Shown: positions 1 to 64,000 of the stretch, in pieces
Layout: every line of letters starts with the position of its first letter
Position numbering within the stretch: the stretch's first letter is position 1
DNA from: Acanthochromis polyacanthus
Taxonomy: Eukaryota; Chordata; Actinopteri; Pomacentridae
Direction of reading: 5' to 3'
Assembly (NCBI RefSeq): GCF_021347895.1
Contig: NC_067132.1
Location: 11,462,995-11,526,994, forward strand
DNA length: 64,000 nucleotides
Notes under the pieces: model-generated
Databases searched by the model: none
Seen by the model: the letters and a program-made list of their open reading frames with translations, nothing else
What the model was told of the DNA's origin: nothing
Translations under genes and position numbers: made by a program

Positions 1-497
1 AGGAGAGACAACTTCTTCCATCTGAGAGAATCTTCTCAGAAACACGGCAGATATTCACTGAAAGAGGAAATGTATCAGCCCATCCAAGCTCAGCCATCTG
101 ATTTTTCTGAATGTCAGCCTGCTCTGAGGACATTTATACTGTTTGAATACTGAGTCTGGTTCTGTTTCTGTTCTGGTTCTGTGGGTTCATGTGCAGAGTT
201 TTGTTCATTTGTTTTTTTGTGTGCAAAAAAGTTTGGTTGAAATAATAAACAAAAGCAAGAATACCTGTTTTTGTGACACAGCAAATATACAAAATGAGTC
301 AATTATAAGGCTTCTCATAAAAACACTGAATGAAAAGGAGTTTGTCAAAATACAAATGATTCATATTTGCCAGGTTAGGCAAAAACATGAGGCTACAAAG
401 AATAATAAATTAGGAGCCGTTTGGGAGCCGAAAGACCCGGCTTTTCTTTGGAAGCAGTGCCAAAAGCTCTCTGGAAAGAGCCGAACTCCCATCATTA
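1..497 (-). mobile_element. Non-autonomous hAT element, left (inverted) copy, cut by window edge
   Basis: This stretch is the reverse complement of 7829-8323. Its visible end at 491-497 (catcatta reading outward) is followed by the 8-bp target-site sequence ctgtcctc at 498-505, which is the reverse complement of the gaggacag duplication flanking the right copy. The other end lies before position 1. A short apparent reading frame across it (143-541) has no recognisable domain, and I treat it as non-coding element sequence. Assignment to hAT rests on the terminal bases and the 8-bp duplication seen at the complete right copy. Confidence 0.7.
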
Positions 498-519
498 CTG
501 TCCTCTCTGTCCCTCATCT
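1..519. repeat. Left arm of a large inverted repeat (partner 7807-8323)
   Basis: Position 1 pairs with 8323 and position 519 pairs with 7807. The arms contain the hAT copy plus about 20 bp of its flanking DNA, so the flank was copied too. The spacer is about 7.3 kb and is filled by the L1 element. The left arm continues out of the window, so the full arm length is unknown. Confidence 0.75.
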
Positions 520-709
520 TTTTTTCTTTTTTTTTATTTAGAACAGTATACACAAACAAACAAGGCACATATAATCATCATCATTAACGAACTTCAATCA
601 CAGATCGAGCAATCAGAGTAATTCCAAATAGAAAAGAAAAGGAGGGAGAGAGAAGGAAGAAGAAAAGAGAAAGAGATAGATAAAAAAAATAAAATTTGTG
701 AAGGGACTT

Positions 710-3700
710 TTAAATTAAATCAAATTTATCTAATAAAGAAAACAAGTGAAGGGCTTTCCTATTTTCAATTAATTTTAAAGATTTACAAAAAAGTAAGAAC
801 TCATTCTTCCAGTGAGTAAAACAGGGTCTAGATTTAAAGTACCTGCATTTGTGAATAAAGAATTTCCCTAAAAGCAATAAAACATTCAGCATAAATTCTT
901 GATTCTTGTCATCTTTAAACACACCAAACATAATAGAATCTTCTGTCAGGGGGAAAAGAATGTTTTTTGAGAATAACCAGCTCCTTAAGTCACACCAAAA
1001 GGGATGTACCACACTGCAGTGAAAAAAAACATGGTTCAAATTTTCAACATCCACATCACAAAACACACAGTTATTTACATCCAAATTAAATCTTAGTCTT
1101 AGGAATTCATTTGTAGGGTAGATTTCATTCAAAAGTTTGAACTGAACTTCTTTGGCCTTGGGAGGTAATGGAAGTGAGATATAATTTTTCCTTATGTTTT
1201 TAATTTTCTCCACCTTAAATCGTTTCAAAATATATGATCTTTTGATTGGATTTGGATAGAATTCATTTAACAACAGTCTTCTAATAGCTTTGTTATTACA
1301 TGCACGATCACAAAACTCAATCCCCCCAATGCACAATTGTCTCAATCTTTGGGAGACTTCAGAATTTCGTATATCTTCTTTTACCATTGTTCTCAAAGAG
1401 ATGGGTATTGCACTTATTACTTTTGTGTATTCCTTGAAACTACATTGTATTTGGTATTTTTTGCAAAAGTCTTCATGTAATAACGGGTTCCCATTTTCAT
1501 CTAACAGGTGAGCAACAGCCCAGACTCCTTTTGAATTCCATTCCACCCTACAAACTGACTTCCTGTTCAGCAATATATATCGGTTATTCCAGATTGGTGT
1601 ATTGTGAGGAGTAAAATTGTGGCAGTATATTAATTTCCAATAGAGAAGAACTTGTTGATGAAAATCAGAAAGTTTGACCGGTAACGATCTACATTCAAAG
1701 TCACATCGCAACAGAAAGTCTATTCCCCCCACCTTCTTGAAAATCATGTTAGGAACAGTGAACCAAAGAGAATCCCTGTTTGTGAGAAAAGATTTTAGCC
1801 ATTTTAATTTTAAGACGCCATTCATAATGTCAAAATCTATCGCGTTTATACCCCCATCTTCATACACTTTGACCATATCATTTTTCCTTATGTATTGACA
1901 TCTGTTTCTCCATATAAATTTAAAGTTTAAAGTATTTATCATTTTGATCATTTTCTTCGAAATTGGTAAAGAGAAGGTAGGGTAGATGACTCTAGACAGA
2001 CTATCCATTTTTGTTAATAACACCCTTCCAAAAATGGAAACATCTCTTTGAAGCCATCTATTTAACATAGATTTACATTTGTCCGCCGTATCACAGATAT
2101 TTAGTTTTTCAGTCAACATTTTGTCCTTGGAGATAATAATTCCTAGGTATTTGACTTTCTTTTTCACTTCTATATTACACACAGATTGTAATTGGCAATC
2201 ATGTAACGTTAGAATCTCACATTTTCTCAAATTGAGTTGTAAACCAGAGGCCTTTGAAAAAAAGTCAATAGATTGCAGAGCCAGTGAAACTTGATCAACC
2301 TTCTCCAGAAATAAAGTTGTGTCATCTGCTAGCTGACTTATCACAATTTCTTTCTCCAATACCTTCAACCCCCTAACCCTACTGGTTTTAATTAAAATAG
2401 ATAACATTTCAGCAACCATTATGAATAATGGTGAGCTCCCACAACCCTGTCGAATGCCTCTCTTAATGTCAAACCTGGGAGATGTACCATGACCTAAACT
2501 TACCGAGCTATTAATCCCATTATACAGTATTCCAATAACATCTATAAATTTATTACCAAAGCCAAAATGCTCTAAAGTTTTTAAAATAAAGGAATGTTCC
2601 ACGGAATCAAAAGCTTTGTAAAAGTCTAAAAACAAAATGAATCCCTTTTCATGAACAACATGACTATAGTCGAGCAAATCCCATATAAGTCTAATATTAT
2701 TGTGAATTGATCGGCCTTTTAAAAAACCAGATTGAGTCTCGCTAATTATTTCAGATATACCTACTTTAAGCCGAGCAGCAATAGCCCCTGAAAAAATTTT
2801 GTAGTCTATATTTAGCAGCGTGATTGGTCTAAGATTGTCCAATATCCTTTTGTCTTTGCCAGGTGATCAAACCTTGTTTCATAGTAGGCATCAGCTCTTT
2901 TTTCTCTATACATTCCTTGAGTGCATCAAACAACAAAATTCTGATTTCCTTCCAAAAGTATCAATAAAAATTTGTTGTGAGTCCATCTGACCCTGGGGAT
3001 TTGTTTAAAGCCATCTTGGGAATAACAACATCTAACTCTTCAATTCTTAAATCTGACTCACATAACGCTTTAAAGGACACTTCAATATGAGGGATAGAGT
3101 TCTTAATCTTGTCAAAAAAAACATCAGCATCCTCTAAGGAATAATGTGAGGAATAGAGATCAGAGTAAAAGGCGAAAACTTCCTTTTCTATACTCTTAAT
3201 ATCTTTGTTTTCCACTCCATTGATAATCAGACTTGAGATAGAGTTTCTCGTTTGTCTACTTTTTTCCTAATTACTAAAATAAGAAGAGTTCTTTTCTCCT
3301 GCCTCAATCCATTTTGCCCTCGACCTGATAAACGCACCCTGAGCCCTGTCAAGATAAAGATCATCCAATTTAGTTTGCAATTCTATTAACTTCATCTTTT
3401 CCTCAGGACTCAAGGCTGGTCTATTACAAATCAGAGTTATATCCCTAAGTATTCTACATTCATTGCCCCTTTTCTTCTTATTAAGTTCTTTGCCAAATTG
3501 AATAGAAAATTGTCTAATTTTAAATTTAGTAAACTCCCATTTGCCTATTTTACTTTCAAGTGAGTCACTATTGCCATTTTCCTTTATTAATTCTCTCATT
3601 TTGGTACAATACTCTTCATTAAGCAACATCCTGGCATTAAATTTCCAGTATCCCTTTTTTCTAATTTCCTTTCTGGTGGATTCTAAGATCAAATCTATGA

Positions 3701-4383
3701 AACAATGATCTGACAAGGGGGCTTTTGAGATTTTAGATTGTGAAACATTAGTCATAACACTATCACTTCCTAACCAATAATCAATCCTGGATTTGCAATC
3801 TCCATTAGGTTTAAACCATGAGTAACTTTTAACATCTGGGTGGAGTCTTCTCCAAACATCCGTGAACAATGACATTTTCCTGAGATTTCTCGAACCTTGG
3901 AGGCATCCTATCCACCCACTCATTTGGGGACAAGTTCCAGTCACCTCCCACCTAAACATATTCAGTAGGATATAAAGCCTTAAAATCAGAAATGACCTCA
4001 GTTACGTTTTGTAAAAGTTTACGATTTTGACAATCATTGTTGAAACCATAAATATTCGTTAAAACAAAAAACAGACTTTCCACTTTTAGCACCACCGTTA
4101 ACCAATGACCCTCTCCATCTGCTTTATGTGTAACAATCTCTCCTGGGAATCTGTTGAATGCAATAGCCACACCTCCTGACCTATTAGAACCATGGCTGAA
4201 TAAAATCCTGTCACCCCATTGATTAATCCAAAAGGAAGTGTCCTCCTCTTTAGAATGAGTCTCCTGTGAAAGTAAGCAATTAGACTTTTGCCCTTTACAA
4301 AACAAAAAAAGTGCTTTCCTCTTCACAATGTCCTTGAGGCCCCTCACATTTAATGAACCAAAAGAAAGTTTAACATTTTCCAT
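710..4383 (-). pseudogene. L1 ORF2 (endonuclease + reverse transcriptase), degenerate
   Basis: ORF2 of L1-type elements nicks target DNA and copies the element RNA. The N-terminal part (3952-4383) begins SFGSLNVRGL and has LLSQETHS, both endonuclease signatures; 3267-3959 carries RIDYWLGSD and LSDHCFIDL. Frame changes near 3955 and 3215-3267 break it. The reverse transcriptase block (710-2842) is one long open frame with LRPITLLN, QSGFLKGRSIHNNIR, the motif-A aspartate in FLDFYKAFDSVEH, GIRQGC and the catalytic LADDTTLFL. A CVFCDVDVENLNHVFFHC zinc-knuckle lies near its C-terminus. The break between the endonuclease and reverse transcriptase frames (2843-3267) also holds gaps. It is non-functional, though the catalytic residues survive. 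Confidence 0.88.
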
Positions 4384-5421
4384 GAACCTAAAGAAGAAAA
4401 GGAGAAGAAAGATAGAAAGGAAAAAAGTGCAACTACTACCTTAACACAACCTCCTCAGATAGTAAGCGAACCTAAATTCAACAGTGTTTAACGTCCCTTC
4501 ATAAAAGTTTCCACTATGTTATCAATAAAGTTATTTCTTTTTTACTTGTTGTCGATTCGGCGTCCTTCAATGAAACCATGTGGCCCCCGGAAGAAAGCCA
4601 CCTTCCCCTCTTTTCTCGCCTGTTCAATTTGTGGCCAAAGGCGTCTCCTCTCCTCCCAGTCCTCCCGTGGCAACACCTCCGCAAAGCGGATCTTTTTCTC
4701 CTTGCATACCTGAGAGTTCTTGGTCCGGCGCCAGATTTCATCTTTCATCCATCTCCTTGTAAATAGCACGATGACATGCCTGACTTTGTTATCCATCTTC
4801 CTTCCAACTCTATAGACAACATCAACTGCTTCCTCCATCTTCGTCTCCAAGTCTGGGGCAATTTTCCGGAGGATTTCAACAACTTGCACTCGGATATCTT
4901 CACCTTCTCTCTCCTCCAGGCCCTTAATGCGGAGAGACCACCTCATTCTGTACCGTTCTTGTTCTTTCACTCTTTCCTTTAACTCACAGTTGTCTCTTCC
5001 CAGCTGGGCATTTTGCTTTTCCAGTTCCTGAACTTTCTTCTTGCACTCGTTCAGCTCCTCAGCATTAAACTGGACTGCTTTGGCTAAGCTAGCTAACATC
5101 ACGCTGCTTTGTCTTGTTTGATCCCTTAATAGTGTTGTGACGTTCACGAACGAGCTGGTTCTTTTGAACGGCTCGTTAACATGAACGATGGGAACCGAGT
5201 CGCAGCTGGGAACCGTTCTTTTTTTTCCCCCCAGTTACATGGGGAGGAGCGCAGCCCAGCTGCGCGGTGCTTATTAGATATGCAAATAGCGTCACGCCAT
5301 GTTGTACATGCTGCCTTCACGTGAGTGCGCCAGTAAAAAAAACAACAACACAGAAACAGTGAACGCCCCCTGCCTTGGAGAGCAGCAGCAGCAGGGAGCG
5401 GTCTAAATGAGGAGGAGAGTC

Positions 5422-6713
5422 CATGGGCGTAACGGACACAGGGTACGCGTGGGACATGTCCCCCGCACTTTCCACATCTGTCCCCTGTGTCCCCCGCACT
5501 TTTTTCAGCCATTACAACAGCTAAACCCGTTATTAGCATCCAGTAACGTGTTTTCCCGAGCCGTCTTTGAATGCACCATGAGCGCATGCTAACGCAGGTG
5601 TTCCACAGGAGACGTGCTGCTGTGCTGAGCAGTGCTGAACGTGCATCTGGAGTAATGTTTAGCAAACCAGCCAGAGCCAGCAAGAAGCAAAAAACTTTAC
5701 AGTTTTTTCCAAACAAACCGTGTAAGTTGTGTGACCTTGTTGGATGCAAACAATGTTAGACTTGTTAGCTAAATGATGACAAGGTAAAACGTGGCAATAT
5801 ATCAATATGTTAAGCTAGTTAACAATAATTTAAATGTGGTTGCCTCTGTTACATTACTGCTAATTAGTTTATTCTTGGAATAAACCCAGTCCTCTTTCAT
5901 TTCTGGGCAGAAGATGTGCTCACAATTGCTCTCCATGTATTTAAGTCTTTTGGTCCCAAAAGAGGAGAGTCAGGGAGGAGAAAAAAGAATAGGCTATCTA
6001 TGGTATAAAAGTGGTTAAATTTACAGCTATTTTTACTGCTTCTCTTTCAAATTCTATCTCAGAATTTTGATTTTCAGATTTTTTTGACGATTATTTCCAT
6101 AACAAAGAGCAGAGTCAGGCAGGAGATGGACCAGAGGCGGCGGCCAGCAGTAATGTTGACCATGCAGGGTCTGCAGAGGTGAAAAAAAATATATATATCT
6201 ATGGGTTAAAGTGATTTTGAGGTTAAATTCTACTGCAATTTTTACTCTTCCTAATGCTATTTCAGAATTTTTCTTACCACATTTTTTTAAGTTTATTGCC
6301 ATAGCAGAAAGAGCAGAGTCAGGGAGGAGATGGATCAGAGGCCAGCAGCAGGGACAAGGATGTAGGGTCTTTACAGGTAAGGAGAGATTATAACTTCCTG
6401 AAAATAAGATATCTATTGCAGGGAGAAACCAGGCAGTACTGATCATTTCATGTTCAGTGTTTGGCACCTTTGGCTACTCGTCCAATAGATGTTCAAGGGA
6501 CATTGTTGTCAACTTAACTAGAATTTGGCCACTAAAACTTTAGATTTTATAGTTTAAAGAATGAGCCTAGTTGGTCCCCTGGTATTGTACTGTGGCTGTT
6601 AGGGATTATGTGGTTCTTTGGCCACTAAGGACGGTGCAATTAAATGTAAAAGAATGATAAATCTCTCTGAAAAATTTGTCCCCCACACTTCTGAGATGGT
6701 GGTTACGCCCATG
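5422..6713. mobile_element. Second hAT-type element nested inside the first
   Basis: The ends CATGGGCGTAAC and GTTACGCCCATG are perfect 12-bp inverted repeats. They are flanked by a perfect 8-bp duplication GGAGAGTC (5414-5421 and 6714-6721). No transposase is visible in the 1.29 kb. Internally there are at least two related units of roughly 200 bp, recognisable by GAGCAGAGTCAGG(G/C)AGGAGATGG near 6107 and 6309, with a weaker third near 5960. I do not recognise a named family. Confidence 0.85.
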
Positions 6714-6741
6714 GGAGAGTCAGTCCGTCGTCGTTGACAAA

Positions 6742-6918
6742 ATGAGCCAATTAAGGAAACGAAGCAGCATTTGGATGCACTTTTCTCTCGTGGCAGACAG
6801 TAAGGGTAAATGCAGTATTTGTCAAAAAAATATTTCTAAGTCAGGCTCCACAAATAATTTGCACAGACACCTGAAAACTCAACATTCAACAGTAAAAGTG
6901 GCAGACTTTAAAATCTAA
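6742..6918 (+). CDS. BED-type zinc finger fragment (hAT transposase N-terminus)
   Basis: A 58-residue frame starts MSQLRKRSSIWMHF. It shows the BED finger pattern: an aromatic W..HF, then CSICQKNIS and a C-terminal TNNLHRHLKTQH supplying the histidines. In hAT transposases this domain binds the element ends. It stops shortly after the finger with no catalytic domain, so it cannot transpose anything by itself. The upstream in-frame extension to 6676 crosses the boundary of the nested element and is not original coding sequence, so I start at the methionine at 6742. Confidence 0.7.
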   Translation: MSQLRKRSSIWMHFSLVADSKGKCSICQKNISKSGSTNNLHRHLKTQHSTVKVADFKI

Positions 6919-7828
6919 TCCACACGTGTCAAATAAGGTTATAATCAATATTTCAGAATAATTCAAACTCATATTGGTGGGATATCTAAATTCATTCCTC
7001 CCAGTGATTATTTCCAAGATTAAATGAGTTAAGGCCAGACTGGCTTTTTAAAATTTAATAAATATAAAAATGAGCCAAATGAGCCAGTTTTTTGAACGGC
7101 TCTTTGAAAGGAACGGCTCACCAAGATCCAGCTCCCCTCAAAGAGCCATAAATCCCATCTCTATCCCTTAAATCCCCGAGCTGCGCATCAACTCGACTTT
7201 CAAGTCTCTGTATTGCTTCCAGTATGGCATTGTTAGAAACTTCATTATGCTCCTCACCAGATTTCGCCTTTTTCTCTGCAGGATTCTTCACTGGTGTTAC
7301 TGGGCCCGAGACACAGCCGCGATCTCGCTTATTTAACGTCGTAGTCTCCATGGCATAGTCGTGCTCCACTAACCCGCGGTCGTCTTTACGATCACCGTTC
7401 GGTGAGGATTTCAAACCTTTGTTGTCCATCACAAGTTTGGCCGGCTTAATAACCCTCTTGTCTTGCATTTCGTCAATTCAGAGTGGATTGTTAACCTGTT
7501 TTAATTTAACTTTGGGACTTGTTTGCAGGAGCTACAATTAGACACTGCTGCTCAATCCGCCATCTTCTGCCGATCCCCTGACAGGGACCTCACAGTGCAG
7601 GTCTGCAAGGAAGGGTCCTGAGAGTGGAGGTCTGCAGCCAGACCCCTCTCATTTTACCGGTGCAGCTTTCCAGTGTTTAATATTTGGTCTATCAGCTCAG
7701 AAACGCACAGACCAATTATGTACGAGTTCAGGCATCCCACGTGACGCTACTCAGCCAATGACGTCGCTGAATCGCATCGCAGCTCTGCCTTCAAAAAGCA
7801 GCTGAGAGATGAGCGACAGAGAGGACAG

Positions 7829-8755
7829 TAATGATGGGAGTTCGGCTCTTTTTTAGAGAGCTTTTGGCACGGCTTCCAAAGAAAAGCCGGTTCTTTCGGC
7901 TCCCAAACGGCTCCTAATTTATTATTCTTTGTAGCCTCATGTTTTTGCCTAACCTGGCAAATATGAATCATTTGTATTTTGACAAACTCCTTTTCATTCA
8001 GTGTTTTTATGAGAAGCCTTATAATTGACTCATTTTGTATATTTGCTCTGTTACAAAAACAGGTATTCTTGCTTTTGTTTATTATTTCAACCAAACTTTT
8101 TTGCACAAAAAATAAATGAACAAAACTCTGCACATGAACCCACAGAACCAGAACAGAAACAGAACCAGACTCAGTATTCAAACAGTATAAATGTCCTCAG
8201 AGCAGGCTGACATTTAGAAAAATCAGATGGCTGAGCTTGGATGGGCTGATACATTTCCTCTTTCAGTGAATATCTGCCGTGTTTCTGAGAAGATTCTCTC
8301 AGATGGAAGAAGTTGTCTCTCCTCCATCACCTTCACCAGGTGGGGCAGACTGAGGCCTTGTCCTGCTCCAGCTCAGTGGGTTGTCTGCTGGTTGGATGAG
8401 GGCTTCCTCTAGATATGATTCTCCATTCCCACATCAGCTGTAGGATTTCTCCTGAATCATCTCCTGTAGCTCTTCCATCAAAGAGGCTCCACACAGCAGA
8501 AGTTTGAGGTTCCTCCTCCACTTGGTCCTCTAATGGTGGAGGTGTCAGACTGCTGCTCTTATTCTCTGAAGTTTCTCATCAACAGCTCTGTTGTCACTGA
8601 AGGCAAACTTCTTTAATCTAGGATCCAGTAACATGTTTTCTGCTCGGACAGTGTTAAACTCCATACTCCATTAAATACGTTAGGAGTCGGCTCTTCAGAT
8701 TCACTACAAAGCATCGGCTCTGAGAGTCGTATCTTTTGTGCCTTATACATCTCTA
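7829..8755 (+). mobile_element. Non-autonomous hAT element (right copy, complete)
   Basis: This 927-bp element starts TAATGATGGG and ends ACATCTCTA. It is flanked by a perfect 8-bp duplication GAGGACAG (7821-7828 and 8756-8763). It has no transposase; the short frames in it (for example 8025-8210) are not protein-like. Its first ~495 bp reappear inverted at 1-497. It landed within older hAT-like sequence, part of whose transposase tail is still readable at 8775-8906. Confidence 0.85.
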
Positions 8756-8774
8756 GAGGACAGACTGTGGTCAC

Positions 8775-8906
8775 ATGCTGACCATGTTTGGCTCAGCAAA
8801 CAGCTGTAAGGCAGCTTTCTCAACTATGAACATAATCAAAATATGTTTTGAGAACGGCTCAAACAAGCAGCAGCTCAGTTCTCCCATTAAGATGCAGAGA
8901 TATTAG
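8775..8906 (+). pseudogene. hAT transposase C-terminal dimerisation fragment
   Basis: A 43-codon frame begins MLTMFGSANSCKAAFSTMN. This matches the conserved hAT dimerisation motif, in which FGS..(S/T)C..AFS.MN.IK is followed by the C-terminal helix. Only this tail remains; upstream it is interrupted by the hAT element ending at 8755. From 8907 to about 9557 I recognise no gene or named repeat. Confidence 0.55.
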
Positions 8907-9556
8907 GGGAGTGATATGAGACAGACAAAAATGTAAAAGTGTTCACATGTTTACATTTATGAGATTTAATTATTGTAAAAGATGTATAGAAGTTGATTCA
9001 GGTTGTTCAGTCATGCTTTTTTAAGTTCTGCACTTTATTCTAAGATATACAGTTACATAAAAGTTATTTATTAATAAATGTCAAAATGTTTTTGAACCGT
9101 ACTGAATTTATTTGACAGTCAGTTTTTGATTACAGGCAGACTCTAATAAAACTACCAGGTTACATCAGCATATATCACAGTAACTCAAGTTAGACATTAT
9201 GATGTTCTGGACCTTTGCTGACTGGACCTCTCTGAATTTTAGCTGAATACCCCTGGCTTAGAAGAAGAGGGACATGAGTCTACAACTTCTAATGACCCAA
9301 CATCAGTCAGTGGAGAAAAAATAAGAAAAAGAAAGCAAAGCTAAATGAAACTATTTCAGTGTTTTAATAAGCCTGTTGCTTGTCCTGTGAATACTGCCGC
9401 TTTAGGGAACACTACAGCTGGAGCTAAGGTTAACGTTTAGGAAAGGGAGCCTGATGAAGAGGAAACATCAGCTCTACCTGATGGCAGGAGGAGGAGCTGC
9501 TGACGCTATAATGTCTATAAGTATCTAATTGGTAGTTTGAAATAAAGGAGCTGCTG

Positions 9557-9557
<1 letters not shown>

Positions 9558-9653
<96 letters not shown>

Positions 9654-9716
9654 TGTGTGTGCGCGCACGCGTGTGTGCGTGCGCGTGTACGCGTGGACGT
9701 GTGAGTGCACGCGCAC
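9558..9716. repeat. (GT)n microsatellite grading into GC/GT purine-pyrimidine tract
   Basis: About 100 bp of uninterrupted GT units are followed by an alternating GCGCGCACGCGTGTGTGCG tract to about 9716. Such alternating purine-pyrimidine sequence favours Z-DNA. Cys/His/Thr-rich frames on the minus strand are translation artefacts of the repeat. The following 9717-10342 contains direct repeats of an ACGAAAAAACGAACCGTTTCCTG type near 10010-10110 and no gene I can support. Confidence 0.95.
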
Positions 9717-10342
9717 ATATATGAGAACCTGACCTGGCTTTGGTTTATGAGGTTGGAGTATACCCAGTAGAAAAAACTAGACTACACCACTGGTTATGAC
9801 TGTCATTACTGTGTACACGACTTGCTTTGATTTAGAATTAGGGGAAGTGCAGTGGGGGCAGGCAATACAATGAAAGTCAGTTTGTCTGTGCCTGCAAGCA
9901 CAAGAGCTTTATTGTGATGGGCAGGAGCTTTATTGTGCACCAGCAGGCTCCGAAGCCCCGCCCACCAATGAAACGGAATATGGAGTCATATTTTCATTTT
10001 GGGGGTGAAAACGAAAAAAACGAACTGTTTCCTGTTTTTTTGTTTTTTTTGTTCAAAACGAAAAAACGAACCGTTTCCTGTTTTCTTTGTTTTTTGCTCA
10101 AAACGAAAAACGGCTTGATTTTTTTGTTTCTGCTTGTGTCTTTTATTAACCTTGCCAGCAAGTTGATTTCTCGGGATATTTGTGAGTTCACAAATCTCTC
10201 AAGAAACCATCTTGCACCGCTCCCGTTTTCACTGTTTGTACAGAGCCAAGTTGGTTCGGGCCAATCACGCAGCAGTATTCGTGTGTGGGGCGGGATATTC
10301 GAGTGTGAAGACAACACCAAGCGCCAGTAGATCAAAACAAAC

Positions 10343-10681
10343 ATGGCAACGGAGGACAACGATCGTGTAGATGCTGCTATTAAGTCAGTTTTAGCTGAAT
10401 CTCCTATCGCTTCTTTGAAGGAAGAACAACGAGAGGCGCTTTGCGCATTCCTGGATGATAAAGATGTTTGTGCTTTTTTACCTACGGGTTTTGGTAAGAG
10501 TTTAATCTACCAATTGGCTCCGCTCGTTGTGAAGATCCCGCGATTGGCTAAAAACAAACCTGTCAGAGACGGGACATACTGTTGCATTGTCCAATCTGTG
10601 CCTCTTTCCTCCGAACGGATTTACATGGAGCGGTCCCAGATTGATATTGTGGAGTACTATCAAGTACTACACAATTATTAA
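10343..10681 (+). pseudogene. RecQ-like DNA helicase 5' fragment
   Basis: The 112-residue frame starts MATEDNDRVDAAIKSV. It contains a Q-motif-like LKEEQREAL and a Walker A motif LPTGFGKSLIYQLAPL, as found at the start of superfamily-2 RecQ/WRN-type helicases. No DEAH box or helicase C domain follows; after about residue 75 the sequence no longer resembles a helicase. It lies directly upstream of the serpin A promoter breakpoint. It may be a truncated dispersed copy of a helicase gene or part of a mobile element. Expression is unknown. Confidence 0.5.
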
Positions 10682-10785
10682 TCTGGCTATTGCCAGGTTA
10701 GTCTTTTATAGCCAGGAAACAAACTGATAAAACGTACCTTGTCCGTACCTTGTCCCTCCGCTTAGGTTTTCTGGGTGTGTCGACT

Positions 10786-10877
10786 TATAAATAATAAAAC
10801 CAGATGCTTCAAGCACAAGTTTTCCTGTAGTGGAAAGACTTCCAATCGCTCAAGGACCACAAGGAACTCTCCTGTCA
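10786..10877 (+). promoter_or_regulatory. Core promoter and non-coding exon 1 of serpin gene A
   Basis: TATAAATA at 10786-10793 is followed by sequence nearly identical to the same region of genes B and C, ending in a splice donor CA|GTAAGT with GT at 10878. The transcription start is probably 25-30 bp after the TATA box, giving an exon 1 of roughly 60 bp without a start codon, as usual in clade-B serpin genes. Homology with B and C stops about 20 bp upstream of the TATA box (near 10764), so A lacks the upstream region shared by the other two. Confidence 0.65.
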
Positions 10878-11440
10878 GTAAGTAAACGGTGTGTCTCCTT
10901 CAGTTTGTGTGTGTTAGTATAGCTGATAATGGAGCACTGAGTAGTTTCTATGTACAAACGAAACTGTATTTCTAAAACCTTCCACAGTAAAGTCTGACAG
11001 CTGAACACTTTCTTGAAGGGGAATTAACAGAATTCCTCTTCTTAAAAGCGTATTTACACAATTTAGTCTTTTGGTATTTTTGACAAGGCTGCTGTCTGCT
11101 CCACTGCATTATCATCCACGTATGGTATGTATGTAAAATGTATTTAATCCTGTGTTTACTGGTAATAGCTGTAGTTATTCCTCTGTAGTCAGAATCTGCA
11201 GTTCAGTGTTGTTTCACTTTAAACGTGTTTTTACACATATCTTTAGCTGGACATAGTTAAACACTCATTTCATCTCTTTAACCAGTTGCTCTTTTTCAAA
11301 ATGTGTCAGTACTTTAAGAGTGAAGACAAAAACAGCAAACATCCTTGCATGGATATACATACTTAGCCAGTAAAACTGATTCAGATTCTAACTCTGATTC
11401 TGACCAACATCAAGTTTTTAGATTAGATTCTTTTATTTGT

Positions 11441-12270
11441 CACTAACCTTTGTTTATTGTTTGTTGTTCTCTGGCAAAATAATTTCCTCTGTGATAAATA
11501 AAGTATATCTTATTTTAATTCTCATTCTGAAAAAACAACATCAAGTTTTTAGATTAGATTCTTTTATTTGTCACATATAGTACATGTAGTATGGTAGTGA
11601 AATGCAGCGACTGTCCACCAGGCTTTAGAAATAGAAAATGTTCAACTGATAAAAAAATATAAATAATACTAAAAATACGAGATAAACTATAATATACAAG
11701 AACAACCAGGTAAAATGGACATATTTATGGTTCGTAAACAGTGAGATCGTGGATGTTAAAAAGTGAAGATGTGCATTCACACAGAGAATGTGCAGTCTGT
11801 GTGATGTGTAATGTTGACATATTTACAGTTATGTGTTTGTGGTTCTTGTTTGTGAGCTGCTGACTGGAGGTTAGAGTTGACAGTCCTGATGCTCCTCCTG
11901 GTTTTTAAACATTAATTTCTTCTCAGTAAACTGTTGCTCTTTTTAGAAATGTGTGTTTTACTCAGCACTTAGAGAGCAAAGACTAAAACAGTCAGTATCC
12001 TTGCATGGATGTACATACTTAGCCAGTAAAACTGATTCAGATTCAGACACTTTACACACTGTGACACTTCACACAAACACTTTTAGAAACTTACATTTTG
12101 TACTTTGTATTCTTTGTTATTTCTATTTTACTACTAACCTCTGTGTAACTGTGTATTTTCCACTAACCTTTGTTTATTGTTTGTTGTTCTCTGGCAAAAT
12201 AATTTCCTCTGTGATAAATAAAGTATATCTTATTTTAATTCTCATTCTGAAAAAACAACATCAAGTATCT
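11441..12270. repeat. Duplicated retroposon-tail segment in intron 1 of gene A
   Basis: A segment of about 110 bp (tttgtttattg... to ...aaaacaacatcaag) occurs at 11448-11546 and again at 12165-12265. It contains the GATAAATAAAGTATATC type of tail found at the 3' end of CR1/Rex1-like fish retroposons. Genes B (28458-28553) and C (47096-47191) have only the downstream copy, so A gained the extra one. The rest of intron 1 (10878-12828) is AT-rich with no gene seen. Confidence 0.6.
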
Positions 12271-12833
12271 TGAGTTTTGCCACTACATACCACCAGAGCA
12301 GCTTCATTTCTCCTTGACATTTATTCTGAAAATTTCTGGAATTCCACTGGAGGGAAGAAACATATTATACCAGAAGATATTCCTCATTTGCCATTTTGAT
12401 GATGGTGGTAAAGAGTGCTGCCCAACTCATCGGTCCAAAATCTGCCATAGATGCTCACTTGGGTTGAGATCTACTGACTGTACATGATTCACATCATTGT
12501 CATCAAAGTGACCCTTCATGCTCTGTGGAACCCCAATCAGAGTAGAAGTGCTTCATAACAGGATAAAGACGATGATTCGCAACAACTTTGGATCAATTTG
12601 CAGTGATGCTTCCCTTTAAATAAACAAGTGAACCCAAATCCTGGTGGTAAAATTCTCCCCACAGTTCACCAGAGCCACCAAATCCTTTCAGTGTTGGAAT
12701 GAATGGATTCCTTTCATTTGTTGCCCATTTCTATATTCACAGAAGATCAAAGAAACTGATCAAACTAGAGAACAAAATATCTACGTTTGTAATTCAACAA
12801 CTAATGCTCTGTGCTTTCTTTGTTCCAGAAACA

Positions 12834-15800
12834 ATGGCATCTCCAAGCCCCCTAGCTCAGGCCAACACCAAATTCTCTCTGGCTTTGTTAAAGAACCTCG
12901 GCGATAATGACAAGACAGCAAACCTCTTCTACTCCCCCTTCAGCATCTCTTCTGCCCTGGCTATGGTGATGCTGGGGGCGAGGGGCAACACAGAAGCGCA
13001 GATGTCAGAGGTACAGCGCACCTTCACCTACACAACAACTGTCTTTGGTCGAAGTAACAAATGAACATTGATAGCACTACAGGTGGGTGCACCTGGATCA
13101 GTCTGGTTTTGAGGCAGAGTGTGTCTTCTGAGTTTACCTTTACAATTACTCAACATCACTTGAAGACAAACAACACTTAACAGTAAAGCTCCATGATGGG
13201 AAGGCTTTGAATTTGATATGAATGGAAGCTACAGAGGAGTTCTGAAGGTGTGAAGCCTCCATTCTGTATGAATCACCAGTTTTGTCTTCCGCTGTCAGCA
13301 AAAATGACAAAGATCTGTTATGATCCTGCTCCAGTTCCTGCCCTTCTTCCTCCTTTTTCCTTCTTTTCCCCATTTCTGCTCATCTGTGTGTGTCTTGACT
13401 TGTTTTTCTTTGGCTCCCTCTGTCTGTCATCTCTCCCTCCTGTCATTCTCCCAGTCACTCACCCTCTTGCATTGCCAGCTGATTACCCAAATGACTATCA
13501 GCTGCAGTGATTGCTGAACTCACCTCACCTGTCGACAAACTCTCTATTTAAACCCCACTCATTGCCTAATTCACATGTTGCTACAGCTTCTGTCCCCCAC
13601 AAGACTTACTACCTCTGGATTGCTTCTGTTGATGGACTTGTCTGCTTTCCCCCCTTTGTGGATTCCCGTCTCTTGGACTCAGTTGTGCTCCTGTCAGTTT
13701 TTGGGTTTTCCCTGTTGTAGTTTCCCCTGGTTGTGAGTACCCTTTCTGAGCTTAGTTCTTAGTTTCATGATCTTCCTTTTGAATTCGTAGTGCTTTACAG
13801 TGTTTGTAGTTGTAGCTTGGTTTGTTTTGATTTTCCCCAGTGCAGCCCTCCCTTTATGTGTTGTTTTAGTTTTCTGCTTTAATAAACCCCTTTTCTGATC
13901 ACACCAGTTAGGCTGTCTCTTTGTGTCTGCGCCTGGGTTCTCCAACCCCCACCGTAACAGATCTGTTCTTTTTAGAGTCCTGCAAAGATTTATGAGAGCC
14001 AGTTGTGTGTTGTGTTACTATGGGAACATGATGGAAAACATGGAGGTTTAAGGGCAATAAAGATTTATGTACATTGAAGTAATCAGTACATGTTATCTGT
14101 TAGTATTATGTGCAGCAGACATGTCCACTTGTCTGTCTGGCTGGGCTTTGTTGGTGAGTCCTTGTCAAAGTTGAGTCATTCCTATGAAATGGGTCACCTT
14201 TAGAGCATCAGGGCAACTACTGCACCTCAGACATGGGGGGGCAGTTAGCTGGAATGTAGGTGTAACTAGATATTATGTAAAAGAAGGCTAACTATTTTTC
14301 AATTTGTCTGCATCTATTCTCATTGTTTAACTCCACATAAGGGGTGTCAACATTTTAAGAGATTGATGCATATTTTAGTCTTGCAGCCAAATATTTTAAT
14401 ATTTAGTGTGTGTGTGACCATCACCAGCCCTCCCTGAAAGCTAAGCTGACATTCTTTATTAGAATTATTATAAAAATTAGGAATTTGGTCCAGGTTTAAG
14501 ACTATTTCTTTTCACTTTTAGCTCTCTGCCAGCTGTTGCAAGTAAGTTTTAAAGATCAACTTACCAGCAGTTGTAAAAGGTGTTACCCAGGAGCTCCACA
14601 GGTTGAAGTTCATACATTATAACTGACAAATATAGTCAGAGTATTGTGAGTACAACCTGACAACATTGTTGGGTGTGATTATCTTCAGCTCCTCTTCTTG
14701 GAAAAGTACAAAAAGTTGTGGTTGAATATGGCAGTGCAATTGCTCAAAATAATTCCTGACATGCATGTAGGGAAGCTGAGTACATTTACAGGTGATTAGT
14801 GTATATTTGAAGGTGATATTTGGATTATTATAATATTTAACTCCAATCATCATCTCTCTGTTTCTTTGTGGTCAAGCTGAGACTGTCCCACAGCTGTATA
14901 GAAGTGTAAAAGTTGTTGATTAAACTTTTCTGTGTATCAAAGTTCCATATTTAATTTCTTTTGTTGCTTTAATAAACCTTAGAAGTCTGAATGTGTGTTT
15001 TTGAAAGTGTAGTTGGTGGAAATTCTCCACCCTGATGCTGACTGCTTGTATCACTAATGATATATCCTTTAGTGCAGGGGTCTCAAACATGCGGCCCTCG
15101 GGCCAAAACCGGCCCTCCAGAGGGTCCAATCCGGCCTGTGGGATGATTTTGTAAAGTACAAAAATTACAGACAAGACATTAACTGCAGATTATACTTTTG
15201 TAAAACTGTAAATTTCCAATAATTTCTAGACCTTGACAAATAGTTTATCACAAAGTAAAATACTGGATTGTTCATTGTTCTTTTGTTGTTTTGTGTCTCA
15301 TTTTTGTAATATTTTGTCTTAAGTTGTTTTTGTCCTTTTTTGTTTCTGTTTCTTATGTTTTTGTTGTTTTCTTTCTCGTTTGTCATTTTGTGTCTCGTTT
15401 ATGTAAAAATTTAGTTGTTTTTGATCATAAATCATTGTTCTTTTGTTTTGTGTCGCATTTTCGTGATATTTTGTGTTTTTGTTTTTTTTCCCTCCTTTTT
15501 GTGGTCTGACTTTTACCATTTTAATCATAAAGTAAAATAGTATATCATTCAGTTCCAGATATCTGTGACTAAATGTTGTGTTCCTTTGTAGACACTCTGT
15601 GATCTGTTAGTTGTAATGTGTAAATGATAAACTGAGTCATAATGTTGCTGAAATTAAATTTGTTTTTCTTAAGAAATTCCAGATTGTTCGTAATGTTTTG
15701 TAAAAAGATCATTCTTTAATTCCTTGAACATTTTCAGAACATACTTTTTTGCACATCCCTGCTCTAGTTTATTAAAACTCCATGTGAACATGTTAGTGAA

Positions 15801-18800
15801 GTTGAAAAGTTGATTTTGACTGCAGGGGGTCTTGAATTAAACAATAAATATGAGGGGGGTTGTACTGTAATATAATGCCTGTGGAACTCAGCCCACATAT
15901 CAGGATGGATGGAAACTTATTGCACACAACTACAGATAAATGACATCCAACCTAACAGTCAGCACTACCACCTGGACCCCCAGGTTCTCTGTTTTACCAA
16001 ATTGTTTGTTAATGTAGCCCTGCCACAGACTGGCGATCTGTCCAGGGTGTCCCCTGCCTTCGCCCAAGTCAGCTGGGATAGGCTCCAGCACCCCCCACGG
16101 CCTTAATGAGGATAAAGCGGTGTATTGAGAATGGATGGATGTTAACACAACATGTGAACAGCTCTACTCTGATGCTGGTTGTCCACCATCATACGTAGCA
16201 TGAAGCACCAATGACAGTTACAATTCCACTACTTGTCACGCAACGGGGCCGGTGAACCCAAGCAGCAGGCAGACAGATGAGTAAAATAAGGTTTATTAAA
16301 GAAAATGACAAAGCACAACTATAGTGACAGGAACTAAGGCAGCGAGAAAAAAAACCAAATAAACTAGGGCTGTGATCCTTCAGGACAAAAATATAACAAG
16401 GCTGAGGAGAAGTACTTACGAACAGAGGAACTCAAACAAAGGGGCAAACATAAATTGAGGTAATCCAAGGGTAGAGTTCAGGGGGAAAATCCAAGAAGGG
16501 AAAAGGCAGAAAGGGTCCAAAAACATGTGTAGTCCAGGTGGGGAACAGGGGCAATGGCGGTGTGTCATGACAAACAATGAACCGGCAAAGACTGAAGGAA
16601 AATGGCAGAGCTTAAATAACAAGGGAAGGGACCAGGTGAATTGGATTGGGCTGATTGCCACAGCTGAGAGTGATGAAGTAATCAAGTGACAGAGCCAAGG
16701 GACAAGCGACAGGGAGAGAGACAGAAGAGGAAGACGACAGACAGAGGGAGACAAACACACAAACCAAAACACACACAGACGGTCAAAATTTGAGAAAAGG
16801 GAGGAAAGGTGGAAAACAGAGGCAAAAGCCAGACCATAACCATGACACTACTGTTCAACAGTTTGGGGTCACCCAGACAATTTACTGTTTTCCATGAAAA
16901 CTGTCACTTTTATTAATGTGCTAACATAACTGCACAAGGGTTTTCTACTCATCAATGAGCCTTTCAACACCATTAGCTAACACAATGTAGCATCAGAACA
17001 CAGGAGTGATGGTTGCTGGAAATGTTCCTCTGTACCCCTATGGAGATATTCCATTAAAAATCAGCTGTTTCCACCTAGAATACATGCACTGACATTCCAA
17101 CCCCCCCCCCCCAGACTACCTCAAAACCGTCTACTGTGAAATACGGACTATTCTAATGTGCAATATCACACTGACCATGCACTTTTATTCTTTTTAACTG
17201 TTTTAACTTATCCTTTTTTGTGATTTTTATTACATGTATCTTGCACTGATGGAGATGCTCTAAATCTCATTGTACTTGTGTATAGTGACAATAAAAGGCA
17301 TTCTATTCTATTCTATTCTAGAATAATCATTTACTACATTAACAATGTCGAGACTGTATTTCTGACTAATTTAATGTTATCTTCACTGTAAAAAAAATGC
17401 TTTTCTTTCAATAATAAGGACATTTCTAAGTTTTCCAAACCTTTGAACAGTAGTGTATAAAAAAACAAGTCTCATCACTTAGTAGGTAAGATGACCATCA
17501 TTCCAGTGTAATATATTGTAATATGCATGTTTGTAACAGGTGTCTACTTTGTCCACAGTGTCTGAAAACCGAGGCTTGTAAGGCTGAAGTCCACTCTGAC
17601 TTTGGTCAGCTGCTGAGTGAGCTGAACAAATCAGACGCTCCGTACGCCCTCAGTGTTGCCAACAGACTCTATGGAGAGCAGTCCTACCAGTTTGTTCAGG
17701 TGTGTGTCTTCTTTTTTCCAGCATATGTTCTGGGTATTCACAAACAGGGTTTGGTTATGCTTATGTTTCATTCAGCTAGCATGACTGAGAAAAGCAGAGA
17801 GGAATGTTGAAGCGGTTTAAGAAGCAATGATGGATATGGGAGTGGGCCCCAGGCCAAAATACAAGCAAAAAGTAAATTAATGACTGTAAAATACTGTTTT
17901 ATCCACAAGAGCTTTTAATTCTAGTAAGATGAATCATGGGGTTCACTTATAACTTACAAATGTGTTGTTTGGTTCGATGGATTCCAGGATTTCTTGGGAA
18001 AAACCAGGAAGCACTACAACGCTGAGCTGGAATCTGTGGACTTCATGAAAAAGTCTGAAGCAGCCAGACTCAACATCAACAGCTGGGTGGAGGAACAAAC
18101 ACAAGGTGGATCAACACACACATTTACTGTGTGTAAACTGACCTGCAAACCTCCTTCTGTCTGTCTGTCAGTCCTGTGTTGGTTTAAGTGCAGAAAGAGC
18201 TATATTTGCAGATATTTTAATACAAACTTACATGGATGTAAATGGCCTGACTGAGCCATGAGGGACATGAAGAGGACCTGTGTTGCTTTGGGTTTGAATG
18301 GCGGAGTGATGATTTGATCAAATTCTATTGAACAAAGGCAGAAACATTTCATTTTGGTGTGTTATGTGATAAATAGAGCTGGAAAATGTTAACAAAGTGA
18401 CAAACTTAAAGTATACTATTTTATATTTTACCAAATGTGACATTGCTTCACTTGCATCAATTCTGTTCACCAGGTAAAATTAAGGATGTGCTGGCCCAGG
18501 GTGTGGTGGACGACATGACCAGGTTGGTGCTGGTCAATGCCATCTACTTCAAGGGCAACTGGAACAAGCAGTTTAAGGAGAGCTCCACACGTGACGCTCC
18601 ATTTAGAGTCAACAAGGTAAAACTGCAGCAGAATGATGATGTGATTCTATTTTGTAAAGTCAAGCTTCAGTTCTGTCTTCACTGTGTAACAGATTTAAAA
18701 CATGAGATGCAACATCATGAGATACTATCAACAGAATGATTTTGCAAACTGCATTGAAATTGATGCATGTTTCAGGCCTTCTCTTCCATGAAGTACAGCT

Positions 18801-20782
18801 GTTTCAGAGAGGTCATAGCAGGCATATGAAAGCCCCCAACAGGAGTGTCCATTCTGGGTAATAGATCTCATGGTGTTTGTATCAGTCATAGACAGGCCTT
18901 TCTATTGGTCTAATAAATGTTGTTTTGTCCACTGACAAAATATTCACCACAGTAAAAAAAAATAAGAGTAAAGACACTGAGTAATAAACAGTGATTTGTT
19001 CAAACAACATTTAGAGATGTAGGACCATCAGGTGGCCGAAACACAGCAAAACCAACTGCAAAGCAAGCCTTAATACTAGATCAGATTTTTATGATGTTGG
19101 TTAACTGGAAAAAATGGAGTTAACATTGATAGTGGTTTGTTCACCACCTGATCAATGCCACTCCAAGTTTCACAGGTTTCTCATTCCTCTTGTAGGCAGA
19201 CAAACCTTGAAACATCCATCCATCCATCCATCCATCCATCCATCCATCCATCCATCCATCCATCCATCCATCCATCCATCCATCCATCCATCCATCCATC
19301 AGCTTTGCTTGTTTTTAGTTCTTGGAGGTCTTTAACCTCTTATCCAAATGCTTCCTCGGTTCTGACTGACTGGTTGGTGTTTATTTAAGGCTACCAGTGG
19401 TTCATTACTCCGCCAAATCCAACATGAATAAAGATTTGGTTAAACTGGATGTCTGAGCTGCAGTCTGTGTGTCTGATAGGTGGTGTCAGAGGCCAACCTC
19501 TCTGTTTATAGACGATCTTTTCAGTTCAACATAGAAAGGTTCTGTGATAGAATAAGTCCAAACATCCAGAACACTTAATGTAGCTTTAAATATAGTGTAG
19601 AATATGTTAAAGAGTTGTAACCAAAGAAAAACAGTGGTTCCACTGCATGAAAGTTTGAATTATGGTGCAGCTGTGGCCACACTCAACAAATGCCTCGATG
19701 ATTACACCCTGCCATGCACTTCTGATTCACTGCAACTGGGTGATGAGCACAAGATTCCAACTGGTGGGAAGTTTCAGGTTTTGTGTTTTTTCTGTTTCAT
19801 GTTTTCAGAATGAAACCAAGTCCATGAGGATGATGTACCAGAAAACTAAATTTCCTTTGACCTACATCCCTGAAATGAACTGCCAGGTAATTCATAATCA
19901 GTACAGTCCATCAGTCAGTATGTCTGGATAATGTGTGTGGGTTTAGTTTTTTCATGTATTCCATAAACTAGTTCATACACATGAACCAAACAGCTGCAAG
20001 GCCGGTTTGTGTATTTACTGTCATGTTTGAAATGTTTGACAGATCCTAGAGATGCCCTACAAAGGCAAGGAGCTCAGCATGCTCATCTTCCTCCCCAATG
20101 ACATGGAGGACAGTACTACAGGCCTGGAGAAGGTACAAACACAAACATTTGCACTTGGGCACAAAACAAAATCTACAAGATACACACAAAGGAATGACTG
20201 ATTATGTGTCCACCACCCAGCTGGAGAAGGAGCTGACCTATGAGAAGTTTGTGGAGTGGACCCGTCCAGACAGGATGTATGAAGTTGAGGTCCAGGTGGG
20301 TCTGCCTCGATTCAAGATGGAGGAGAAGTACGACATGAAGAAGGTCCTGGCCAGCATGGGCATGGTGGACGCCTTTGACATGAGAAAGAGTGACTTCTCT
20401 GGTATGACGTGTTCCTGGATCGTACAAGATACATTAAAGAGCAGGCAGCCAAAGCCTGAACTGGCTACTGAAGTTCTCCCAAATCAATGCTGTCTACACT
20501 CCCACCAGGTACTATATTTATGTGAAGTATCATCTGTCACTCTCTCCTTTAACAGGCATGTCTCCTGCCAATGACCTGGTGCTGTCTGAAGTCATCCATA
20601 AGGCTTTCGTGGAGGTCAACGAGGAGGGAACTGAGGCTGCTGCTGCCACCGCTGTTGTCGTGATGACGTTTGCTGCCGTGATTCCAGCCCCCTTCATCGC
20701 AGACCACCCCTTCCTCTTCTTCATCCGACACAACCCTTCCATGAGCATCCTCTTTGCTGGCCGATACTGCTCCCCTGAGTGA
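12834..20782 (+). CDS. serpinb1: Serpin gene A: clade-B serpin, SERPINB1/leukocyte elastase inhibitor-like, predicted P1 Phe
   Basis: Suicide inhibitor of serine proteases; clade B members act mainly in the cytoplasm and lack a signal peptide, as here. Coding exons: 12834-13010, 17559-17699, 17988-18105, 18474-18616, 19809-19886, 20043-20132, 20221-20401, 20556-20782. All have GT-AG borders and compatible phases, giving 384 residues. The acceptor at 12828 leaves AAACA before ATGG, a good Kozak context. Visible serpin signatures are NAIYFKGNW (~165), the hinge [11 protein letters not shown] (~332-342) and [16 protein letters not shown]. The reactive loop after the hinge is [13 protein letters not shown]; aligned to human SERPINB1, P1-P1' is Phe-Ala, which suggests chymotrypsin-like targets. 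Unlike most family members it ends in an extra Glu after CSP. An intron splits NCQ|ILEMPY. The CD-loop exon is broken (15984). No stops or frameshifts. Confidence 0.92.
13316..13959 (+). mobile_element. Solo LTR in intron 2 of gene A
   Basis: The 644-bp insertion begins TGTTATGATCC and ends ACCGTAACA, flanked by GATC (13312-13315, 13960-13963). Gene C has the uninterrupted site, reading CAAAGATCTGTTC at about 54829. TG...CA ends and a short duplication fit a solo long terminal repeat. The same LTR is at the same site in gene B (from 29605), so it is older than the A/B split. Internal poly-pyrimidine stretches give spurious short frames. Confidence 0.7.
15075..15761. mobile_element. hAT-type repeat in intron 2 of gene A
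   Basis: The element starts CAGGGGTCTCAAAC and ends GTGCACATCCCTG-like (GCACATCCCTG), with inverted CAGGG ends. It carries the GCGGCCCTCGGGCCAAAACC sequence widespread in fish genomes. Flanking 8-mers CTTTAGTG and CTCTAGTT are related; gene C has CTCTAGTG/CTCTAGTT, a clearer 8-bp duplication. The interior has TTTTGT-rich tracts. Gene C carries the same insertion (57308-57827) with an internal deletion, so it predates duplication. Confidence 0.7.
15984..16001 (+). pseudogene. Truncated CD-loop exon of gene A
   Basis: The acceptor ACCCCCAG and the first six codons (VLCFTK) match the start of the intact extra exon of gene C at 58050. After 16001 the sequence changes to an RTE retroposon tail. 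If spliced in, the frame would run through the retroposon to a stop near 16106. Its loss lets exon 2 join exon 3 directly, which stays in frame. Confidence 0.7.
16011..16140 (+). mobile_element. RTE-type retroposon 3' tail
   Basis: The sequence CTGCCACAGACTGGCGATCT, then GGGATAGGCTCCAGCACCCC and a GGATGGATG end, is a fragment I recognise as the common 3' tail of RTE-clade LINEs or derived SINEs in teleosts. It replaces the end of the CD-loop exon and about 0.95 kb of following intron that gene C retains. Confidence 0.65.
16234..16847. mobile_element. Solo LTR inside the MITE of gene A
   Basis: The insertion begins TGTCACGCAACGG and ends AACCATGACA, with a perfect 5-bp duplication CTACT (16229-16233 and 16848-16852). 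Genes B and C have the empty site reading CACTACTGTTC. A 5-bp duplication with TG...CA ends is standard for LTR retrotransposons. No internal domain or coding region is present. Confidence 0.85.
17088..17325 (+). mobile_element. Retroposon tail with (TTCTA)n end, gene A only
   Basis: The segment contains a C-run at 17101-17112, then a LINE-like 3' end (ATCTCATTGTACTTGTGTAT, GACAATAAAAGGC) and an ATTCTATTCTATTCTA tail. It is flanked by CTAGAATA copies, and the site is empty in genes B and C. It is too short to assign to a family with confidence. Confidence 0.6.
19214..19300. repeat. (CATC)n microsatellite in intron 5 of gene A
   Basis: About 22 CATC units. The same repeat in gene C (62115-62226) is longer, about 28 units. 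In gene B this part of intron 5 has been replaced by transposons. Confidence 0.95.
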
Positions 20783-21530
20783 GAGCGTCGTTGTTTAGAG
20801 CAGGTTTTCCCAACAGAGGGAGGTTACAACACATATAATCTGCAATAGTGTAACATTTTATTCTGCATCACTGGAAGAATGTTGAGAATAATCGCTCTAC
20901 AGTTTCTTGTCGCTAATCACACCCTGAGTTCCCGTCCATTGTTTCCAACACCAGGATTATGAGTAAAAACGATGGTGTTGGATCTTCTAAACCTGATCTC
21001 TCTCATTTGTGTCTCTTCTCATATAAATGATTGTGAATTTGTCCTGTGCCTTCCTGAACATTCAGCTCTAGCACTGTTTCGGCTAATCTCATCCTTTACT
21101 TTATGTCTGCAATGCACGTATGGTCCTGTTTGCTGCAGTCTTACTCTACTGTGGTTCATCTCTCCATATTGTCTAGTTTATCCTGCACCTTACATCCTTT
21201 TAATGAATTTAACTGTAAATTGTCCCTTTTTCACCCAGCAGCTCAGACATCAACTGTACCTTTTGGCTGCAATGTTCTCTGCACTTTATTTACATAACAA
21301 GCAATTTCATCATTTTCTATTTTTGCTTGACCAAAAAAGGATGTGATGAAATCAAAAATCACAAGTGCTTGTGTTTTTGGTAGTTAACATAAAGTTCAGT
21401 TACATTTAACTGTACCTTTATGCGTGAAATAAAAATGGATTAAAAGTAAGAAGAACTTACATGAAGGTTTGAACTGGTTTTGAGTCCAGGTCCTTTTGGT
21501 GTATCCCTGTGTTTTTAAATATGGAATAAA
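20783..21530 (+). terminator. 3' UTR and polyadenylation signals of gene A
   Basis: After the stop codon at 20780-20782 there are AATAAA hexamers at 21428-21433 and 21525-21530. The second is followed by a GTGTGTGGTTTGC-type GT-rich element, so cleavage near 21545 is likely. The same arrangement follows gene B (near 44089 and 44186). Confidence 0.6.
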
Positions 21531-21899
21531 AGTGTGTGGTTTGCAAATATTGTATGTCACATTTTTAAAAAAAAAGTTTTTACTGATATTTTGTCTGATG
21601 TAGTTTAAAAACAGTGGAGTTTATAACGTAGTTTAATCATGTAGAAGAGCTAATATCACACTGGATTTCACTGTAGAAGTGATTTTAGTTCTTCTTTACA
21701 ACAAACTGTTTTCATCATGTATCAACTAAAGGCCTTTTTAATCTTAAAAACACAATTTAAATTTCAGTCAGTAACTCTTTTCTGATTGAATGGTTGCACT
21801 TGTTCTATCCACAGCAGGTCAAGAACGATTGCAAAGATTTCTGCTGAAAAACACACAATTTGTCAGTTAGACTGTGATGTATGTGAACATTAAATTCAG

Positions 21900-22190
21900 G
21901 TATATGTTGAATTTTGAATTTTGAATTGAACACATTGGAGGATGAGGTGGAGAGACGGGCACTGAGCAGGATGGAGGCCATTCTGACAAACATGGATCAT
22001 CCACTTCATATCTGCCTCAGTGAGCAACAAAACATCAGTGGACGGCTCCTATCCCTGCACTGCAGGACTGAAAGATTGAGGAAATCTTTCTTGCTGTCAA
22101 TAATCAGGCTCTTCAATTCAAAATGAAACAGATAAGAACCCTGACAGTTGAATTTCTCTTTGGGGATCAATAAAGTGATTCTGATTCTGA
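21900..22190 (+). mobile_element. Rex1/CR1-like LINE 3' fragment downstream of gene A
   Basis: The frame at 21914-22126 encodes DHPLHICLSEQ and RTERLRKSFLLSIIRLFNS, matching the conserved C-terminal tail of Rex1/Babar-type reverse transcriptase proteins. It is followed by the family's GGGGATCAATAAAGTGATTC 3' end with TCTGAT repeats. It is strongly 5'-truncated. An almost identical copy lies downstream of gene B (44560-44845), so it belongs to the duplicated unit. Confidence 0.75.
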
Positions 22191-22951
22191 TGTATTCCTG
22201 CAGGTCTGTCATCAGGAGTTTTTGAACAATCTCTGTATTGTCAAGAATCTTCAGAACTGTATGTCAAAAAATGAAAACATTAGCACTACCTACCGTGATG
22301 GAAGAAGAAGTTTATTTTAAGGGAAAGTAATACTGCTTTGTAGTGGACTAAATATAGGGTGATATCAGCTAATATGGGCCACTTTTTGGTAAATCGCTTG
22401 AAGAACGAACAACAAACAATGTATTCTATTAAAATGTGGTTTTATGGCTAGTAGTGGTTGTTTTCTTTTAATTTTGCATTGAAATTACCTCGTAAATAGG
22501 ATTGTTTAGCTCCTACAGGTCTTGATACGTCAGCTGTGCCAATTTTTTTACACAAGCAAAGTTCAGGTAAAATGGGACGCTGATCCGGTAAGGTGGGCCA
22601 GTCCAACTGCAAAGGGATAGTCATCAATTTTTATTGTAAAAAAAAACTGTCAATATGGCAACATACTGTGTAAGAACAATTTAAAAATATCAGGACAATT
22701 CATTACATTGTAAATAATTAACTGATCTGCTCATGGCAAATGTATTGAATCCACATGGCACTGTGAACTTGGGTATAAAACAAATAATGATAAAAAAAAC
22801 AACAACAACTGCAACCTACTAGGCCTACAAATGGGATGAATGCAAACACTGAATCTCAATAATATCTAAATAGTGAAAATTTTAAAATGTGTGTGTGTGC
22901 TTGTGTAGGTACACAGGTCATGGCCTAGGCTACTTAAAGCACAAATTTAAA

Positions 22952-23370
22952 TACAGTCCTGACAGGTGAAGCCGTCATCATCACAGATGCCCTTCTCTTC
23001 GCCACAGCTCTCATGGCACCAGATTGAACACTTTAGACACTTGATCCATTCCTCTGTTGCCTTTGGGTCGTCAGGGTCACCGTAGCGAGCCTTGCAGAAA
23101 CTACACGGCTCGTTGTCATGTTGTGTTTTCCTGTTGACCTTTTTGTCCTTTTGTTTTTTTGATGACTTCGGTTTGGTTATATTTTTCTGGCCTTCCCCTT
23201 CCTCCTTGCTTCATCCTTCTCTCTTTTCCTCTCTGGTCCTTGTTCCTCCTCTCTTCATCTATCCTCAACTGTTCTCTCACTTTCTGTCTCCTCTGCTTGT
23301 CTCCTTTCTTCCTCCATGTCTCAGTCTCTCTCACTTGCTTCTTGTTTGCCATACTCACCGCAGATAAAGT
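22952..23370 (-). pseudogene. Remnant of a transposon protein with PHD-like zinc finger
   Basis: On the minus strand, 23112-22952 reads CSFCKARYGD, EEWIKCLKCSIWCHESC and GFTCQDC. This is a Cys4-His-Cys3 pattern like the C-terminal finger of some pogo/DDE-type transposase proteins. Upstream (23360-23116) a very basic, coiled-coil-like frame begins MANKKQVRETETWRKKGDKQ but is not in one continuous frame with the finger. The region 22340-23550 also carries direct repeats of CAGCTAA..TGGGCCACT. It occurs only after gene A. The family assignment is tentative. Confidence 0.4.
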
Positions 23371-23550
23371 CAGTGGATTGTTTCTTAAAACACTGATCAT
23401 TATTTTTAGGCAGATGCATCCTTTTCACATAAATGCCTACTCCATTCCCTTCAAATGTGTACATGTGTGACTGACAAAAAGGGTGGCCCATTTTAGCTGA
23501 AACCAGGGGGCCCAACTTACCTGAATAGGTTCAGCTAAATTGGGCCACTA

Positions 23551-24690
23551 ACTTTTAATTTTTATCAGAAATTCTTATGCCAGTGGTGACCTCCAGGGTC
23601 AGTGTAGTGTCAGGGGAGTTCTAAAGATCTCTGTTCCTGTGGATAACCATATTTCTTTTCTCTGTGGACAGGAGCTGTTGGGCTGTATGACGAGTGACTG
23701 GCTTTTTTTTTTTTTTTCCCCCCAGGTGGTGGTCCCTTCACTCTCTGTACAGTAGAGCACTTGGTGTCCATTAATGAGTTTTTTTTTTTTTTTTTCCACA
23801 TGTGGTGTGTCGCATCCGGACCCTCCCCTTCCCTGTTCAGTCAGTCATTCTGGTCTGGTAAGCCCTCAGCCCTGAGTTTAGTGTATAGATGTTCAGTGGC
23901 TGCACCCTGGAGGTCCAAAAAGATTGCATTTATTTTGCCTCTCACTATTGAGCGGTCTCGTGGCACCGCCACTAAGATTCTTTTTTTTTAATGGAAATAT
24001 TGTCATTTTAACAGAAAGCATATTGTTACAGTAATACATTTTTATTTTTGTGTAGCTATATGTTTGAGTCATGTCTGTCTCTCTAGTGTTGCACTTACCT
24101 GTGTGACCTTTTCTCTGTTTTGGAGTGGTGGTTCCCTCTAATACGATTTCCTGGGGGTGAAATTCCCCCAGGTGGCGTTGTCAGTAATTTGGTAATCAGC
24201 CAAAACACATTAACCCTCGGAGCATTGCCACACATCTTTACTCCAACAAACATGTTTTTTTTTCTAGGGCGTGTAAATAACAAACACAGAAAAGTGTTTA
24301 AAAAAATTGTGCTGATACATTTAAAGCTTTTGAAATTTGTGAGGTTACCTCATGTGTATGCATATATATTATGCACACTATTGTGCTTCCAGGCATAATT
24401 CAACAGGGAAACTGCAGTTAAAGTTTTAGATTTGTTACAGTGTCAGAAAATGTTTAATGCTATGAAGAAAAATTGTAAGCAAGCGTTCAACATTTGGAGC
24501 TGAGGTGTTCCCAATAATGGTTCCATTTTTGGAAATGTTGGACGGCTGTCAGTAGAAAAACTCGGAACAAACTTTACTGTGATACAAGAAATTATGAAGT
24601 AAACTGAAACATTACACACAGAAAAATGTGCCCATTTATATTTACACTTTGACTGCAGTTGCATCAAATAAAATCCTTGAGCAGAGACAG
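23551..24690. other. AT-rich spacer, no gene recognised
   Basis: Two T-runs each followed by pyrimidine-rich sequence (23703-23723 and 23780-23799) and a small palindrome CCTGGGGGTGAAATTCCCCC near 24150 are the only notable structures. I see no coding sequence. Confidence 0.5.
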
Positions 24691-24697
24691 TGCTCAC

Positions 24698-24914
24698 TCA
24701 GGGGGAGCAGAACCGGCCAGCAAAGAGGATGCTCATAGTGCTGTTATGTCTGATGAAGAACAGGAAGGGGTGATCTGCAGTGAAACGTGGATAAAGACAC
24801 TAAATTCACAGAGAAATGATTGAAGAAGCAGCTGCCTCAGTTCCTGCCTCATTCACCTCCACAAAAGCCTTGTGGGTGACTTTTGACAGCACCAACTCTT
24901 TGGTCTCAGACATT
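24698..24914 (-). pseudogene. Solitary inverted last exon of a fourth serpin, stops in the reactive loop
   Basis: Read on the minus strand it gives MSETKELVLSKVTHKAFVEV, then NEAGTEAAASSIISL, two in-frame stops (TGA, TAG) within the loop, and [20 protein letters not shown] ending FAGRFCSP and a stop. The loop segment is two codons shorter than in genes A-C. The acceptor is AAG instead of CAG. No exon 8 or earlier exon is visible at 24915-25345, so it is an isolated exon in opposite orientation to the array. It is more divergent from A-C than they are from each other, so it is an older relic. It cannot produce an inhibitor. Confidence 0.9.
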
Positions 24915-26026
24915 CTTGTCACAGAAAGAAAACAAAGACAAACATTTTAGGATCAAACAGTCACAACTGACTTGAAACAGTGAACCAGCAGATTTTCATC
25001 TTCCTGCTCTAGCTCTGGAATTAAAGACATTTACAATCCTCAAACTGGCATCAGTTTCCAGTTTTGATAAACAGACGTCCCACAGAGCATCACAACCTTC
25101 AAGGGGCATCATTATTGTCATTATAAAATCACACCTACACATGTGGACAAAATTGTTGCTACTCTTTGGTTAATGAACAAAAACCCCACAATGGTCACAG
25201 AAATAATTTGAATCTGAAAAAAGTAATAATAAACAAAAATTCTATGAAAATTAAGTAATGAAAATCAGACATTGCTTTTGGTTCAACAGAATTATTTTAA
25301 AAAATAAACTCATGAAACAGACCTGGATAGAAATGATGGTACCCTTAACTTAATATTTTATTGCACAACGTTTTGATGCAATCACTGAAATCAAACGATT
25401 TCTGTAACTGTTAATGAGACTTCTGCATCTCTCAGCAGGTATTTTGGTATCTTTATATACAGTCTATGCCTTGACTCTTTGTGCTTCGAGCCATGCTTTT
25501 ATTCTGAAGGTGTACACTGATAGTGAAATATTCTGAGTGCTGGGAAATTACTGGTTATCATTTGACGGTGTTTGTTTATGTAGTTCTGAATACCTGTTCC
25601 ATGAAGAAGCCTGGAATGAATTTCTTAACAATTTGTATTTGGACAAATTGTGTAATTATTGGGTAAAATAATAATGTAATCATCTGTAATGACCTTTCTC
25701 AAACAGCACAACCTGAAAGCTTGGAAAGAGGCAATACACACGGACAACTCTGGAGGCAGATATATGTTTATATTTATTTTATACAATAACATTAAATGAA
25801 AATAAAAGCCAATACAAAAACATATGAGGTTAGGTAATTAGCTTTATGACTCCTTGACATGCATAAATATTTATAACATTAAACAGATAAAACGTTCTAA
25901 AACAAATAGCCTCTGCAGACACTATTGGGCCGATGGACACAATCTGGACGTGATCTGAACGTCCAGCAGATGTCTGATGTTTAGTGGGATGTGTCTGTAA
26001 CACTACTTTGTGTAACTTCCACTGTG

Positions 26027-26570
26027 TGTCACGAGCGGTGGAAGGAGAACCCAGGCACAGAAACCAACAGACAGACAGGTTTAAAAGACAAAAAGGGGTT
26101 TATAATACCAAAAACCCAGAATCACATCCGTCAGAAAACAAGGAGCCGAAACAAAAACTAGACCTCTCGAACCATGCCAATCAAAACCTCTGCAGAACTA
26201 AAAGTTACTCACACACGGGTAGCTGTCTCCTGTGAGTGCAGGTAACTGAGACGAGTTCATAAAATAACAAGAAACACAATGTAGTCCAGGACAGAGAGAA
26301 ATCCTCAAAAGTCCAGAGCTGATGGGAATCTGAAGGAATGAGGGGAAACCACATTTGGGTCAGTCTAAGCTGTGATACCCCCACACACAATGAGGGGAGC
26401 AGAGGATTTTTAAACAGAAGGGGAAGGCAGGTGAATGGTGTTGGCTAATTACTCCTCAGCTGAGTCTCATGCTGCAATTAGCTGTCCTCCAGCAGGTAAT
26501 CAGCTGGGAGAGAGAAAGGGAGACAGGGACAAAAACCAGGCAGGAGCCGGAACAGCTTCCTGTCCTGACA
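26027..26570. mobile_element. Solo LTR between genes A and B
   Basis: The 544-bp insertion begins TGTCACGAGCGG and ends TTCCTGTCCTGACA, flanked by a perfect 5-bp duplication CTGTG (26022-26026, 26571-26575). The corresponding spacer between B and C (near 45570) has the empty site, CCACTGTGAGC. It is therefore younger than the duplication that produced the spacers. No coding content. Confidence 0.88.
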
Positions 26571-27154
26571 CTGTGAGCTTAGAACAATAGTTCATCATAG
26601 TAATTAAATTAAAGCCAGGAGTCAAAGCAAAACTGAAGAGCAGGGCAAAAATTATCTACCTCTAACACCAACACTAACTCAGAAACAATTACTAGACCTC
26701 AAAATAAAACAGCAGTGACTACAGCTCTGTGGGGAATACTTATTTAGTTTCTCCAAAAAAATCTTGCAATTTCAAAGGGTGCCAATAACTATGGACATGG
26801 CATTTAAAAAAAAAAAAGTTAAAACTCATGGTTAACATTTTAATGCAATATCTTATTATTTTTCGTCACTTGTTTATGTATTTTTTTTTAGCAAGATGAA
26901 TATTCGCTGAACATGATAAATGTTTGGTAACTGCATTTCATTTTTACATTGTCCTAAAAATCAATGATGATATTTATTTAATAAATCATTTCAGTGTTTG
27001 GTCTTTTTAATATTAAACCTGCTTTGTCTCAAGGAACAAAACCAAAACCCTGTAAATACCAGGAACAGTTCTTGGAGTGAATTTTATCGAGGGGGCGACA
27101 GCGAGTAACATCGTGTTTGTATCCACTCGGCTTCCGTCCAGTGAAGGAGGAGAA

Positions 27155-27290
27155 AGCGGAAGCTGATGTGTTGTTCAGGTTTTCTGGGTGTGTCGACTTA
27201 TAAATAATAAAACCAGATGCTTCAAGCACAAGTTTTCCTGTAGTGGAAAGACTTCCAATCGCTCAAGGACCACAAGGAACTCTCCTGTCA
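27155..27290 (+). promoter_or_regulatory. Promoter and non-coding exon 1 of serpin gene B
   Basis: TATAAATA lies at 27199-27206 and the exon 1 donor CA|GTGAGT at 27290/27291. Upstream there are two ETS-like cores, CGGCTTCCG (27128-27136) and AGCGGAAGC (27155-27163), which are also present in gene C but absent from A. SERPINB1 is a myeloid gene in mammals, so ETS-family control would be plausible, but that is inference. Confidence 0.6.
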
Positions 27291-29122
27291 GTGAGTAAAC
27301 GGTGTGTCTCCTTCAGTTTGTGTGTGTTAGTATAGCTGATAATGGAGCACTGAGTAGTTTCTGTGTACAAACTAAACTGTATTTCTAAAACCTTCCACAG
27401 TAAAGTCTGACAGCTGAACACTTTCTTGAAGGGGAATTAACAGAATTCCTCTTCTTAAAAGCGTATTTACACAATTTAGTCTTTTGGTATTTTTGACAAG
27501 GCTGCTGTCTGCTCCACTGCATTATCATCCACGTATGGTATGTATGTAAAATGTATTTAATCCTGTGTTTACTGGTAATAGCTGTAGTTATTCCTCTGTA
27601 GTCAGAATCTGCAGTTCAGTGTTGTTTCACTTTAAACGTGTTTTTACACATATCTTTAGCTGGACATAGTTAAACACTCATTTCATCTCTTTAACCAGTT
27701 GCTCTTTTTCAAAATGTGTCAGTACTTTAAGAGTGAAGACAAAAACAGCAAACATCCTTGCATGGATATACATACTTAGCCAGTAAAACTGATTCAGATT
27801 CTAACTCTGATTCTGAAAAACCAACATCAAGTTTTTAGATTAGATTCTTTTATTCGTCACATAAACATGTAGTATGGTAGTGAAATGCAGCGACTGTCCA
27901 CCAGGCTTTAGAAATAGAAAATGTTCAACTGATAAAAAAAAAAATATATATAATACTAAAAATACGAGATAAACTATAATATACAAGAACAACCAGGTAA
28001 AATGGACATATTTATGGTTCGTAAACAGTGAGATCGTGGATGTTAAAAAGTGAAGATGTGCATTCACACAGAGAATGTGCAGTCTGTGTGATGTGTAATG
28101 TTGACATATTTACAGTTATGTGTTTGTGGTTCTTGTTTGTGAGCTGCTGACTGGAGGTTAGAGTTGACAGTCCTGATGCTCCTCCTGGTTTTTAAACATT
28201 AATTTCCTCTCAGTAAACTGTTGCTCTTTTTAGAAATGTGTGTGTTTTACTCAGCACTTAGAGAGCAAAGACTAAAACAGTCAGTATCCTTGCATGGATG
28301 TACATACTTAGCCAGTAAAACTGATTCAGATTCAGACACTTTACACACTGTGACACTTCACACAAACACTTTTAGAAACTTACATTTTGTACTTTGTATT
28401 CTTTGTTATTTCTATTTTACTACTAACCTCTGTGTAACTGTGTATTTTCCACTAACCTTTGTTTATTGTTTGTTGTTCTCTGGCAAAATAATTTCCTCTG
28501 TGATAAATAAAGTATATCTTATTTTAATTCTCATTCTGAAAAAACAACATCAAGTATCTTGTGTTTTGCCACTACATACCACCAGAGCAGCTTCATCTCT
28601 CCTTGACATTTATTCTGAAAATTTCTGGAATTCCACTGGAGGGAAGAACCATATTATTCCAAAAGATATTCCTCATTTGCCATTTTGATGATGGTGGTAA
28701 AGAGTGCTGCCCAACTCATCGGTCCAAAATCTGCCATAGATGCTCACTTGGGTTGAGATCTACTGACTGTACATGATTCACATCATTGTCATCAAAGTGA
28801 CCCTTCATGCTCTGTGGAACCCCAATCAGAGTAGAAGTGCTTCATAACAGGATAAAGATGATCATTCACAACAACTTTGGATCAATTTGCAGTGATGCTT
28901 CCCTTTAAATAAACAAGTGAACCCAAATCTTGGTGGTAAAATGCTCCCCACAGTTCACCAGAGCCACCAAATCCTTTCAGTGTTGGAATGAATGGATTCC
29001 TTTCTTTTGTTGCCCATTTCTATATTCACAGAAGATCAAAGAAACTGATCAAACTAGAGAACAAAATATCTGAGTTTGTAAGGCAACAACTAATGCTCTG
29101 TGCTTTCTTTGTTCCAGAAACA

Positions 29123-32100
29123 ATGGCATCTCCAAGCCCCCTAGCTCAGGCCAACACCAAATTCTCTCTGGCTTTGTTCAAGAACCTCGGCGATAATGAC
29201 AAGACAGCAAACCTCTTCTACTCCCCCTTCAGCATCTCTTCTGCCCTGGCTATGGTGATGCTGGGGGCGAGGGGCAACACAGAAGCGCAGATGTCAGAGG
29301 TACAGCGCACCTTCACCAACACAACAACTGTCTTTGGTCGAAGTAACAAATGAACATTGATAGCACTACAGGTGGGTGCACCTGGATCAGTCTGGTTTTG
29401 AGGCAGAGTGTGTCTTCTGAGTTTACCTTTACAATTACTCAACATCACTTGAAGACAAACAACACTTAACAGTAAAGCTCCATGATGGGAAGGCTTTGAA
29501 TTTGATATGAATGGAAGCTACAGAGGAGTTCTGAAGGTGTGAAGCCTCCATTCTGTATGAATCACCAGTTTTGTCTTCCGCTGTCAGCAAAAATGACAAA
29601 GATCTGTTATGATCCTGCTCCAGTTCTTGCCCTTCTTCCTCCTTTTTCCTTCTTTTCCCCATTTCTGCTCATCTGTGTGTGTCTTGACTTGTTTTTCTTT
29701 GGCTCCCTCTGTCTGTCATCTCTCCCTCCTGTCATTCTCCTAGTCACTCGGGGGCTGAATCCCAAACCGCCCCCGACACACTCCCCCTCCACTACCGAGT
29801 TTCACTCCAAAAGAAGTCACACTCACAGCTGTGGAGGGCACCTATTATTGAAGGGTGAGGGTATAAATACGATCGTCAGGAATGGGACGCCCTGTTGCCT
29901 CACCGGAAAACGGAAGACGTCATCGTCATGGTAACACAAAGACGCCTACTGTGCATGGCTGTAGCGCTGTGGCACAGGTTGCAACTAACAAGGATCGCTG
30001 CTGCTTCCAGAAGACGAAAGTATCCCACTTTTTTTCACTCACATTTTTTCCAATCCTATTATCTGGCATTTCAAATCCAACAAATGAATAAATGAATTCT
30101 GTCAGCTGTGTTCAAATTTTAAGGTGTCAGGGGGTGCACAATTTAATCAAACGTCAGCAGAGAAGAAGATTTGTTTCTTTTGATTTTTCTTTTTACACCA
30201 CTCTTTGTGATGTTCTGTCAGTGTGAAAAAGGCGTGGGAGAAATAAAGAACGCATGTGGAACTCACATCAATATGTTTGTTTCCTCCTCCATTTCGACGT
30301 TGCACTTCCTGAAAAAGTTGTCCAGAGTGAGCATCGATGCAGACTCGCTATTTAAGGGCTGAACAGTCCACTCTCCCTCCACACTACGCGGTTTGGGACG
30401 GCCCTTAATATGGAGGACCCTCCGCGGGAACGCGAAAAACGGAGGGGTAGTGTGTAGGGGGCGGTTTGGGATTCAGCCACCCTCTTGCATTGCTCGCTGA
30501 TTACCCAAATGACTATCAGCTGCAGTGATTGCTGAACTCACCTCACCTGTCGACAAACTCTCTATTTAAACCCCACTCACTCACTCAGTCACCGCCGGAT
30601 CATTGCCTAATTCACATGTTGCTACAGCTTCTGTCTCCCACAAGACTTGCTACTAGTGATGGTGAAATCGAAGCTTCATGAATCAATGAACCACTTTGAC
30701 ACATCTGCTTCAAGAATGACACATTGCTTCGAAGCATTTGACACAATCAGAAGAGTGACATCTGCTGGTCCTGTGTCAGAACTGCACCTAAGTGGAAAAA
30801 ATGAAAAAGCCTCAGGACTGCTTGTCTCACACCGCTTTGTACTTGCAATAAATGTTTTAAAACGTTATATATGTATGTTTGTGTTTATATATGTATAGTG
30901 TGTTTCTATGAATGAATGTGTGTTGTGTATGAGTGAATCTATGCCTATGTATCTGTGTGTTATTTAATGTATGAAATGCAACTAGATATATCTAAACTAA
31001 ATTCTAACTGAATGTATACTCTCCCTAACTTTTCTCAAATTGACAAATGGCAAATGCACTAGCGTGATCTCCTTCTCTCAAAAACCCACAGTTTGAGGAG
31101 TGAATCAGACCCCTATGCCTTTTAAGACCTGGACAGATTGAAATGTCCGACCCCTTTAAAGTTCGCGCGAAGCACCGCGACACGCGATGTGACGTAACGA
31201 GGCCGCGTTCTCGATAGTCACGTGATTGTGGGCGTGCTGAAGCAGGGATCGAAACACCGTCTCGGAACACTTTGGCTTCAAAAGCTCGGCACTGTGTCGA
31301 GCAAACTGGCTCGAGCGTAACATCACTACTTACTACCTCTGGATTGCTTCTGTAGATGGACTTGTCTGCTTTCCCCCCTTTGTTGATTTTGGATGGATGT
31401 TGACACAACATGTGAACAGCTCTACTCTGATGCTGGTTGTCCACCATCATACATAGCATGAAGCACCAATGACAGTTACAATTCCACTACTGTTCAACAG
31501 TTTGGGGTCACCCAGACAATTTACTGTTTTCCATGAAAACTGTCACTTTTATTCATGTGCTAACATAATTGCACAAGGGTTTTCTAATCATCAATGAGCC
31601 TTTCAACACCATTAGCTAACAATGTAGCATTAGAACACAGGAGTGATGGTTGCTGGAAATGTTCCTCTGTACCCCTATGGAGATATTCCATTAAAAATCA
31701 GCTGTTAGAATAGTCATTTACTACATTAACAATGTCTACACTGTATTTCTGATTAGTTTAATGTTATCTTCACTGTAAAAAACTGCTTTTCTTTCAATAA
31801 TAAGGACATTTCTAAGTGTTCCCAAACCTTTGAACAGTAGTGTATAAAAAAACAAGTCTCATCACTAAGTAGGTAAGATGACCATCATTCCAGTGTAATA
31901 TATTGTAATATGCATGTTTGTAACAGGTGTCTACTTTGTCCACAGTGTCTGAAAACTGAGGCTTGTAAGGCTGAAGTCCACTCTGACTTTGGTCAGCTGC
32001 TGAGTGAGCTGAACAAATCAGATGCTCCGTACGCCCTCAGTGTTGCCAACAGACTCTATGGAGAGCAGTCCTACCAGTTTGTTCAGGTGTGTGTCTTCTC

Positions 32101-33363
32101 TTTTCCAGCATATGTTTGTGGGTGTTCACAAACAGGGTTTGGTTATGCTTATGTTTCATTGAGCTAGCATGACTAAGAAAAGCAGAGAGGAATGTTGAAG
32201 CGGTTTAAGAAGCAATGATAGATATGGGAGTGGACCCCAGGCCAAAATACAAGCAAAAAGTAAATTAATGACTGTAAAATACTGTTTTATCCACAAGAGC
32301 TTTTAATTCTAGTAAGATGAATCATGGGATTCACTTATAAATTACAAATGTATTGTTTGGTTCGATGGATTTCAGGAGTTCTTGGGAAAAACCAGGAAGC
32401 ACTACAACGCTGAGCTGGAATCTGTGGACTTCATGAAAAAGTCTGAAGCAGCCAGACTCAAAATCAACAGCTGGGTGGAGGAACAAACACAAGGTGGATC
32501 TACACACACATTTACTGTGTGTAAACTGACCTGCAAACCTCCTTCTGTCCGTCTGTCTGTCAGTCCTGTGTTGGTTTAAGTGCAGAAAGAGCTATATTTG
32601 CAGATATTTTAATACAAACTTACATGGATGTAAATGGCCTGACTGAGCCATGAGGGACATGAAGAGGACCTGTGTTGCTTTGGGTTTGAATGGTGGAGTG
32701 ATGATTTGATCAAATTCTATTGAACAAAGGCAGAAACATTTCATTTTGGTGTGTTATGTGATAAATAGAGCTGGAAAATGTTAGTGACAAACTTAAAGTA
32801 TACTATTTTATATTTTACCAAATGTGACATTGCTTCACATGCATCAATTCTGTTCACCAGGTAAAATTAAGGATGTGCTGGCCCAGGGTGTGGTGGACGA
32901 CATGACCAGGTTGGTGCTGGTCAATGCCATCTACTTCAAGGGCAAGTGGAACAAGCAGTTTAAGGAGAGCTCCACACGTGACGCTGAATTTAAAGTCAAC
33001 AAGGTAAAACTGCAGCAGAATGATGATGTGATTACATTTTTTCAAGTCAAGCTTCAGTTCTGTCTTCACTGTGTAACAGATTTAAAACATGAGATGCAAC
33101 ATCACCACATGAGATACTATCAACAGAATGATTTTGCAAACTGCATTGAAATTGATGCATGTTTCAGGCCTTCTCTTCCATGAAGTACAGCTGTTTCAGA
33201 GAGGTCATAGCAGGCATATGAAAGCCCCCAACAGGAGTGTCCAGTACATCTTCAAACCACAGCTCAGCGAAGGCAAAAGACAACTCAAGACGAGTGTTTA
33301 GAACATTATGTTTATTTCTGAGGTCTGAGTAAAGGTTGACTTCTCTGATGGATTTCTAATTTA

Positions 33364-33417
<54 letters not shown>

Positions 33418-36400
33418 GGTGGGTACGGAAAGTATTCAGACCCCTTGAAATTTTTCACTCTCTGTGTCATTGCAGCCATTTGCCAAAATCAAAAAAGCTC
33501 ATTTTATTTCTCATTAATGTACATTCAGCACCCCATCTTGACAGAAAAAAAACAGAAATGTAGAAATTTTTGCAAATTTAAAAAGAAAAACTGAAATATC
33601 ACATGGTCATAAGTATTCAGACCCTTTGCAGCGACATTCATATTTAACTCACATGCTGTCCATTTCTTCTGATCCTCCTCGAGATGGTTCTGCTTCTTTA
33701 TTGGAGTCCAGCTGTGTTTAATTAAACTGATTGGACTTGATTAGGAAAGGCACACACCTGTCTATATAAGACCTTTCAGCTCACAGTGCATGTCAGAGTA
33801 AATGAGAATCATGAGGTGGAAGGAACTGCCCAAGGAGCTCAGAGACAGAATTGTGGCAAGGCACAGATCTGGCCAAGTTTACAAAAGAATTTCTGCAGCA
33901 CTCAAGGTTCCTAAGAGCACAGTGGCCTCCATAATCCTCAAATGGAAGAAGTTTGGGACGACCACAACTCTTCCTAGACCTGGCCGTCCAGCCAAACTGA
34001 GGAATGGTGGGAGAAGAGCCTTGGTGAGAGAGGTAAAGAAGAACCCAAAGATCACTGTGGCTGAGCTCCAGAGATGCAGTCGGGAGACAGGAGAAAGTTC
34101 CACAAAGTCAACTGTCACTGCAGCCCTCCACCAGTCGGGGCTTTATGGCAGAGTGGCCCGACGGAAGCCTCTCCTCAGTGCAAGACACATGAAAGCCCGC
34201 ATAGAGTGCACTGAATGATGTCCCCCAGGTCCCACTTCCTATGTTTTTAGTTCCACTTTTGACACACACAATACTGGACTTGGGCCCCCTGTTTTCACAA
34301 CCCATTCATCAATTCCTGTTATCATCACTCAATGTCTCATAACCAGACCCCACCATGTTCACTCTGTGAATTTTAATAACCTCAGACCTCTCCCAAAACA
34401 TCAACAGTCCACCCATACAGTCTGTAAGTCACCTGTCACCATCAACATGGCACTTTTAAACATTCGCTCCCTTTTTATACAAATCTTTTATTATCCACGA
34501 CCTGATTTTAGACAACAAGGTAGACTGCTTGTTTTTATCCGAAACGTGGCTGGGTACAGATGCGCCAATTATTCTCACTGAGGCCTCCCCATCAAATTTT
34601 AACTTTACATTCTCCCTGAGAAGTGGCAGGAAAGGTGGTGGTACTGCATCAATAGTTAATAATTTACTAAAGCCAAAAGAAATTAAATTTGATCAGTACA
34701 CCACCTTTGAGCACCATGCAATTGGTTTTAACAGCCCGTCAATTCTTTGTATCACTGTTTACAGACCTCCAAAATATGATTCTGTTTTTATCAGTGAATT
34801 TTCTGAATTTTTATCTATTATCCATGCCACTTACAATTTTATCATTATATCTGGTGATTTTAACATACACATAGACAATCCATCTGATTTTATGGCAAAA
34901 GAGTTTTTAAATTTACTGAGTTGCTTGGATTTTAATCAGCATGTCACACAGCCAAGTCACAAAGGAGGACACACACTCGATTTAGTCCTCAGCTATGGCC
35001 TGTCAGCCAGTGTGTCCTCTGTTGTTGACTTGGCTGTGTCGGACCATTACTGTGTGTTTTTTAATATCACCAGTTTTATTCAACGGGAGACCTCGGTGCG
35101 AACTGTCAGGAAACGCTATTTTACTTCAGAAGTGGCTGCAAATTTTATCGAAATCTTGGATAAGCATCCTCCAGCTCCTTCACCTGCGTCCTGTGATTTT
35201 ATCGTTGAACATTTTATTAATAAATTAGAAAAAACTATTGATCTTGTTGCTCCACTGACCACAAAGAAAGTGTTGCCTAAGCGCTCACCCCCGTGGAGAA
35301 ACGAAGCCATCAGAAGATTGAAAAGAAATTGCAGAGTAGCTGAACGGAGATGGAGAAAAAATAAGATAACAGTTCACTCTCAGATATACCGTGAACAACT
35401 AAAAATGTACAACAGTGCTCTCAGGCACGCAAGAACAACGTACTTTACTAACATAATTACTGCTCAAAAAAATAACCCTAAAATCCTCTTCAACACCATT
35501 GATCATTTAATCAACCCAGATTTTAACAGACACCAAATCACTCCCTCGGACTCTCTTTGTGAAGCCTTTGCAGACCACTTCAGGGGTAAAATTGATTTTA
35601 TAAGATCCTCTATTTTATCTAATCAGAATACTGTTTCTAATACAGTAGAAAGCTTGTTTTTACCTGAGGAAACACTGGACAGTTTTGCACTGGTTGATGC
35701 TGAGATGCTTGGTAGAGTTTTCTCCCAAGTAAAACCAACAACCTGCCTTTTAGACCCAATTCCCACATCACTTTTTAAAACACTTTATGGATTCCTTGAA
35801 GTCGAGCTTTTAAATATAGTGAATTGTTCCCTTCAGACGGGCTCTTTCCCTGCTGCTCTTAAAACAGCAGTAGTGAGACTCCTTCTGAAGAACAACAATT
35901 TGGATCCTAATGTTCTTAATAACTACAGGCCAGTGTCCAACTTACCATTTTTAAGCAAAATTTTAGGAAAACTTGTTTTTATTCAGTTGAACGATTTTTT
36001 AAATCACCATTCTATTCTTGAGAAATTTCAATCTGGATTTAGGACGAACCACAGTACAGAGACTGCTCTACTGAAAATTGTTAATGATTTTAGGTGCAAC
36101 CTGGACTCACACAAGCTTACAGTCCTTGTGCTGCTGGATCTAAGTGCTGCTTTTGATACAGTAGATCACATGATTCTTTTAAATGGACTAAGACACCTAG
36201 TAGGCCTCTCTGGTACTGCCTTTCAATGGTTCAGTTCTTATCTCACAGATCGAAAATTCCTTGTAAGTCTGGACACATGCTCTTCAGGGATCCATAAAAT
36301 AAAATGTGGTGTTCCCCAAGGCTCAATTTTAGGCCCCATACTTTTTAACCTATATATGCTTCCATTGGGAGACGTCATCAGGAGGCATGGTGTCACGTTC

Positions 36401-39362
36401 CACAGCTACGCTGATGATACACAGCTGTACATCTCCATATCTCCTGATGACACAGGGCCGATTGATGCCCTTTTTAACTGTATTTTAGGCATCAAATCCT
36501 GGATGGCAGAAAATTTCCTACAGCTCAACCAGGGTAAGACTGAGGTTTTAATTATTGATCCTAAGGCTCAGGGAGAGAAACTTTTATCAAAACTCCAAAC
36601 CCTGTCTTTATTTCCATCCAATCAGGTGAAGAATCTGGGCGTCATTTTTGACTCTGACCTCAACTTTATTCCAAACATTAAAAACGTAATGAAAACAGGG
36701 TTTTATCATTTAAAGAACATCGCCAGAGTCCGCCCCTTTCTCTCCCGGGCAAACACAGAGACGCTGATGCATGCTTTTATCTCCAGTCGTATTGACTATT
36801 GTAACGCCCTGCTTTCTCGTCTTCCAAAAAGAAACATTTCAAGTTTACAACTGCTACAGAACTCCGCGGCACATGTGCTGACGAAGACCAGAAGGCGGGC
36901 ACATACAGTGCCTTGTGAAAGTATTCGGCCCCCTTGAACTTTTCAACCTTTCGCCACATTTCAGGCTTCAAACATAAAGATATAACATTTTAATTTTTTT
37001 GTCAAGAATCAACAACAAGTGGGACACAATCGTGAAGTGGAACGAAATTTATTGGATATTTTAAACTTTTTTAACAAATAAAAACCTGAAAAGTGGGGCG
37101 TGCAATATTATTTGTCCCCCTTGCATTAATACTTTGTAGCGCCACCTTTTGCTGCAATTACAGCTGCAAGTCGCTTGGGGTATGTGTCTATCAGATTTGC
37201 ACATGGAGAGACTGAAATTCTTGCCCATTCTTCCTTGCAAAACAGCTCAAGCTCAGTGAGGTTGGATGGAGAGCGTTTGTGAACAGCAGTCTTCAGCTCT
37301 GCCCACAGATTCTCGATTGGATTCAGGTCTGGACTTTGACTTGGCCATTCTAACACCTGGATACGTTTATTTGTGAACCATTCCATTGTAGATTTGGCTT
37401 TATGTTTTGGATCATTGTCCTGTTGGAAGATAAATCTCCGTCCCAGTCTCAGGTCTTTTGCAAACTCCAACAGGTTTTCTTCCAGAATGGTCCTGTATTT
37501 GGCTCCATTCATCTTCCCATCAATTTTAACCATCTTCCCTGTCCCTGCTGAAGAAAAGCAGGCCCAAACCATAAGGCTGCCACCACCATGTTTGACAGTG
37601 GGGATGGTGTGTTCAGGGTGATGAGCTGTGTTGCTTTTACGTCAAACATATCGTTTTGCATTGTGGCCAAAAAGTTCGATTTTGGTTTCATCTGACCAGA
37701 GCACCTTCTTCCACATGTTTGGTGTGTCTCTCAGGTGGCTTGTGGCAAACTTCAAACGAGACTTTTTATGGATATCGTTGAGAAATGGCTTTCTTCTTGC
37801 CACTCTTCCATAAAGGCCAGATTTGTGCAGTGTACGACTGATTGTTGTCCTATGGACAGACTCTCCCACCTCAGCTGTAGATCTCTGCAGTTCATCCAGA
37901 GTGATCATGGGCCTCTTGGCTGCATCTCTGATCAGTCTTCTCCTTGTTCGAGGTGAAAGTTTAGAGGGACGGCCGGGTCTTGGTAGATTTGCAGTGGTCT
38001 GATACTCCTTCCATTTCAATATGATTGCTTGCACAGTGCTCCTTGAGATGTTTAAAGCTTGGGAAATCTTTTTGTATCCAAATCCGGCTTTAAACTTCTC
38101 CACAACAGTATCTCAGACCTGCCTGGTGTGTTCCTTGGTCTTCATGATGCTCTCTGCACTTTAAACAGAACCCTGAGACTATCACAGAGCAGGTGCATTT
38201 ATACGGAGACTTGATTACACACAGGTGGATTCTATTTATCATCATCAGTCATTTAGGACAACATTGGATCATTCAGAGATCCTCACTGAACTTCTGGAGT
38301 GAGTTTGCTGCACTGAAAGTAAAGGGGCCGAATAATATTGCACACCCCACTTTTCAGTTTTTTATTTGTTAAAAAAGTATAAAATATCCAATAAATTTCG
38401 TTCCACTTCATGATTGTGTCCCAATTGTTGTTGATTCTTGACAAAAAAATAAAATTTTATATCTTTATGTTTGAAGCCTGAAATGTGGCGAAAGGTTGAA
38501 AAGTTCAAGGGGGCCGAATACTTTCACAAGGCACTGTATTACACCGGTTTTAGAATCACTGCATTGGCTCCCTGTGTGTTTTAGGATTGATTTCAAGGTC
38601 CTTTTAATGGTTTTTAAACGTCTTAGGGGTCTTGGACCTTCTTATCTTTCAGAATTGCTTTTACCATATGAACCCTCGCGGACCCTGAGGTCCTCTGGCA
38701 CCGGCCTCTTAATGGTTCCCAAAGCTAGAACACGGACTTACGGTGAGGCATCTTTCCAGCACTATGGCCCCCGTCTGTGGAACAGCCTGCCAGAGGACCT
38801 GAGGGCCACAGAGAATGTTCATATTTTTAAAAGCAGGCTCAAGACCCACCTATTTAATTTGGTTTTTAACTAATGTCTTATTTTTATCAATATTTTTATT
38901 TAATTGTATTTATTTATGAATCTTAGCCCTCTTTTTACTTATTTTTATTTTATTACTTTTAAATTATATTTTAGCCATTTGTTAGTACTTTACTTTATAT
39001 TTTAATTCATATTTTATTTAACTTTACTTATTTATTAAGTTTTATGTTCTTAGACTTTGTAGTTTTACGTTTTTATTCCATATCTCCAGTGTTTCCTCAG
39101 TGGGGGCCGGCTGCACTGGGGGCTGCAATTGGCCCTGGTTGGGATGTCTCCGTCTTGTGGCAGGCATCATCTCTATCCAAAACGGGGGTCTGCAACACTG
39201 TTTTGCTGTGTGGGCCCCTCACTGTCCTTGTGGCGGGGCATGCCCGGGTGGAGGCATCTGGCCCTGTGCTGTGGGTGGCACCCGTGCAGTCGGCCCCCTA
39301 GTGTTTACTGACCTGGCTCCTCTGTACTCAGCCACGCGCTTTTAAGATCACTTCATCTGTGC

Positions 39363-39397
<35 letters not shown>

Positions 39398-40352
39398 GGG
39401 GGGGGGTTGGAGATGGGGCGGGGGGAGGGGACTGTTTTTAACATGTATAGCACTTTGTGCTGCATTTTAATGTATGAAAAAGTGCTCTATAAATAAAGTT
39501 TGATTTGATTTGATTAGAGTTTGCCAAAAAACACATGAAGGACTCCCAGACTATGAGAAATAAGATTCTCTGGTCTGATGAGACCAAGATTGAACTTTTT
39601 GGTGTTAATTCTAAGCGGTATGTGTGGAGAAAACCAGGCACTGCTCATCACCTGCCCAATACAATCCCTACAGTGAAACATGGTGGTGGGAGCATCATGT
39701 TGTGGGGGTGTTTTTCAGCTGCAGGGACAGGACGACTGGTTGCAACTGAAGGAAGGATGAATGTGGCCAAGTACAGAGATATCCTGGAGGAAAACCTCTT
39801 CCAGAGTGCTCAGGACTTCAGACTGGGTTGAAGGTTCACCTTTCAACAGGACAATGACCCTAAGCACACAGCTAAAATAACAAAGGAGTGGCTTCAGAAC
39901 AACACTGTGACCGTTCTTGACTGGCCCAGCCAGAGCCCTGACCTAAACCCAATTGAGCATCTCTGGAGAAACCTCAAAATGTCTGTCCACCAACGTTCAC
40001 CATCCAACCTGACAGAACTGGAGGATCTGCAAGGAAGAATGGCAGAGGATCCCCAAATCCAGGTGTGAAAAACTTGTTGTGTCATTCCCAAGAAGACTCA
40101 TGGCTGTACTAGCTGAAAAGGGTGCTTCTACTCAATACTGAGCACAGGGTCTGAATACTTATGACCATGTGATATTTCAGTTTTTCTTTTTTAATAAATT
40201 TGCAAAAATTCTACATTTCTGTTTTTTTCTGTCAAGATGGGGTGCTGAGTGTACATTGAGAAATAAAATGAACTTCTTTGATTTTGGCAAATGGCTGCAA
40301 TGACACAGAGTGAAAAATTTCAAGGGGTCTGAATACTTTCCGTACCCACTGT

Positions 40353-40396
<44 letters not shown>

Positions 40397-43300
40397 TGCC
40401 TTGTGAAAGTATTCGGCCCCCTTGAACTTTTCAACCTTTCGCCACATTTCAGGCTTCAAACATAAAGATATAAAATTCTAGTTTTTTGTCAAGAATCAAC
40501 AACAAGTGGGACACAATCGTGAAGTGGAACGAAATTTATTGGATATTTTAAACTTTTTTAACAAATAAAAACCTGAAAAGTGGGGCGTGCAATATTATTC
40601 GGCCCCCTTGCATTAATACTTTGTAGCGCCACCTTTTGCTGCAATTACAGCTGCAAGTTGCTTGGGGTATGTCTCTATCAGTTTTGCACATGGAGAGACT
40701 GAAATTCTTGCCCATTCTTCCTTGCAAAACAGCTCGAGCTCAGTGAGGTTGGATGGAGAGCGTTTGTGAACAGCAGTCTTCAGCTCTGCCCACAGATTCT
40801 GGATTGGATTCAGGTCTGGACTTTGACTTGGCCATTCTAACACCTGGATACGTTTATTTGTGAACCATTCCATTGTAGATTTGGCTTTATGTTTTGGATC
40901 ATTGTCCTGTTGGAAGATAAATCTCCGTCCCAGTCTCAGGTCTTTTGCAGACTCCAACAGGTTTTCTTCCAGAATGCTCCTGTATTTGGCTCCATTCATC
41001 TTCCCATCAATTTTAACCATCTTCCCTGTCCCCGCTGAAGAAAAGCAGGCCCAAACCATGAGGCTGCCACCACCATGTTTGACAGTGGGGATGGTGTGTT
41101 CAGGGTGATGAGCTGTGTTGCTTTTACGCCAAACATACCGTTTTGCATTGTGGCCAAAAAGTTCGATTTTGGTTTCATCTGACCAGAGCACCTTCTTCCA
41201 CATGTTTGGTGTGTCTCCCAGGTGGCTTGTGGCAAACTTCAAACAAGACTTTATATGGATATTTTTGAGAAATGGCTTTCTTCCCGCCACTCTTCCATAA
41301 AGGCCAGATTTGTGCAGTGTACGACTGATTGTTGTCCTATGGACAGACTCTCCCACCTCAGCTGTAGATCTCTGCAGTTCATCCAGAGTGATCATGGGCC
41401 TCTTGGCTGCATCTCTGATCAGTCTTCTCCTTGTTCGAGGTGAAAGTTTAGAGGGACGGCCGGGTCTTGGTAGATTTGCAGTGGTCTGATACTCCTTCCA
41501 TTTCAATATGATTGCTTGCACAGTGCTCCTTGAGATGTTTAAAGCTTGGGAAATCTTTTTGTATCCAAATCCGGCTTTAAACTTCTCCACAACAGTATCT
41601 CAGACCTGCCTGGTGTGTTCCTTGGTCTTCATGATGCTCTCTGCACTTTCAACAGAACCCTGAGACTATCACAGAGCAGGTGCATTTATACGGAGACTTG
41701 ATTACACACAGGTGGATTCTATTTATCATCATCAGTCATTTAGGACAACATTGGATCATTCAGAGATCCTCACTGAACTTCTGGAGTGAGTTTGCTGCAC
41801 TGAATACTCATTGCAGGGTGTCCCAGAAAAATGCATACACACTTTAAATAATTGTAAGCGAGGTGTTTATTCTAGTTTGTTTAATTTTCAAAATGTAAAA
41901 GAATTTACAAACATCATTCTGTTGTTTTGTCACTGCTTGTTCTCAAACTGATGTCCGTTCTGGTCCAGACACTGCCAACAACGCAAAGCGATGGAATAGC
42001 ACACATCATGAAACAATTCCTTTGGTCTTTGCGTGCATTCACGTTCAGAGGTTGCTCTCAATTCAGTGACTGTTGCAGGTCTCATTGCGTAGACTTTGTC
42101 TTTTTGGTATCCCCATAAAATGAAGTCTGGTGGTGTGAGGTTAGTTGGTTATCAGCTGCTAAAAGGTGTATACGTTTTTTTGGACACCCTGTGTATGTAA
42201 TAATCATTAAGGACAGTTCACATCCCGGCTCTCAGCGTTTTGATCTGTTGCCCTCTGGAAGTTGTTACAGATGCATAAAAGCGAGGACAAACAGACTTAA
42301 AAACAGTTTCTTTCTGCCACCCTGTCAGCAACTGTGGCCACACTCAACAAATGCCTCAATGATTACACCCTGCCATGCACTTCTGATTCACTGCAACTGG
42401 GTGATGAGCACAAGATTCCAACTGGTGGGAAGTTTCAGGTTTTTCGTGTTTTCTGTTTCATGTTTTCAGAATGAAACCAAGTCCGTGAAGATGATGTACC
42501 AGAAAACTGAGTTTCCTTTCAAGTCCGTCCCTGAAGTGAACTGCAAGGTAATTCATCATCAGTACAGTCCATCAGTCAGTATGTCTGGATAATGTGTGTG
42601 GGTTTAGTTTTTGCATGTATTCCATAAACAAGTTCATACACATGAACCAAACAGCTGCAAGGCCGGTTTGTGTATTTACTGTCATGTTTGAAATGTTTGA
42701 CAGATCCTAGAGATGCCCTACAAAGGCAAGGAGCTCAGCATGCTCATCTTCCTCCCCAATGACATGGAGGACAGTACTACAGGCCTGGAGAAGGTACAAA
42801 CACAAACATTTGCACTTGGGCACAAAACAGAATCTACAAGATACAACCAAGAGGAATGACTGATTATGTGTCCACCACCCAGCTGGAGAAGGAGCTGACC
42901 TATGAGAAGTTTGTGGAGTGGACTCGTCCAGACATGATGTATGAAGTTGAGGTCCAGGTGGGTCTGCCTCGATTCAAGATGGAGGAGAAGTACGACATGA
43001 AGAAGGTCCTGGTCAGCATGGGCATGGTGGACGCCTTTGACATGGGAAAGAGTGACTTCTCTGGTATGACGTGTTCCTGGATCGTACAAGATACATTAAA
43101 GAGCAGGCAGCCAAAGCCTGAACTGGCTACTGAAGTTCTCCCAAATCAATGCTGTCTACACTCCCACCAGGTACTATATTTATGTGAAGTATCATCTGTC
43201 ACTCTCCTTTAACAGGCATGTCTCCTGTCAATGACCTGGTGCTGTCTGAAGTCATCCATAAGGCTTTCGTAGAGGTCAACGAGGAGGGAACTGAGGCTGC

Positions 43301-43442
43301 TGCTGCCACTGCTGCCATGGTGATGCTTTGTTCCTACACACCTCCAGCCAAATTCATCGCAGACCACCCCTTCCTCTTCTTCATCCGACACAACCCTTCC
43401 ATGAGCATCCTCTTTGCTGGCCGATACTGCTCCCCTGAGTGA
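29123..43442 (+). CDS. serpinb1: Serpin gene B: clade-B serpin, SERPINB1-like, predicted P1 Cys
   Basis: Intracellular protease inhibitor of the leukocyte elastase inhibitor type. Coding exons: 29123-29299, 31946-32086, 32376-32493, 32861-33003, 42470-42547, 42704-42793, 42883-43063, 43216-43442; all borders are GT-AG and the joined frame is 384 residues. Hinge [11 protein letters not shown] is followed by loop [13 protein letters not shown], then [14 protein letters not shown]. Aligned to human SERPINB1, P1-P1' is Cys-Ser; human SERPINB1 also has Cys at P1, so B may keep the ancestral elastase/chymase-type specificity. Exon 6 differs from gene A at nine of 26 residues with no silent change. 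Intron 5 is 9.5 kb because of nested Tc1 and L2 insertions; intron 2 has lost the CD-loop exon. No stops or frameshifts. Confidence 0.92.
29750..30480. mobile_element. DNA element with GC-rich terminal inverted repeats, gene B only
   Basis: The ends GGCTGAATCCCAAACCGCCC and GGGCGGTTTGGGATTCAGCC are perfect inverted repeats over at least 20 bp. The uninterrupted site is visible in gene A (CACTCACCCTCTTGC at about 13454). The target-site duplication is not resolved. Small frames inside (29882-30095) resemble no protein I know. This insertion is younger than the A/B split. Confidence 0.7.
30654..31328. mobile_element. hAT-type MITE in gene B intron 2
   Basis: The ends TAGTGATGGTGA and GTAACATCACTA are inverted repeats of the TAGTGATG type. 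The flanking 8-mers are CTTGCTAC (30646-30653) and CTTACTAC (31329-31336), differing at one base. Gene A has the empty site CTTACTACCTCTGG at 13603. Non-coding. Confidence 0.8.
31485..31842. mobile_element. Tc1/mariner-type MITE upstream of exon 3 of gene B
   Basis: Orthologous to 16227-17455 (A) and 59171-59538 (C), here uninterrupted except for a short internal deletion. Starts CACTACTGTTCAACAG and ends CTTTGAACAGTAGTG. Confidence 0.75.
33369..33416. repeat. (TA)n tract at left border of the Tc1 nest
   Basis: About 22 TA units after GTGTG. A matching TA tract lies at 40353-40392, so the Tc1 element inserted into a longer TA microsatellite, a natural target because Tc1 elements insert at TA. 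Confidence 0.9.
36906..38536 (-). mobile_element. Tc1-like transposon (inner) inserted in the L2 ORF
   Basis: The ends CAGTGCCTTGTGAAAGTATT and AATACTTTCACAAGGCACTG belong to inverted repeats of about 210 bp and are flanked by TA (36904-36905, 38537-38538). Length 1631 bp. The transposase is on the minus strand. It is a close sibling of the element at 40394. Confidence 0.92.
37126..38137 (-). pseudogene. Tc1 transposase (inner copy) with two nonsense codons, catalytic triad intact
   Basis: Minus strand from ATG ([10 protein letters not shown]) near 38137. A TGA follows immediately, then the frame is open ([31 protein letters not shown]) up to KRYV near 37642. There a TGA replaces the Trp codon present in the sibling copy, and the same frame continues to 37126. 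DDE residues are present: [21 protein letters not shown] and [11 protein letters not shown]. This makes it a dead copy by nonsense rather than by loss of active-site residues. Confidence 0.88.
40394..41804 (-). mobile_element. Second Tc1-like transposon, right inverted repeat lost
   Basis: Left end CAGTGCCTTGTGAAAGTATT at 40394 next to the TA tract; the sequence follows the 36906 element closely to about 41804 (TTTGCTGCACTGAA) and then changes. The last ~230 bp including the right inverted repeat are missing. A mariner-like remnant begins at 41814. Without two ends the element cannot be mobilised. Confidence 0.85.
40613..41624 (-). pseudogene. Tc1 transposase, long open frame but catalytic Glu replaced by Gln
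   Basis: From [12 protein letters not shown] (41590) to the end at 40613 the frame is continuous for 325 residues: the paired-type DNA-binding domain, GRPSKL hook, [11 protein letters not shown] and [10 protein letters not shown] are present. The third catalytic position reads [11 protein letters not shown] where the sibling and the family have ENLW; the codon is CAG instead of GAG. Upstream, [10 protein letters not shown] is followed by the same TGA as in the inner copy, so the open frame has no normal start. Inactive on three counts: early stop, missing Glu, missing inverted repeat. Confidence 0.88.
41814..42191 (-). mobile_element. IS630/Tc1/mariner-type remnant with CAGGGTGTCC ends
   Basis: The ends CAGGGTGTCCCAGAAAAATG and TTTTTTGGACACCCTG are inverted. 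The minus strand encodes the end of a transposase: [25 protein letters not shown], then [17 protein letters not shown] and stop. The PPDF...LWG motif holds the third acidic residue of this transposase group. Related to the insertion at 60734-61219. Confidence 0.75.
42200..42335 (+). mobile_element. Rex1/CR1-like LINE 3' coding fragment in intron 5 of gene B
   Basis: Encodes [20 protein letters not shown] and [14 protein letters not shown], the conserved C-terminal tail of Rex1/Babar-type proteins. It marks the right border of the transposon block; homology to introns of A and C resumes at about 42332 (CTGTGGCCACACTC). Confidence 0.7.
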
Positions 43443-44559
43443 GAGCGTCGTTGTTTAGAGCAGGTTTTCCCAACAGAGGGAGGTTACAACACATATAATC
43501 TGCAATAGTGTAACGTTTTATTCTGCATCACTGGAAGAATGTTGAGAATAATTGCTCTACAGTTTCTTGTCGCTAATCACACCCTGAGTTCCCGTCCAAT
43601 GTTTCCAACACCAGGATTATGAGTAAAAACGATGGTGTTGGATCTTCTAAACCTGATCTCTCTCATTTGTGTCTCTTCTCATATAAATGATTGTGAATTT
43701 GTCCTGTGCCTTCCTGAACATTCAGCTCTAGCACTGTTTAGGCTAATCTCATCCTTTACTTTATGTCTGCAATGCACGTATGGTCCTGTTTGCTGCAGTC
43801 TTACTCTACTGTGGTTCATCTCTCCATATTGTCTAGTTTATCCTGCACCTTACATCCTTTTAATGAATTTAACTGTAAATTGTCCCTTTTTCGCCCAGCA
43901 GCTCAGACATCAACTGTGCCTTTTGGCTGCAATGTTCTCTGTACTTTATTTACATAACAAGCAATTTTATCGTTTTATATTTTTGCTTGACCAAAAACGA
44001 ATGATGTGATGAAATCACAATAACAGGTGCTTGTGTTTTTGGTCATTACGTAAAGTTCAGTTACATTTAACTGTACCTTTATGCATGAAATAAAAATGGA
44101 TTAAAAATAAGAAGAACTTACATGAAGGTTTGAACTGGTTTTGAGTCCAGGTCCTTTTGGTGTATGCCTGTGTTTTAAATATGGAATAAAAGTGTGTGGT
44201 TTGCAAATATTGTATGTCACATTTAAAAAAAAAAAGTTTTTTACTGATATTTTCTCTGATGTAGTTTAAAAACAGTGGAGTTTATAATGTAGTTTAATCA
44301 TGTAGAAGAGCTAATATCACACTGGATTTCACTGTAGAAGTGATTTTAGTTCTTCTTTACAACAAACTGTTTTCATCATGTATCACCTAAAGGCCTTTTT
44401 AATCTTTAAAACACTACATAAATTTCAGTCAGTAACTCTTTTCTGATTGAATGGTTGTACTTGTTCTATCCACAGCAGGTCAAGAACGATTGCAAAGATT
44501 TCTGCTGAAAAACACACAATTTGTCAGTTAGACTGTGATGTATGTGAACATTAAATTCA

Positions 44560-44845
44560 GGTATATGTTGAATTTTGAATTGAACACATTGGAGGATGAG
44601 GTGGAGAGACGGGCACTGAGCAGGATGGAGGCCATTCTGACAAACATGGATCATCCACTTCATATCTGCCTCAGTGAGCAACAAAACATCAGTGGACGGC
44701 TCCTATCCCTGCACTGCAGGACTGAAAGATTGAGGAAATCTTTCTTGCTGTCAGTAATCAGGCTCTTCAATTCAAAATGAAACAGATAAGAATCCTGACA
44801 GTTGAATTTCCCTTCGGGGATCAATAAAGTGGTTCTGATTCTGAT
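44560..44845 (+). mobile_element. Rex1/CR1-like LINE 3' fragment downstream of gene B
   Basis: Duplicate of 21900-22190 with the same truncation, encoding DHPLHICLSEQ and RTERLRKSFLLSVIRLFNS, and ending GGGGATCAATAAAGTGGTTC. The spacer 44846-45900 that follows lacks the 22.2-25.3 kb segment of the A-B spacer, including the inverted serpin exon. No gene is seen in it. Confidence 0.75.
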
Positions 44846-45890
44846 GTATTCCTGCAGGTCAGTAATCAGGAGTTTTTGAACCTTAACTTAATATTTTATT
44901 GCACAACGTTTTGAGGCAATTACTGCGATCAAACGGTTTCTGTAACTGTCAATGAGACTTCTGCATCTCTTAGCAGGTATTTTGGTATCTTTATATACAG
45001 TCTATGCCTTTGCTCTTTGTGTTTCGAGCCATGCTTTTATTCTGAAGGAGGTGTACACTGATTGTGAAATATTCTGTGAGTGCTTGGAAATTACTGGTTA
45101 TCATTTGACGGTGTTTGTTGATGAAGTTCTGAATACCTGTTCCATGAAGAAGCCTGGAATTAATTCCTTAACAATTTGTATTTGGACAAATTGTGTAATT
45201 ATTGGGTAAAATAATAATGTAATGACCTGTAATGACCTTTCTCAAACAGCACAACCTGAAAGCTTGGAAAGAGGCAATACACGGACAACTCTGGAGGCAG
45301 ATATATGTTTATATTTATTTTATACAATAACATTTAATGAAAATAAAAGTTAAATACACAAACATACAAGGGTAGGTAATTAGCTCTGTGACTCCCTGAC
45401 ATTCATAAATACAAATGTTTATAACGTTAAACACATAAAACGTTCTAAAACAAACAGTTTCTGCAGACACTATTGGGCCGATGGACACAATCTGGACGTG
45501 ATCTGAACGTCCAGCAGATGTCTGATGTTTAGTGGGATGTGTCTGTAACACTACTTTGTGTAACTTCCACTGTGAGCTTAGAACAATAGTTCATCATAGT
45601 AATTAAATTAAACCCAGGAGTCAAAGCAAAACTGAAGAGCAGGGCAAAAATTATTATCTACCTCTGGCACCAACACTAACTCAGAAACAATGACTAGACG
45701 TCAAAATAAAACAGCATTGACTGCCGCTCTGTTGGGAATCATTATTTAGTTTCTCAAAAAAATCACAAAACCAAAACCCTGTAAATACCAGGAACAGTCA
45801 CCATTTTTTGGGAACTAATTTTATCGGAAGGGCTGAAGCGAGTAACATCGTGTTTGTATCCACTCGGCTTCCGTCCAGTGAAGGAGGAGA

Positions 45891-46024
45891 AAGCGGAAGC
45901 TGATGTGTTCAGGTTTTATGGGTGTGTCGACAAGTAAATAATAAAACCAGATGCTTCAAACACAAGTCTTCCTGTCGCGAAAAGACTTCCAATCGCTCAA
46001 GGACCACAAGGAACTCTCCTGTCA
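45891..46024 (+). promoter_or_regulatory. Promoter region and non-coding exon 1 of serpin gene C, TATA box altered
   Basis: Upstream sequence including AGCGGAAGC (45892-45900) is shared with gene B. The position of the TATA box reads ACAAGTAAATAATAAAACC (45930-45948) instead of ACTTATAAATAATAAAACC, so the TATAAA core is gone. The exon 1 donor CA|GTAAGT is intact at 46024/46025. Confidence 0.6.
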
Positions 46025-47760
46025 GTAAGTAAACGGTGTGTCTCCTTCAGTTTGTGTGTGTTAGTATAGCTGATAATGGAGCACTGAGTAGTTTCTGTGT
46101 ACAAACGAAACTGTGTTTCTAAAATATTCCACAGTAGAATCTGACTCTGAACACTTTCTTGAAAGCGTATTTACAAAATTAAGTCTTTTGGTTGTCATTA
46201 TATTCCTAGAAAGCTGCTGTCTGCTCCACTGCATTATCATCCACGTATCGTATGTATGTAAAATGTTAATAATCCTGTATTTACTGGTAATAGCTGTAGT
46301 TATTCCTCTGTAGTCACAATCTGCACAATTTGCACTTAACTGTTGATTCACTAGTTTCCTCTCTGTTGCTCTCTTTTTTTTTTTTTTTTTTTTTTAGAAA
46401 TGTGTGTTTTAGAATGAAGACAAAAACAGCCAACATCCTTGCATGGATATACATACCTATATACATCAAGTTTTTAGATTAGATTCTTTTATTCGTCACA
46501 TAAACGTAGTATGGTAGTGAAATGCAGCGACTGTCCACCAGGCTTCAGAAATATAAAATGTTAAACTGATAAAAAAAATATAAATAATACTAAAAATACG
46601 AGATAAACTATAATATACAAGAATAAAGAGGTAAAATGGACATATTTATGGTTCGTACAAAGTGCAAGAGGTAGTGGATGTTAAAAAGTGAAGATGTGCA
46701 TTCACACAGAGAATGTGCAGTCTGTGTGATGTGTAATGTTGACATATTTACAGTTATGTGTTTGTGGTTCTTGTTTGTGAGCTGCTGACTGGAGGTTAGA
46801 GTTGACAGTCCTGATGCTCCTCCTGGTTTTTAAACATTAATTTCCTCTCAGTAAACTGTTGCTCTTTTTAGAAATGTGTGTGTTTTACTCAGCACTTAGA
46901 GAGCAAAGACTAAAACAGTCAGTATCCTTGCATGGATGTACATACTTAGCCAGTAAAACTGATTCAGATTCAGACACTTTACACACTGTGACACTTCACA
47001 CAAACACTTTTAGAAACTTACATTTTGTACTTTGTATTCTTTGTTATTTCTATTTTACTACTAACCTCTGTGTAACTGTGTATTTTCCACTAACCTTTGT
47101 TTATTGTTTGTTGTTCTCTGGCAAAATAATTTCCTCTGTGATAAATAAAGTATATCTTATTTTAATTCTCATTCTGAAAAAACAACATCAAGTATCTTGA
47201 GTTTTGCCACTACATGCCACCAGAGCAGCTTCATCTCTCCTTGACATTTATTCTGAAAATTTCTGGAATTCCACTGGAGGGAAGAACCATATTATTCCAA
47301 AAGATATTCCTCATTTGCCATTTTGATGATGGTGGTAAAGAGTGCTGCCCAACTCATCGGTCCAAAATCTGCCATAGATGCTCCCTTGGGTTGAGATCTA
47401 CTGACTGTACATGATTCACATCATTGTCATCAAAGTGACCCTTCATGCTCTGTGGAACCCCAATCAGAGTAGAAGTGCTTCATAACAGGATAAAGATGAT
47501 CATTTGCAACAACTTTGGATCAATTTGCAGTGATGCTTCCCTTTAAATAAACAAGTGAACCCAAATCTTGGTGGTAAAATGCTCCCCACAGTTCACCAGA
47601 GCCACCAAATCCTTTCAGTGTTGGAATGAATGGATTCCTTTCATTTGTTGCCCATTTCTATATTCACAGAAGATCAAAGAAACTTATCCAACTAGAGAAC
47701 AAAATATCTGAGTTTGTAATTCAACAACTAATGCTCTGTGCTTTCTTTGTTCCAGAAACA

Positions 47761-50700
47761 ATGGCATCTCCAAGCCCCCTAGCTCAGGCCAACACCAAAT
47801 TCTCTCTGGCTTTGTTCAAGAACCTCGGCGATAATGACAAGACAGCAAACCTCTTCTACTCCCCCTTCAGCATCTCTTCTGCCCTGGCTATGGTGATGCT
47901 GGGGGCGAGGGGCAACACAGAAGCGCAGATGTCAGAGGTACAGCGCACCTTCACCAACACAACAACTGTCTTTGGTAGAAGTAACAAATGAACATTGATA
48001 GCACTACAGGTGGGTGCACCTGGATCAGTCTGGTTTTGAGGCAGAGTGTGTCTTCTGAGTTTACCTTTACAATTACTCAACATCACTTGAAGACAAACAA
48101 CACTTAACAGTAAAGCTCCATGACGAGAAGGCTTTGAATTATTTATTTATTTTTCCTCCTTTTTGTCTGCATTTATTCTCATTGTTTAACTCCACGGAAG
48201 GGGTGTCAACACTTTATGAGATTAATGCATATTTTAGTCTTGCAGCCAAATATTTTATTATTTAGTGCATGCGTGTGACCATCACCAGCCCTCCCTGAAA
48301 GCTAAGCTGACACTCTTTATTACAATGCCCTGTTAAGAGCCAGGGAGGGCAGTGCTACACCTCAGTGGTGATGTGAAGGGAAACAAAGGGTGGACAGGAC
48401 GAAACGGGACGGACAGGGACAGGGACTAGTAAGCGGTGGTATTACATTAATGCGAGTCCAGAGGGCAAAAATGGACAGAGCGGTGGGGCCTGGCGACGCC
48501 ATCGGAAGGGAACCCAGCATCCCCCCTCCCCACCAGCCCCGGGCGAGCACAGCACACCCAAAGCCCCCACATCCCGTGATGCGAACCGACCCCCCACCAG
48601 GACAGAGCCACCACATACCACCAGCCCGCGCCACAGCCACAGCACCCACCAGGACAGCCAATCCAGACCCCACAGCCCACCAAGAGTGACCGCACCAGCC
48701 AGGACCCGTCGGGCATGCAGGAGAACCCCCACAGGCCACGACCCCCTGGCCCCGGGGACCCCCAGCCACAGCGACACGGATGATGGTACACCCTGCCGCC
48801 CCATAGCCATAAGGGGGCCAGATCCCACCAGCGAGGCCATAACTGTGAAACCCACCCATTACTCCCCTATTAATACGTTTCCCGATCCCTGACAGGAAAC
48901 ATTATCCCCGCACCGTGATAGTGTAACCCTGAGTGTCATGTGGTGCATTAAAAGTGGAGAGGCTGGAGGGGCATCAGCCAACCCAGACCTACCCGCAAGG
49001 TGAGTGTGTGTGGTGCATTAAAAAAAGATTGGAGAGCAAGGGAGGCAGGCAAAAGGGTGATGAGGGGAAGACAGGGCCGTATAGCCCTGCCACCCGCCCC
49101 ACCACAGTGCCCATCGTTCCCACCCCCATCTGCCCTCATGGCCCTAACTGGATCTGGCCCAAGAGGACAGAGCAGTGGGGGAGACAGGTAGCAAGACCAC
49201 CGGTACTGATGCAGAGGGCCCCCAGAGCCAAGAGGCAAGGAACCAGGGAGGGCCCACACGAACCAACTGGCCCAGCCAGCACAACAACCCCTGGGAGCTG
49301 CAGATCAGAGCAGCGCCCCGGCAGGCACCATAGCTCCAACACGGGCCAGCTGCACGTGGCACCCCACCCCGAAGGGGGGACCAGGCCGTGCCACAAGGAA
49401 GCAAGGGCCACAAGCCTCAACGCCCACCCAGGAGCCGGCACGCCAAGGACGCAGGGCGCCCACCCCGCAGCGCCCCCGACACCCCACCCACCCCACCACA
49501 CCCCAGGACAGCACCAGGCCCGGACGGAGAGCCCCAGCCAGCAGAAACTGGACTCCAGTGGCGCCACGCAGGCCAGGATCAAGGCCTGTGCCCAGATGAG
49601 TCAGAGCCACCCCTCCAGAGAGACCACCCAGCCCCCACGCCAGACCCCCCGGCCGCAAGGGCCCCAGACCCCCCACAGTAGAGGGAGAGGGGCGAGGAGG
49701 AGCGGGCAGGCAGGAGAGGAGGGAGGGGGAGGGAAGCGGAGCGGGAAGGGACAGGGGAGCAACGGAGGGACCGACCCACCCCAAGCCCCAGGACCAGCCA
49801 GGCGCCCCAGAAGAGATCAGTTGCCAACACCCCCGAGGCCCCGGGAGAGTGTGCAGACCCAGAGCTCAATGGGGGAGACACCGGAGACACCCACCCCCAC
49901 GGAGAGGGGCCCAAGCCACCCCGACTCTGCAGAGCCAGAGAGCAACCCCGGGAACCATAGGGAAAGGACACCACCAGTGCATGCACATGGCCTTGAAGTC
50001 CATGGTGCTATCAATCTTTGAGAGTTGAAGGGTTAATAAACTGAAAAAAAGCAGAGGAAAGTTAGACCATACGCACAGACAGAACAGGTATCACATTTTT
50101 TTTATGAGGGCAGTGGCATACGCCCACATACAAGCAGGAGTTATAGATTAATATTTAATGAATTAATAAATTTAGACCATTTTTCTTTAAATGAGTCCAA
50201 TTGTTTTTTCCGGGTAGCAGATATTCTCTCCAGTGAAATGTGTTCTGTGAGGAGGTTCAGCCAATGGATGGTGTTGAGGGCTTTCTTATCTTTCCAGTTA
50301 ACTAAAATAGTTTTTTTGGCAATGGCGATAGCTGCAAGTGTGGGTTGGATATGAATGTCCGGTTAGGCTGTTAGCGTTAGGTCACCAATTAGGCAAATGT
50401 TCGGGGAATGGGGAATCCCACAGCGCAAAATATTGGAGAGTTTCTGTGTGATTAGGGCCTAGAATTGATAGATGGGTGTACATAGCCAAAGAGCATAAAA
50501 ATATGTGTCAGCCATGTTTTGCGAGCATTGAGTACATGTGTCTGAGTTTGAGAAGCCCATTTTATATAATTTATATTGGGTTATATGCGTTCTATGAAGA
50601 GCCTTAAATTGGATCAGTTGTAAGTTGGTGTTTTGTCATTTTAAATGTGTTTTCACAGATCTGGGTCCAAAAATCAGAGTCATAGGATTTGGACAAGTCT

Positions 50701-53700
50701 TCTTCCCATTTGTGAGTTGGTAGGTGAATAGAGTCTGTCTTTGAAAGTAAACTATACATTTTTGAGAGGTTCTTTTTGTTTCTTGGAGACAGTTTCATAA
50801 TGTATTTAACAACTTCAGGTGGTTGTAAATCAGTTGGCTGTGAAGTAGACTGAAGCGATGGAATTCTACTTGTAAGCATCTTCTTTACCTGTAGGTAGTG
50901 GAGGAAGTTTCCATTTCTTATTTCAAATGTTTGGAATAAGTTTGTATATGTCCTAAATATGTTATCATCAAAAAGGTGATGGAGGTGGGTGACTCCTCTC
51001 TCTGCCCATGTCCTGAAATAAAGAGCTATTTTATTGTTTGCAAAATTAGGGTGGTGCCAGATTGGGGACAGTATGCTGGGTTTTAATTGGGAGCCTGTGA
51101 CCTCCAACGTTTTCCACCAAGCAGACAAAGTGGAGGCGATCATTGGTTTCTTGAAGTAGGAGTGATGTTTAAGGGCAGAAGTGATAAAGGGCAGGTCTGA
51201 GATTTTGATCTGGTTACAATCTAACTGTTGTAGTTCCAGCCAGGAGTTATATTCTTCATGTGGGTGAATCCATTTGGTGATATACTGTAGTTGGTTGGCT
51301 AAATAATAATACATGAAGTTGGGGGCTCCCAATCCCCCTTCGGGTTTATTCCTCTGGAGGGTGGCCAGACTGATTTTAGCCTTTTTGTTCTTTGAATAGA
51401 ATTTACCAATGGCAGAGTCTAACGATTGAAACCACTTTGATGTGGGTTTAAATGGAATCATGGAAAAGAGGTAGTTGATTTTAGATAATATTTTCATTTT
51501 GACTATAGCTATTCATCCCAAAAGGGAGATGCAGAGGTTTTTCCATCGCCTTAGATCTTCACAGACTTTGTCCAAAAGTGGGGTGTAGTTCAGGTGAACT
51601 AGCTCTGAGAGTTTGGAGGAAATATTTATGCCCAGATATCTGATATTGACAGTAGGAATAGAGTAATGCGAGTTTTGGACTGTTGGATTCCATGAGTTTT
51701 CTGTTAAAGGTAATATGATTGATTTTGACCAGTTGATGGAGTAGTCTGAAAGACGTGAGAAGTTTGTAATGAGGTTAAGTACTTCCTTCACTGAGGTTTT
51801 TGGTTCTTGTAGGTAAAGTAAAATGTCATCTGCGTATAGGTTAAGCTGCAGTCAATTCCAGCCATTTTCAGTACAAAAAATCGCTAATATTCTATTTGTA
51901 AATAAAAATATGACGAGAAATACAGGGAATATTGGACGCGCATCGCAAGGTGCATTTCCTTGAAAACGACCGATTCGTGGCGTATATACCGACTTCAGGA
52001 CATGTTTTGGACAAAATAGTTTACTGGCTTGTTTCGTCTGGATGTCCAAGGTTGGATTATGGCCGTTTTTTGTGGAATATTTTCATCTGTGTGTAATAAT
52101 GAACCCGGAAATGTGAGTCGCGCTGTGTACGTTGAAGCCGTGAATAGAGAACGGATGGATGGATATTCGTTTTTTGTCGGACAAATGTGTTTATATTACC
52201 CGCTGTGGTAATCGCATCGGAAAGTAGTTTATACCGGCGGATTCATGAGAATCTCAGCTTTCCATCGGCATATAGTGTTTGTATAATCGCATTTGCAGTT
52301 TCAGACATTTAGCAAATTGTTTATGCAGATCTCAAAGTGTACCGCGGGCGGGACACTGAAGCGCAACTGAAGCGCAACGGGTTAAAAGGTCTTCAGATAT
52401 TGTTGGTGGAGTGTCAGCCATTTGTGAAACCTGTTTGATCAGAGTGGATTATTGACGGGATAATTTTCTCCAACGTAGAGGCAAGAGCTTTTGAGACAAT
52501 TTTGATGTCAGTGTTGATTAGTGACAGAGGTCGATAGCTGGAGGGAAGTGTAGGATCTTTGTCTGGTTTCAATAATAATTTAATTGCAGCTGTATTCATA
52601 TGCAAACTTATATAACCATTATTTTTAATCTCTGTCACTGTCCTGAAGAAAAGAGGTGCTAACATTGACCAGAAATGTTTAAGAAATTCAGCAGGGAAGC
52701 CATCAGGATACTGTCTAATGCACACTGTAATTCTTTGATAGACAATGGAGCATCTCGTGTGTTTCTGTAATCTGACGTTAATTCGGGCAAGTTTAGATTG
52801 TCAAGAAAGATATGAATATCTTCTTCGTTTGGGTTAACTGTTGATGAGTATAAACTTCGGTAATAATTATAGAAAGTCTGATTAATTTCCTGGGGTGACT
52901 GAGTATATTTCCCTGAGGGATCCTGAATTGCTGTTATGAAGGATTTTTCTTTATTGCGCTGGAGTTGGTTCGCAAGAAATTTTCCTGATTTATTGTTGTG
53001 TTCAAAATCATTATATCTCAGCTGTTGTAGTAAGAACTCTGTTTTCTTTGATAAGATATTATCGAGTTTTAGTTTAACATTTTGTAGTTCTAACCACAAT
53101 TGATCACTTGGATTTATTGCATAGTTCTCTGTAAGTTCTTTAATTTTTTTCCTCAATTTCTTCCTGTAGTCGTTGATCCTTTTTTTCTTGTACGAGGAGT
53201 ACGATATTATTTTGCCTCTGATTACGGCTTTTCCAGTTTCCCAAAGTAAAGATGGAGATACATCATTAGAGTCATTGTTTATTAGAAAGTCTGCCCACTC
53301 ACGTCTTATTATTCGATCAAATTCCTGGTCTTCGAGTAGAGAGATGTTTAGGTGCCAAGTCTGAGGAGGTTTAGGGATGGAATCTGTTTGCAGGTTGAGA
53401 GATATTGGTGCATGGTTGCTGATAATGATTGGGTGAATTTTAGTAGTAGCTTTGTGTGCGATAGAGTTATTTGAGAGGATAAAGTCAATTCTTGCAAATG
53501 TTTGGTGCGCCTGAGAGAAAAAAGTATAGTCCCTCTTTGTTGGGTTTTTGAGTCTCCAGACATCTTCTAGTCCAAAATCTTTCATATAATCCTGTATGAC
53601 TTTAGCTGATTGTGGTTGTTTTGCATGTATTGGACTATGAGATCAAACTAGTGACGGGTTTAATACTATGTTGAAGTCGCCACCGATAATGGTTGTTGAG

Positions 53701-56700
53701 TTAGCAGATAAGTCTGCTAAGTGGATCATCATTATTCAGGGCGTACATATTTGCAATTGAATATAATTTATTAAAGATTGATGCCTGGATAATAATATAT
53801 CTGCCCTCTGAGTCTGTTACTGTGCTATTTAAAGTGAATGGTACTCTCTTATGGATTAGAATAGAGACCCCTCTTTGTCTACTGTTATAACAAGATGAAA
53901 AGATGATATTATAATTCGAGTCTAATAGAGATTTTTCTTCTGATTCTACTAAATGCGTTTCTTGGAGGAGCAAAATATCTGCTTTTAATTTGGAGACATA
54001 ATCCATAATTTTAACTCTTTGTTCGTGAGCGTATGCCATGAACATTCCAGGCTACAATATTTAACTTGAGCATAAAGAGAGAAGTTCAGTCATTGAATAA
54101 GTAGCAATATAGAATATCGTCTGTGTGTGTCCTTGTGAGCTGTTTGTTGCTGTCTGTGAGCTGTGGGTGTTGAAAAGAGATGTACATAGCAAGTCAAGAT
54201 CTATATATGCATTAAATAATAGCACAACATTGCCTGAAAAAATGACAACAAACACGTTATAAAACATACAAGCACAATAAAGAGAGACAGAAGGTAGGAG
54301 TAGGAGGAGGAGGGGGTTCTTCAGTGGGGAGTGCAGATAGGGAGAGTGACACATTTACATTCGTGTGATTTTGATTTTTTTTTATTATGTTTTCTAAACT
54401 AAATTAACAAGTGGTATACTAAGTGTTTAAGTCTTAATTATTATTATTATTGGAAGAGCCAGAGGGTCATGGAAGATTCCCGAAATATGTGTTGCGGGGG
54501 GCAACACAGAAGCGCAGATGTCAGAGGTACAGCGCACCTTCACCTACACAACAACTGTCTTTGGTAGAAGTAACAGATAAACATTGATAGCACTACAGGT
54601 GGGTGCACCTGGATCAGTCTGGTTTTGAGGCAGAGTGTGTCTTCTGAGTTTACCTTTAAAATTACTCAACATCACTTGAAGACAAACAACGCTTAACAGT
54701 AAAGCTCCATGATGGGAAGGCTTTGAATTTGATATGAATGGAAGCTATAGAGGAGTTCTGAGGGTGTGAAGCCTCCATTCTGTATGAATCACCAGTTTTG
54801 TCTTCCGCTGTCAGCAAAAATGACAAAGATCTGTTCTTTTTAGAGTCCTGCAAAGATTTGTGAAGGCCAGTTATGTGTTGTGTTACTATAGGAACATGAT
54901 GCAAAACATGGAGGTTTAAGGGCAATAAAGATTTATGTACATTGAAGTAATCAGTACATGTTATCTGTTAGCATTATGTGCAGCAGACATGTCAACTTGT
55001 CTGTCTGGCTGGGCTTTGTTGGTGAGTCCTTGTCAAAGTTGAGTCATTCCTTTGAAATATGGGTCACCTTTAGAGCATAAGGGCAACTATTGCACCACAG
55101 ACATGCAGGGCAGTTATCTGGAATGTAGGTGTAACTAGACATTGTGCAAAAGAAGAATGTTTCCTGACGTTTAGAGCACAGCCACACCCACATAAGTCAA
55201 ACAGGTAGGACAGTAAAGGCTTCATTTGTAATCTATGCTGGGGTAAAGAAACAACTCCAGTCATTAGAAATGATAATATTGACAGCATTTACAACATAAA
55301 GTTTAAAACAGTTTCTTCCAGAGCATCGTGACAGTCAATAGTGATAAAATGCTAGTAGGGAGTACATTGAAATAACAGGTATTAATTTGAGGTTTTCCCT
55401 ATTTGTGCTTTTATGCCTTCTTTTCAACAGGATCAGGAACAGTTCACTGTTTAAAGTAAGGAGGCAAACTATTATCAGTTAGTTTTATTTTGCACACACA
55501 GCTTGCAGTTGTTCCAAATAGGATGTCACTACTATCTAATGGGATAAGACGTTATGCCTGCAGCTGTACTAAGAGCCAAAGCAGGGCGGGTAAACAGACA
55601 GAAAAAGTGACAGTATCTGTGTCAATGGGAGTGGTAAGGAAAGTTTTAAAGATGAGTGTGAGGTGAGTCAGTTTCCATGTCGGGTGTTGTCAGCAACAAG
55701 ACAAAATCCAACTAAATGATGCAGTTCAGGTTGAGTCAGGAGCTGTGAAGAAGTGTGGCCATGCATGACTTTGTGATTGTGAAAGAGGTGAAAGTGATTG
55801 CTGTGAGAATTTACTTTTTCAGCTGCAACTTGCTGGAAAGTCTGCAGAGGTGGACAGAGTAGCCAAAAAATCGTACTCAAGTAAGCGTAATGTTACTTCA
55901 GAATAATATTGCTCAAGTAGAAGTAAAAAGTAGCCATTCTTATTATTTGGAAATACCAGAATTTGCACATTATTTTAAATTTTTGTCTGTCTGATCACAT
56001 CATTTCTAAAGATATAAATCAGACATTACAGTCAAACAGTTACTCAGTACTTTCAGTACTTGAGTAGTCTTTCCACCAAATACTTTTTACTCTTACTTGA
56101 GTAATTTTTTGAATGACTACTTTTTACTTCTACTTGAGCAATATTATTCTGAAGTAACATTACTCTTACTTGAGTACGATTTTTTTGGCTACTCTGTCCA
56201 CCTCTGAATGTCTGACTGTGAAGTGATTTCTTCTAACTTGATGTTTAGCCGGCTGGACAACAGTTGTTCTGCAGATACTGGAATCTGTTCATGGGAATAA
56301 GAAATGTGTGGATCACCAATGACATCACTCAGATTAGCAGAGCTTGTTAGAACAATCTGATGGTTCAGTTTAGTTTAGAAATGTGCACACGCTGAGCTGC
56401 AACACACATCATTTCTCAGTGTCTTGATGGCTGACTCAAAGCCAACATGAAATTATTATTCTTACAACAAATGAAAGACAAATGCATTTTTTTGCTGTCA
56501 AAATTAGGAATTTGATCCAGGTTAAAGACTATTTCTTTTCACTTTTAGCTCTCTGCCAGCTGTTGCAAGTAAGTTTTAAAGATCGACTTACCAGCAGTTG
56601 TAAAAGGTGTTACCCAGGAGCTCCACAGGTTGAAGTTCATACATTGTAACTGACAAATGTACTCAGAGTGTTGTGAGTACAACCTGACAACATTGTTGGG

Positions 56701-59700
56701 TGTGATTATCTTCAGCTCCTCTTCTTGGAAAAGTACAAAAAGTTGTGGTTGAATATGGCAGTGCAATTGCTCAGAATAATTTCTGACATGCATGTAGGGA
56801 AGCTGAGTACATTTACAGGTGATTAGTGTATATTTGAAGGTGATATTTGGATTATTATAATATTTAACTCCAATCATCATCTCTCTGTTTCTTTGTGCTC
56901 AAGCTGAGACTGTCCCACAGCTGTATAGAAGTGTAAAAGTTGTAGATTAAACTTTTCTCTGTGTATCAAAGTTCCATATTTCATTTCTTTTGTTGCTTTA
57001 AAATAATCCCTACTTTTCTACAATAAAAGCTTGGCTGCAGCTCAAGCACACCTATTCACCTACGACTCTGCAAAATTACTTTGGCATGTTGTAATTTTGG
57101 AGCCATTTAGTTATACATGTTTCAACCATGAACTGCTTCTGAAAGAGAATAATGACAGAAAGCTCCACCCTGCAGGACCAGTTCTTTACCTTCGTTCTGT
57201 CATATTAAACCTTAGAAGTCTGAATGTGTGTTTTTGAAAGTGTAGTTGTTGGAAATTCTCCACCCTGATGCTGACTGCTTGTATCACTAATGATATATCC
57301 TCTAGTGCAGGGGTCTCAAACATGCGGCCCTCGGGCCAAAACCGGCCCTCCAGAGGGTCCAATCCGGCCTGTGGGATGATTTTGTAAAGTACAAAAATTA
57401 CAGACAAGACATTAACTGCAGATTATACTTTTGTAAAACTGTAAATTTCAAATAATTTCTAGACCTTGACAAATAGTTTTTTATCACAAAGTAAAATACT
57501 GGATTGTTCATTGTTCTTTTGTGTCTCATTTTTGTGATACATCGTTTTGTTTTTGTTTGTTTTTTTTGTCTTTTCTTTTCTGACTTCCTGTTTTAATCAT
57601 AAAATAGTATATCATTCAGTTCCAGATATCTGTGACTAAATGTTGTGTTCCTTTGCAGACACTCTGTGATCTGTTAGTTGTAATGTGTAAATGATAAACT
57701 GAGTCATAATGTTGCTGAAATTAAATTTGTTTTTCTGAAGAAATTCCAGATTGTTCGTAATGTTTTGTAAAAAGATCATTCTTTAATACCTTGAACATTT
57801 TCAGAACATACTTTTTGCACATCCCTGCTCTAGTTTATTAAAACTCCATGTGAACATGTTAGTGAAGTTGAAAAGTTGATTTTCACTGCAGGGGGTCTTG
57901 AATTAAACAATAAATATGAGGGGGGTTGTACTGTAATGTAATGCCTGTGGAACTCAGCCCACATATCAGGATGGATGGAAACTTATTGCACACAACTACA
58001 GACAAATGACATCCAACCTAACAGTCAGCACTACCACCTGGACCCCCAGGTTCTCTGTTTTACCAAACCAAAGGAACCACAGCAGGCAGAACCACCAATG
58101 CAGATGCAGATGCAGCAGCAGCAGTGTAACCCGTTCACTCTACCACCTGGCCTGCTGAAGATTAAAGAGTCAACAGTAAAGGAATCATTCACTAACAGGA
58201 GGACATGTTACTAACACTTGGTATGGGTGGTGCCATGTGGAGAAGGGATTCTTGGAGACAGAGAAAATGTGGTTCCAGAGAGAGAGAGAGACTTGTTTTT
58301 CTGGCTTCTGTTTGCCTTTCTTATCTCCTATATGCTGCTGTCTTCACCTGTCTGATGGGAAAAGCAGTTTCAGGGAGCAGCCCTCGGTTACTGAAGGTTT
58401 AGTGTGTGTGTCCAACAGCTCCAAGCTCATAATGTTACACAACACACAGGAACCGTCTTATCCCTTTATGACCTCCCTGTGTGTGGCTTTAATATCTCTT
58501 AATAGCAGCTGCTAGAAATGATCCTTTGTCCTCAAGTTTTGATAACACATTGTCACACAGATTTCCTGTCATATGCATACTTTAAACATGGTTATTTCTG
58601 ATAGCGCTCTTGTATGTGGATAATACCAAATTTAGCAAACTTTGTTCTAAATGTTGACAGAAGATAATTAGTTAATGTCGTGCTGATTTGGATGCACACT
58701 ATAAAAAACATCTTTTCTTAATAGAAGGATAACCACACAATAACAACATGGTGGAGGGATGGCATGTGTCTACTTCAGACCTCAGTCTTGGGTTCTCTAA
58801 AGTCACAGTTAAAGGCATTCTCTTTACTCCAATGTCTGTTGTTTTTCCCTGCTTTCCAGTCAGTGTTGGGATTTTGTGCATTACTGCTGTACATGGTTCA
58901 TGTGGGATTTAACTGCTGCATTAATGTAAAGAAATGCACCAACACATAAAAAATGTGTCACTTTAGCCTCTAAGTGATGAGAAAATCTAAGTTATCAGTT
59001 TCTTACCTTTTAGGTCTTTATAGAGCAGTTCTGTGATGTTCTAAAATGTGTGCTGGTGCTCACATTTTAGATACCAGACTGTTTCTTTTTACAGATTTGT
59101 TTCTGGTACATTTTAGGTGAACAGCTAAACCATCATATGTAGCATGAAGCACCAAAGACAGTTATAAATACACTACTGTTCAACAGTTTGGGGTCACCCA
59201 GACAATTTTCTGTTTTCCATGAAAACTCTCACTTTTATCCATGTGCTAACATAACTGCACAAGGGTTTTCTAATCAACAATGAGCCTTTCAACACCATTA
59301 GCTAACACAATGTAGCATTAGAACACAGGAGTGATGGTTGCTGGAAATGTTCCTCTGTACCCCTATGGAGATATTCCATTAGAAATCAGCCGTTTCCACC
59401 TAGAATAGGCATTTACTACATTAACAATGTCTAGACTGTATTTCTGACTAATTTAATGTTATCTTCACTGTAAAAAAAATGCTTTTCTTTCAATAATAAG
59501 GACATTTCTAAGTGTTCCCAAACCTTTGAACAGTAGTGTATAAAAACAAGTCTCATCACTTAGTAGGTAAAATGACCATCATTCCAGTGTAATATATTGT
59601 AATATGCATGTTTGTAACAGGTGTCTACTTTGTCCACAGTGTCTGAAAACTGAGGCTTGTAAGGCTGAAGTCCACTCTGACTTTGGTCAGCTGCTGAGTG

Positions 59701-62700
59701 AGCTGAACAAATCAGACGCTCCGTACACCCTCAGTGTTGCCAACAGACTCTATGGAGAGCAGTCCTACCAGTTTGTTCAGGTGTGTGTCTTCTTTTTTCC
59801 AGCATATGTTCTGGGTATTCACAAACAGGGTTTGGTTATGCTTATGTTTCATTCAGCTAGCATGACTAAGAAAAGCAGAGAGGAATGTTGAAGAGGTTTA
59901 AGAAGCAATGATGGATATGGGAGTGGGCCCCAGGCCAAAATACAAGGAAAAAGTAAATTAATGACTGTAAAATACTGTTTTATCCACAAGAGCTTTTAAT
60001 TCTAGTAAGATGAATCATGGGGTTCACTTATAACTTACAAATGTGTTGTTTGGTTCGATGGATTCCAGGAGTTCTTGGGAAAAACCAGGAAGCACTACAA
60101 CGCTGAGCTGGAATCTGTGGACTTCATGAAAAAGTCTGAAGCAGCCAGACTCAACATCAACAGCTGGGTGGAGGAACAAACACAAGGTGGATCAACACAC
60201 ACATTTACTGTGTGTAAACTGACCTGCAAACCTCCTTCTGTCCGTCTGTCTGTCAGTCCTGTGTTGGTTTAAGTGCAGAAAGAGCTATATTTGCAGATAT
60301 TTTAATACAAACTTACATGGATGTAAATGGCCTGACTGAGCCATGAGGGACATGAAGAGGACCTGTGTTGCTTTGGGTTTGAATGGCGGAGTGATGATTT
60401 GATCAAATTCTATTGAACAAAGGCAGAAACATTTCATTTTGGTGTGTTATGTGATAAATAGAGCTGGAAAATGTTAACAAAGTGACAAACTTAAAGTATA
60501 CTATTTATATTTGACCAAATGTGACATTGCTTCACATGCATCAATTCTTTTCACCAGGTAAAATTAAGGATGTGCTGGCCCAGGGTGTGGTGGACGACAT
60601 GACCAGGTTGGTGCTGGTCAATGCCATCTACTTCAAGGGCAACTGGAACAAGCAGTTTAAGGAGAGCTCTACACGTGACGCTCCATTTAGAGTCAACAAG
60701 GTAAAACTGCAGCAGAATGATGATGTGATTATACAGGGTGTCCCAAAAAAATGTATACACACTTTAAATAATTGTAAGCTCGGTGTTTATTATAATTCGT
60801 TTCATTTTCAACATGTAAAAGAATCTACGAACATCATTCTGTTGTTTTGTCACCGCCTGTTCTCAAACTGATGTCCGTTCTGGTCCAGACACTGCCAACA
60901 ACGCGAAGCGATGGAATAGCACACATCATGAAACAATTCCCTTGGTATTTGCGTTCAAGAAAAAGTCAAAAAAGTCATCTTGAAATAAACAATAGGGAAA
61001 AGATCTGTGGGATGATGAAGAAACTGGAAGCAGGTGAGATCAGGGGTGATCATGTCTTTCCGTAAAAGTCTCCCTTTTTTGTCCTCGAACTGTGGCCGCA
61101 AAACAACAAAAAACAAACAAACAAAAAAAAAAACAACTGACATTCAGTCACTGAATTGAGAGCAACCATTGAAAGTGAATGCATGCAAATACCAAGGGAA
61201 TTTTTTTTGGAACACCCTCTATTTTGTAAAGTCAAGCTTCAGTTCTGTCTTCACTGTGTAACAGATTTAAAACATGAGATGCAACATCATGAGATACTAT
61301 CAACAGAATGATTTTGCAAACTGCATTGAAATTGATGCATTTTTCAGCCCTTCTCTTCCATGAAGTACAGCTGTTTCAAAGAGGTCATAGCAGGCATATG
61401 AAAGCCCCCAACAGGAGTGTCCAGTACATCTTCAAACCACAGCTCAGCGAAGGCAAGAGACAACTCAAGACGACTTTTAAGAACATTATGTTTGTTTCTG
61501 AGTTCTGAATAAAGGTTGAATTCTCTGATGGATTTCTAATTTAATCAGAGAAGTAATATCATTACTACACCTTCTTCATTAAAATTGTTAGAAGAAATGT
61601 GAATAAAAGGAATTCAACATCAGTGTCTGACAGAAATCCTCACTGTGGTGAAAGTCTGATGATGTAGACTGCATATTAGAAAAGGATAGGAGGATGTATT
61701 TCTCAGGTTTTTTGAAACATGAGTTGCAGAAAACAAGAAATTGTAAAACTTTCATTCTGGGTAACAGATCTCATGGTCTTTGTATCAGTCAGAGACAGGC
61801 CTTTCTATTGGTCTAATAAATGTTGTTTTATCCACTGACAAAATATTCACCACAGTAAAAAAAAGAAGAGTAAAGACACTGAGTAATAAACAGTGATTTG
61901 TTAAAACAACATTTAAAGAGGTAGAACCATCAGGTGGCCGAAACACAGCAGAACCAACTGCAAAGCAAGCCTTAATACTAGATCAGATTTTTATGATGTT
62001 GGTTAACTGGAAAAAATGGAGTTAACATTGATAGTGGTTTGTTCACCACCTGATCTATGCCACTCCAAGTTTCACAGGTTTCTCATTCCTCTTGTAGGCA
62101 GACAAACCTTGAAACATCCATCCATCCATCCATCCATCCATCCATCCATCCATCCATCCATCCATCCATCCATCCATCCATCCATCCATCCATCCATCCA
62201 TCCATCCATCCATCCATCCATCCATCAGCTTTGCTTGTTTTTAGTTCTTGGAGGTGTTTAACCTCTTATCCAAATGCTTCCTCGGTTCTGACTGACTGGT
62301 TGGTGTTTATTTAAGGCCACCAGTGGGTCATTACTCCTCCAAATCCAACATGAATAAAGATTTGGTTAAACTGGATGTCTGAGCTGCAGTCTGTGTGTCT
62401 GATAGGTGGTGTCAGAGGCCAACCTCTCTGTTTATAGACGATCTTTTCAGTTCAACATAGAAAGGTTCTGTGATAGAATAAGTCCAAACATCCAGAACAC
62501 TTAATGTAGCTTTAAATATAATGTATAATATGTTAAAGAGTTGTAACCAAAGAAAAACAGTGGTTCCACTGCATGAAAGTTTGAATTATGGTGCAGCTGT
62601 GGCCACACTCAACAAATGCCTCAATGATTACACCCTGCCATGCACTTCTGATTCACTGCAACTGGGTGATGAGCACAAGATTCCAACTGGTGGGAAGTTT

Positions 62701-63708
62701 CAGGTTTTGTGGTTTTTCTGTTTCATGTTTTCAGAATGAAACCAAGTCCGTGAAGATGATGTACCAGAAAACTAAATTTCCTTTGACCTACATCCCTGAA
62801 GTGAACTGCCAGGTAATTCATAATCAATACAGTCCATCAGTCAGTATGTCTGGATAATGTGTGTGGGTTTAGTCTTTGCATGTATTCCATAAACTAGTTC
62901 ATACACATGAACCAAACAGCTGCAAGGCCGGTTTGTGTATGTACTGTCATGTTTGAAATGTTTGACAGATCCTAGAGATGCCCTACAAAGGCAAGGAGCT
63001 CAGCATGCTCATCTTCCTCCCCAATGACATGGAGGACAGTACAACAGGCCTGGAGAAGGTACAAACACAAACATTTGTACTTGGGCACAAAACAAAATCT
63101 ACAAGATACACACAAAGGAATGATTGATTTTGTGTCCACCACCCAGCTGGAGAAGGAGCTGATCTATGAGAAGTTTGTGGAGTGGACTCGTCCAGACATG
63201 ATGGATGAAATTGAGGTCCAGGTGGGTCTGCCTCGATTCAAGATGGAGGAGAAGTACGACATGAAGAAGGTCCTGGCCAGCATGGGCATGGTGGACGCCT
63301 TTGACATGGGAAAGAGTGACTTCTCTGGTATGACGTGTTCCTGGATCGTACAAGATACATTAAAGAGCAGGCAGCCAAAGCCTGAACTGGCTACTGAAGT
63401 TCTCCCAAATCAATGCTGTCTACACTCCCACCAGGTACCATATTTATGTGAAGTATCATCTGTCACTCTCTCCTTTAACAGGCATGTCTCCTGCCAATGA
63501 CCTGGTGCTGTCTGAAGTCATCCATAAGGCTTTCGTGGAGGTCAACGAGGAGGGAACTGAGGCTGCTGCTGCCACTGCTGCTATAATGATGCTGCGTTGC
63601 GCCATGATTCCAGCCACCTTCATCGCAGACCACCCCTTCCTCTTCTTCATCCGACACAACCCTTCCATGAGCATCCTCTTTGCTGGCCGATACTGCTCCC
63701 CTGAGTGA
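47761..63708 (+). CDS. serpinb1: Serpin gene C: clade-B serpin, SERPINB1-like with CD-loop exon, predicted P1 Arg
   Basis: Coding exons: 47761-47937, 58050-58175 (CD loop), 59640-59780, 60069-60186, 60558-60700, 62735-62812, 62969-63058, 63147-63327, 63482-63708; 426 residues with the CD-loop exon, 384 without, in frame either way. The CD-loop exon starts [10 protein letters not shown] and contains [11 protein letters not shown], as in other fish SERPINB1-like proteins I recall. Hinge [11 protein letters not shown] precedes loop [13 protein letters not shown] and [14 protein letters not shown]. Aligned to human SERPINB1, P1-P1' is Arg-Cys, which predicts trypsin-like targets. Clade-B features: no signal peptide, NAIYFKGNW present. 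Intron 2 holds a 6.2-kb L1 block and a duplicated piece of exon 2. Frames and splice sites are intact, but splicing across the 10-kb first part of intron 2 and the CD-loop donor ACA|GTAAAG is unproven. Confidence 0.9.
48360..50040. other. GC-rich, proline-codon-rich tract, probable L1 3' region
   Basis: About 1.6 kb of C-rich sequence on the + strand in an otherwise AT-rich window. It gives long overlapping frames in several phases on both strands (for example 48933-50021 + and 49305-49784 -) that are Pro/Gly/Arg-rich without domains. A purine tract (GGAGGGGGAGGGAAGCGGAG) at about 49721-49745 could form triplex or quadruplex structures. It continues directly from the L1 C-terminal region, so I read it as the element's 3' UTR, not as a gene. 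Confidence 0.55.
50604..54045 (-). pseudogene. L1 ORF2, reverse transcriptase core deleted
   Basis: Endonuclease: [31 protein letters not shown]. Endonuclease end: [24 protein letters not shown]. Reverse transcriptase: [33 protein letters not shown], then QTGFTNG followed by a stop where GR.. is expected. About 120 residues carrying motifs A and B are missing and replaced by unrelated [17 protein letters not shown] follows at 51840. Further stops and frameshifts (near 51500, 53640) occur. Non-functional. Confidence 0.82.
51841..52385. mobile_element. TTAA-flanked segment replacing part of L1 reverse transcriptase, possible piggyBac-type element
   Basis: The intruding 537 bp are bounded by TTAA at 51841-51844 and 52382-52385. 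Read from the right, the end is CCCGTTGCGCTTCAGTTGCG, with a CCC start as in piggyBac-type elements; the left end GCTGCAGTCAATTCC does not match it. A deletion of the L1 at the same place makes the interpretation uncertain. No coding region. Confidence 0.35.
54497..54526 (+). pseudogene. Duplicate 3' end of serpin exon 2 within intron 2 of gene C
   Basis: About 30 bp (GGGCAACACAGAAGCGCAGA, then TGTCAGAG) followed by the GT donor and at least 300 bp of intron matching the start of intron 2 in A and B. The proper exon 2 is at 47756-47937. This second copy has no acceptor and no 5' part, so it should be silent. It marks the join between two serpin-derived segments. Confidence 0.85.
55845..56206. 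mobile_element. Fold-back hAT-type MITE in intron 2 of gene C
   Basis: The two ends, CAGAGGTGGACAGAGTAGCC and GGCTACTCTGTCCACCTCTG, begin inverted repeats that extend for roughly 90-100 bp each with few mismatches. The 362-bp unit could form a long hairpin. Flanking 8-mers AAAGTCTG and AATGTCTG differ at one base. Non-coding. Confidence 0.82.
57308..57827. mobile_element. hAT-type repeat in intron 2 of gene C
   Basis: Ortholog of 15075-15761 in gene A, starting CAGGGGTCTCAAAC and ending GCACATCCCTG, with 8-mers CTCTAGTG and CTCTAGTT. The TTTTGT-rich middle is about 165 bp shorter than in A. Confidence 0.72.
58176..59130. other. Intron 2 segment retained only in gene C
   Basis: Sequence between the CD-loop exon and the shared MITE region. 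It has no counterpart in A, where an RTE tail replaces it, or in B, where it is deleted. Short frames here resemble no protein. No RNA gene recognised. Confidence 0.5.
59171..59538. mobile_element. Tc1/mariner-type MITE upstream of exon 3 of gene C
   Basis: Complete copy flanked by TA (59169-59170 and 59539-59540), starting CACTACTGTTCAACAG and ending CTTTGAACAGTAGTG. Uninterrupted reference for the copies in A and B. Confidence 0.8.
60734..61219 (-). mobile_element. IS630/Tc1/mariner-type insertion in intron 5 of gene C
   Basis: Flanked by TA (60732-60733, 61220-61221). Genes A and B have the uninterrupted site (gene A: GTGATTCTATTTTG at about 18640). The left end CAGGGTGTCCCAAAAAAATG and right end GGAACACCCTC are inverted. 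The minus strand near the left end still encodes ELFHDV and [20 protein letters not shown] transposase tail. The interior has been rearranged: CCCTTGGTATTTGC (60940) recurs inverted as GCAAATACCAAGGGA (61186-61200), making a fold-back. Confidence 0.85.
62115..62226. repeat. (CATC)n microsatellite in intron 5 of gene C
   Basis: About 28 CATC units, at the same site as in gene A but longer. Tandem-repeat frames reading IHPSIHPS are artefacts. Confidence 0.95.
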
Positions 63709-64000
63709 GAGCGTCGTTGTTTAGAGCAGGTTTTCCCAACAGAGGGAGGTTACAACACATATAATCTGCAATAGTGTAACGTTTTATTCTGCATCACTGG
63801 AAGAATGTTGAGAATAATCGCTCTACAGTTTCTTATCGCTAATCACACCCTGAGTTCCCGTCCAATGTTTCCAACACCAGGATTATGAGTAAAAACGATG
63901 GTGTTGGATCTTCTAAACCTGATCTCTCTCATTTGTGTCTCTTCTCATATAAATGATTGTGAATTTGTCCTGTGCCTTCCTGAACATTCAGCTCTAGCAC
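63709..64000 (+). terminator. Start of the 3' UTR of gene C, cut by window end
   Basis: Matches the 3' UTRs following genes A (20783) and B (43443) almost base for base. The polyadenylation signals expected by analogy about 650 bp after the stop lie beyond the window. Confidence 0.6.

Follow-up and report, generated by a model that had tools for sequence, protein, structure and literature searches.

Tandem serpins with hypervariable baits are already known. The classical rodent Spi loci belong with the rodent tandem SERPINA1/SERPINA3 clusters, and Manduca serpin-1 is an insect serpin with alternative bait exons. In the woodrat SERPINA1/SERPINA3 clusters the reactive loop is enriched in positively selected codons and inhibition has changed (PMC12646145). 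Like the fish array described here, these rodent clusters are made of tandem duplicates with a hypervariable reactive loop; they belong to clade A, whereas the fish array is of clade B, has chimeric loops and has an exosite patch that tends to change with the loop. The term 'gene conversion' does not occur in the main text of PMC12646145. Closer in clade are the primate duplicates SERPINB3 and SERPINB4, two copies compared with nine here, in which 7 of the 17 positively selected sites correspond to differences in the reactive-centre loop (RCL) and a neofunctionalisation model was proposed; 'gene conversion' is likewise absent from its main text (PMC4136820). Insect serpins with alternative bait exons resemble the array in having one scaffold and many interchangeable baits, but, according to the part of the source compared, they use alternative splicing together with gene duplication, whereas the fish array consists of complete tandem genes (PMC10513286).

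The teleost Serpinb1/Serpinb6 loci are of the same clade as the fish array, and the RCLs of some zebrafish genes there match no human serpin (PMC1308813, as far as its text was compared). Genes in that work were identified by RCL similarity, whereas in the present array loops can move between scaffolds; the portion of its text compared holds neither loop shuffling nor a rate analysis. Among the literature matches listed for the pattern in teleosts, for selection on serpin RCLs and for this species, the pattern reported below was undescribed, and the zebrafish RCLs of PMC1308813 were the nearest case. What is new here is half-loop shuffling and the coupling of the bait to an exosite patch.

The array and its genes

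The window, a stretch of 64,000 nucleotides from the spiny chromis Acanthochromis polyacanthus, is the 3' end of a nine-serpin tandem array of clade B (leukocyte-elastase-inhibitor or Serpin B6-like). The array contains nine close copies, S0 to S8, on one chromosome within ~0.2 Mb (18/18 DNA candidates scored). Its last three copies are A (S6), B (S7) and C (S8), all intact 384-residue clade B serpins, and C ends the array (Table 1). The A/B/C trio of the preliminary description is therefore an incomplete picture, since there are nine close copies and exon 5 carries a second variable patch. All copies come from one assembly; S2-S8 (seven copies) were fully read, S0 and S1 in part.

Counting the coding part only, A, B and C have eight coding exons and seven introns, of which introns 5 and 6 are short; the ov-serpin rule, in the text of PMC1308813 compared, is a gene of seven or eight exons whose phasing is conserved. 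Residues 6-383 of the 384 of C match chain 4ga7, a leukocyte elastase inhibitor, as the best chain (E 4.9e-138); the nearest solved structure is thus that of SERPINB1, and the serpin domain spans the whole length. The last exons of the array exceed the PF00079 cut-off. The inhibitory hinge (Gly, Thr and small residues before P8) is identical in 9/9 copies and invariant among 41 aligned homologues. By domain and hinge the array copies would be inhibitory clade B (ov-) serpins, predicted to form a covalent complex with the protease.

The locus could also be one complex gene, in which exons of neighbouring copies are co-spliced and the last exon provides alternative baits in the manner of insect serpin-1 genes. 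One A. polyacanthus protein bears the name 'isoform X23', and predicted proteins of medaka and seahorse contain two successive serpin N-terminal segments. Such predicted isoforms may be annotation artefacts, however, and all seven fully read copies (S2-S8) have their own eight coding exons and an intact ORF; we consider this explanation improbable.

Table 1. Features located in the window (positions count from its first base; exon ends were shifted by one base where a G flanks either side of the splice).
Feature	Position	Strand	Remark
Serpin A (S6)	12834..20782	+	intact 384-aa ORF, 8 coding exons
Serpin A coding exons 1-4	12834-13010, 17559-17699, 17988-18105, 18474-18616	+	
Serpin A coding exons 5-8	19809-19886, 20043-20132, 20221-20401, 20556-20782	+	
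Codons 205-213 of A	19842..19868	+	KTKFPLTYI, same as C
Last intron of A	20402..20555	+	154 bp; 1/154 vs C, 3/152 vs B
RCL of A, codons 342-355	20651..20692	+	P1 Phe by alignment
D	24693..24919	-	broken, solitary serpin last exon, stops in loop
Serpin B (S7)	29123..43442	+	intact 384-aa ORF, 8 coding exons
Serpin B coding exons 1-4	29123-29299, 31946-32086, 32376-32493, 32861-33003	+	
Serpin B coding exons 5-8	42470-42547, 42704-42793, 42883-43063, 43216-43442	+	
Codons 205-213 of B	42503..42529	+	KTEFPFKSV
RCL of B	43311..43352	+	P1 Cys by alignment; S0-like 5' half, S1/S4 3' half
Serpin C (S8)	47761..63708	+	intact 384-aa ORF, 8 coding exons, final close copy
Serpin C coding exons 1-4	47761-47937, 59640-59780, 60069-60186, 60558-60700	+	
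Serpin C coding exons 5-8	62735-62812, 62969-63058, 63147-63327, 63482-63708	+	
Codons 205-213 of C	62768..62794	+	KTKFPLTYI, canonical form
RCL of C	63577..63618	+	P1 Arg by alignment; conserved teleost type

Divergence of the loop against its surroundings

The preliminary description had reported a rewritten loop in otherwise near-identical last exons, from 20556 (the start of the last exon of A) to 63708 (the end of the stop codon of C), and its coordinates and counts were reproduced. In loop codons 343-355 (39 bases) A and B differ at 20 bases, A and C at 13, and B and C at 14, and all 8 loop codons changed between A and C alter the amino acid. The rest of the last exon differs at 3/189 (A-B), 1/189 (A-C) and 2/189 (B-C) positions, and the last intron (154 bp, between coding exons 7 and 8) at one base between A and C. 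The claim that this background lies below the introns held for the rest of the last exon and failed for the whole CDS: outside the loop the CDS differs at 27/1116 (A-B, 2.4%), 16/1116 (A-C, 1.4%) and 23/1116 (B-C, 2.1%) positions, and introns 2, 3, 5, 6 and 7 at 2.2, 1.3 and 3.0%, respectively. The loops of A, B and C diverge 12- to 25-fold above the introns (Fisher 2e-20 to 4e-11), so that loop and intron rates are not equal. Loop versus rest of CDS gave Fisher values of 7e-20 (A-B), 4e-13 (A-C) and 7e-13 (B-C), and the best 39-base window was never equalled in 10,000 permutations in any of the three pairs.

The same contrast was found in all nine last exons, where 29/42 bases of codons 342-355 are variable compared with 6/96 before and 0/90 after them, and with 6/152 sites of the last intron. 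When seven copies were divided into 42-base bins from -840 to +924, the loop bin had 29 variable positions and the other bins 0-9 (two of the bins had <5 usable columns). Length and frame do not vary among the nine loops. We concluded that a near-identical scaffold with an identical hinge carries a replaced 42-base cassette that spans both sides of the scissile bond.

Arrays of nearly identical copies are difficult to assemble, and the 22-member database cluster is not independent of this assembly; loops of different alleles or copies might thus have been mixed or collapsed. Random error, however, is expected across exon and intron alike, and the differences are concentrated in one functional segment, with frame and hinge kept and a class structure in nine copies. 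An assembly artefact is very unlikely on these grounds. Hypermutable loop DNA, or loop DNA prone to compensating indels, is a further candidate, and A and C can indeed be aligned by gapped BLAST so that fewer mismatches remain, at the cost of two one-base gaps that compensate each other. The dead exon D provides an in-array control: each of the units S1-S6 contains one such relic, six in total, and the homologous dead loop (41 bases) is identical in 6/6 copies, which makes a hotspot unlikely, although the power of this control is limited by an older exon (74% identical to that of C) with little variation overall (mutual differences 0-3/210 bases). The canonical loops of other fishes diverge at 1.2-1.7x the body rate over most of the range (2.8 in the closest pairs, 0.8 in the farthest), and the equal length and frame of the nine loops also speak against a hotspot. 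We give the hotspot explanation very little credence. That the loops are frame-shifted versions of one another was set aside, the nine having one common length and the gapped A-C form being not clearly better.

Selection on the bait and exchange between copies

P1, assigned by alignment, is Arg in C and Cys or Phe in all other copies. The C-type loop was present in 111 of the 118 readable loops among the best 120 matches to C. Judged from these alignments, C retains the old conserved teleost Arg-P1 bait, and the baits of A (Phe) and B (Cys) have been rewritten. At <=3 mismatches, codons 342-350 of A were found at one place genome-wide, A itself, and the same codons of S4 (27 bases) at five places, S1-S5 only; no donor outside the array was found in this search. 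D was rejected as a loop donor, its loop being broken and unlike the others.

Diversifying selection or conversion from donor loops, combined with homogenisation of the rest, had been put forward as causes; all three were supported within limits. For selection, the evidence is the excess of loop over intron divergence in A, B and C together with the changes among S1-S5, which are nearly all nonsynonymous (~8.5 nonsynonymous versus 0.5 synonymous steps in the loops); variable sites among S1-S5 number 9/42 in the loop and 20/396 in introns (p = 0.0007). The ratio of nonsynonymous to synonymous changes is 35:6 in the loop, compared with 27:15 in the body without patches (p = 0.04) and 45:18 in the whole body (p = 0.15), counts which assume no recombination, an assumption that recombination violates. 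Per site, the values are N 1.12 and S 0.56 in the loop, and N 0.033 and S 0.069 in the body without patches; a patch in exon 3 is likewise N-rich (0.393 versus 0.085). The pairwise NG86 method is unreliable at such loop distances, and the dN/dS contrast of loop and body is weak when taken alone. Silent sites are also more variable in the loop (4/13) than in the body (9/158, p = 0.01), and part of the excess thus reflects age or import rather than selection.

Relaxed constraint, with spare copies losing their role after duplication and their loops drifting, would suit the moderate constraint on the body outside the patches and the tolerance of loops to change. Drift is capped at the neutral rate, yet the loops of A, B and C far exceed their introns, and relaxed constraint falls short of this unless the introns were homogenised and the loop was not. 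With complete ORFs in 7/7 fully read copies and the hinge in 9/9, we regard it as highly improbable. Decay or pseudogenisation alone was rejected as a full explanation, given the 12-25x loop excess and the intact ORFs.

Exchange is best seen in B, whose loop differs from S0 at 1/18 bases in its 5' half and from S1/S4 at 0/24 in its 3' half (single-breakpoint permutation, p = 0.04 for S0/S4 and p = 0.12 for S0/S1). In exon 8, all four combinations occur in 43 of 325 pairs of two-state sites. S5 and A differ at 4/396 intron positions and at 22/42 loop positions; among the seven full copies, 19L, 199M, 216M and 304R are common to these two only (S0 also has 216M). S5 and C differ at 19/42 bases in the loop and at 0/489 in the next 489 bases downstream, which argues for homogenisation. 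The 3' flank of S1 is exceptional in leaving the sequence of the other copies after ~200 bases. The B chimera, the four-gamete pairs and the S5/A and S5/C incongruence point to gene conversion or recombination among copies. In the body tree most multi-copy sets cluster by species or genus though their loops differ; Lates P0121 fell outside the other Lates rows.

Old loops on young bodies are a possible but doubtful alternative: ancient loop lineages would be kept under selection while conversion homogenises the scaffold in each species, as in the MHC, with little recent rewriting. The excess of silent loop variation fits this, as do silent loop differences of 1-4 of 7-8 sites per pair between A and each of S0-S5 and B, of 2/5 for C-B and of 1/5 for C-S0. 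The loops CSYRPPATF of S2 and CCYRPPATF of Symphorus have derived residues in common while the bodies cluster by species; CSYT/LSYT loops occur also in Centroberyx and Misgurnus; and the S5 and C flanks are identical next to different loops. Very old loops, however, are not expected to show 0 of 4-5 silent differences per pair between C and S1-S5, or 0/6 between A and C, and the S1-S5 loops are a few steps apart, nearly all amino-acid-changing. The Tyr-350 loops came partly from a search targeted at the B loop, and their sharing may reflect convergence and ascertainment.

A second patch and the meaning of the array

A second variable patch was found in exon 5, codons 205-213, beside the strand-3C exosite position. 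In antithrombin, Glu255 of this exosite contacts the protease, and loop and exosite jointly set the rate, according to the portions of PMC12001179 and PMC10216295 compared. Position 205 aligns with antithrombin Glu255 (E255), and a similar function in the fish patch would follow from this alignment alone. Residues 205-213 were altered together with the bait in 8/8 fish-genus pairs, the pairs being our own choice, and 6 of the 12 body-specific residues of B fall in 207-219. Against coupling, K205 and K207 are kept in A, S3, S4, S5 and two off-type Symphorus copies. We concluded that changes in the patch tend to accompany those in the bait, and that the protease interface has probably been retuned at two places. 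In the exon 3 patch, residues 126-129 read ITDY in S4, S5 and P0002, each of which carries a VAT loop; a strict tie to loop type was rejected, as MKKS accompanies the VAT loops of S2 and S3. The P0002 structure model (mean pLDDT 72; <50 at 203-206 and 332-359) was used for strand 196-202 alone.

Taken together, we think it likely that the scaffold was kept while the bait cassette was replaced or exchanged under selection for different proteases, the second patch being retuned with the bait. Bait diversity would have arisen by amino-acid-changing substitutions together with short transfers of complete or half loops from copy to copy, the flanks being homogenised by longer conversion or unequal crossing-over. 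Recognition of different proteases would be the driver, with the fish's own granule enzymes, digestive enzymes or those of pathogens as candidate targets; every copy would be a suicide inhibitor with a common trap and its own bait, and its interface would be retuned at both the bait and the 205-213 surface patch. A much wider proposal, which we put forward tentatively, is that teleost clade B arrays form an antigen-receptor-like repertoire: old loop lineages, divided at the scissile bond into two interchangeable halves, would be micro-converted onto species-homogenised scaffolds, with bait and strand-3C patch as a two-part specificity cassette retuned jointly, repeatedly and independently across many fish lineages, and one Arg-P1 copy held constant.

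The array is a clean natural case of a protein evolving chiefly through swaps of one 14-residue segment, with a dead-exon control inside the array. It makes testable what share of serpin specificity comes from the loop alone and what share from co-changing exosites. Since loops move between scaffolds, naming or identifying fish serpins by their loops can mislabel orthologues. In this array, one protein frame probably provides a set of traps, each suited to a different protease.

Gene models and layout of the serpin array

All three clade B serpin genes of the window (A, B and C) have eight coding exons with GT-AG introns throughout, and each encodes an uninterrupted protein of 384 residues; a G stands on either side of the intron at the exon 3/4 and 7/8 junctions, where the drawn borders may shift by one base. 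P0002 from A. polyacanthus, the best-matching database protein of the same length, is 92% identical to C, and S1 is an exact match to its residues 146-384. A genome DNA search with the last exon of C returned 18 places, all of them scored: nine full-length matches at 91-100% identity, which are the array copies S0-S8 (A, B and C being S6, S7 and S8), two older copies at 76%, six solitary broken last exons (D) at 74%, and a single partial match, located on contig C4. The 230 kb of sequence covered for the array holds S2-S8 complete, exons 4-8 of S1 and exons 5-8 of S0, whose exon 7 is one codon short. A serpin family search scored 111 of 190 candidates, which makes the counts from it minimum values.

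Introns 5 (156 bp) and 6 (88-89 bp) are short in all copies and bring the coding exons to eight; human SERPINB1 presumably has fewer, and the extra introns are possibly a gain in fishes. The alternative long-isoform exon in intron 1 of C appears intact. A motif scan found only its truncated start in A and none in B, so C may be the only one of the three genes to produce the long form. Four predicted proteins of seahorse and medaka (P0001, P0018, P0020, and P0051) carry two serpin N-terminal segments in tandem, which suggests read-through splicing between adjacent copies or an annotation artefact.

Features of the serpin array and its surroundings
Feature	Position	Strand	Remark
S0	11,320,847	minus	DNA search with last exon of C
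S1-S8	up to 11,526,702	plus	DNA search with last exon of C
D in window	24693-24919	minus	solitary broken serpin last exon
D, five more copies on the window's contig C20	11356999, 11383171, 11404363, 11427812, 11458523		solitary broken serpin last exons
Possible relative on contig C20	11167627	minus	76% to C
Long-isoform exon, C	about 58050-58170		intron 1
Long-isoform exon, A	15987		truncated start, intron 1
ORF-bearing stretch in intron 4 of B	33802-41599		intron of 9.5 kb
Reverse transcriptase/endonuclease ORF	34460-36934		intron 4 of B
Tc1/Sleeping-Beauty-like transposase ORFs	33802-34215, 37129-37641, 40616-41599		intron 4 of B
Reverse transcriptase ORF with zf-RVT domain	713-2866	minus	upstream of serpins
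S0 loop	residues 342-356		ADMVMLCSYRPPATF
S2 loop	residues 342-356		VATCVKCSYRPPATF
S3 loop	residues 342-356		VATHVKFSYRHPATF

Variation and probable selection in the reactive-centre loop

Over codons 343-355 (39 bases), A-B, A-C and B-C differ at 20, 13 and 14 positions, the same loop counts as in the preliminary description. Its figures of about 1-3 changes in the other ~188 bases of the exon and one A-C change in the last intron also agree with ours: 3, 1 and 2 of 189, and 1/154 (with 3/152 for A-B and 4/152 for B-C). The other 1116 CDS bases differ at 27, 16 and 23 positions (Fisher p = 7e-20, 4e-13 and 7e-13 against the loop), and the best 39-base segment observed was reached in none of 10,000 permutations for each pair. 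Pooled introns 2, 3, 5, 6, and 7 differ at 23/1047, 14/1053 and 31/1050 bases; loop and intron rates in A, B and C are thus not equal, the loop being 12-25 times higher (23x for A-B, 25x for A-C and 12x for B-C).

Across the nine copies the hinge before the loop is identical, and variable sites number 29 of 42 in the loop, 6 of 96 before it and 0 of 90 after it; the introns have 6/152 (last), 13/156 (intron 5) and 13/88 (intron 6). A scan of S2-S8 in 42-base bins, reaching 840 bases upstream and about 920 downstream, gave 29 variable sites in the loop bin and 0-9 in every other bin; two of the bins had fewer than five usable columns. The flank of C aligns poorly beyond ~920 bases downstream of the loop, and the 3' flank of S1 diverges from the other copies past ~200 bases.

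Minimum-step counts gave 35 nonsynonymous and 6 synonymous changes in the loop (1.12 and 0.56 per site) and 27 and 15 (0.033 and 0.069 per site) in the body, the CDS outside the loop, counted without two variable patches; the N:S contrast has p = 0.04 on this basis and p = 0.15 against the whole body. Among S1-S5 only, 9/42 loop sites and 20/396 intron sites vary (p = 0.0007), with approximately 8.5 nonsynonymous and 0.5 synonymous steps in the loop. Four-fold silent positions vary at 4/13 in the loop vs. 9/158 in the body (p = 0.01), a sign of some import or of a greater age; none of six silent loop sites differs between A and C. The diversifying selection proposed earlier is therefore well supported by rate and only moderately by N:S.

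D occurs once per unit S1-S6, downstream and on the minus strand, with stops within its loop. All six copies have the same 41 loop bases, and the exons differ at 0-3/210 bases. Untranslated loop-like DNA shows no diversification here, a control that lends support rather than proof because D varies little overall. The 5' and 3' flanks of D differ at up to 24 of about 284 bases, and D serves as a marker of the duplication unit.

Probable exchange between copies and the conserved bait

The only changes between exon 8 of B and that of S1 are one at base 57 and 12 more in the span 96-113. The last 115 bases are identical, and bases 97-114 (codons 342-347) of B are one change away from S0. A one-breakpoint permutation of this mosaic gave p = 0.036 with S0/S4 as parents; S0/S1 as parents need two breakpoints (p = 0.12). 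Exon 8 offers 325 pairs of two-state sites, and all four combinations occur in 43 of them. Between S5 and A, 4/396 intron bases and 22/42 loop bases differ, and the two have in common four residues that the other five full copies lack (one of them, 216M, is present in S0 too); S5 and C differ at 19/42 loop bases, 0/489 directly downstream and 9/398 upstream. Block exchange accounts for these conflicting S5 patterns, and a pure point-mutation history hardly does; together with the B mosaic and the four-combination pairs, they support the conversion proposed in the preliminary description.

The 120 best matches to C, several of them isoforms of one species, include 118 with a readable loop; 111 of these have an Arg-P1 loop of C's type, assigned by pattern. 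C thus carries the conserved bait; those of A and B are derived. Among 63 C-type proteins with loops of the same length, loop divergence is 1.2-1.7 times body divergence across most of the range, the ratio being 2.8 for the closest pairs and 0.8 for the farthest; the near-invariance of residues 347-349 is partly a product of the pattern used. A quick body tree with the loop masked (59 rows: 56 from a set of 185 proteins, with A, B and C added; SH-aLRT support only) keeps copies of the same species or genus together despite their different loops, in Symphorus (4), Centroberyx (3), Micropterus (2), Centropristis (2), Xyrichtys (2), and A. polyacanthus, and in Conger (2) with support 88; the long-branched Lates P0121 lies apart from other Lates rows.

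A second variable site and relation to known serpin arrays

Six of the 12 body-specific residues of B fall in 207-219, a clustering reached in 1 of 20,000 permutations. In eight hand-chosen genus pairs of canonical (C-type) and off-type proteins, the segment around 204-213 has changed more than any other part of the body (0/5000 permutations), also when the test is confined to the six closer ones of these pairs, and all eight have a change at position 205 or 207. Lysines 205 and 207 are both kept in 104/107 canonical vs. 13/29 off-type proteins (Fisher 2e-10, kinship ignored; 136 distinct loop/patch combinations from 223 fetched, 17 being out for an unreadable loop or patch). Both are kept in off-type Symphorus P0034 and P0123 and in A, S3, S4, and S5; S3 and S4 have changed residues 210-212 despite the kept lysines. 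MMYQKTKF aligns ungapped with antithrombin MMYQEGKF (251-258), residue 205 corresponding to Glu255, which belongs to the strand-3C exosite and makes contact with factor Xa (PMC12001179, PMC10216295). In the structure model, residues 196-202 form a strand and residues 203-206 a turn of low confidence.

Osmerus P0176 (QKSIHEANCK, residues 210-219) and S1 (LKSIPEVNCK) have similar exosite patches with off-type loops in distant fishes, which could reflect convergence or an old allele. At residues 126-131 (exon 3), MKKSE and ITDYE segregate among S2-S8, and amino-acid changes are frequent in this patch (N/site 0.39, S/site 0.09); ITDY occurs only with VAT-motif loops, and some VAT copies are without it.

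Classical rodent serpin work reportedly found hypervariable loops in tandem serpins. Such loops are described in PMC12646145 and PMC4136820. The damselfish array is a variant of this known tandem-serpin pattern, characterised by its clade B membership, teleost host, nine copies, exchange inside the loop, and a coupled putative exosite patch.
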